The notes under the pieces: model-generated
The model's database searches: none
Seen by the model: only the letters and a program-made list of their open reading frames with translations
What the model was told of the DNA's origin: nothing
Shown here: one piece after another, positions 1 through 34,995 of the stretch
Layout: the number at the start of each line of letters is the position of its first letter
Numbering within the stretch: position 1 is the first letter of the stretch
Position numbers and translations under genes: made by a program
From: Clostridiales bacterium
GTDB taxonomy: Bacteria > Bacillota > Clostridia > Christensenellales > Pumilibacteraceae
Assembly (NCBI GenBank): GCA_029070965.1
Contig: JAIEBI010000006.1
Span: 1 to 34,995, forward strand
Direction: 5' to 3'
DNA length: 34,995 bases

Positions 1-712
1 CCATTTTTCTAAGCTGTTTATAATAATTACCGGGGAGCGTCATCATACAGCCTATATCGTCGTACACTACGCGCACTTCGACGCCGTTTGCCGCTTTTTC
101 TTTGAGTATCTCCAAAATCGTGTTCCAAAACAAGCCGCCTTCGATTATGAAGTATTCCATAAATATAAACTTTTCGGCTTTTCGCAAATCCTCGACCATC
201 GCGGCGAACATGTTTTCACCAAGCGGATAATAACGTATATCGGTGTTGCCGTAAACGTGCGAATCGGACAGCTTGTTAAGCATTACCGCTTGCGATCCGA
301 CAATCGCGTCCTCCTCGCATATTTGCGACAGCTCCGCGCCGTCGTCCTTTGCCACCCGTTGCGTTGTCACTCGCCGTAAGCTTTTTACCTGCTTTTTGCT
401 AAGCTTGCGCGAATAGAACATAAAGTACAGCATAAACCCGACTATGGGTATGAGCATAACAAAGAACAGCCACGGCAACTTGTAGTCGGGATTGTCCTTT
501 CGGTTTATAATAGCTATCGCAACGACAAACTGAGTTATGACTACCGCAAAGTAAAAGTACGGAACGTACATTGTAATCAAAGTCATTGCCGCAATTACCG
601 CAAGCGTTTCAATCACCACAAGAAAGATTGCAACGATATAGCGGAACGGGATATAAGATATCTCCCGTTCCACTTGCTTGTTGTGTTCTTGTATTACGAT
701 TTTCTTCTTCAT
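1..712 (-). CDS. cls: Cardiolipin synthase, N-terminal part (3' end outside window)
   Basis: This gene runs off the left edge, so only about the first 237 residues are visible. The start is ATG at 712, preceded by a CAGGA ribosome-binding site. The protein opens with a basic segment and two hydrophobic helices (about residues 22-48 and 50-95, with a DNPDYKLPWLFF-type loop between), the usual PLDNc_N membrane anchor. It then enters a phospholipase-D fold recognisable from FIFMEYFIIEGGLFW and VRVVYDDIGCM. The HKD catalytic motifs lie beyond the window. The family condenses phosphatidylglycerol into cardiolipin in the cytoplasmic membrane. It lies 36 bases downstream of the repeat protein at 749-1423 on the same strand and is probably cotranscribed with it. 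The family call is strong from sequence likeness; the activity of this copy is inferred. Confidence 0.9.
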   Translation of the reverse strand, partial: MKKKIVIQEHNKQVEREISYIPFRYIVAIFLVVIETLAVIAAMTLITMYVPYFYFAVVITQFVVAIAIINRKDNPDYKLPWLFFVMLIPIVGFMLYFMFYSRKLSKKQVKSLRRVTTQRVAKDDGAELSQICEEDAIVGSQAVMLNKLSDSHVYGNTDIRYYPLGENMFAAMVEDLRKAEKFIFMEYFIIEGGLFWNTILEILKEKAANGVEVRVVYDDIGCMMTLPGNYYKQLRKM

Positions 713-748
713 TGTTTTTCCTGTTTATGCGGAATTTCTTTTATTGTG

Positions 749-1423
749 TTATTCGTCTACTTCACCCGTTATTTCGACGGCGTACTTTCCGTCAAGTCCT
801 TTGGCTTTCAAAAATTCATTGAACTCGCGGGCAAGATCATCGGCGGAATATTCCGCAGCGTCTTGCAGCTTTGCGCCGTTCGTCGCGCCGTAGCCTGCCG
901 TCGTCCTGTACACGCTTGCTTGCGCTTTGGCAATGTTGGCTTTTGTTTGTGCCGAAATGCCGTCCACAGCTGCCGCAGTTTTGTGCGGCGCTTCTTTGAT
1001 GCCTTTTTTGAGGTTGGCTATAATAAGCTGAACTTTTGCCTTAAAGCCTTTGGTGTGTAACAGCTCGGTGAACTCGGGGTTTGCTTCCGCCGATTGACGC
1101 TTTACTTCGTCAAACTGAGCCTTGTCGGCTTCTTTTTGCTTGCGTGCGCCTTCCGCCATATTGGCAAACGCTACTTTGAACTTTGCCGCAATGCCTTTGG
1201 TGTGGCAGAATTCTTCAAACTGCTTGCTGATTTCTTCGTAGTTTTGTGTGTTGTGTTCCATAGTTTTTATTCTCCTTATTTGGATAATTTTTTTATTTCT
1301 TTCGGCGTGGGCAAGCAATATCTTAAATTGCTCCTTGCCCGTAGCCGATAAAAACTGTTGAAAGTCCTTTTCCGTAATAACGGCGGATTGGTCTTGTTCC
1401 TTGATGTTGTCCGTGTGTTCCAT
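749..1423 (-). CDS. Hypothetical protein with four internal repeats and two possible starts
   Basis: I do not recognise this 224-residue protein. It is hydrophilic, Lys/Ala/Glu-rich, and has no signal peptide or membrane segment. It carries four copies of a degenerate motif of the form F-x-E-F-x-x-x-K-G-x-x-x-K-x-x-V, at about residues 21-38, 69-92, 118-143 and 201-219. Two translation starts are plausible: ATG at 1423 (GAGG seven bases upstream) and an in-frame ATG at 1261 (residue 55) with a stronger AAGGAG ten bases upstream. Both begin with the residues MEH, suggesting an old duplication of the 5' end. A small hairpin (CAGGC-AACA-GCCTG, 1436-1449) sits just before the first ribosome site. 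It is divergent from the tetR gene at 1556 and lies just ahead of cls, so the TetR protein may control both. Confidence 0.75.
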   Translation of the reverse strand: MEHTDNIKEQDQSAVITEKDFQQFLSATGKEQFKILLAHAERNKKIIQIRRIKTMEHNTQNYEEISKQFEEFCHTKGIAAKFKVAFANMAEGARKQKEADKAQFDEVKRQSAEANPEFTELLHTKGFKAKVQLIIANLKKGIKEAPHKTAAAVDGISAQTKANIAKAQASVYRTTAGYGATNGAKLQDAAEYSADDLAREFNEFLKAKGLDGKYAVEITGEVDE

Positions 1424-1496
1424 AACGTACCTCGCAGGCTGTTGCCTGATTACATTTATAGTTTAGCGCCGATTTTGACAAAACACCACAACATAA

Positions 1497-1516
1497 AAAC
1501 CGAAAAGTGTCGGTTT
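1497..1516. promoter_or_regulatory. Putative TetR operator palindrome
   Basis: This is a perfect inverted repeat, AAACCGA then six bases then TCGGTTT. It lies between the divergent tetR (1556) and repeat-protein (1423) genes and ends four bases before the tetR -35 box. Position and symmetry fit an autoregulatory operator for the TetR protein encoded next door; binding is inferred. Confidence 0.55.
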
Positions 1517-1520
1517 CTAA

Positions 1521-1549
1521 TTGATTTTTTAAAATCTTTTTTGTATAAT
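1521..1549 (+). promoter_or_regulatory. Sigma-A promoter of tetR, placing +1 at the start codon
   Basis: The -35 is TTGATT (1521-1526), the spacer is 17 bases and the -10 is TATAAT (1544-1549). Six bases separate the -10 from the ATG at 1556, so the expected transcription start is the A of ATG. There is no ribosome-binding site, which points to a leaderless mRNA. Confidence 0.8.
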
Positions 1550-1555
1550 CTAAAT

Positions 1556-2149
1556 ATGAATAGATCGGAATCTAAATTTGAAAATACCGCAAGCAAAATG
1601 CGGCGCGCGTTTTTGACTTTGTTGGAAAGCAAAGAGTTTGCCGATATCAGCATAATGGATATTTGCAAGACGGCGGACGTAAACCGTTCCACCTTTTACG
1701 CGCACTACGACAACACGTACGACCTACTGAAAGAAGCATTTGAAAGTATGATTGCAAACTTCCAAAGCGAATGCGATTTTGACAATCCCGTAGATTTATC
1801 GGATATGCGCAATTTAAGCAAGGAAGATTTGAACCTTGCTTCGCCCAAATATTTGTTACCCTATCTCAAATACATACAAAAGCACAAGAGGCTTTACAGA
1901 ATATATTCCGACAACGCTCACGTATTCGAAACGAGCAAGATGGACGATTATATGATAGAAAACATTTTCGCACCTATCTATGCTAAGCACGGCGTGACCG
2001 ACAAAAAGCTGATTTTCTATATGCAAAAGTTTTTCTTTAAAGGCATTGACGCTATAATACACGAATGGGTGCGCAACGACTGCGAGGACGATATTTTGTT
2101 TGTTTGCGAGATTATAACCTACTGCGTGCGGCCGATGAGCTACAAATAA
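1556..2149 (+). CDS. TetR/AcrR-family transcriptional regulator
   Basis: A 197-residue regulator. The N-terminal helix-turn-helix domain is clear at about residues 12-60: an FADISIMDICKTADVNRSTFY stretch followed by AHYDNTYDLL, which is the TetR DNA-recognition region. The rest is helical and resembles the TetR_C_8 / DhaS-like C-terminal domain. I chose ATG at 1556 although the frame is open further upstream, because it starts just before the DNA-binding domain and sits six bases after a TATAAT box. No ribosome-binding site precedes it, so translation is probably leaderless. It is divergent from the 1423/cls pair and has a palindrome upstream (1497-1516). It likely represses itself and perhaps those neighbours; its ligand is unknown. 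Confidence 0.9.
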   Translation: MNRSESKFENTASKMRRAFLTLLESKEFADISIMDICKTADVNRSTFYAHYDNTYDLLKEAFESMIANFQSECDFDNPVDLSDMRNLSKEDLNLASPKYLLPYLKYIQKHKRLYRIYSDNAHVFETSKMDDYMIENIFAPIYAKHGVTDKKLIFYMQKFFFKGIDAIIHEWVRNDCEDDILFVCEIITYCVRPMSYK

Positions 2150-2157
2150 CAAAAGAA

Positions 2158-2195
2158 AATACGGTATCGGGAAAACCGATACCGTATTATTTTTG
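2158..2195. terminator. Bidirectional terminator between tetR and ddl
   Basis: A perfect 13-bp stem (AATACGGTATCGG pairing with 2176-2188) closes a GAAAA loop. A T-run follows on the plus strand and an A-rich run precedes it, so it can stop both convergent transcripts. Confidence 0.9.
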
Positions 2196-2209
2196 CTGTT
2201 TATTTAACG

Positions 2210-3286
2210 CTACTTACCCACTATTGGTGTTGTGGGCGTATACGTGCGTTTTAGCGCGTCAAAACGTTGTTTGCGGCGGTACGCGCAGTCTATCATTTTG
2301 TTTATCTGCTCCGAAAACGGCATTTGTTTTGCAAACAACGGTGACGCCAGTGACCCCGGAATGGTGTTTATTTCATTGACGTAAATATCGTCGCCCTTTA
2401 CCATAAAGTCCACGCGCGCCACCCCGCTGCACCCTATCGCGCGAAACGCCTTTTCCGCCAACTCCTGCACGGTCTCGTTCTTTTCCGCACCTATGCCCGC
2501 GGGGATTTTGTGTTTTAACGACTTTACGTCGCCCGCGTACTTATCGGCAAACGTCAAAAACGTTTTCCACCCTACCGGCTGTTCTGTTTCCGATACGGTC
2601 AGCTCCTCGTCGTAGCTGTCGCCCAGAACCGCACAGTTGACTTCGATAAAGTCTGTCAGCGCTTTTTCTATAATTACCAAATCGTCCCACTCAAACGCCA
2701 CGCGCAGCGAAGCGTAAAGCGCCGACCTATCGTCCGCTACCGATATACCTATCGAGCTACCCAAATTGCACGGCTTGACGATTACGGGATATCCCATTCT
2801 CTCAACCGCTTCAATCACCTCTTTTTCGTCGGCGTTGTACTTGGCGTGCGTAGTCGTCACGTACGGCAGCACGTTGAGCCCCGCATGTTCAAATGCTATC
2901 TTGGACAGCACTTTGTTCATACCGATAGCCGAAGCCGCTACGCCGCTACCCGTATACGGTATGCCGCACATTTCCAGCAAGCCTTGGAGCGAGCCGTCCT
3001 CGCCTAATATTCCGTGCATGCACAGCAGTGCCGCGTCCACTTTGTACAGCTTTTTGTTTTTGTGGTACAAATAGCCGTCGTCGGGACGAAGGTGTACCCT
3101 TTTCCCGTCGAACCTATTGTTGCGCACCGCGGATACGCTGTCGAAGCATTCCGCCGCCCACCACGCGCCGTCACTGTCTATGTACACGCCAACGCACTTT
3201 TGTTTGCACGCGGACATGGCTTGCAGGCCTGTAATTATGCTAATGTCGTGCTCGCACGACCGTCCACCGAAAAATACAGCAATCAT
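2210..3286 (-). CDS. ddl: D-alanine--D-alanine ligase
   Basis: A 358-residue ATP-grasp ligase that joins two D-Ala for the end of the peptidoglycan stem peptide. Visible motifs are GGRSCEHDIS at the N-terminus (Glu12 corresponds to E. coli DdlB Glu15), the EDGSLQGLLE segment, KPCNLGSSIGIS (Ser of the catalytic triad) and VNEINTIPG at the Mg/ATP site. The omega-loop reads FADKYAGD; its Tyr aligns with DdlB Tyr216, the residue kept in D-Ala-D-Ala ligases and usually changed in D-Ala-D-Lac enzymes, so a vancomycin-resistant cell wall is not suggested. No ribosome-binding site precedes the ATG. A weak ATCACA-18-TATACA promoter ends six bases before it, so this may be another leaderless gene, less certain than the others. 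It heads the envelope run that continues with uppP upstream on the same strand. Confidence 0.95.
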   Translation of the reverse strand: MIAVFFGGRSCEHDISIITGLQAMSACKQKCVGVYIDSDGAWWAAECFDSVSAVRNNRFDGKRVHLRPDDGYLYHKNKKLYKVDAALLCMHGILGEDGSLQGLLEMCGIPYTGSGVAASAIGMNKVLSKIAFEHAGLNVLPYVTTTHAKYNADEKEVIEAVERMGYPVIVKPCNLGSSIGISVADDRSALYASLRVAFEWDDLVIIEKALTDFIEVNCAVLGDSYDEELTVSETEQPVGWKTFLTFADKYAGDVKSLKHKIPAGIGAEKNETVQELAEKAFRAIGCSGVARVDFMVKGDDIYVNEINTIPGSLASPLFAKQMPFSEQINKMIDCAYRRKQRFDALKRTYTPTTPIVGK

Positions 3287-3344
3287 ACTTGTTGTATATG
3301 ATTGCCGTAATTAAATTGTGATAGATTTTATGTTTATGTTTATT

Positions 3345-4121
3345 TTACAAAAAATAGAACGAAAAAGTTAAAATAGAAACGATAAACAGGTACAGCGAGA
3401 ACCATTTGAAATTTGCTTTGGCTATGAGTTTGAGCATAACCCTTACCGCTATATACCCCGACGCAAACGCCGTTGCCGCGCCTATAAACATACTGAACCA
3501 GTCCACGCTGGCGAGCGAGCCCGCCTGAGCGACGTCCACAACGCTGAATAGTAGCGACCCGCAAATAATCGGTATGCTCATAAGGAATGAAAACGTTGCT
3601 ATCTTTTTGCTGTCCGTACCCGCTACCGTGCCGCCGAAAATTGTCGAGCCCGACCGCGACACTCCCGGGAGCACACCCAGTCCCTGCATCAGTCCCATAG
3701 CCACTGCGCCGCCCCAATTAAGCTCTTTGGGTGCCTTGTTGCGCTTTGCAACAATTTCGCTTATCAGCATTATCGCCGCGGTAAACGCGAAAAAGAAGCA
3801 AAGATATTTGGCGGTGGAGAAGTATTCATCTATCAAATCGTTGCAAGTAAGTCCCACTATAACCGCGGGAATTGTTGCGACAACAAGCATTGCAAGGTTT
3901 TTGTACGGTTTTTTGAACAGCTCTAAAATAGGCTTATATAACACTATAACCACGGCGACAAGCGTGCCCACATGCACCATTACGTCAAACAGCAAAAAAG
4001 AGCTGCCGTCGTTAAGCCCCATCAGCTCTCTTGTAAGTATTAGATGTCCGCTGGACGATACCGGCAAAAACTCGGTAAGTCCTTGCACCAGTCCCAGCAC
4101 CATGGCTTGCCACCAAACCAT
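3345..4121 (-). CDS. uppP: Undecaprenyl-diphosphatase (BacA/UppP)
   Basis: A 258-residue multi-pass membrane enzyme that dephosphorylates undecaprenyl pyrophosphate so that the lipid carrier can be reused for cell-wall synthesis; family members confer bacitracin tolerance. The two family signatures are intact: QGLTEFLPVSSSGH at residues 13-26 (Glu17) and PGVSRSGST at residues 152-160 (Arg156). Hydrophobic segments cover most of the rest. The start is well supported by GGAGGT seven bases before the ATG. It sits between the PglF-like gene and ddl on the same strand, with gaps of 94 and 58 bases, consistent with a loose envelope gene cluster. Confidence 0.97.
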   Translation of the reverse strand: MVWWQAMVLGLVQGLTEFLPVSSSGHLILTRELMGLNDGSSFLLFDVMVHVGTLVAVVIVLYKPILELFKKPYKNLAMLVVATIPAVIVGLTCNDLIDEYFSTAKYLCFFFAFTAAIMLISEIVAKRNKAPKELNWGGAVAMGLMQGLGVLPGVSRSGSTIFGGTVAGTDSKKIATFSFLMSIPIICGSLLFSVVDVAQAGSLASVDWFSMFIGAATAFASGYIAVRVMLKLIAKANFKWFSLYLFIVSILTFSFYFL

Positions 4122-4215
4122 TAAAGCTACCTCCGGAAAAAACCGTCACAATATATTAATGTATTTGATAAGAAAATTATTACTCGCTTGGGCTGTCGCA
4201 AACCAAACATTTACG

Positions 4216-6258
4216 CTACGCCGCGTCGCTCGTAGCGGCGGACGACGCCGCAAGCGTCATTTTCGCTTCCGCATCGGCGGCTCGCAAGCTGGATTCGCGT
4301 TCCTTTATCGCCTGCTCTCTCGCTCCGCGCGGCACTACCTCGAACACCTTTTTTTCGGTGCCTTCCTCGTCTTCCTTTTCGGCTATCTTTTTGAGCTCGG
4401 CAAGGTCTTTGTCGAACTTTGCTCTGTCTATCGTTTCCAGCTTGGTAACGAAAATGCCCTCGTGCATTGTTTGATCGACCTGCTCCTGATCGTAACGCAG
4501 TTCTTCAAACAGCTTTTCGCCCGGACGCAAACCTGATATGACTATTTGAATATCCTTGTTGGGCACAAGTCCGTTAAGCCTGATAAGGTTGCACGCCAAA
4601 TCGTAAATGTACACTGGTTCGCCCATGTCAAGCACAAAAACCTCGCCCGAGCTCGCCAGCGCGCCCGTTTGCAAAACAAGGCGCACCGCTTCGGGTATGG
4701 TCATAAAGTAGCGTTTGATATTGCGGTCGGTAACGGTTACCGGTCCGCCCTCTTGTATTTGCCGCAAGAACGTGGGAATGACCGAGCCCGACGAACCTAA
4801 AACGTTGCCGAAGCGCACGGCCGCCATTTGCATATCTCCGTCCTCGGCGCGTGTTTGAACAAGCATTTCCGCAAGGCGCTTACTCGCGCCCATAACGTTT
4901 GCGGGATTGACCGCCTTGTCCGTGGAAATCAATACAAACCGCTTTACGCCCGCTTTTTGGCACTGCTCGATTAGGTTTTTGGTGCCGAAAACGTTGTTCT
5001 TTATTGCCTCGGTGGGCGCAATCTCCATCATAGGCACGTGCTTGTACGCCGCCGCGTGGAATACCGTTTCGGGCTTAAACCTGCCCAGCACGTCCGCCAG
5101 CTTGCCCGCCTCGCGTACCGTACCCATAATCAGCGAGTACCGCGAGGAATCGAACTTCTTTTGGAATTCTTGGTCGATATTGAACATGCCGTTTTCGTTC
5201 TGGTCGAAAATAACCAAATGCTTACAGCCGAACGTGAGCGCCTGCCTGCACAGCTCGGAGCCGATAGACCCCGCCCCGCCCGTGACCATGACCACCTTGT
5301 CCTTGACCGACATGTCCACAAGCTCGGTTTTTACCTTGAACTCGTCCCTACCCAAAAGCGATTCGATTTTTATGTCGCGCAAAGCGAGAGAGGCGTTGGC
5401 AGCCGCGTTGGCGTCGCTTATGGGCGGAAGCATTTTTATGGGAATGTTGTACTTGGAAATGTGCTCGTAAATATGCTTTAACCGCGATTTGGTAATGTCG
5501 GTAATGGCAATCAAAAACATATCGGGCGAATAATCTTCTATAATTTGCTCCACGTTATCCAAACCGCCGGCAACAAGACTGCCGCCAATAGACTTGCCGT
5601 GCTTGTCCGCGTCGTCGTCCATAAACGCGACGGGCATATATCCCTCGTCGGTGTTGGAAACAAAACGATTGTTCAGTACCGAGCCGATATTGCCCGCGCC
5701 GTAAATAACCGTGCGTATCGGTTTTTTGGCGCTTGTGGTAAAGTTCCCTCGCTGCACGTGCTTAAAGTAGCCGATAAGCATGTTGGAAAAACGCGGAATC
5801 GCGGTAAAGACAAGCGATAAAAATACGTATAATAAAATTTGCGTGCCGTATACGTCAACGTTAAACGCCGCAAGCAGCACCGCTTTCATAATCAAAAGCA
5901 CACAGTACGACATAACGTACGACGCGGCAAACTTGATAAATTCTATCCGCCCCGCAAACTTCCACACCACGTTGTAGCAATTAAACAGCGCGAGCATACA
6001 TACCGGTATGCCGGTCATAACTATCATAATCGGTATTTCGAAGTTGTAGTAATTGCGCGGTTTGGTTACCGGTATTTTGTTGAACATAGCAAAGCGGGCA
6101 AGCCAAAACGCGCCCATGCAAACAGCTATGTCGAATATGAACGTCAAAATAACCCCGCGGTAGCGCGGCGAAAACAAGGCCTTAACGTTTACGTTGGCAC
6201 GCTTTTTTGTTTCGGTATGTTCCGATTCTATATCGGTGTTTTTCGGTTGTTTCGCCAT
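4216..6258 (-). CDS. Membrane-bound nucleoside-diphosphate-sugar 4,6-dehydratase (PglF/WbpM/CapD-like)
   Basis: A 680-residue protein with four N-terminal membrane helices (about residues 35-57, 73-95, 110-133, 139-157), a CoA-binding-like Rossmann domain (IYGAGNIGS, about 185-193) and a short-chain dehydrogenase domain starting at VMVTGGAGSIGS (about 323-334). The active-site run keeps T446-D447-K448, M456 and K460. Met instead of the usual Tyr is the S/T-M-K triad typical of PglF and WbpM, which convert UDP-GlcNAc to the 4-keto-6-deoxy sugar used for bacillosamine or other 2,4-diamino or 6-deoxy sugars. A low-complexity charged tail (about 615-680) is extra. It has its own promoter (6291-6319) and a GAGG ribosome site. 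No aminotransferase, acetyltransferase or glycosyltransferase lies next to it, so the product's destination is unknown. Confidence 0.92.
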   Translation of the reverse strand: MAKQPKNTDIESEHTETKKRANVNVKALFSPRYRGVILTFIFDIAVCMGAFWLARFAMFNKIPVTKPRNYYNFEIPIMIVMTGIPVCMLALFNCYNVVWKFAGRIEFIKFAASYVMSYCVLLIMKAVLLAAFNVDVYGTQILLYVFLSLVFTAIPRFSNMLIGYFKHVQRGNFTTSAKKPIRTVIYGAGNIGSVLNNRFVSNTDEGYMPVAFMDDDADKHGKSIGGSLVAGGLDNVEQIIEDYSPDMFLIAITDITKSRLKHIYEHISKYNIPIKMLPPISDANAAANASLALRDIKIESLLGRDEFKVKTELVDMSVKDKVVMVTGGAGSIGSELCRQALTFGCKHLVIFDQNENGMFNIDQEFQKKFDSSRYSLIMGTVREAGKLADVLGRFKPETVFHAAAYKHVPMMEIAPTEAIKNNVFGTKNLIEQCQKAGVKRFVLISTDKAVNPANVMGASKRLAEMLVQTRAEDGDMQMAAVRFGNVLGSSGSVIPTFLRQIQEGGPVTVTDRNIKRYFMTIPEAVRLVLQTGALASSGEVFVLDMGEPVYIYDLACNLIRLNGLVPNKDIQIVISGLRPGEKLFEELRYDQEQVDQTMHEGIFVTKLETIDRAKFDKDLAELKKIAEKEDEEGTEKKVFEVVPRGAREQAIKERESSLRAADAEAKMTLAASSAATSDAA

Positions 6259-6290
6259 TACGCCTCAATTATACCCTTATATCATACTGT

Positions 6291-6319
6291 ATATTACCAC
6301 AATGCCTTAACTTTGTCAA
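6291..6319 (-). promoter_or_regulatory. Sigma-A promoter of the PglF-like gene
   Basis: TTGACA (6314-6319), 17-base spacer, TAATAT (6291-6296). Expected +1 is near 6284, giving a leader of about 26 bases that contains the GAGG ribosome site. A second TATAAT at 6268-6273 lacks a good -35. Confidence 0.75.
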
Positions 6320-6345
6320 TACTATGATAAAAATTGGTCAATATA

Positions 6346-6369
6346 AATGCGCGGAACGCGCCGCGCATT
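6346..6369. terminator. Strong hairpin between glmM and the PglF-like gene
   Basis: A perfect 9-bp GC-rich stem (AATGCGCGG with CCGCGCATT, loop AACGCG) lies 25 bases past the glmM stop. The run after it on the minus strand is AT-rich but has no pure U-tract, so it may be a weak terminator or an mRNA 3'-end stabiliser. Confidence 0.5.
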
Positions 6370-6393
6370 ATAGTTTTAACCATATTTTGACCG

Positions 6394-7674
6394 CTATTTA
6401 CGGGTGTTTATATACTTTTTGAATACCGAAAGCACTTCGTCGATTTTGCCTGCATCCTCGCATTCGCACATTACGCGCACCTTGGGTTCGGTACCCGACA
6501 TGCGCACGATAAGCCTGCCTATGCCCGACAGCCGCGCCGTGTAATCCTCTATCAAATCGATCATGCCCTTTTCGTACATTATTGACTGATCGGCATATTC
6601 GGCAATCGCCTTTTGCGGGAACAGGTTAAGCTCTATAAATTCGCCGAGCTTGCCTTTTTTGAACAACGTTTTTGTAAGGAACATACTCGACATTATTCCG
6701 TCGCCGGTGGTCGCTTGCGGGTAAACGATATAATGCCCGCTTTGCTCGCCACCGAGGTTATATCCCTTTTTGAACATAAGGTCACAAATGTATTTGTCGC
6801 CCACAGGGGTGCGCACAAGCCGCCGCCCGTCCTTTTCCAGTCTCCGTTCCAGCGCGGTGTTGGAAAGTATCGTGCCCACCACCACATTGTCTTTGAGCGC
6901 CATTTCCCTGCCTATATTGTACAGCACCGAATCTCCGTCCATAATCTTGCCGTCAAACACGAAAGACAGCCTGTCGGCGTCGCCGTCATACGAAAATCCG
7001 AGCTTGTAATCGGTGCCGACCATAGAATGAAGCACGTAGTCGGGATGAAGCGCACCGCAGCCGCAGTTAATCTTTTCGCCGCGCAGCTTATAGTTCTCTA
7101 TCTCGACCGTCGCGCCCAAGCGCTCAAACGCTTCCTTTGCGACGGTAGACGCCGCGCCGTAGCCGCAGTCCAGCCATACCTTTGCGCCCGACATGTTGTA
7201 GTCCACCGTTTCCACAAGGTAGTCCACGTACTGCTTTTGCGCGTCGGGAATTTGGTGGACCGACCCGACTGCGCGCGCCTCGCTGGGGTTTTCGATATAG
7301 TATTCTATACTGCCCTCTTGCTCCTCGCTCAGTTTAACGCCGTTGCCGTCGAATATCTTTATACCGTTGTATTCGGGCGGATTGTGCGACGCCGATATAA
7401 CGATGCCGCAAAGCGCGTTGTACTTGATTGCCATGCGCGCTATCGCCGGCGTGGGCAGTATGCCCACCGTCAGCACCTCCGCGCCACCGCGTTTAAGCCC
7501 GTCTATAAGAGCGGACTGGATTTCCGGTCCGGACACTCTGGTATCTCGACCGACAACGACAATGCCTTTGCCGAAGTACGCGACAACGGCAAGCCCGACC
7601 TTATAAGCCAACGCCGCGTCAAGGTTGTCGCCGTACTTGCCTCTGATACCGTCTGTACCGAAGTATTTGCTCAT
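6394..7674 (-). CDS. glmM: Phosphoglucosamine mutase
   Basis: A 426-residue enzyme of the alpha-D-phosphohexomutase family that converts glucosamine-6-P to glucosamine-1-P on the way to UDP-GlcNAc. The N-terminal MSKYFGTDGIRG is diagnostic. The phosphoserine loop is ISASHNPPEYNG (Ser96), the Mg loop is SYDGDADR, the sugar-binding motif is GGEQSGH, and the phosphate-binding end is RMSGTEPKVRV. The length is slightly short of the usual 445. The start has GGAG about seven bases upstream and a consensus promoter 42 bases away (7723-7751). It is divergent from the membrane protein/glmS pair, so the two UDP-GlcNAc genes flank one intergenic region. Confidence 0.98.
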   Translation of the reverse strand: MSKYFGTDGIRGKYGDNLDAALAYKVGLAVVAYFGKGIVVVGRDTRVSGPEIQSALIDGLKRGGAEVLTVGILPTPAIARMAIKYNALCGIVISASHNPPEYNGIKIFDGNGVKLSEEQEGSIEYYIENPSEARAVGSVHQIPDAQKQYVDYLVETVDYNMSGAKVWLDCGYGAASTVAKEAFERLGATVEIENYKLRGEKINCGCGALHPDYVLHSMVGTDYKLGFSYDGDADRLSFVFDGKIMDGDSVLYNIGREMALKDNVVVGTILSNTALERRLEKDGRRLVRTPVGDKYICDLMFKKGYNLGGEQSGHYIVYPQATTGDGIMSSMFLTKTLFKKGKLGEFIELNLFPQKAIAEYADQSIMYEKGMIDLIEDYTARLSGIGRLIVRMSGTEPKVRVMCECEDAGKIDEVLSVFKKYINTRK

Positions 7675-7722
7675 TTATATCTCCGTTTTGCGCCGTAACA
7701 AGCGCATAAAATTCTAAGTTAA

Positions 7723-7751
7723 ATTATATACTGCCAAAGCTTGCTTGTCAA
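7723..7751 (-). promoter_or_regulatory. Sigma-A promoter of glmM
   Basis: Consensus TTGACA (7746-7751), 17-base spacer, TATAAT (7723-7728). The predicted leader is about 42 bases and contains a normal ribosome-binding site. Confidence 0.88.
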
Positions 7752-7798
7752 TATATATGCGCAAAATTCCCGTTTTGCAAACATTTATTTACTATCTC

Positions 7799-7828
7799 TT
7801 GACATAACCGTAAAATATGGCTTATAAT
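7799..7828 (+). promoter_or_regulatory. Sigma-A promoter of the small membrane protein/glmS unit, start-codon proximal
   Basis: TTGACA (7799-7804), 18-base spacer, TATAAT (7823-7828), then eight bases to the ATG at 7837. No ribosome-binding site fits in that gap, so the mRNA is predicted to begin at or within a few bases of the start codon. Confidence 0.82.
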
Positions 7829-7836
7829 ATAACGGT

Positions 7837-8538
7837 ATGAGTGAATTTGTGCAAGGTATAGCCGAGTCGATGAATAGTGCGCTCGGCGCGCCGCTTAGCG
7901 TATTGCTATTGTCTATCATACCGATAGCCGAAGCGCGTTTTGCCATACCGTTCGGCATAAGTATGGGGCTGTCGCCGATGGAGTCGTTCGGCTGGGCGTT
8001 TTTAGGCTCCTCGCTTATCGCGCCCATACTTCTTATCGTTTTTATTCCAACAATAAACGCGCTGTCAAAAACAAAGTTTTTTTCCAAAATCGGCAAGTTT
8101 TTGTACGATAAGTTTGAAAAGAAATCGCGCTCGCTTGCCGATGTCGTGCAAGACGAACATTCGGGCAACGGAACAAAAAAGCCGTTTGTAACCAAAAGCG
8201 ACCTTAAAAAAATGGGCGGCACGGCGCTGTTTGTAGCCGTTCCCCTGCCGCTTACCGGCGTGTGGACGGGCAGTGCGGTCGCTTCCATACTCAAAATCGG
8301 ATTTGTAAAATCGCTTATCGGCGTTATAGTCGGCAATGCCGTTGCATGCGCGATAATTACGCTGATATCGTTTTTGTTCAAGGACTACGTCAACTATATA
8401 ACACTCGCGTTTTTTATAATTGCGGTAACAGTTGTGGTGGTACTAATCATAAAACTTATATTGTACAAACCCAAAACCGACGGCGAAAATTCTAATACGA
8501 TTTCCGCCAAAGACGACCAGACCACCAATCAAGATTAG
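7837..8538 (+). CDS. Small multidrug-export-type membrane protein (PF06695-like)
   Basis: A 233-residue integral membrane protein. It resembles the poorly characterised COG2426/PF06695 'small multidrug export' family. A short amphipathic start leads into LSIIPIAEARFAIPFGISMG, matching the family's E-x-R-x-A-I-P-x-G signature at about residues 27-46, and a second conserved patch, VAVPLPLTGVWTGS, lies near residues 140-153. Several further hydrophobic helices follow, and the tail is short, charged and Asn/Thr-rich. The drug-export label is historical and I would not rely on it. It is followed 15 bases later by glmS, with which it must share a transcript. Its promoter puts the start codon at about +1, and there is no Shine-Dalgarno sequence. 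Confidence 0.8.
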   Translation: MSEFVQGIAESMNSALGAPLSVLLLSIIPIAEARFAIPFGISMGLSPMESFGWAFLGSSLIAPILLIVFIPTINALSKTKFFSKIGKFLYDKFEKKSRSLADVVQDEHSGNGTKKPFVTKSDLKKMGGTALFVAVPLPLTGVWTGSAVASILKIGFVKSLIGVIVGNAVACAIITLISFLFKDYVNYITLAFFIIAVTVVVVLIIKLILYKPKTDGENSNTISAKDDQTTNQD

Positions 8539-8553
8539 TCAAGGAGTTTAGCC

Positions 8554-10380
8554 ATGTGCGGAATTATAGGTTACGTGGGCGGCAAGCAAGCCGCGCCCGT
8601 TTTGCTTAAAGGGCTGCAAAGATTGGAATACCGCGGCTACGATTCGAGCGGCATAGCCGTTATAGATAACGCCGAAATAGGCGTTGTCAAAACGTGCGGC
8701 AAAGTCGCCACGCTGTGCGAAAAAGCGGCAAACGGCAGCGCCCTAAACGGAAGCATAGGCATAGGTCATACAAGATGGGCTACCCACGGCACGCCCAACG
8801 ATATCAACTCCCATCCCCACCTATCGGCGGACGGGCGGTTTTGCATAGTTCACAACGGCATAATAGAAAACTTTGCCGAGCTGAAAACCGAGCTTATCAA
8901 TCACGGCTTGCCCTTTACCAGCGACACGGACAGCGAGGTCATAGCGCAATTATTGCAGTATCTTTACGACGGCGATATGGTATCCACCCTGTGCAAGGTT
9001 ATGGAAAGACTCAACGGCTCATATGCGGTGGGCATACTGTGCGCCGACACTCCCGACAGCCTGTACGCAATAAGAAAAGACAATCCCCTCGTAATAGGCA
9101 TAGGTCAAAACGAAAACTTTATCGCTTCCGACTTTGCGGCGGCGTTAGAGCATACGCACAGCTTCGTGCAACTGAACGACCGCGAAATCGCAAGGCTCAC
9201 CGCGCGCGCGGCAACATTTTTCGACTGCGACGGCAACGCACTCAAAAAGACCCCGTACAACGTGGACTGGGATATTTCCAGCGCCGAAAAGGGCGGCTAT
9301 CCGCACTTTATGTTAAAGGAAATTTACGAGCAGCCCAAAGCGATTAAGGACACGGTAAGCTCGCGCGTAAAGGGCGACAATATAATTCTGGACAAAGTAG
9401 ACTTTTCGCCCAACAACGTAAACCGCATCAATCGCATAAACATCGTAGGCTGCGGCTCGGCGTACCATGCGGGCATTGTCGGCAAACACTTTATAGAAAA
9501 ATATTGCCGCATAACCGTCAACTGTGAGCTTGCCAGCGAGTACGTTTACAGCAACCCCATAACGGACAACCGCACACTTACAATCGTTATAAGCCAAAGC
9601 GGCGAAACGGCTGACTCCCTTGCCGCGCTCCGCCTTGCCAAAAAGCTCGGTTCGCACACCATTGCCATCGTCAACGTCCTGCACAGCGCAATAGCGCGCG
9701 AGGCGGACGACGTGCTGTACACCTATGCAGGGCCGGAAATATCCGTTTGCACCACTAAGGGCTACACCACTCAGGTGGCTATGCTGTACCTTATCGGACT
9801 TAAAATCGCCAAGGTCAAGCATATAATATCCGACGCACGGTACTCGGAGCTGTTAAGCGAGCTTACTCGCCTGCCCGAAAAAATAACCGAAATATTAAAT
9901 GACACCGACCAAATAAAGAACTATGCCGAAAGCTACGCCGAACATAAATGCGTGTTCTTTATCGGCAGGAACACCGACTACGCCGCGTCGTTAGAAGGCG
10001 CGCTCAAACTGAAAGAAATATCGTATATCCACGCCGAAGCGTACGCCGCGGGCGAGCTTAAACACGGCACGATATCGCTTATAGAAAAAGGCACCGTCAC
10101 GCTTGCGCTTGTAACGCAAGAGGGATTGTATTCCAAAATGCTGTCCAACATAAAAGCCGTGCAGTCGCGCGGCGGCACCGTGCTTGCCATATCGTCGCAA
10201 ACCAACAAGCAAATCGGCGAGGAAGCTGACGGACTGTTGACTATCCCCGCTTGCGACGACGACGTAACGCCCGTGCTGACCGCCGTTATATTGCAGGTGT
10301 TCGCCTACTACGTAGCCGCCAAACGAGGCTGCGACATAGACAAACCGCGCAACCTCGCCAAGTCGGTCACGGTGGAATAA
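8554..10380 (+). CDS. glmS: Glutamine--fructose-6-phosphate aminotransferase (isomerizing)
   Basis: A 608-residue enzyme of normal length that makes glucosamine-6-P from fructose-6-P and glutamine, the entry step to amino-sugar and peptidoglycan synthesis. The class II glutaminase domain starts MCGIIGYVGG, with Cys2 as nucleophile after Met removal, and shows HTRWATHG and HNGIIENF. Two SIS sugar-isomerase domains follow (about 285-430 and 455-595), including the VISQSGETADS loop, and the C-terminus is the typical DKPRNLAKSVTVE. The ribosome-binding site AAGGAG lies seven bases before the ATG. Because it sits 15 bases behind the upstream gene there is no room for a glmS ribozyme leader, so control must differ from that of Bacillus. 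A terminator follows at 10394. Confidence 0.98.
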   Translation: MCGIIGYVGGKQAAPVLLKGLQRLEYRGYDSSGIAVIDNAEIGVVKTCGKVATLCEKAANGSALNGSIGIGHTRWATHGTPNDINSHPHLSADGRFCIVHNGIIENFAELKTELINHGLPFTSDTDSEVIAQLLQYLYDGDMVSTLCKVMERLNGSYAVGILCADTPDSLYAIRKDNPLVIGIGQNENFIASDFAAALEHTHSFVQLNDREIARLTARAATFFDCDGNALKKTPYNVDWDISSAEKGGYPHFMLKEIYEQPKAIKDTVSSRVKGDNIILDKVDFSPNNVNRINRINIVGCGSAYHAGIVGKHFIEKYCRITVNCELASEYVYSNPITDNRTLTIVISQSGETADSLAALRLAKKLGSHTIAIVNVLHSAIAREADDVLYTYAGPEISVCTTKGYTTQVAMLYLIGLKIAKVKHIISDARYSELLSELTRLPEKITEILNDTDQIKNYAESYAEHKCVFFIGRNTDYAASLEGALKLKEISYIHAEAYAAGELKHGTISLIEKGTVTLALVTQEGLYSKMLSNIKAVQSRGGTVLAISSQTNKQIGEEADGLLTIPACDDDVTPVLTAVILQVFAYYVAAKRGCDIDKPRNLAKSVTVE

Positions 10381-10393
10381 ATATGTAACCAAC

Positions 10394-10432
10394 AAAAAAC
10401 TGCCATTGCGCAATGCAAAGGCAGTTTTTTTT
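10394..10432. terminator. Bidirectional terminator after glmS
   Basis: An 11-bp stem (AAAAAACTGCC with GGCAGTTTTTT) closes a 15-base loop that itself contains a small palindrome, followed by more T. The A-run on the left makes it usable by the convergent lipoprotein gene. Confidence 0.9.
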
Positions 10433-10441
10433 GTTAAACTT

Positions 10442-12976
10442 TTACCAAGCGACGGGCGCACCGTCTACGTAATGCCAGTAATTGCCCTCGGTTGTCTGCT
10501 GTTCTTCCGAATAGAAGTATACGTTTACTGTATATATTACGTGATTTGAAAATTCATAATAAGTAAATTCGCCATCTACTGCCTCCCATTCTTCCGCAGT
10601 GCCGTAATAATACAGCGGCGGAAGCGGCGTCATTATCTTATCATCAGCTCCCACGTATTGAACGTTTTTGGGCACAACTACTTCCTTAAGCTTATCACAC
10701 CTACTAAATGCGTTGTAATCCAAGTATATTAACCCTTCTGGCAATCCAATTCTTTCCAACGAAGTGCAAGAATCAAACGCATGACGTTTTATTATTTGCA
10801 CACTCGCAGGTATTTCTATAGATTTCAGCGACGAACAATTCCCAAACGCAAAATCATCGATTTCGGTTAACGTGTTAGGCAAAATAATTTCCCGCAAACT
10901 TGTGCAACCCAAAAATATAGATGACGGAAGAACTGTAAGTTCATCCGGTAATTTGACACTTACAAGTTTATCGCAATCGCTAAACGCGTCATATTCAATA
11001 CCGACTACCGTTTCCGGAATCACCGCAGTTTGTATATCGGGCAATGCCGCATATAAGTATGTAAAAGACTTGTCGAACAACATATTGTCCTCAAAAACGA
11101 GATGCGGATTTTGTTCATCAATCAATATCTGCCTTGCTCCCGTTAATGCCTTTATAATCGTCTTCCATCCTCCTTCTATAATATTGCCGGTGCGAAGTTC
11201 GTCCGGATAACCGAGTCCCCAGTTTGCCCAGCCCGTCATGCTCACATTTTTGCCTATTGTAAGCTTTTCCAGATTTTTTGTATACGTGCTGAATGCGTGA
11301 TATGCAATTACGCCCGTTTCATCGGGTATTTTATACTCGACAGACTTTTTACCGGTAGGATAAGTTATAAGCATAAATTTCTCTTTGGAAAACAGCACTC
11401 CGTCTTGCGCACTGAAATACCGGTTATTTTCGTCCACTGTAATTGACTCGATATTGCCTGAAAAATGATTCAACACGTCTCCGTCATCAATATACCTAAC
11501 TGTCGCCGATATATGAACCGAAGTTGTAGCACTTCCGGAAACGTCTTGTATTGTTTGCTCGCCATTCTCGTAATTCATTATGCTTACAACCGAGTATTCA
11601 CGCCCGCGGTATGTAACCGCAGACGGTATTACAAAATCCCCACTCTTTGTTATACTCGACAGAGACAACGTGTCGTAACCTACAACCGCATACTCCGCAC
11701 CGTCATGCGTAAACATATCGTAAAATACAGCGTCGTTGCCGTTGTATCGGCTTTGCGCGCGAGTCGGCAATTCGCACAAAAATTCCAAGCCCACGCCGTT
11801 GTCCGGCGTATGATTCTTTAAAAAGCTTTCGTCGGTAGCACAAAAATAATTATGCGATATTCCCCAATAATAATCGGGAGTATCGTCATAAGTCAAATCG
11901 AACCAAAACCACACGCCGTCTATCTCAACCAAATTCCACGCGTGGTCGTCGGTTATGCCTTTGCCGGTAACAAATACGTTATTTATGCCGCACACGTTTA
12001 GTAACAGCTGGAAGGTCCGCGCATACCCCTCGCACACCGCGCCCTTGCCTTGCAGCACGCCGGTAATATTGTGCGCCCACGCCGCGGATTCGGGCTTATT
12101 GTTTTTGTCGTTTGCGTAATCGATTGCTTCAATAATCTTGTCGTGAAATGCAAGCGCAACTGTATAAGCGTTTCCCCCGCTTGCCAAAGCAACGTACTGC
12201 TCGATTGCGCCGTACAGCTCGGTATTGCACTCGGTGCGCGCGTCGCCGTCGGCGTATTCGTCTACCACGGCGAGCGCAAGTCCGTATACAGGACTTATTG
12301 TTGTCTCCTTAGATACCCAATAATACAGCGGATTGTCGTCTAAATACGTTTTCCACACCGCAACAGCTTCGTCCATTTCAAGTCCATGTTTAACGTAGTC
12401 AATGTTGCATAAAACGTATTTTTTGCCGTCATACTGCGCGTCGCTTCCGTCGCTGTGGAATGTTATAACAGCTTCGGCTATATCGTCGTAAAAAGCGCAC
12501 AAGTCCTCGCCTTTGGACATAGTAGCCAAGTAACGGTAGCCGTAATCATCATTGTAATACTCGTCCACGTACACCGCATACTTCATACCGCAATGTTTGC
12601 ACACGCCGTCCTTAAAGCTATGCTCACCGGTTTCGTCTATAATCTGCGATTTTGTTTCGCCGCAAGTCTGACAAGCATAATACATATAGCCGCTTTGGAC
12701 GCAAGTCGCTTGCATAACTACTGTACCGTTGTCCCAGTCATGTCCGAGCGGCGGAAGCACAGTATAATTCTTGTCCCCGCACTTTTCACATACATCATAA
12801 CTGTATCCCGCATATGTACAGCCCGCGGGTAAACCAACTTTCGATTCCGAATATTCATGCGAACACACTTGTTTGGTAGAGTTATCGTTGCTCGTCTTTT
12901 CCCCGCACGAAACAAATGCACCTAAGCACAGCGCGGCGGCTATTGCCGAAATAAATGCGATACAACGTTTTTTCAT
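10442..12976 (-). CDS. Surface lipoprotein: transglutaminase-like domain plus BspA-type leucine-rich repeats
   Basis: An 844-residue exported protein. I chose ATG at 12976, which has GAGGTG just upstream. The signal peptide ends in a lipobox (AFVSC, Cys24). Residues about 35-135 hold repeated C-x2-C units with Gly-His turns, a zinc-ribbon-like linker common in clostridial surface proteins. A transglutaminase/protease-like domain follows with the triad visible as GAVCEGYA (Cys315), DDHAW (His345) and FDLTYDD (Asp360). From about 430 on there are LRR_5 repeats, at their clearest five 23-residue units of the form 'AF..C..L..I.LP..L..I'. Such proteins act outside the cell in adhesion or protein processing. 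Its own promoter is at 13015-13043. The substrate is unknown; the catalytic call is inferred from conserved residues. Confidence 0.88.
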   Translation of the reverse strand: MKKRCIAFISAIAAALCLGAFVSCGEKTSNDNSTKQVCSHEYSESKVGLPAGCTYAGYSYDVCEKCGDKNYTVLPPLGHDWDNGTVVMQATCVQSGYMYYACQTCGETKSQIIDETGEHSFKDGVCKHCGMKYAVYVDEYYNDDYGYRYLATMSKGEDLCAFYDDIAEAVITFHSDGSDAQYDGKKYVLCNIDYVKHGLEMDEAVAVWKTYLDDNPLYYWVSKETTISPVYGLALAVVDEYADGDARTECNTELYGAIEQYVALASGGNAYTVALAFHDKIIEAIDYANDKNNKPESAAWAHNITGVLQGKGAVCEGYARTFQLLLNVCGINNVFVTGKGITDDHAWNLVEIDGVWFWFDLTYDDTPDYYWGISHNYFCATDESFLKNHTPDNGVGLEFLCELPTRAQSRYNGNDAVFYDMFTHDGAEYAVVGYDTLSLSSITKSGDFVIPSAVTYRGREYSVVSIMNYENGEQTIQDVSGSATTSVHISATVRYIDDGDVLNHFSGNIESITVDENNRYFSAQDGVLFSKEKFMLITYPTGKKSVEYKIPDETGVIAYHAFSTYTKNLEKLTIGKNVSMTGWANWGLGYPDELRTGNIIEGGWKTIIKALTGARQILIDEQNPHLVFEDNMLFDKSFTYLYAALPDIQTAVIPETVVGIEYDAFSDCDKLVSVKLPDELTVLPSSIFLGCTSLREIILPNTLTEIDDFAFGNCSSLKSIEIPASVQIIKRHAFDSCTSLERIGLPEGLIYLDYNAFSRCDKLKEVVVPKNVQYVGADDKIMTPLPPLYYYGTAEEWEAVDGEFTYYEFSNHVIYTVNVYFYSEEQQTTEGNYWHYVDGAPVAW

Positions 12977-13014
12977 AAGCACCTCTCGGAACAAACAAAA
13001 AATTTTATTTAATT

Positions 13015-13043
13015 ATTATATCACATATACGCTTATAACGCAA
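13015..13043 (-). promoter_or_regulatory. Promoter of the LRR lipoprotein
   Basis: TTGCGT (13038-13043), 17-base spacer, TATAAT (13015-13020). The leader is about 31 bases and carries the GAGAGGTG ribosome site. Confidence 0.65.
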
Positions 13044-13053
13044 TATTTATTTA

Positions 13054-13773
13054 TTACTTTTTATATGTAGACAAAAATTTGATTGTGGGTTTACACTCAC
13101 CTTTTTTTGCGGTCAGTCCCGATAACTCCAAGCAGTATTTCAGTCGACGCGCCGCACCCTCCGCGCCGTCGTAGATTTTTATTTTACCGCCGTATATTTC
13201 GCTTATCAAGCCCGATATGTAGCTGTAATGCGAGCAACCGAGTATTACCGCTTCCGCGTCGCCGTACTTTTCAAACACCTCACGTAAATACGGCTTTATG
13301 CGCGTTATATCGTCCTGATTGTCCTCTATCAGCTTGGCAAGCTTGGGCGAAGCGAGCGGCACCACCCTTTTGTCGCAGCTTTCAAGCAGCCTGCTAAATC
13401 TATCCGAGGCGAACGTTGCATCAGTTACGAGCGCGACGGCGTAGCCGTTTTTGCCAAGTTCTTTTACGCACGGCTTGACGGCAGGCTCCAGCCCTACCAC
13501 CACGCGCGTACTGTACAGCGCGCGAATACGGTCGACCGCCGTAACCGTTGCCGTGTTGCAAGCTATCACCACCGCTTTGCAGTTTAGCGAAAACAGTTTA
13601 TCGGCGCACGCAAACGCCGCCCGCGCAATATCGTCCTCGGGCTTGTTGCCGTACGGCATATTGGCCTCGTCGGCGAGGTATATAAAGCTTTCGTCAGGCA
13701 GCAGCTCCGTGCAATATTTAAGCACGTTCAGCCCGCCAACACCGCTGTCAAACACTCCTATCGGTCTTTGCAT
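13054..13773 (-). CDS. murI: Glutamate racemase
   Basis: A 239-residue enzyme that makes D-glutamate for the peptidoglycan stem peptide. The Asp/Cys-pair active site is visible: FDSGVGGL (Asp9), VIACNTAT (Cys72) and ILGCSHYSYI (Cys180, His182). The family's usual Y-x-G-D-T-A-x-x-P-Y-G motif reads YLADEANMPYG, a mild departure. It is somewhat shorter than the common 260-270 residues. It lies 42 bases downstream of gpr on the same strand and is probably cotranscribed. No convincing Shine-Dalgarno sequence precedes the ATG. Confidence 0.95.
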   Translation of the reverse strand: MQRPIGVFDSGVGGLNVLKYCTELLPDESFIYLADEANMPYGNKPEDDIARAAFACADKLFSLNCKAVVIACNTATVTAVDRIRALYSTRVVVGLEPAVKPCVKELGKNGYAVALVTDATFASDRFSRLLESCDKRVVPLASPKLAKLIEDNQDDITRIKPYLREVFEKYGDAEAVILGCSHYSYISGLISEIYGGKIKIYDGAEGAARRLKYCLELSGLTAKKGECKPTIKFLSTYKK

Positions 13774-13815
13774 AACGTATCTTGTATATGCGCGGCGGGC
13801 GCGTATTGTTACTGA

Positions 13816-14604
13816 TTACGCCCCCGCCGACCGTCCGAATGAAAAGGCGTTATTAATAGCGCCTGCGATTATGCTTGCGCAGTCCTCAACAAGTATATCC
13901 ACGTCCTTGGGCGTTACTATCATATCGCAGTGCGGCTCGGTATCGCACGCGCAATAGTCGCGCGCAATCGTTGACGAATACACGACAAGCGGCACGCCCA
14001 CCGACACCGTGCGAATGCCGAGCGTGCGCTCGTCCAGCCTGCGCCTGTGGTTTTCTACCCCACTCCCCGGGGTTATGCCGCTGTCCGTAACCTGAAACGC
14101 CGTGGCTATGCGGCTTGCCGCCGCGGCGGTGAGCGCGTCCACCACCACTATTACATCGGGCTTGACCCTATCCGCAACAGCCGAAATTATATCAAAGCTT
14201 TCTATACCCGTCATGCCGAGCACATTGGGCGTTAGCGCGCAAAGATACTTATCGTCACCGTTTAAATGCCTATTTACGCACAGCCGTTTAAACACGCGGT
14301 CGCCAAGCGCGTCGGCGGTCAAATCGGGATTGCCAAGCCCCACCGCCATAACCTTGTCGCAACCGTTGCAGTAGCTGAGTAGGCATGAACTAAGCGCGTC
14401 GATAACCCGTTTATACTGAGCGTTTTCGCCCTTGATAACGGCGGTCGTTTCCAGTGTGGCGTACTTTCCGCACGGCTTGCCGAGCTGCTTGGACATATGT
14501 TCATCCACGTTCACCTCGTAGTATTTGATAAGCCCGTCGTCCTTGTTGTGCTTGTGCTTGCAAAATTCCACCGCCATGTCGGTATAAACAGCGTATTTAT
14601 CCAT
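13816..14604 (-). CDS. gpr: Spore germination endopeptidase GPR
   Basis: A 262-residue protease that degrades small acid-soluble spore proteins at germination. Its presence is the best evidence here that the organism sporulates. The N-terminal TDMAVE (residues 8-13) matches the family's T-D-L-A-x-E propeptide-processing site. Further signatures are VGLGNPDLTADALG, VIVVVDALTA and TDSGITPGSGVENHRRR. I chose ATG at 14604 because the family starts just before the TD motif, although the frame stays open about 57 bases further. No Shine-Dalgarno is visible. No sporulation-sigma promoter could be assigned with confidence. It is divergent from rpsT and upstream of murI. Confidence 0.95.
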   Translation of the reverse strand: MDKYAVYTDMAVEFCKHKHNKDDGLIKYYEVNVDEHMSKQLGKPCGKYATLETTAVIKGENAQYKRVIDALSSCLLSYCNGCDKVMAVGLGNPDLTADALGDRVFKRLCVNRHLNGDDKYLCALTPNVLGMTGIESFDIISAVADRVKPDVIVVVDALTAAAASRIATAFQVTDSGITPGSGVENHRRRLDERTLGIRTVSVGVPLVVYSSTIARDYCACDTEPHCDMIVTPKDVDILVEDCASIIAGAINNAFSFGRSAGA

Positions 14605-14655
14605 AAAAATATTGTTTGTAAAAGAAAAAATTTTAATCGTAAACCCAACAAACAG

Positions 14656-14684
14656 TTGCAAAAGTTATTTTAGTATGCTATAAT
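14656..14684 (+). promoter_or_regulatory. Extended -10 promoter of rpsT
   Basis: TTGCAA (14656-14661), 17-base spacer, TATAAT (14679-14684), preceded by TGC as an extended -10. +1 is near 14691, giving a leader of about 35 bases with AAAAGGAG before the GTG. Confidence 0.85.
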
Positions 14685-14725
14685 TGTATGGCAAATAGAA
14701 AAACGGCGATAAAAGGAGTAAAATC

Positions 14726-15247
14726 GTGCCTAACATTAAATCCGCTAAAAAGCGCGTACTTATTACAAAAAAGAAAAATGCCCGCAACCGTTCCGACCGT
14801 TCCAAGGTCAACAACGCGATTAAGGCGTTTAACAAAGCTATCGATTCGGCTAACATAGACGAAGCGGAACGCTTGCTTCCCATCACCATGTCGATTATCG
14901 ACAAGGGCGTTACCGCAGGTATTTTGCACAAGAACGCCGCCGCCAACAAAAAGTCGGCGCTCAGCAAAAGACTCAGCGATATCAAGAGTGGCAAAGTAAC
15001 CGTAACCGTCAAAAAGGACAACAAGACCATTGCCGCCGAAAAAGCGCGCGCCGCCAAGGAAGCGCGTGAGGCCGCCCGTGCCGAATTCCGTGCCAAACAG
15101 CAAGAGAAGGAAGCTGATAAGGCCGAGCAGAAAAAGAAAAAGGCAACCAAGGAAAAAGAAAAGGTAGCCGAGGACAAGCCTAAAAAGGAAAAGGCGCCCA
15201 AAAAGACCAAAAAGGCAGAAGCCGAAGAAGCGCCCAAAGCCGAATAA
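14726..15247 (+). CDS. rpsT: Ribosomal protein S20 with a long charged C-terminal extension
   Basis: The first 86 or so residues are a typical bS20 (PNIKSAKKRV start, helical Lys/Arg-rich body, GILHKNAAANKKSALSKRL near the end). bS20 is a small-subunit protein that binds 16S rRNA early in assembly. The gene is twice the usual length: residues about 87-173 form a Lys/Ala/Glu tail of low complexity, with blocks such as KKKKATKEKEK, which should be coiled-coil or disordered. The GTG start is supported by AAGGAG seven bases upstream. It is monocistronic, with its own promoter and the terminator at 15261. The reading frame is uninterrupted to the stop, so the tail looks real and not frameshifted. 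Confidence 0.95.
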   Translation: MPNIKSAKKRVLITKKKNARNRSDRSKVNNAIKAFNKAIDSANIDEAERLLPITMSIIDKGVTAGILHKNAAANKKSALSKRLSDIKSGKVTVTVKKDNKTIAAEKARAAKEAREAARAEFRAKQQEKEADKAEQKKKKATKEKEKVAEDKPKKEKAPKKTKKAEAEEAPKAE

Positions 15248-15260
15248 TTTATTAAATCTA

Positions 15261-15288
15261 AAACGCTCCCCTATCGGGAGCGTTTTTT
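15261..15288 (+). terminator. rpsT terminator
   Basis: A perfect 10-bp stem (AAACGCTCCC with 15276-15285), five-base loop, then T-run. It lies 13 bases after the rpsT stop. Confidence 0.92.
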
Positions 15289-15351
15289 AATTTCGTGTGT
15301 TTACTTTTGTGGTTCGTTTTTTGCTACACCCGCAAATTGCTTGCTAATAAA

Positions 15352-15430
15352 AATTGCTTACGCTACTACTCTGCGTAATCATAAGCAATTAATAATTCTT
15401 AATTCTGCATTCTGAATTCTTAATTATTAA
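15352..15430. repeat. Nested AT-rich inverted repeats between rpsT and the coiled-coil gene
   Basis: Two adjacent imperfect palindromes fill this spacer. The first pairs AATTGCTTA...CGC (15352-15363) with GCGTA...TAAGCAATT (15373-15390). The second pairs TTAATAATT (15389-15397) with AATTATTAA (15422-15430) and reaches the stop codon of the next gene. An extra partial copy of the TTGCTT arm lies at about 15336-15342. It resembles a small mobile palindromic (MITE-like) element; its copy number elsewhere is unknown. Confidence 0.5.
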
Positions 15431-16038
15431 TCGTCGTCCATAATTACGCCCAGCTCGCGCATTATGTCCTTTAAGTCCTCTTTGGGATGAAGCGCTTCGG
15501 CAAAGGAAAATCCGGCAGGCGATCTATCCGTGTACTCGTCGTCGACGGCGGCGCTCGTCTCTTGTCCTTCGTCGTCTTCGCCGTCCTCGTCTTCTTCGTC
15601 CAGCGATTGTTGCAGCCTATCACGTTCCTTTTCGTACTGACCTTCTATGTCACCCGCGCGCGTCAGCACCTCGGAGATTTTGCGGTTTACCTTGCTCGCC
15701 TCCACAAGCTCGTCGTCCAGCGGGTACGCGGCAATAATATTGTTGTAATAAGACAGCCATTTTTCGTGGAAGCTTTTGAGCTGGGCAATTTCCTGATTGT
15801 ACTTTATAAGCGATACCCGCTCGATATCGTCAGCCTTTTTGAGCGCGGCGGTAATCGCCTTGTACACAAGCTCCTTTTGGTTCTCGTACTTGGCTATTTT
15901 GCGCTCTGCGGCGGCAAGGCTCTTTTTCAGCTCGTCAATGCGCTCGCGCTGGCGAAGCATAGTGCTTTCGCAATCTCGACGTACCGCATCGACACAGTTA
16001 TCCAAATCGGCTTGAGTGTATTTTTTTTTGCCGTCCAT
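15427..16038 (-). CDS. Coiled-coil protein with acidic tail, function unknown
   Basis: A 203-residue cytoplasmic-looking protein that I cannot assign. Residues about 15-70 and 80-150 are predicted by eye to be long amphipathic helices or coiled coils (Glu/Lys/Arg/Leu heptads). A strongly acidic stretch (EEDEDGEDDEGQE, about 148-160) follows, and the end is a short FAEALHPKEDLKDIMRELG helix. A distant DivIVA/GpsB-like scaffold role is possible but not shown. The start has AGAAGGA close to the ATG. It is the last gene of the lgt operon, 49 bases after pncB, with no promoter visible between them. Confidence 0.75.
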   Translation of the reverse strand: MDGKKKYTQADLDNCVDAVRRDCESTMLRQRERIDELKKSLAAAERKIAKYENQKELVYKAITAALKKADDIERVSLIKYNQEIAQLKSFHEKWLSYYNNIIAAYPLDDELVEASKVNRKISEVLTRAGDIEGQYEKERDRLQQSLDEEDEDGEDDEGQETSAAVDDEYTDRSPAGFSFAEALHPKEDLKDIMRELGVIMDDD

Positions 16039-16087
16039 TTCCTTCTCTCTTTTTTATTCTTTGTAGGCTTTTGTATTACTATTTGTA

Positions 16088-17512
16088 TTAGTGTTTGTTC
16101 TTATGTTCTTCCAATATTTTGTGCTTTAACGCATACAGCCCGTCGGATATGTTAACCTTGTAAATTTGCGGGTTGTCTATGCGTTTGTACTCGTCCCAAA
16201 ACTTGGCTTTTTCTTTGGCTGCAAACTCAACGATTTGCGCAAGCGTCGGCTTGTCGTAAACGCACTTACCGCCGTCGAATATTTGTCGGTGCATCGGTCG
16301 CAGCTCGTAGTCGTCGAGCGTTGTGGTCTTCCACCGCTCCGTTTCGTGCGTAAGCACCAACGGCTTTCCTATTTGCTCGCCGTGTAATGCTATAAGGTCG
16401 GCGACAGCCATGCCACTGTCCTTATCGTAAACGCGGTACAGCGTTTTGAACCCGGGATTGGTCACTTTTATAAGCGAGTCAGAAATCTTCATGCGCGGTT
16501 CGGTTACGCCGTTTCGCTCTATGGCGGACAGCTTGTACACGCCGCCAAGCGACGGAGTGTCCTCGCTGGTTATCAGCTTTGTGCCTACGCCGTAAATGTC
16601 TATTTTTGCGCCCTGCGCGTTGAGCGATTGCAATAGGTACTCGTCGATATCGCCCGAAGCCATTACTATAGCGTCCTTAAAGCCGGCGTTGTCCAGCATC
16701 TTTCGCGCGACCTTGCTGAGATACGCCAAGTCGCCGCTGTCCAGCCTTATGCCTATCGGCCTATGCCCTTGCGCTTTGAGCTCGTTAAATACGGTTATCG
16801 CGTTCTTTATGCCCTGAATGGTGTCGTACGTATCCACAAGTAGCAAGCACGTATCGGGATAGACCTTTGCGAACGCGCGGAAGGCGTCCAGCTCGCTGTC
16901 GAAGCTCATAACCCAGCTGTGCGCGTGCGTGCCCTTTACCGGTATATCGAACATCTGTCCGGTAAGGACGTTGCTTGTCCCGTTGCACCCGCCTATTATC
17001 GAAGCGCGCGCGCCGTATATGCCGGCGTCGGGACCTTGTGCGCGGCGCAAGCCAAACTCCACCACGCCCTTGCCCATAGCCGCCGACACGATACGCGCCG
17101 ACTTGGTGGCTATAAGCGTTTGGTGGCTGATTATATTGAGCAATGCGGTTTCCACAAGCTGCGCCTCGATAAGCGGCGCTTTGATTATGACAATCGGCTC
17201 CTGCGGGTAAACAATGTCGCCCTCGCACACCGAGTACATATCGCCCGTGAATTTAAAGTCTTTCAGGTAGTCCAAAAATTCGGGATGGAAAACGTTGAGC
17301 GAGCGCAGATACGCTATGTCCTCGGCCGAAAAATGCAAATCCTTTATGTAGTCTATAGCTTGATCGAGCCCTGCAAACACCGCATAGTTAATGGTGTCCT
17401 TTTGACGGAAAAACAAGTCGAACACCGCCGTTTGGTGTGCTTTGCCCTCTAAAAAATAACCGTCCATCATTGTAAGCTGATAGAGGTCGGTCATCATCGT
17501 AAGATTACGCAT
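16088..17512 (-). CDS. pncB: Nicotinate phosphoribosyltransferase
   Basis: A 474-residue enzyme of NAD salvage that makes nicotinate mononucleotide from nicotinate and PRPP. Family signatures include MTDLYQLTMMDGYF at the start, FGLRRAQGPDAG, GTHAHSWVMSF (carrying the active-site His region), the LLVDTYDT motif and IRLDSGDLAYLS for phosphate binding, all in the expected order. The length fits the Firmicutes-type enzyme. The ATG overlaps the stop of the membrane-protein gene upstream by eight bases, indicating translational coupling inside the lgt operon. Confidence 0.97.
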   Translation of the reverse strand: MRNLTMMTDLYQLTMMDGYFLEGKAHQTAVFDLFFRQKDTINYAVFAGLDQAIDYIKDLHFSAEDIAYLRSLNVFHPEFLDYLKDFKFTGDMYSVCEGDIVYPQEPIVIIKAPLIEAQLVETALLNIISHQTLIATKSARIVSAAMGKGVVEFGLRRAQGPDAGIYGARASIIGGCNGTSNVLTGQMFDIPVKGTHAHSWVMSFDSELDAFRAFAKVYPDTCLLLVDTYDTIQGIKNAITVFNELKAQGHRPIGIRLDSGDLAYLSKVARKMLDNAGFKDAIVMASGDIDEYLLQSLNAQGAKIDIYGVGTKLITSEDTPSLGGVYKLSAIERNGVTEPRMKISDSLIKVTNPGFKTLYRVYDKDSGMAVADLIALHGEQIGKPLVLTHETERWKTTTLDDYELRPMHRQIFDGGKCVYDKPTLAQIVEFAAKEKAKFWDEYKRIDNPQIYKVNISDGLYALKHKILEEHKNKH

Positions 17513-18059
17513 TGTCTGATTTATCCTTTTTTAAATATGCTTCAACCGCAATGGCTATTACCACAAGCCCGCCGAACGCCGCAAGCAGTCCGCCTACCAA
17601 TCCGTAGCCGCACGCACCCGAAGAGCCCAGCGCTAAAATGCCGCCGACGCCGCCGAAAAACAATATAGCTTTGATTTGCGGCAATTTGCTTTGCGCAAAC
17701 CACAGGGAGAACAAGCACCCTATCGCGGGCGCCGCTATGTATATGGGATAGAGCTGTGTGTAGCCTGCCGGCGTAGTAACCGCCAATAACGAAACAAGTC
17801 CGCAAGAAAGCACCACGCCCGCGAACCACATAGAAAGCGAATTTTTCGCGATTATTGCGCTCAAAAGCACGGCGGCGCCGAACCCGAACAACACCGTGGG
17901 CGCGGCAATATCGCGCACTGCAGCTTTGATAACGCCCGTACCCGCAAGCACCAAAACGACGCCAGCGGCAACAAGCAAACAGCCCATAACGATATTACAC
18001 GCGCATTTTTGCTTTTTGGAAAGAGGAAGTACGACATCAGTCGTCCCACTTGTCTTCAT
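17505..18059 (-). CDS. Small multi-pass membrane protein, function unknown
   Basis: A protein of about 184 residues with five or six hydrophobic helices covering roughly residues 20-175 and a short charged C-terminus (EAYLKKDKSDNA). I see no recognised motif. The ATG at 18059 is preferred to one two codons earlier because GGAGG then lies at a proper distance. The gene overlaps the end of lgt by 23 bases and pncB by eight, so translation should be coupled on both sides. A role tied to lipoprotein processing or NAD precursor uptake can be imagined from the neighbours only. Confidence 0.75.
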   Translation of the reverse strand: MKTSGTTDVVLPLSKKQKCACNIVMGCLLVAAGVVLVLAGTGVIKAAVRDIAAPTVLFGFGAAVLLSAIIAKNSLSMWFAGVVLSCGLVSLLAVTTPAGYTQLYPIYIAAPAIGCLFSLWFAQSKLPQIKAILFFGGVGGILALGSSGACGYGLVGGLLAAFGGLVVIAIAVEAYLKKDKSDNA

Positions 18060-19140
18060 ACGCATCCTCCGCGTCGTCCGATATGACCTCTTTTGTAACT
18101 ACTTTATTTACTGTTTTTTGCGGCGTCGGACGAGTATTATCGCCGTCACCGTCCTCAGTTTCGTTTTTCACCTTAATTGCAACGCCGCTTTCGTCGACGA
18201 TTATCTCCTCTTTGTTCCTAACCTTTTTTCTGTCCTTAAAGAACACAATATCGGGCATGGGATGTGCAAGCTTGGTCTTTTCGTAGCCGTAGTAATCGTC
18301 GTTCAGCTTCTTTTCATTAACAAAGATAAATACCTTTTTGCCGGCGCGCTTGGCACGGATTATATGCGTTGCAATTATAGCAACGCCCATAATAATAAAC
18401 AGTACGCTTACAAACACGCTTACGCGCATTCCGCCCAAATACAGCACGTCGTTTACGCGGATAGCTTCTATCCACGCCCTGCCTATACCATAACATATGC
18501 CGTATGCGGCAAAAACGAAACCGTCGAAGCTTTTGTGCCGTCCCAAATACAAATACAACAGCACGAAAAATCCGAAGAAATTCCACAGCGATTCGTAGAA
18601 CCATATGGACGTGCGCCACTCGTCGCCCACCTTCATGCTGAGCGGCGCCCACTGGAACGCCGGATTGGTAACGACCTCGCCGTAGCACTCGCCGTTGGTA
18701 AAGTTGCCCCAGCGCGCTATGACCTGTCCGAGCATGATAAACGCAAAGCCTACGTCGGCGATTTGCCAAAACGATACGCGTTTATTTTCGGGCAGTTTTT
18801 TTCTGTTCTTCCAAAAATGAAAGATGACCGCACCGGCAATAGAGCCGAAAAGTCCGCCGTATATTGCAAGCCCCGCAAGCCCTTTGAACTCGCCGCCCGA
18901 AAATCCGCAAAATTCCGCGAACGTCCAAGAATTGCCCGCTATTACGTCAAACACGACGTGGTAAATGCGCGCGCCTATAATGGCAAGCGGCAAACAAATT
19001 ATAATCATGTCGATTATAACGTCGCCTTCCAAGCCGTGGTGCTTTGCGGCAAAGTAACAGCCGATAACGCCGCACATTATGCCTGTCGCCATAAGCAACC
19101 CGTACCAATTAAACGAACTGATAAAAGCTAAAGAATTCAT
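18037..19140 (-). CDS. lgt: Prolipoprotein diacylglyceryl transferase with C-terminal extension
   Basis: A 367-residue membrane enzyme that moves diacylglycerol from phosphatidylglycerol to the lipobox Cys of prolipoproteins. The Lgt signature GQVIARWGNFTNGECYG is intact (Arg143, Asn146), and seven or so membrane helices cover residues 12-275. After the last helix comes a tail of about 90 charged residues (HPMPDIVFFKDRKK..., then Asp/Glu-rich) not found in the minimal enzyme. The start is set at ATG 19140, six bases after a perfect TTGACA-17-TATAAT promoter; there is no Shine-Dalgarno sequence. It leads a four-gene operon with overlapping genes. Three predicted lipoproteins in this window are its likely substrates. 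Confidence 0.96.
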   Translation of the reverse strand: MNSLAFISSFNWYGLLMATGIMCGVIGCYFAAKHHGLEGDVIIDMIIICLPLAIIGARIYHVVFDVIAGNSWTFAEFCGFSGGEFKGLAGLAIYGGLFGSIAGAVIFHFWKNRKKLPENKRVSFWQIADVGFAFIMLGQVIARWGNFTNGECYGEVVTNPAFQWAPLSMKVGDEWRTSIWFYESLWNFFGFFVLLYLYLGRHKSFDGFVFAAYGICYGIGRAWIEAIRVNDVLYLGGMRVSVFVSVLFIIMGVAIIATHIIRAKRAGKKVFIFVNEKKLNDDYYGYEKTKLAHPMPDIVFFKDRKKVRNKEEIIVDESGVAIKVKNETEDGDGDNTRPTPQKTVNKVVTKEVISDDAEDAYEDKWDD

Positions 19141-19146
19141 ATCCCG

Positions 19147-19175
19147 ATTATAGCCTTTATCTATCACTTTGTCAA
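19147..19175 (-). promoter_or_regulatory. Consensus promoter of lgt, placing +1 at the start codon
   Basis: Perfect TTGACA (19170-19175), 17-base spacer and TATAAT (19147-19152), then six bases (CGGGAT) and the ATG. The predicted transcription start is the A of ATG. This is the clearest leaderless promoter of the window. The remaining 19176-19297 spacer shows nothing else of note. Confidence 0.9.
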
Positions 19176-19297
19176 GTCTTTTTACCTGCGTGTGTTTACG
19201 CGGTAACTAATTATGCGTTGCACCCGAATAGTTTCGTGTCATTATATATTTCTCTACGCCACTATTTCCGTATTTTCTGTGGATAATTTCGAATTAT

Positions 19298-20533
19298 TTA
19301 CGGCGCAACGGCGATGACCTGCGGGACGGCGCGGTAGGTGTTTTCCCGCACCTTTACGCGCTTTATCATTTGCCCGTCCTTGTACACGTTGATATACGTT
19401 TCGCTTGTTACGCCGTCCTTGCCTAATGACACAAGCATTCTTTTTCCGCTTTGCACGCCTTGCTCGAAGTATTTATACTCATTGTCCACAACTTCTTGCT
19501 CGGCGCATTTTTCAACATTTAACACCACGCTTTCGGGCTTGATTTTATATTGCGATTGCTCGCCGTATACCTTTACCGTCGCCGTGCGCCCGCTCACCTT
19601 AACCGCAATATATATCGAGTGTGTTGTGGTGTTGGTTATGAGCAAATCGCTAACCGAGCTTATCATGGCGTCCAATCCCGCAGGACAATACGACGGACAA
19701 ATGGAATGTGCGTTTGCCGCGCAGCTGAGCCCCGCGATGAGCGCGGCGTTGTACACCGCCGTGGACGCCTGACACACGCCACCGCCCGTGCCGTCTATGT
19801 ACTTGCCGTCTACAATAATCTTTGCCTGCTTAAATCCGTTTGCCTCGGTGCGCTCGCCTACCGTATCGTTAAAAGACAGCGTTTCGCCCGCGGGTATCAT
19901 TAAACCATCTATCTTGCTCAACGCGAGTTTTACGTTGTGCGCGCGCTCCTCCGACGAGCCTGAAAAATCTGTCGTATACGAGCTGCGCGGATAAAGCTCC
20001 GCCCTTAGCATTTCGGCGGTTATTATAGGCGGGATATCCGAAATTGTCGCCTTCACCTCGCCGCCGCCCGAAAACTTGAATGCGCAGTATATGCTTGCAT
20101 ACAGCTTTTCCTCGTTTATGCGCCTGCCCGCCTTTTCGGGCACAACCGAAAAAACGCCATGCTCGTACACAGTTTTTGCGTCGGTCGGCGGCACGAAAAC
20201 GCTGTCCGATATCCCGTCCAGCTCGCGCACAAGCACGGGAAAACATTGCTTCACTGCGGTTTTATAGTCCGCGCCGCGCGCAATACATTCGTCCATATAC
20301 TCTATTTTTTGTGACAACGGCGCGTTTATCCTACGCGCCGCTATTTGTTCTATAACAGTAAAGTCGGACGGCACTACGGGCTTGTCCGTATACACGTACT
20401 TATCCGTCCCGTACACCACCGTAAGCGTCGAGTACTCGGTACTTTGCTCGTCCGCCACCTTTGCCGCGCCCATCGTGAGCAGCATACATACCAAAAATGC
20501 TATTATGTATATCGATCTACCGAACTTTTTCAT
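19298..20533 (-). CDS. VanW-family exported protein
   Basis: A 411-residue protein anchored by one N-terminal hydrophobic segment (about residues 6-24). The middle (about 90-190) resembles the peptidoglycan-binding-like domain that often precedes VanW. The VanW core runs from about 190 to 325, with YTTDFSGSSEERAHNV, IPAGETLSFNDTVGERT and GGGVCQASTAVYNAAL. The end (about 345-400) looks like a G5-type beta domain. VanW proteins are widespread in Clostridia and are not by themselves a vancomycin-resistance marker; a cell-wall role is assumed. I chose ATG at 20533; an in-frame TTG lies two codons earlier. It lies 50 bases after cca on the same strand. Confidence 0.9.
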   Translation of the reverse strand: MKKFGRSIYIIAFLVCMLLTMGAAKVADEQSTEYSTLTVVYGTDKYVYTDKPVVPSDFTVIEQIAARRINAPLSQKIEYMDECIARGADYKTAVKQCFPVLVRELDGISDSVFVPPTDAKTVYEHGVFSVVPEKAGRRINEEKLYASIYCAFKFSGGGEVKATISDIPPIITAEMLRAELYPRSSYTTDFSGSSEERAHNVKLALSKIDGLMIPAGETLSFNDTVGERTEANGFKQAKIIVDGKYIDGTGGGVCQASTAVYNAALIAGLSCAANAHSICPSYCPAGLDAMISSVSDLLITNTTTHSIYIAVKVSGRTATVKVYGEQSQYKIKPESVVLNVEKCAEQEVVDNEYKYFEQGVQSGKRMLVSLGKDGVTSETYINVYKDGQMIKRVKVRENTYRAVPQVIAVAP

Positions 20534-20583
20534 ACGCAAATAGTATGTCGAATTATATCGAAAGTATGCGGTAGAATTTTGTT

Positions 20584-21945
20584 CTATTTCTTTTTGGGTA
20601 ATTCCGACGGGGTTTTGGGCAACCTTTTAGCAAGCTTTTGCAAAAACTCGAAATTGTTGTTTTTGGGATTGATTATACATTCCTTCCACAGCACTTCGAG
20701 CGCCGCCGATATAGCCTCGCTTTCGAAGCCCATATCCGCAAGATCGCGCCCCGATATTTTGAGTGATTTTTTGAGTATGGGCGCGCCCTCTTGAATCAGC
20801 TTTTCGCGCACTATCTCGAACCTATGCGGCGCCGCCGCTTCCTCGGGCGTGACCATGCCCGTCGCTATCTTGTCCGCACGAATAAGTGCGACCAGCTTAT
20901 CCAAAATATCGTAGTTTTTGGACACGAACATGCGTATCTTGGATTCGCGCGCGTCACCGCGCATATCGTACATGTGCGCACCGCACAGCCGCACGACCTG
21001 TTCTATTACGTCGTTTGGATAGCGCAGTCTGTTAAGTATTATTCGGGCGGCTATGCTCGAGCTTTTTTCGTGACCGTAAAAATTGCCGAACTGCTTAAAG
21101 CAATACGCTTTACCTACGTCGTGCAGTAGCGCCGCAAGCCGTACGTTATGTAGCGGCTGTGCGGCAAGCACGGTGCGAAATGTATGCTCCAAAACGTCGT
21201 ACTTGTGATACTGCTCGGGCTGAGCCATGCCGTCGCATTCCACCAATTCCGGTATAAGGTTTTTCCACAAATCCAACTGCTTCAACAACCTCAGTCCGCG
21301 ATACTGCGCATTTTTGACGCCGTTCACAAGATCGGCGTGCAAAATCTTGTCCAGCTCTACGCGCTTGCGTTCGGCGGTTATGTCGGCAAGATTGTCGCTC
21401 ATTGCCTTTGCCGCGCGAGCCGTTTCACCCTCTATCTTGAAATCAAGCTCCGCCGCAAGCCGCACAAGCCGCAGTAGCCGCAGTCCGTCCGACTCGAACA
21501 CATGCTTATTGCAGCCGCGCAAAACCTTCATTTCGGCGTCCCGTACCCCGCCCAACGGGTCGATTATTTCGTCGCGCTTTACGTCGTAATATATGGCGTT
21601 GCAGCAAAAATCCCGCCGCGACGCGTCCGCGTAAAGATCGGTGGTAAAGCTGACGCGAATAGGCGTGTGTTCGCCGCCCTCGCCGTACTCCTCCACCCTA
21701 AACGGCGTGTATTCGTACTTGACTCCGTCGTAAATAATTTGCGCCGTGCCCATGCGGTGATTGACCATCGTCATCGTCGTGCGCGGCGGCAACGACAAAG
21801 CGAGCGCAGGCATAGGCCCCGCTATGTCGATATCCGTGCATTTGTATCCGCACAAGCTGTTGCGAACATACCCGCCCACAACGTAAACGTTATCGCCAAG
21901 CGAGCTAATAAATTTGGCGCACTTTTCGTCAAGATTGATTTTCAT
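20584..21945 (-). CDS. cca: CCA-adding tRNA nucleotidyltransferase
   Basis: A 453-residue enzyme that adds or repairs the CCA end of tRNAs. The nucleotidyltransferase head shows VVGGYVRNSLCG and the metal-binding TDIDI near residues 23-41, then RRDFCCNAIYY and DPLGG. A head/neck region with RLLRLVRLAAEL follows, then an HD phosphohydrolase-like domain (LEHTFRT...LLHDVGKAYCF, about residues 248-285). An HD-domain, class II poly(A)-polymerase-like architecture is common in Firmicutes. A promoter with extended -10 lies at 21974-22002, and the leader carries only a weak GGAT ribosome site. The gene is divergent from the esterase. Confidence 0.96.
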   Translation of the reverse strand: MKINLDEKCAKFISSLGDNVYVVGGYVRNSLCGYKCTDIDIAGPMPALALSLPPRTTMTMVNHRMGTAQIIYDGVKYEYTPFRVEEYGEGGEHTPIRVSFTTDLYADASRRDFCCNAIYYDVKRDEIIDPLGGVRDAEMKVLRGCNKHVFESDGLRLLRLVRLAAELDFKIEGETARAAKAMSDNLADITAERKRVELDKILHADLVNGVKNAQYRGLRLLKQLDLWKNLIPELVECDGMAQPEQYHKYDVLEHTFRTVLAAQPLHNVRLAALLHDVGKAYCFKQFGNFYGHEKSSSIAARIILNRLRYPNDVIEQVVRLCGAHMYDMRGDARESKIRMFVSKNYDILDKLVALIRADKIATGMVTPEEAAAPHRFEIVREKLIQEGAPILKKSLKISGRDLADMGFESEAISAALEVLWKECIINPKNNNFEFLQKLAKRLPKTPSELPKKK

Positions 21946-21973
21946 ATATTTATCCGTATTTGTAGTTGGTTGA

Positions 21974-22002
21974 ATTATACCATATGCAAATTATAAATGC
22001 AA
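21974..22002 (-). promoter_or_regulatory. Extended -10 promoter of cca
   Basis: TTGCAT (21997-22002), 17-base spacer ending TGG, then TATAAT (21974-21979). Its -35 is only six bases from the -35 of the divergent esterase promoter, so the two probably compete or are co-regulated. Confidence 0.8.
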
Positions 22003-22008
22003 GCAATA

Positions 22009-22037
22009 TTGACATTTATTTATTATAGGTGTATACT
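22009..22037 (+). promoter_or_regulatory. Sigma-A promoter of the esterase gene
   Basis: TTGACA (22009-22014), 17-base spacer, TATACT (22032-22037). Leader of about 25 bases with TTAGGACGG before the ATG. Confidence 0.85.
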
Positions 22038-22068
22038 GAAAAGAACTAATTTCATTAGGACGGTGAAA

Positions 22069-22824
22069 ATGAAACGTAAGTATGAGATAGCTGTTTTATC
22101 CAAAGGCGGGTTTGCGCGCACGGTGCGCATTTACGCGCCCAAAAAAGCCGACCGTGCAATAATAATGCACGACGGACAAAACGTGTTTTACGACGAGGAC
22201 GCCTCGTACAAAAAGAGTTGGCGGGCGCTTGACGCGCTTAAAGCGGAAAACATAAAAAATACCGCTATTATCGGCATAGACAGCACCGCCACCCGCGAAT
22301 TCGATTATTTGCCGTTTCCTATCGAGAACGCCGAAAAGCTGGGAAGGACGCCAAGCGGCGGCAAAGCTGACGAGTATATGGACTACTTGGAGGAAATTAT
22401 TATTCCCTACCTCGACAAACGATTCGGGTTTAAGCTGTACGGCATGCTCGGCTCGTCCTTCGGCGGAATTGCAACTTTATACTTTGCGGCGCGAAAAAAT
22501 CAACGCGTCAAGGCTTACGGCATGTTTTCCACACCGCTGTTCGTCAGCCCCAATGCTTTTACCGAGTTTTTTAAAACCGCTTCGTTCGACGCCGACGCAT
22601 ACTACAAGGTGTACACCGGCGGCAACGAAATAACGACCGACAATCCCGAGCTGATGAAAATAGAGTCGCAAATGTTTGTGACCGACTCCTACACGCTTAC
22701 CGACGAGCTTAGAAATCACGGCGCGGTAAACCTCGACCTTACAATTACTAACACGGCGGGACATGACGAGCTTGCTTGGCGCCCGCCCGCGCAAGATTTC
22801 TTTAAAAAGTTTTCGTTGCTCTGA
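22069..22824 (+). CDS. Alpha/beta-hydrolase, esterase D / putative-esterase family
   Basis: A 251-residue cytoplasmic-looking hydrolase. Motifs are MHDGQNVFYDEDASY (oxyanion region typical of the YieL/Fes/esterase-D group), the nucleophile elbow MLGSSFGGIAT (Ser about residue 127) and a C-terminal TAGHDELAWRP with the likely catalytic His. There is no signal peptide. The start at 22069 has AGGACGG upstream. The substrate cannot be told from sequence; siderophore, feruloyl or acyl esters are all handled by relatives. It is monocistronic, with its own promoter and terminator. Confidence 0.85.
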   Translation: MKRKYEIAVLSKGGFARTVRIYAPKKADRAIIMHDGQNVFYDEDASYKKSWRALDALKAENIKNTAIIGIDSTATREFDYLPFPIENAEKLGRTPSGGKADEYMDYLEEIIIPYLDKRFGFKLYGMLGSSFGGIATLYFAARKNQRVKAYGMFSTPLFVSPNAFTEFFKTASFDADAYYKVYTGGNEITTDNPELMKIESQMFVTDSYTLTDELRNHGAVNLDLTITNTAGHDELAWRPPAQDFFKKFSLL

Positions 22825-22853
22825 TTTTACAATAAAATATAAATATTGTCTTG

Positions 22854-22885
22854 TGCGCTCGACGGTTCGGGCGCATTATTCTTTT
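22854..22885 (+). terminator. Terminator of the esterase gene
   Basis: A 9-bp stem TGCGCTCGA with TCGGGCGCA (one G-U) and a four-base loop, followed by TTATTCTTTT. The tail overlaps the stop codon of the convergent lipoprotein gene. Confidence 0.7.
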
Positions 22886-25443
22886 ATCAATATCAAAACG
22901 GAGTCTTCGAGAGTAAGCGTCCGCACGGTTGCCCTTCTGTTAACAATCCGTACCGCGTCGGCAACGACAGACGTAATATTTTGGCTCGTAATAGCAAAGC
23001 CGTCCTCGGCACAAACCTCTATCGCCTGATAGTCTACCGTATGCTCGCCGCTTAACGGCACGGATATTGTTTTGCCGCTTTGGTACGCCCGCGCGAATGC
23101 CATTGCAATCTCGCGCAGCCTGTTTGCTTGGATTTCGTTTTTGGCTATATAACAATTTATCTCTTCGCCGTTCACCGTCATATCGGCAAACACGTTTATA
23201 GGCGTTTTTGCCGTTTGCGGCGCATAGCGCAGCGTAGTCTTTTCCTCGTACCTATACGGCTCGAAATGCGTAGCGGAAGACTGCGCGTCCGTCAAGAACA
23301 AATGGCTGTGCAGTCCAAGCTCGTAGTCTTGTGCAGTGCCGTCCAGCCCGAACGACACGTGCGAATCGCCCCAAGTGCAGTCCACAAAGTACCACGCGCC
23401 GTTTACAAACACCTTGTTCCATGCATGCCCGCCTGCGCTGTTTAAATCCTTACCCGCTCTGCCTACGACGCGCACGCACGGTATGCCCTCTATGTTGCAC
23501 ATAAGCGCATACGCCTTGCTCATGCCGTCGCACACGGCGTTTGGACTGTATGCAACACCGCCAAAGGTTGTCGTGCCGTCGCCGAACACGCCCTCCAAAT
23601 AGTACGCGGACAAGCTTTCGCCGCTCGCAATCACCGTCGCCGGCGTGTCGTACGTTACGTGCCACATTATCCAGTCGTAAATGGCATGCGCCTTTTGCAC
23701 ATCGGTCATGTCGTCCGTACAAATACGACGCAATACGCTTCGTGCTTGCTCGTAAACGGCTTGCGCAGTCGATCCTGCCTTCGGTATAGGCTTCACTCCG
23801 TTTTGCGCCGCCAAATACAGCTCGTCGGAATACGAAACCTCTGCCGTGCGCTCAATATTATCTATTGCAAAGCTGTAATTAGACGGGCGGTTTTTGGCAG
23901 CGTCCGTATTGATGTGCGGCAGTATTGTATGAAGCTGCGCCGACCGTGCCGCCGACGTCTCCGTTTGCGTCGTTGGGGTATTCACCGTACTGACGGTAAA
24001 TTCGGTATGCATTACGCTGCCCGAGTCGTTCACCCTTATCCCCGTATAATTTCCGCTGGTTGCGGCTATCGGGAACGCATTGTCCCACAAATCTTTGGCG
24101 CTGCCCGATCTGTTATAGCCGATATAACAATCGAACGACACTTGTGCGTTTGCCTGTTTCTTTCTGAAATATATATAATATTGCGCAATCCGCACGTACT
24201 CGCTGTCCGATGTTACGTAAAGATCGCCGCACGGCAAAACGTTTGTCACATACTTTTTGGCATTTGCGGGCAGCTGCGTAAATGTGATAAAATCGGAATA
24301 CTCGCTTTCGGTTATTGCGTCGCCGTCACCTAGCGATTTTACACGGAATTTGTACTCGATCCGAGTATCGCCCGTCGCGCACAAATCGATAAACGTTCCT
24401 ACGTCAAACCCGTTTTCGTCAAACAGCATCGTATAGCGCGAATCGGTTTGCGAATACTCTACCGCGCCGACTTGCGGGTGCGTTATTTCCACCTTTACTT
24501 TACCTACGGCGTCGTAGCTTATATATGCGTGCGGATACAAATTGTCAAATGTCAACGCGCCGACCGTGGGCAACACCGCGCCGCGGAAAATCGCTTCCTC
24601 CAAGTACTCCGTTTGACCGTTGACCTTGACGGTAAGCGTGTGCCGTCCCGCCGTCGGCGTATAAACGTACGTGCCGACGTTGCCCTCGAACAGCACTTTT
24701 CCGTCCTCGAAATACTGGTAATACATGTCGTCCGCTCCGCTTGCGTCGACCGAAAAAACTATATTGCTAAACGGTTCGCTTTGTTCGAGCTCGCCGCTAA
24801 CGCTTACTTCGGCGGTGACAACGTTGTACACACGCACCGTTATTGCATTAGACGTAAAACCGCCGCACTTGGCGACAACGGTATATTCGCCCGCTTCGCT
24901 CGGCGTAAACTCGAACTGCGCGGAAAGTGAAAGCGTTTCGTTTAGCTCGTCGTTTACGTACCAATAAGCTCTTTCGCTTTTGCTCGGCTCACCTTTTGCG
25001 TTAAGCGTAAAAGTTACTTTTGAAGTATTTCCGAATGTTTGCACAAGCTCGCCGCTTGCAGATATGTTAAGCGAATCCTCTGCCTGTTCGGAGACAGTGA
25101 TAAGTACGCTCGCGCTTGCCGAGCTTGTGTATGCCGTTATCCACGCCTCGCCTTCGGCAACGGCTTTTATAACCGTATTACTGCCCTTTTCCACCACTAC
25201 TACAGCGGCGGCAGATGTCTTTAATCGGTACACGTCAGTGTTGGTTTCGAGTATGCGCGAAATGTCGTATATCTCGCCAATACTCAAAGTATGCTCGCGC
25301 TGCGTAAACTGTATTACGTCAGGCTTGAATAAATCTTCCATCAACGAACAGCCGAGCGACAATGCCGCTATTGCCGCAATAAGAATGGTGGCAATAGCGA
25401 TGCGTATATGTGTCAAAAATCTTTTTGTACCGACTTTTTGCAT
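22876..25443 (-). CDS. Ig-like/transglutaminase lipoprotein (catalytic triad intact)
   Basis: An 855-residue exported lipoprotein. I chose ATG at 25443, which overlaps the stop of the upstream paralogue (TAATG) and has GGAGG four bases upstream; an earlier in-frame start is not supported. The signal peptide ends at a lipobox (LSLGC). A Big_2-like domain follows (about residues 40-115), then two or more PKD/Ig-like beta domains (about 120-290) and further beta-rich segments. The transglutaminase core has NAVCDGMSKAYAL (Cys638), GGHAWNKV (His673) and FVDCTWGD (Asp688). About 150 residues follow this core. It could crosslink or cleave surface proteins. It is translationally coupled to its degenerate paralogue. 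Confidence 0.88.
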   Translation of the reverse strand: MQKVGTKRFLTHIRIAIATILIAAIAALSLGCSLMEDLFKPDVIQFTQREHTLSIGEIYDISRILETNTDVYRLKTSAAAVVVVEKGSNTVIKAVAEGEAWITAYTSSASASVLITVSEQAEDSLNISASGELVQTFGNTSKVTFTLNAKGEPSKSERAYWYVNDELNETLSLSAQFEFTPSEAGEYTVVAKCGGFTSNAITVRVYNVVTAEVSVSGELEQSEPFSNIVFSVDASGADDMYYQYFEDGKVLFEGNVGTYVYTPTAGRHTLTVKVNGQTEYLEEAIFRGAVLPTVGALTFDNLYPHAYISYDAVGKVKVEITHPQVGAVEYSQTDSRYTMLFDENGFDVGTFIDLCATGDTRIEYKFRVKSLGDGDAITESEYSDFITFTQLPANAKKYVTNVLPCGDLYVTSDSEYVRIAQYYIYFRKKQANAQVSFDCYIGYNRSGSAKDLWDNAFPIAATSGNYTGIRVNDSGSVMHTEFTVSTVNTPTTQTETSAARSAQLHTILPHINTDAAKNRPSNYSFAIDNIERTAEVSYSDELYLAAQNGVKPIPKAGSTAQAVYEQARSVLRRICTDDMTDVQKAHAIYDWIMWHVTYDTPATVIASGESLSAYYLEGVFGDGTTTFGGVAYSPNAVCDGMSKAYALMCNIEGIPCVRVVGRAGKDLNSAGGHAWNKVFVNGAWYFVDCTWGDSHVSFGLDGTAQDYELGLHSHLFLTDAQSSATHFEPYRYEEKTTLRYAPQTAKTPINVFADMTVNGEEINCYIAKNEIQANRLREIAMAFARAYQSGKTISVPLSGEHTVDYQAIEVCAEDGFAITSQNITSVVADAVRIVNRRATVRTLTLEDSVLILIKE

Positions 25444-27881
25444 TATCCCTCCGATTGTACCGTTCTCGGCGACACGGCAACCGCGCAAATTATGTTATCC
25501 GCAATTATCGTGCGCCTGCTTGCAAACGTAGCGTTAAGCACTTCGCTTGCATACTCGCTTATAGCCCTGTTTACGTACCCCGATATTTCGCTCACTTCTT
25601 CCTCCGTCATGTCGACGTCGCAAGCAAGCTCCACGCCGTATGTGTTGTTGTAAATAATTACCTCGCCGCCTACAAACGGTATGTGCGTGTTGCCCACCTC
25701 GACGGCGCTAAACGCATTAAACACTACCACACGGACGGCATTATACGCAGCTTCCGCTTTGGCAATATAGTTATCTATATACCAGCCGTCACAGTCGTAC
25801 TTTTGCATATACTGCGAATGCGTTACGTCAAACGCCTCGTAACCGTCGTCTACCGCACAGCCAAGCCGTTCAAGCTCGCCGTCGCTTATAAGCAAGCCGC
25901 GGTGCGACGTAAACCAAACCGAATTGGTTATGCCTGCACTTGTCCCCGTAATCACCAGCTTGCCGCCGAAAACGTCCACGTTGTACCACAATCCGTCTAA
26001 ATTGACTTTGTTGTAATACCCGTACCCTTCGCCGTGACAAATAACGCACTCTATGCCTTCGATGCCGCAAAGCAAGGCAAACGCTTTGGCGGCGCCTTCG
26101 CTCGTCACCACGTAACCCGATCCGGAAGATTCCGAGTTTGCAAACACGCCCTCCAAAAACCTTCCTGCGGAATTATCTTCAACGTTACTTGTATTAAACG
26201 TAAACCACTGCAACCAATCGTATATTGCGTGGATTTTTTTCTCCTGCGTGTAGTCCCTGCCTATTATGCGCAAAAGAATCGTTTTTGCCGAGCGGTAAAC
26301 GGTATGCGCAACGTCTCCGCTTTGCGTTGTCGGTTTCAAACCGTTTGATATTGCTATAAGCAACTGCTCGCTGCCGCTAACCGTCACACTGCGCGTCGCC
26401 CTGTCGGACAAAAAAACGTAGTCGTTGGCACGGCGAGAAGCACTGTTATATTCTATGTGCGGAAGCTCGGCGTATGAAACGCTTTTTGACGCGTTTTCTT
26501 GACTTGCGGGACTGTTTGAGTACGGGGCAAAGTCGAGCGTAATTACGTTGCCGTCGGTCGCCGTAGTCACGTTCAGCCCAAGCTGTTGCGCCTTAGCGGT
26601 TATAATTTGTTCGGTGCGCTCTACGTCTACCGCGTAGCATTTGGCGCTTTGCACACCCGTAGCGTACAGCTCACGGACGTATTCCGCCGCTTCGTTTTCG
26701 CTTGAAATAAACGAATTGCGGCAAAGCACCTTGTTATCGATATATTGCTGAACGTCCACACCAAGCTGGGAAAAACCGAACTCGTACCTATCGCCGTCCA
26801 TTCCTATAATAATTGTGTACGACCGAGGATTTGCCGCGCAAACGGAAATATACTCTGTCGCCCTAAACGCGCCGCTCGTAAATAAATGCGAATACTGAGC
26901 GTCGGTAACGTCAAAGGTATTGCGCTTACCGTCGGGATCGGTAATGCACACGTACATAACCTTGCGCCCCTCGGAAAAGCGAATATACACGCCCTCAGCG
27001 TCGTCAAAATCCACTACACAGTCGGAATGATTATCGCTCGCTATATTTAACGCAAGCTCGTTTTTGCCTTCTATACGCTTTTGTTCGCCGTTCACAAACA
27101 GCGAAATATCGTACCGCCCTACCGACGGAGTAAAATCAAACGTGGGGCTGTTAGCCATAATCACGCCGTTTATCCGCCATTCGTACAGCGAACGCGGATT
27201 GAGCGAGTTGACAGCCTCGTACGCCGTAAACGTTACCGTCGAGTATGCCGTAGCGTTGTTTAGACCCGTATGTCCTACCGTGACATCGGTAGGTCTGTAC
27301 ACCTTGATATCGCTGCTCTTTACGATACTGCCGACGGTTGCCGTAACGGTATACTCGCCGTAGCCGTCGGGCGTGTATTCAAAGCTGCTGCCGCTGTATT
27401 CCGTGCCGTCGCTTACCCGCCACTGCACATCCGTTTGCGGTACGTTGCCGTCAAACTCTGCCGACAACACCACCGTTTTAAAATTACCGCCGCTTGCCGT
27501 TTGTACGCTGTTTTCCGACGCAATAGTAAAGTCGGTCACGTCGCGGGGGCTTACGTTCACCTTCATCACCGCAGTTTTGCCGTGCGCGGAAATCTTTACG
27601 TCCGCGCTTCCCGACTTGACCGCAACGACCGTTGTGCCGTCTATCGAAACGCAATCGGAGTCCGCGCTAAGCGTCACCGTTCCGCCGCTTGTCGCGGGCG
27701 AAAAACTGACGTACGGCAAAATGCTTCGGCTCTCGCCCACCGCAAGCGAAAGCTCGGTGCGCGACAAAATTATGTCCACGTTATTATCGGAACAGCCAAA
27801 CAAAAGCGCGGCAAAAAGCGTCACCGCCGCCGTCAGCGCTATGCGAAAAATATTCTTTCCGATTTTTTGTACTGTTCCCAC
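25443..27881 (-). CDS. Paralogous Ig-like/transglutaminase lipoprotein with lost catalytic residues
   Basis: An 812-residue lipoprotein starting at GTG 27881. The signal peptide ends at LLFGC, followed by a clear Big_2 domain (about 35-110) and PKD/Ig-like domains (about 115-275). It parallels the downstream gene along its length (IHAIYDWLQWFTFNT against AHAIYDWIMWHVTYDT; AFALLCGIEGIECV against AYALMCNIEGIPCV). At the positions of the active triad it has Ser594 for Cys and Gly621 for His; only Asp636 remains. It is therefore probably a non-catalytic pseudoenzyme, kept as a full open frame. A TTGCAT-17-TATACT promoter ends six bases before the GTG, and no ribosome site is present, so the mRNA is predicted leaderless. 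Confidence 0.87.
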   Translation of the reverse strand: MGTVQKIGKNIFRIALTAAVTLFAALLFGCSDNNVDIILSRTELSLAVGESRSILPYVSFSPATSGGTVTLSADSDCVSIDGTTVVAVKSGSADVKISAHGKTAVMKVNVSPRDVTDFTIASENSVQTASGGNFKTVVLSAEFDGNVPQTDVQWRVSDGTEYSGSSFEYTPDGYGEYTVTATVGSIVKSSDIKVYRPTDVTVGHTGLNNATAYSTVTFTAYEAVNSLNPRSLYEWRINGVIMANSPTFDFTPSVGRYDISLFVNGEQKRIEGKNELALNIASDNHSDCVVDFDDAEGVYIRFSEGRKVMYVCITDPDGKRNTFDVTDAQYSHLFTSGAFRATEYISVCAANPRSYTIIIGMDGDRYEFGFSQLGVDVQQYIDNKVLCRNSFISSENEAAEYVRELYATGVQSAKCYAVDVERTEQIITAKAQQLGLNVTTATDGNVITLDFAPYSNSPASQENASKSVSYAELPHIEYNSASRRANDYVFLSDRATRSVTVSGSEQLLIAISNGLKPTTQSGDVAHTVYRSAKTILLRIIGRDYTQEKKIHAIYDWLQWFTFNTSNVEDNSAGRFLEGVFANSESSGSGYVVTSEGAAKAFALLCGIEGIECVICHGEGYGYYNKVNLDGLWYNVDVFGGKLVITGTSAGITNSVWFTSHRGLLISDGELERLGCAVDDGYEAFDVTHSQYMQKYDCDGWYIDNYIAKAEAAYNAVRVVVFNAFSAVEVGNTHIPFVGGEVIIYNNTYGVELACDVDMTEEEVSEISGYVNRAISEYASEVLNATFASRRTIIADNIICAVAVSPRTVQSEG

Positions 27882-27887
27882 GTATAC

Positions 27888-27916
27888 AGTATATCAAATA
27901 CGGCGAGTAAATGCAA
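27888..27916 (-). promoter_or_regulatory. Promoter of the paired lipoproteins, placing +1 at the GTG
   Basis: TTGCAT (27911-27916), 17-base spacer, TATACT (27888-27893), then six bases and the GTG start. This spacing matches the lgt, tetR and DUF3810 promoters. Confidence 0.72.
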
Positions 27917-27990
27917 GGAAATGCGAAAAAATATATATCTATATTGTTTTTGAATTCATTTTGCGAGACGGTAAAACATAAGATATACCG

Positions 27991-29496
27991 ATGAATTCCA
28001 TGACCAAAGCAGTAATGACGATGACGGCATTCACCTTTGCGGAACGCACGCTCGGCTTTTTGTTCAAAATCTATCTGTCGCGCGAGATAGGCGCGGTCGG
28101 CATGGGTATTTATTCGGTCGCACTGTCATTCTTTTTTGTGCTGATAACACTGCTCACCTCGGGCATTCCGCTTGTTGTGTCCAAGCAAACGGCTACAAAT
28201 AAATCGGAAAGCGGCGGAGTATGTTCGGCAGCGCTGATATTCGAGCTTATAACCGCGCTCGTAGTATGCCTTTTGGTAGTTACATTCCAACGGCCTATCG
28301 GGTCGCTGTTTGCCGAGCGGCAGTCAATGACGCTCGTTATAGTAATGCTGCCCGCGCTGGTATTTTCAGGCGTGTACTCGGCGTTCCGCGGCGTGCTGTG
28401 GGGCGAAAAGCGATTTATGTCGGTGAGCGCGGTGGAGCTGATAGAGCAAGTCGCGCGCATAATCGGGTGCGTGGTATTATTCTCGCTGTTTTCCGACAAA
28501 ACGGTAGCAGTCGCTGCGTCAATGACGGTGGCGTGCGTCGTATCTGCGCTGGCTGTCGCGCTGTTCTACTTTTGCGGCAAGCGCAAGCTAAAAAGTCCCA
28601 AAACGCACTTTAAGCCGCTAATCGCCACCTCCGTGCCCATTACGCTGTCGCGCACCACGTCCAGCATAAACAACTACGTAATAGCAATAGCTATGCCCTT
28701 TCTGCTTATGTCCAGCGGGCTGAATTCCGAACAGTCTATGTACGTATTCGGGTCGTGCGTGGGAATGGCATTGCCGCTGTTGTACCTGCCCATAACGGTT
28801 GTGGGATCGCTCGCGTTTGTCATGATACCCACACTGTCCGAAGCATACGCCTCCGGCGACAAAAAGAGCATGTGCCGCCAAATAGAAAACGCACTGTCCT
28901 TTTCCGTAATAATCGCGGCGATAGTATTGCCCGCTTATATGGCACTGGGCGAACCGCTCGGCACCTTTATTTACAACAACACCGACGCGGGCATATTCTT
29001 AAAAAAATCGGCGTGGCTGCTGCTGCCGCTTGCATTTGAAAACATAGCCTCGTCCATGCTCAACTCTCTCGATTTGGAAAAAAAGTCGCTTATTAACTAT
29101 CTTATAGGCGCGACGACTATGTATGTTATTTGCTTTGCGTTTTACTCACGATTCGATATGGACGTGTTTATCCTCGCGTTCGGGCTCAGCCTTATCGCCT
29201 CGTCCGTGCTGGACGTGATTGATATAAAGCGCCGCACGGGATTTAAACTGAAATTCTTTAAGCCGCTTTTGATTTGCCTTGCCGCCGCGTATCCTGCGTG
29301 GCTGTTTGCCGAATACATACACTCCATAATCCCCGGGACGGTGCTGCCAATAATAGTTGCGGGCATTGGCGGCGTGTGCTTTTCGGCGCTCGCAGCAGTC
29401 ATATTCGGCGCGGTTGACTTTGAAATGACCGTCAGCAAAAAACGCAAAAAGCACTTGCCGCTGTTTGGCAAAAACAAACGCAAAACCGCATCTTAA
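27991..29496 (+). CDS. SpoVB/MurJ-like lipid-linked oligosaccharide flippase
   Basis: A 501-residue membrane protein of the MATE-like MurJ/SpoVB/Wzx superfamily, with about 14 hydrophobic helices. The N-terminal TERTLGFLFKIYLSREIGAVGMGIYSV-type region (here FAERTLGF...) is characteristic of SpoVB-type exporters. A second half has LPLLYLPITVVGSLAFVMIPTLSEA. The tail is short and very basic (KKRKKHLPLFGKNKRK). It may flip lipid II in vegetative growth or during spore cortex synthesis; sequence alone does not separate these. No Shine-Dalgarno sequence precedes the ATG; a weak TAAGAT lies six bases upstream without a good -35. It is divergent from the lipoprotein pair and upstream of the ECF gene. 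Confidence 0.88.
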   Translation: MNSMTKAVMTMTAFTFAERTLGFLFKIYLSREIGAVGMGIYSVALSFFFVLITLLTSGIPLVVSKQTATNKSESGGVCSAALIFELITALVVCLLVVTFQRPIGSLFAERQSMTLVIVMLPALVFSGVYSAFRGVLWGEKRFMSVSAVELIEQVARIIGCVVLFSLFSDKTVAVAASMTVACVVSALAVALFYFCGKRKLKSPKTHFKPLIATSVPITLSRTTSSINNYVIAIAMPFLLMSSGLNSEQSMYVFGSCVGMALPLLYLPITVVGSLAFVMIPTLSEAYASGDKKSMCRQIENALSFSVIIAAIVLPAYMALGEPLGTFIYNNTDAGIFLKKSAWLLLPLAFENIASSMLNSLDLEKKSLINYLIGATTMYVICFAFYSRFDMDVFILAFGLSLIASSVLDVIDIKRRTGFKLKFFKPLLICLAAAYPAWLFAEYIHSIIPGTVLPIIVAGIGGVCFSALAAVIFGAVDFEMTVSKKRKKHLPLFGKNKRKTAS

Positions 29497-29501
29497 TTCG
29501 C

Positions 29502-29530
29502 TTTACTTAAATTTATGAGCATGCTATAAT
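29502..29530 (+). promoter_or_regulatory. Extended -10 promoter of the ECF S-component gene
   Basis: TTTACT (29502-29507), 17-base spacer ending TGC, TATAAT (29525-29530). Leader of about 26 bases with AGGAG before the GTG at 29563. Confidence 0.75.
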
Positions 29531-29562
29531 AGGCATAACATTTACACAGGAGAAGCCCGACA

Positions 29563-30189
29563 GTGAGTAAAACTCAGCAGGAAATTGCGACTCCGGACAA
29601 TAAAACGCATACACGTAAGGTCCGAACGCAAAAATTAGAATTCGGAACGACTAAATGGTTGACATACGCGGCAATGTTTGCCGCGCTTGCCGTTGTTATG
29701 AAGTTTATCGGCCAGTTTTTAACGCTGACAGACAGCTTCAAAATCACGCTGATATACGTGGTGTGGCTGATTGCAGGCGCAACGCTCGGCGTTTTCGGCG
29801 GCGGCGCGGTGTGCTTTGCCTCCGACGTTTTGGGCGCGATTATATTCCCCACCGGCGCAATCAATCCCTTTTTGATACTCGGCAACACCGTGTACGGCGT
29901 AATAGCCGCGCTTGCGTTTAAGATACCGATAAAAAGCAACGTGGCAAAATTCATTATCGCGGGCTTTGCTTGTACGGTTATTTGCACGTGCGGAATAAAT
30001 ACGCTTGCCATTTATTTTTCGTACTCGTATTACAAGGTTATGTCCGTATGGCAGTACTTTGTCGCCTATCGCATAATGCAACCGGTTGTTGCCATTATCA
30101 ATATCGCAATCGCTATTGCAATGATTCCGCTGCTTAATCGGCTTAGACTGCTTCCGCCCAACAAACGGCGCAAAAAAGCGACAGCATAA
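29563..30189 (+). CDS. ECF transporter S component (FolT-like)
   Basis: A 208-residue membrane protein with a basic N-terminal tail and about six helices. The TKWLTYAAMFAALAVVMKFIG start contains the Ala-x3-Ala type helix used by S components to dock on EcfT. Further runs such as IYVVWLIAGATLGVFGGGAVCFASDVLGAIIFPTG are like the folate/FolT group. S components bind one vitamin or nucleobase tightly and share an EcfAAT energising module, which is not encoded here. The substrate is uncertain; folate is the closest guess. The GTG start has AGGAG ten bases upstream. It is monocistronic, with a terminator at 30207. Confidence 0.85.
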   Translation: MSKTQQEIATPDNKTHTRKVRTQKLEFGTTKWLTYAAMFAALAVVMKFIGQFLTLTDSFKITLIYVVWLIAGATLGVFGGGAVCFASDVLGAIIFPTGAINPFLILGNTVYGVIAALAFKIPIKSNVAKFIIAGFACTVICTCGINTLAIYFSYSYYKVMSVWQYFVAYRIMQPVVAIINIAIAIAMIPLLNRLRLLPPNKRRKKATA

Positions 30190-30206
30190 AATATTACCGA
30201 CAACAA

Positions 30207-30243
30207 AAAACCGCAAAACGCTTGTATGGGCTTTTGCGGTTTT
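30207..30243. terminator. Bidirectional terminator between ECF and DUF3810 genes
   Basis: A perfect 12-bp stem, AAAACCGCAAAA with TTTTGCGGTTTT, with a 13-base loop. The A/T arms let it work in both directions. Confidence 0.9.
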
Positions 30244-30249
30244 ACGCTT

Positions 30250-31530
30250 TTATTCTTCCACTCTTTGCTCGTAAACGGCAAAGAACATTTTTTGCACTTG
30301 CGAAAAGTGTATTATGCGCACAGGCTCCTGCGTTATCGGGTCGCGCTCGGGCTCGCCGGTTACGGGGTCGGTGGGAGTTACTACAGTGCTTTGGTTGCCG
30401 TCCTCGTAGCTGCCCGTGCCGTTCGTCGCGCCGTTCGATTCCAAATACCAATTGTTGAAAAACTCAGCTATTTGCCCTATCAAATCCCACTGCGAATTCC
30501 AATAATCGGCGGCGTACCACCGCTCGACGCGCACTTTGTCGCTTACACGCCGCAAATAGCTTTGGTACGATTGTATGTCCTCGGTAAGTACAAACGCTTC
30601 CAAAAGATTGTCAAACGCGTAATAATACCCGCAATACCGCAAATAATCGTCGTCCGACGATATCAATACATACCGCGCAAGCAGGTTGGCGTCGCCCTCG
30701 CGTAACACGCCTTTTGCATGCGCCAGCTCGTGCGCAAGCGTGATTGTGCGCGTTGTGGGCGGCGCGGCGTTGTTCACGCTCGCCTCGCCCGTCGGCAAAA
30801 AGGTTATGCCTGTTATAAGCATTTGCGACATAAACCAGCTGTTTACTATCGGCTTGGCAGTCGGCGTGTACTGGTTGAAATAGGGGTCGGTCAGCTTGGC
30901 GTACTCCACCTTTACACGCTCCGCCAGCTCGGAAAAGGTGTACGGACATTCCACGCACCCGTTTTTGTCGCGCGGCAATTTTTCGGCAAGCTTGTTATAG
31001 TCGGACAAAAAGTATTCTATTACAGGAATAACGCTTTCCGCGTCGTATTCCTTTTGCGACTGCGGAATAGGCATTTCCGCGCGGTAGTACGCAAACGCCA
31101 TGCTCATCACGTACAAGTTGAACATGTAAATCACGCCCACGCATATAGTCAGCGCGCCCTTGAGTATGCGCAAAAACCTTGCTCTACCGAGGTTGATAAT
31201 AAGCCGCACGTAAAAGAAAATACCCAACCCGATTAAGCAAACTATAAAAAACTCCATTACGGAAAAAGGCAACCACGAAGTGAGCGTGCCTATAACGCGC
31301 TCCCACCCCGCTTCTATATGCGTTGTCCACCACTCGGCAATTTGCGGATCGGTGCGCAAATCCAGCATTATCAGCAACGGTATAAGTAGCGCGCACGAAA
31401 CGGCGGCAAGAATAAACACCGCCCTACCAATAGGGCGTTTTACTTGGCGTACGCGCCGCCCGTCAGCCATGTACATGCGCGCATACCGCCTCGGCATAAT
31501 ATATCCATTGCGCTGCCGAATAAAAGTCAT
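30250..31530 (-). CDS. DUF3810-like membrane zinc metalloprotease
   Basis: A protein of about 426 residues with a basic N-terminal cytoplasmic part, hydrophobic helices at about residues 36-55, 90-110 and 122-145, and a large extracytoplasmic domain. It has the zinc motif HELAHAKGVLREGDAN (HExxH plus a downstream Glu at the third-ligand position), as in the DUF3810 family. The C-terminal end is Thr/Pro-rich (TPTDPVTGEPERDP). The substrate is unknown; an envelope-protein processing role is inferred. I chose ATG at 31530, six bases after a perfect TATAAT; there is no Shine-Dalgarno sequence. The 39-base gap to the FtsX stop is wholly occupied by this promoter. Confidence 0.85.
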   Translation of the reverse strand: MTFIRQRNGYIMPRRYARMYMADGRRVRQVKRPIGRAVFILAAVSCALLIPLLIMLDLRTDPQIAEWWTTHIEAGWERVIGTLTSWLPFSVMEFFIVCLIGLGIFFYVRLIINLGRARFLRILKGALTICVGVIYMFNLYVMSMAFAYYRAEMPIPQSQKEYDAESVIPVIEYFLSDYNKLAEKLPRDKNGCVECPYTFSELAERVKVEYAKLTDPYFNQYTPTAKPIVNSWFMSQMLITGITFLPTGEASVNNAAPPTTRTITLAHELAHAKGVLREGDANLLARYVLISSDDDYLRYCGYYYAFDNLLEAFVLTEDIQSYQSYLRRVSDKVRVERWYAADYWNSQWDLIGQIAEFFNNWYLESNGATNGTGSYEDGNQSTVVTPTDPVTGEPERDPITQEPVRIIHFSQVQKMFFAVYEQRVEE

Positions 31531-31536
31531 AATAGT

Positions 31537-31565
31537 ATTATACAGCAAATATACGATTTTGTCAA
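31537..31565 (-). promoter_or_regulatory. Consensus promoter of the DUF3810 gene, placing +1 at the start codon
   Basis: Perfect TTGACA (31560-31565), 17-base spacer, TATAAT (31537-31542), then six bases (ACTATT) and ATG. The predicted mRNA is leaderless. Confidence 0.9.
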
Positions 31566-31569
31566 TACA

Positions 31570-32706
31570 CTACTCGTTTGCCATAATCTCTTTTATAGGC
31601 ACTTTGTTAATGCGCACCGCGTACACTGCCATTGCGCAAGCGTACAGCGCGATAAAGGTGCCGAGCGTAATAAAAAAGTACCCGACGCCGAAGCTGTAAG
31701 TTGCGACGGTTTTTACGTCGGCAAAAACGACGTTGACCATAACCGTCATCAATACGTGTTGGTATACCGTGCCGAGCGCAAAGCCCAAAAGTGCAAACGG
31801 CACATACCCCGCAAGCAACGAAATCGCACGCTCCTTTGCCGAATATCCGAACGCCTTCATAACGGCTATACTGTTTTTGTTCGCGTTAATTGCCGTTGTA
31901 ATAGCCATAAACAGCGCCGTAACGCCCAAAATAGCGCCGATAACCAAAATCATCACGCCCATAATTACGCTGCTCAAATCGCTCATTGTAAGCCCCATTT
32001 GCAGCATTGCCGAATAACAAAAGCACGCAAACGCAACAAAGAACACGACCGACTTTTTGGACGAAAGCGTAGACATACACATTTCGACCAAGAACGGACG
32101 TTGCTTGCCGGTCGGACGGGGTTTGGACTTTACCGCCGCTTTTCCGCCCTTAATCATAGACACAACGTTGCGCCGCAGCGACAGCTTGGCGTACAAGCAC
32201 GCAAACGCGGCAAACAATATTGTCGGCGCAATTACGAGCGCGGCAAGTAATTCGACATGATACTTTATCGTTATTGCAGGCATGCCGTCTATCGTCATTT
32301 CGCGGTATATAAGCGGCATAATTGCATGCCCCGCGCCGTAGCCAGCTGCCGCGCCTATAAACGTACTAAGCCCGAACACCCAAAAGCTAAGTGCGATTTT
32401 GTTGTCCGAATAACCCATCGCTTTGAGTATGCCAAACCGCTTGGCGTTGCCGTCTATAAACAACTTAATGTAGAACACCGTCATTACTACGGCAATAATA
32501 CACAGCACACCACCCGTAATGGCGCAAGTAAATTTTGCCGAAGTCATGTTGGCATCGTACAGCGTACGCAGCTCGCCGCTTACCGCACCGTCTATTGCCT
32601 GCGCGTCGATATAGTAATTCAAAAAGAAAGTGCATACGAACACCGCGCAAAAGCACACCACCGATATGCCGAAAAGCTTTATGCCGTCTTTTATTCCGAT
32701 TACCAT
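31570..32706 (-). CDS. FtsX-like ABC transporter permease
   Basis: A 378-residue membrane protein with two FtsX-type permease repeats. Each carries the helix-turn KRFGILKAMGYSDNKIALSFW (near 87-107) or NSIAVMKAFGYSAKERAIS (second half) that contacts the ATPase. It has about eight helices and only short extracytoplasmic loops, so it lacks the big periplasmic domain of MacB or LolC. The start at 32706 follows one base after the ATPase stop, with GGTGG upstream, indicating coupling. With its ATPase it probably exports or extracts a peptide, lipid or drug under control of the TetR in the same operon. Confidence 0.92.
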   Translation of the reverse strand: MVIGIKDGIKLFGISVVCFCAVFVCTFFLNYYIDAQAIDGAVSGELRTLYDANMTSAKFTCAITGGVLCIIAVVMTVFYIKLFIDGNAKRFGILKAMGYSDNKIALSFWVFGLSTFIGAAAGYGAGHAIMPLIYREMTIDGMPAITIKYHVELLAALVIAPTILFAAFACLYAKLSLRRNVVSMIKGGKAAVKSKPRPTGKQRPFLVEMCMSTLSSKKSVVFFVAFACFCYSAMLQMGLTMSDLSSVIMGVMILVIGAILGVTALFMAITTAINANKNSIAVMKAFGYSAKERAISLLAGYVPFALLGFALGTVYQHVLMTVMVNVVFADVKTVATYSFGVGYFFITLGTFIALYACAMAVYAVRINKVPIKEIMANE

Positions 32707-32707
32707 A

Positions 32708-33394
32708 TCACCACCCTATCTCGTACGCCGATTTGGGCGCAGGGTTGTCGGTTACACTGACAATTTTGCCGCTGTTCATTGTCACAACAGTGTCCGCCAT
32801 GTCCGCTATGTTGCGGTTGTGCGTGACCATGACCATAGTAAATCCGCGCTCCGCTTTTAGCTTTGCGATATAGTCTAATACACTCCGTCCCGTGCTCTCG
32901 TCCAGCGCGCCCGTCGGTTCGTCCAAAAACAGTATCTGCGGCTTTTTGGCAAGCGCACGCGCTATGCACACACGCTGCTGCTCTCCGCCCGATAACGTAC
33001 TCGGCATGGCTTTGAGCTTGTCGGCAAGTCCCACCGCTTCTATTTCGCGCCTATAATCCTTATTGCCGGCAAGGTCGGCGCCTAAGCGCACATTCTTTTC
33101 CACGCTCAAATGCGGCAAAAGATAGTATTGTTGAAAAACGAACCCCACGTATTCGCGGCGAAACTCGGTCAGTTGTTTATCCGTCATTACAGATAGGTCT
33201 TGAGCGCACGCGACCACGCTTCCGCTGTCCGCGCGCTCCAAGCCCGACAGCACGTTCATAAGCGTGGACTTGCCCGAACCCGACGCGCCTATAATTGCGA
33301 CAAAACTGCCGTCATTGACAGTGAGCGACACGCCGCGCAACGCCTTGACAGCGCCGCCGTTAAACTCCTTATATAAATCGGTTGCAGTTACCAT
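32708..33394 (-). CDS. ABC transporter ATP-binding protein (MacB/LolD/SalX type)
   Basis: A 228-residue ATPase of the family that partners FtsX-like permeases. Visible motifs are Walker [10 protein letters not shown] (about residues 38-46), the Q-loop [10 protein letters not shown], signature LSGGEQQRV, Walker [13 protein letters not shown] and H-loop MVTHN. I chose ATG at 33394, with GAGGG upstream; a TTG two codons earlier is also in frame. It begins three bases after the TetR stop and ends one base before the permease, so the three genes form one operon. Confidence 0.95.
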
Positions 33395-33396
33395 AA

Positions 33397-33966
33397 TCAA
33401 CCCTCACTTTGCTTTATGTGCTTTATCATAGCAAAACACTCATCTTTAAGCATAGCTCGCTCGTCCGAAAACCTGCACACGCCGGTAACGATAGCGGCGG
33501 CAATGCCGTGCGTATACACCCAAAGGTGCATATACAGCCTTTCAGCCTGTTTGCGTTCCAGTCCGTAGCTGTCTATAACCGATTGCAAAATCTTTTCGGC
33601 GTTTTGGTCGATTGCATCAAGTACGCCGCGCTCGTCGAGCTGCTCGGGTTGTTCGCGCATAAACAACAGCATAAACAGCTTTGGATGCTCATGCGCAAAT
33701 CTGAGATACGCTTCCCCTACGCCGCGAAACGGAACAGCGTCTTTTAGTCCCGCGTCAACGTACTTGTTGTACAATGCGTTAGCGCTGTCCACCACTGCGG
33801 CGCAAACCTCGTCCATACTGCTAAACACTGTAAATATAGGGCGCGGCGAGCTGCCGAGTGCCAAAGCAAGCGTTCGAGCCGTAAGCGCGTCAAAGCCGTT
33901 TTTCTCTACCTCGGATAATGCAACACTTACTATCTCCTCTTTTGAAAACTTCGATTTAGGCGGCAT
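33397..33966 (-). CDS. TetR-family regulator of the ABC operon
   Basis: A 189-residue regulator. The N-terminal DNA-binding domain (FSKEEIVSVALSEVEKNGFDALTARTLALALGSS..., about residues 7-50) is typical. The recognition helix is less standard (SSPRPIFTVFSSMDEV), matching a subgroup often found beside ABC exporters. The C-terminal domain resembles the TetR_C_WHG type. It is first in the operon with the ABC ATPase and permease. The promoter (34010-34038) is followed directly by two abutting palindromes (33982-34009), which suggests that it represses its own operon until an effector appears. The start has AAGGAG six bases before the ATG. Confidence 0.93.
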   Translation of the reverse strand: MPPKSKFSKEEIVSVALSEVEKNGFDALTARTLALALGSSPRPIFTVFSSMDEVCAAVVDSANALYNKYVDAGLKDAVPFRGVGEAYLRFAHEHPKLFMLLFMREQPEQLDERGVLDAIDQNAEKILQSVIDSYGLERKQAERLYMHLWVYTHGIAAAIVTGVCRFSDERAMLKDECFAMIKHIKQSEG

Positions 33967-33981
33967 GATTACTCCTTATAT

Positions 33982-34009
33982 AAAACACTTGTTTTAAAAC
34001 ATTTGTTTT
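33982..34009. promoter_or_regulatory. Tandem TetR operators
   Basis: Two abutting 14-bp palindromes, AAAACACTTGTTTT (33982-33995) and AAAACATTTGTTTT (33996-34009). They lie immediately downstream of the -10 box and cover the expected +1 of the TetR/ABC operon. Binding by the adjacent TetR is inferred from position and symmetry. Confidence 0.75.
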
Positions 34010-34038
34010 AGTATAAAGCATACATATACGTTTGTCAA
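34010..34038 (-). promoter_or_regulatory. Sigma-A promoter of the TetR/ABC operon
   Basis: TTGACA (34033-34038), 17-base spacer, TATACT (34010-34015). The leader of about 35 bases contains the operators and an AAGGAG ribosome site. Confidence 0.88.
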
Positions 34039-34088
34039 TATTTTTTTACGAATTTTGTATAATATATCGACAATCGGCACAATATAAA

Positions 34089-34249
34089 GTTGTAAGGCAA
34101 TCGCGGGTTTACGATAGGTATATCGACCACATTGCGATAAAACCTCCTACCCCACAATGCCTTATAGACGGTTCGCCGAACTGCCGCAAATTTTGGACTA
34201 CGGCAAGCGAAACGGAAAACTCCTCCAATGTTACGGCATTGTGGGATTT
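34089..34249. ncRNA. Candidate structured RNA or palindromic element upstream of the TetR operon
   Basis: No convincing gene lies here. An 11-bp perfect outer stem, CCCACAATGCC (34151-34161) with GGCATTGTGGG (34233-34243), encloses about 70 bases that are more GC-rich than the flanks. On the plus strand a T-run follows directly, as in an intrinsic terminator. To the left a second compact fold (ATCGC...GCGAT around CGATA-GGTA-TATCG, about 34099-34138) adjoins it. A plus-strand TATAAT at 34058-34063 could start such an RNA, but its -35 is poor. Alternatives are a MITE-like repeat with 11-bp terminal inverted repeats or a minus-strand leader element. I recognise no known RNA family. Confidence 0.4.
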
Positions 34250-34397
34250 TTTCGTTGTGGAAAAAACTTTAAAAAATATTTTAAAATCCTCCGCATAATC
34301 CCCCGAAAAGTGCACAACATAATAGTGTAAAGCAAATAACTTTTTTACGCCGAAAAGAATGCTTTACAAAAAGCCAATCGCTGCAAAAGCGAATTCG

Positions 34398-34433
34398 AAA
34401 AATCCACATTGCGTTATGCAACATGGATTTTTT
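34398..34433. terminator. Bidirectional terminator-like hairpin in the 16S-TetR spacer
   Basis: AAAAATCCA (34398-34406) pairs with TGGATTTTT (34424-34432), with an inner TTGC/GCAA stem and a GTTAT loop. It has A- and T-runs on both sides. No gene ends nearby, so it may bound an unannotated transcript. Confidence 0.65.
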
Positions 34434-34486
34434 CGTTTACAATTTTATTTCTAAATATAAACCTATTTAATAGATAAGCCTTTACG

Positions 34487-34596
34487 GCATAGGCGCGGCG
34501 CAGACGGGCAACAGTTGGCGAGGCGGCGACGGGAGCGTACATAGACGTACGTGACCAAGCCGCCGAACCAAACGTAGCCCGTATCCGGCGATGCAT
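34487..34596. repeat. GC-rich nested palindromic element of unknown type
   Basis: About 110 bases of high GC sit inside an AT-rich spacer. Concentric pairings are visible: GGCAT/ATGCAT at the ends, ACGGGC (34504-34509) with GCCCGT (34577-34582), GGCGGC (34522-34527) with GCCGCC (34559-34564), and an apical CGTAC (34536-34540) with GTACG (34547-34551). The 77-codon open frame across it (34414-34647 minus) has no ribosome site and is best seen as a by-product. It looks like a dispersed palindromic repeat or structured RNA; I cannot name a family. Confidence 0.55.
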
Positions 34597-34607
34597 ATGT
34601 CGTAAAT

Positions 34608-34637
34608 AAAAAAACCTCGCTTTACAAAAAGCAAGGT
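34608..34637 (-). terminator. Intrinsic terminator downstream of 16S rRNA
   Basis: On the minus strand a 10-bp stem (ACCTTGCTTT with AAAGCGAGGT, one G-U) closes a TTGT loop and is followed by six or more U. It begins about 92 bases beyond the 16S 3' end. A smaller ACCTGC/GCAGGT hairpin (34705-34723) lies directly next to the 16S end and may mark processing. Confidence 0.88.
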
Positions 34638-34728
34638 CTTTAATCAAACATAACAGTGTGAAAGATTAGCGAATTAAATCGGTTGAGAACATAAAATTTT
34701 TGGTACCTGCTCTAATTGCAGGTTCCTT

Positions 34729-34995
34729 AAAGGAGGTGATCCAGCCCCACGTTCTCGTAGGGCTACCTTGTTACGACTTAACCCCAGTCACTGGTTTTAC
34801 CTTAGGCGGACGCTTCCCTTGCGGGTTGGCGTGACCGACTTCGAGTACCCCCAGCTCCCATGGCTTGACGGGCGGTGTGTACAATCCCCGGGAACGCATT
34901 CACCCCGACGTGCTGATTCGGGATTACTAGCAACTCCAACTTCATGTGGGCGGGTTGCAGCCCACAATCCGAACTGAGAACGCTTTTTTGAGATT
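34729..34995 (-). rRNA. rrs: 16S ribosomal RNA, 3' end (5' part outside window)
   Basis: The last 267 or so bases of 16S rRNA are present in reverse orientation. They include the universal TTGTACACACCGCCCGTCA stretch, the AAGTCGTAACAAGGTAGCC segment and the terminal GGATCACCTCCTTT with the anti-Shine-Dalgarno CCTCC. Helix 44 is of normal length. In helix 45 the stem is CCCTACG/CGTGGGG with an AGAA loop in place of the usual GGAA. No ITS tRNA or 23S gene follows; a terminator comes about 92 bases later. The exact 3' end is placed by comparison with known 16S ends. Confidence 0.98.

What the first reader, a model, noticed from the sequence alone, without database searches (positions are those of the whole stretch)
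1521..31565. A set of promoters built to make leaderless mRNAs, with fixed -10 to start-codon spacing
Four genes have a near-consensus -35/N17/-10 promoter whose -10 ends exactly six bases before the start codon, with no Shine-Dalgarno: tetR (TATAAT 1544-1549, ATG 1556), lgt (19147-19152, ATG 19140), DUF3810 (31537-31542, ATG 31530) and the paired lipoproteins (27888-27893, GTG 27881). The small membrane protein has the same design with eight bases (7823-7828, ATG 7837). A weaker case is ddl. Other genes in the window (glmM, rpsT, cca, esterase, the ECF component, the second tetR) have equally good promoters but ordinary leaders with ribosome sites. Leaderless genes are common in Actinobacteria and archaea but little described in Clostridia. 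Several of these genes concern the envelope or regulation, so leaderless status may mark a regulated class.
Basis: partly seen in the sequence, partly recalled or inferred. Interest (0 to 1): 0.8.

Follow-up and report, generated by a model that had tools for sequence, protein, structure and literature searches.

The report
Leaderless promoters in uncultured Clostridia
In this uncultured Clostridia lineage, up to one strong promoter in six is placed so that the messenger RNA should begin at the start codon with no ribosome-binding leader; such messages are known elsewhere, but their number and conservation here were unexpected.

Summary
All five promoters (tetR, lgt, DUF3810, GTG-start lipoprotein, small export protein) lie at the stated coordinates; the ddl case fails. 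In 790 kb of this 1.81 Mb genome, start codons peak exactly 6 nt after the -10: 18 genes against about 2 expected, 6 of them in held-out DNA. ATGs there are in frame (18 of 21), and those 18 all follow T; Shine-Dalgarno sites appear in 3/34 genes at d=5-9 against 90/104 with longer leaders. The lgt promoter, spacing and ATG recur in the window and all 7 close relatives; 8/13 DUF3810 loci share the design, down to 33% identity. Leaderless mRNA is much the best explanation, although no transcript was measured.

The 'regulated class' idea is not supported: regulators are 6/33 against 4/29 controls.

New here: the other 195 genomes of a class sample average 1.09 times the control density, yet 12 of 30 families in this order exceed it significantly. 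On an rpoB tree all 12 fall on one side of a 100/100 branch, with four families that do not. Mapped cultured clostridia show 15 genes or 2-4%, though RNA-seq reports 212 in C. acetobutylicum. Loss of ribosomal protein bS21 does not explain it.

The parts
1521..2149 (+). tetR-like gene with leaderless-type promoter: -35 TTGATT 1521-1526, -10 TATAAT 1544-1549, ATG 1556, ORF 1556-2149
   Evidence: (TetR_N E 4.9e-5, just under the curated cut-off); not conserved: homologue L169 (54% identity) has an AAGGAGG site
7799..8538 (+). small multidrug-export family gene (PF06695): -35 7799-7804, N18, -10 7823-7828, 8 nt, ATG 7837
   Evidence: same N18 and 8-nt spacing in the same-genus genome G318 (L152); 2 of 17 homologous loci carry it, the window's own included
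18037..19175 (-). lgt: -35 TTGACA 19175-19170, -10 TATAAT 19152-19147, 6 nt, ATG 19140, ORF 18037-19140
   Evidence: -35, N17, -10, 6-nt spacing and ATG the same in the window and 7 related genomes, while DNA upstream of the -35 is unlike in three of them (L054-L056)
25443..27916 (-). large lipoprotein-like gene starting GTG 27881: weak -35 TTGCAT 27916-27911, extended -10 TGaTATACT (27896-27888), 6 nt, GTG
   Evidence: homologue in G318 (38% identity) has TGATATAAT, 6 nt, in-frame GTG
30250..31565 (-). DUF3810 gene: -35 TTGACA 31565-31560, -10 TATAAT 31542-31537, 6 nt, ATG 31530
   Evidence: 8 of 13 family loci, the window's own included, have a -10 (>=5/6) at d=6-7

Best explanation
These are ordinary sigma-A-type promoters placed so that RNA polymerase starts on the A (or G) of the start codon: TATAAT, six bases, then +1 at ATG. 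The mRNA is therefore leaderless and must be initiated by ribosomes binding a 5'-terminal AUG, as in Actinobacteria and Deinococcus (recalled). It is a genome-wide second mode beside Shine-Dalgarno initiation: 34 of 208 strong promoters at d=5-9 (16%; about 11% after subtracting the d=11-60 background), 33 genes, 5% of called genes in the sample. It is shared by a group of families within one order of the class, and kept for long periods at some genes (lgt, DUF3810). Shown: sequence architecture, statistics, conservation, distribution of the pattern. Inferred: the transcription start site and the ribosome's behaviour.
For: (1) Sharp peak at exactly d=6: 12/113 and, held out, 6/95 promoters against 1.18 and 0.90 per position; also 7/71 in G288 (f4) and 4/69 in G209 (f79); 0/61 in G224 (f68, same order); 5 among 83 promoters in G318 against 0.90. 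(2) In own DNA 18 of 21 ATGs at d=6 are in the gene's frame. (3) Base before ATG at d=6 is T in 18/18 against 84/170 for d>=11 (p=1.5e-5); in G288, G209 and G318 T 11 and C 5 of 16; a pyrimidine is expected at -1 of a start site (recalled). (4) SD >=4 nt in 3/34 genes at d=5-9 against 90/104 at d=11-60 (p=1e-16). (5) lgt promoter, spacing and ATG the same in window and 7 relatives. (6) DUF3810: 8/13 loci at d=6-7, identity to 33%. (7) GTG lipoprotein design repeated at 38% identity. (8) Orthologues in G318 (promoters >=9/12): of 7 leaderless genes 6 are leaderless there, three of them window genes; 3 of 102 others (Fisher 3e-7). (9) 12 of 30 families of the order significant after Bonferroni, all on one side of a 100/100 branch of the rpoB tree.
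Against: No transcript 5' end has been measured. With d=5-9 the -10 itself fills much of the place where an SD would lie, so the lack of SD is partly implied by the spacing. The lgt spacer carries a shared AAGG 13-14 nt before the ATG, upstream of the -10. tetR is not conserved: the 54%-identical homologue has a full SD. Only 2 of 17 small-export-protein loci keep the spacing, and 5 of 13 DUF3810 loci show no such promoter. One of the six conserved pairs is only 27% identical. With the -10 alone (no -35), d=6 still peaks (18, 8, 7 in ownA, ownB, G318 against means 4.35, 3.85, 4.05), but the net excess over d=5-9 is only 1.8%, 1.4% and -0.4% of genes (G288 4.2%, G209 0.8%, G224 -1.8%), since real leadered promoters raise the baseline. 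G224 has two ATGs at d=6 in the gene's phase, though not as its first in-frame start. Genome-wide pattern counts were not checked against genes. Four families inside the rich half (f72, f82, f83, f89) do not pass the test.
Confidence: 0.88

Rival explanations
1. Chance: compact AT-rich intergenic DNA puts good promoters next to start codons at all distances, and the reader picked the ones at six.
For: A window of 35 kb with four cases is small; promoter-like sites are common (43 and 31 found against 23.2 and 20.5 in shuffles).
Against: The peak is at one spacing, is repeated in held-out DNA and in other families, and is absent from G224; the promoter itself is far above control (242 against 10).
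Confidence: 0.02
2. The ATG at d=6 is an initiator preference of RNA polymerase (T at -1, A at +1), not a start codon; the real start lies downstream behind an ordinary leader.
For: T precedes ATG in 18/18 cases at d=6. Some genes in the list may start further in, such as the GTG case at C19:5082 (my reading of the protein).
Against: ATGs at d=6 are in frame in 18 of 21, homology among DUF3810 proteins begins 0-21 residues after them, ATG and frame are kept in lgt, and SD sites are mostly missing.
Confidence: 0.05
3. Leadered, non-SD translation: a second, unrecognised promoter further upstream makes a longer mRNA that is initiated by S1 or by an unstructured AUG.
For: In C. [quoted passage not shown] DUF3810 also has a 9/12 site at 52 nt.
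Against: Unlike there, these genes mostly lack an RBS (3/34 have one), and DNA upstream of the lgt -35 is unlike in L054-L056 while the promoter is the same.
Confidence: 0.08
4. Leaderless status marks a regulated class of envelope or regulatory genes.
For: At least three of the five window genes are regulatory or membrane/envelope-related by family (TetR, Lgt, export protein).
Against: The wider set of 33 is functionally mixed; regulators 6/33 against 4/29 in leadered controls (envelope genes not formally tested).
Confidence: 0.1

Closest known systems
Leaderless (TA-led) genes of Actinobacteria and Deinococcus-Thermus
   Same: Pribnow-like signal about 10 bp before the start codon in genomes that also have SD-led genes (PMC3160421, passages)
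   Different: There the signal is a loose TAnnnT in high-GC genomes (same passages); here it is a near-consensus TTGACA-N17-TATAAT in DNA of GC 48-50% with SD matches at 66-70% of called starts
TA-led genes of Lactobacillales and Mycoplasma
   Same: Firmicutes with TAtAAT at the leaderless position (PMC3160421, passages)
   Different: That survey found Firmicutes leaderless genes concentrated in those two clades; no word beginning Clostridi- occurs in its main text
Leaderless transcripts in TSS-mapped or RNA-seq clostridia
   Same: Same class, Clostridia; some leaderless transcription
   Different: C. difficile 15 potentially leaderless genes; C. phytofermentans 4% of intergenic TSS, generally with an RBS; solventogenic clostridia about 2-3%; but 212 transcripts by RNA-seq in C. 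acetobutylicum, among genes with detected proteins. Here 16% of strong promoters by sequence, mostly SD-less, some conserved

Membership tests
leaderless genes (bacterial, TA-led) | -10 element ending about 6 nt before the start codon, in excess of chance | tested here: met
   18 of 208 promoters at d=6 against 1.18 and 0.90 per position in the two halves; repeated in held-out DNA
leaderless genes (bacterial, TA-led) | No Shine-Dalgarno site | tested here: met
   SD >=4 nt in 3/34 against 90/104; partly implied by the -10 lying where an SD would be
leaderless genes (bacterial, TA-led) | The codon at the predicted 5' end is the true translation start | tested here: met
   18 of 21 in frame; homology starts 0-21 residues after it in DUF3810 proteins; codon at d=6 ATG 18, GTG 2, TTG 0 in own DNA. 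No protein N-terminus was measured
leaderless genes (bacterial, TA-led) | Transcription start mapped at the start codon | not testable with these tools
   Needs 5'-end RNA sequencing; only indirect support (T at -1 in 18/18)
leaderless genes (bacterial, TA-led) | Translation from a 5'-terminal AUG by 70S or IF2-bound 30S | not testable with these tools
   Mechanism recalled from other bacteria
C. phytofermentans-type apparent leaderless TSS (second upstream TSS, RBS kept) | RBS retained before the start codon | tested here: not met
   3/34 have SD >=4 nt
regulated envelope/regulatory gene class | Enrichment of regulators over leadered genes | tested here: not met
   6/33 against 4/29; small sample
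ribosomes lacking bS21 (recalled for some leaderless-rich phyla) | bS21 gene absent from leaderless-rich families | tested here: not met
   Found in 116 of 121 genomes of the order

The most novel reading that the evidence does not exclude
The lineage would be a further bacterial centre of leaderless expression beside Actinobacteria and Deinococcus, with ribosomal protein bS21 still present, so that whatever licenses leaderless initiation is something other than bS21 loss.
Probability: 0.5. Interest if true: 0.72.

Novelty: new member of a known kind. Interest (0 to 1): 0.56.

Why it matters
Leaderless expression in bacteria is known best from Actinobacteria and Deinococcus (recalled; PMC3160421 passages), and three TSS studies of cultured clostridia report little of it. 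An order that contains both leaderless-rich and leaderless-poor families, with many genomes in each, gives a natural comparison for asking what in the ribosome or initiation factors permits it, and which genes keep it. It also means that gene callers that lean on SD sites may misplace starts in such genomes.

Tried and rejected
bS21 hypothesis: I recalled that Actinobacteria and Thermus lack bS21; of the 14 control genomes it was found in 6, not in the Thermus, Deinobacterium and Corynebacterium entries nor in five others (list of the 14). In this order it was found in 116 of 121 genomes, in rich and poor families alike, so its loss cannot explain the trait.

First rpoB tree: three rows (f79, f85, f75) stood on very long branches; I took them for the wrong ORF and rebuilt with the ORF most like rpoB, after which those branches were ordinary. 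One search is not used.

16S rRNA, wanted for the anti-SD sequence, was not found in this draft genome.

Functional-class idea: tested with leadered genes. Of 102 candidates 40 were drawn at random and 29 scanned: the last ten were not scanned and one very long protein was left out.

In the class sample, seven families outside the order reach p<0.05 without correction (f5, f17, f23, f39, f53, f54, f57); none passes Bonferroni over 65 families. G037 (f39) has 10 hits at d=6, of which 6 are near-identical copies of one repeat.

Christensenellales came to mind only from memory of genome sizes; no call supports it.

Literature: searches for 'leaderless' with 'Christensenellales' and 'leaderless mRNA' with 'Christensenella' gave 0 papers, but rest on that guessed name; 'leaderless transcripts' with 'gut metagenom' and 'gene prediction' gave 0. 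Novelty of the distribution is therefore only weakly tested. The GeneMarkS-2 paper (PMC6028130) is not held; PMC9581028 (passages) says that work predicted leaderless transcription in 21.6% of bacterial species, which may include Clostridia; its list was not seen.
Full report
WHAT WAS CHECKED. The window is contig C56 of a 1.81 Mb, 71-contig, 94.5%-complete draft genome. The five promoters are at the stated coordinates. Three are 12/12 (lgt, DUF3810, small export protein), tetR is 10/12, and the lipoprotein is 8/12 with an extended -10. The ddl case is not supported.

IS IT MORE THAN CHANCE. Strong promoters are real in this genome: TTGACA-N17-TATAAT with up to one mismatch occurs 242 times against 10 for the reversed pattern. 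I took 433 kb (window plus 20 stretches), called genes with a dicodon model, and for each promoter of at least 10/12 upstream of a gene measured the distance d from the end of the -10 to the first in-frame ATG. d=6 occurs in 12 of 113; d=5, 7, 8, 9 in 1, 2, 3, 1; d=11-60 averages 1.18 per position. A second, held-out 357 kb gave d=6 in 6 of 95 and d=7, 8, 9 in 4, 2, 3 against 0.90. Pooled Poisson p for d=6 is 1e-11. Using the -10 alone the same position stands out (18 against 4.35; 8 against 3.85), although the excess summed over d=5-9 is small (1.8% and 1.4% of genes). Together d=5-9 holds 34 of 208 strong promoters (16%; about 24 of 208, or 11%, after subtracting the d=11-60 background) and 33 genes.

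ARE THESE TRANSLATION STARTS. At d=6, 18 of 21 ATGs are in the gene's frame. The base before the ATG is T in 18 of 18, against 84 of 170 at d>=11. SD matches of 4 nt or more are found in 3 of 34 genes at d=5-9 against 90 of 104 at d=11-60 (p=1e-16); this is partly implied, because the -10 sits where an SD would be. The codon at d=6 is ATG 18, GTG 2, TTG 0 in own DNA. SD initiation remains the main mode: 277 of 398 and 183 of 276 called starts.

CONSERVATION. lgt: of 8 loci found seven relatives show, like the window, the same -35, N17, -10, a six-base gap and ATG, while DNA upstream of the -35 is unlike in L054-L056; in the eighth locus, Thermoclostridium caenicola at 38% identity, no such promoter was seen. 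DUF3810: found in 13 of 26 family genomes, the window's included; 8 of the 13 have a -10 at d=6 or 7, identity down to 33%, with homology beginning 0-21 residues after the ATG; 5 do not. Small export protein: the N18/8-nt design is kept in the same-genus genome G318, 2 of 17 loci in all. tetR: not conserved; L169 at 54% identity has AAGGAGG. Lipoprotein: the G318 homologue at 38% identity has TGATATAAT, six bases and an in-frame GTG 36 codons before the aligned part, which begins at query residue 29. Among 109 reciprocal best pairs with 400 kb of G318 (median identity 70%, promoters >=9/12), 6 of 7 leaderless genes are leaderless there, against 3 of 102 others (Fisher 3e-7); three of the six are the window's lgt, DUF3810 and export protein, and one pair is only 27% identical.

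WHERE ELSE. Whole genomes were scanned for TTGA-N18-20-TATAAT-N6-ATG and, as a control, the same with N11-20; these counts are not checked against genes. In 196 genomes drawn over the class, the ratio of d=6 to the per-position control is 1.09 in the other 195 and 3.83 in this genome (18 against 47; p=4e-5); outside the order it is 833 against 793 (1.05; my sum over 186 genomes). Of 65 families only the window's family f1 and f2 of the same order pass Bonferroni correction; seven outside the order are under 0.05 without it (threshold applied by me). In 121 genomes of the order, 12 of 30 families pass (f1, f2, f4, f67, f70, f71, f73, f77, f79, f81, f86, f90; ratios 2.7-8.2; f90 is one genome); 18 do not, among them f3, f68, f84 and f85, with f74 and f80 under 0.05 uncorrected. 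The gene-level test agrees: G288 (f4) 7 of 71, G209 (f79) 4 of 69, G224 (f68) 0 of 61; G224 does have two in-phase ATGs at d=6 that are not first starts. On an rpoB tree of 31 rows, a branch with 100/100 support has all 13 rows of rich families and 4 poor rows (f72, f82, f83, f89) on one side and 14 poor rows on the other; three label changes are needed against 10.3 in shuffles, 0 of 500 as low. Caveats: one gene, midpoint root, a long f2 branch, two short sequences (f85, f88), and f72, f83 and f89 rest on one or two genomes.

FUNCTION. The 33 genes include, by Pfam, DNA polymerase III gamma/tau, a GHMP kinase, a phosphoribosyltransferase, glycoside hydrolases 2 and 16, a PP-loop ATPase, a DivIC protein, an O-antigen-ligase family protein and several regulators. 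Counting TetR, hybrid histidine kinase, protein kinase, ArsR, ECF sigma and LytTR response regulator, regulators are 6 of 33; among 29 leadered controls TetR, ArsR, LysR and histidine kinase make 4. No class is evident; envelope genes were not formally tested.

MECHANISM. With the -10 ending at -7, +1 falls on the first base of the start codon (recalled sigma-70 geometry). The mRNA then has no leader and must be initiated at a 5'-terminal AUG or GUG. The transcription start and the ribosome step are inferred. A candidate cause, loss of bS21, was tested and rejected: 116 of 121 genomes have it.

LITERATURE. Zheng et al. 2011 (PMC3160421, passages) put Firmicutes leaderless genes in Lactobacillales and Mycoplasma. 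TSS maps: 15 potentially leaderless genes in C. difficile (PMC7438776, passage); 4% of intergenic TSS in C. phytofermentans, generally with an RBS (PMC5171806, passages); about 2-3% of transcripts in three solventogenic strains (PMC9045289, passages). Against these, 212 leaderless transcripts by RNA-seq in C. acetobutylicum (PMC4533764, passages). PMC5397173 (passages) treats Firmicutes only broadly in what I saw. PMC9581028 (passages) reports a GeneMarkS-2 prediction of leaderless transcription in 21.6% of bacterial species. The searches returned nothing and that nine papers, seen only as listings; the order's name is unknown, so absence from print is weakly tested.

VERDICT. The kind is known; the number, the conservation and the sharp distribution within one order are the new part.

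Noticed in passing
window 3275-3309 (-): The ddl start codon (ATG 3286) lies inside a 14-pair hairpin, with no 4-nt SD match and no promoter at 5-9 nt: possible translational control rather than leaderless initiation.
   Followed up: no
window 21997-22069 (+): The longest esterase ORF begins upstream of its own promoter (22009-22037); the likely start is ATG 22069 behind a leader.
   Followed up: partly
G037 (class sample, family f39): Six near-identical copies of one TTGATTCCATGCGG...TATAAT-N6-ATG stretch in one genome: a repeated element with a leaderless-type start.
   Followed up: no
window 14667-14694 (-): The germination-protease gene has a 10/12 promoter 5 nt before a TTG codon, but the coding model puts the start further in; undecided.
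   Followed up: no
L175-L194 (G318:C1) 91100-95830: Two tandem homologues of the 812-aa lipoprotein; the first has the leaderless-type GTG, the second an in-frame ATG preceded by GGAGG, so sister copies may use different initiation modes.
   Followed up: partly
L051-L057 upstream of lgt: Besides the promoter, an AAGG just before the -10 and the two bases CG after it are shared by the lgt promoters.
   Followed up: no
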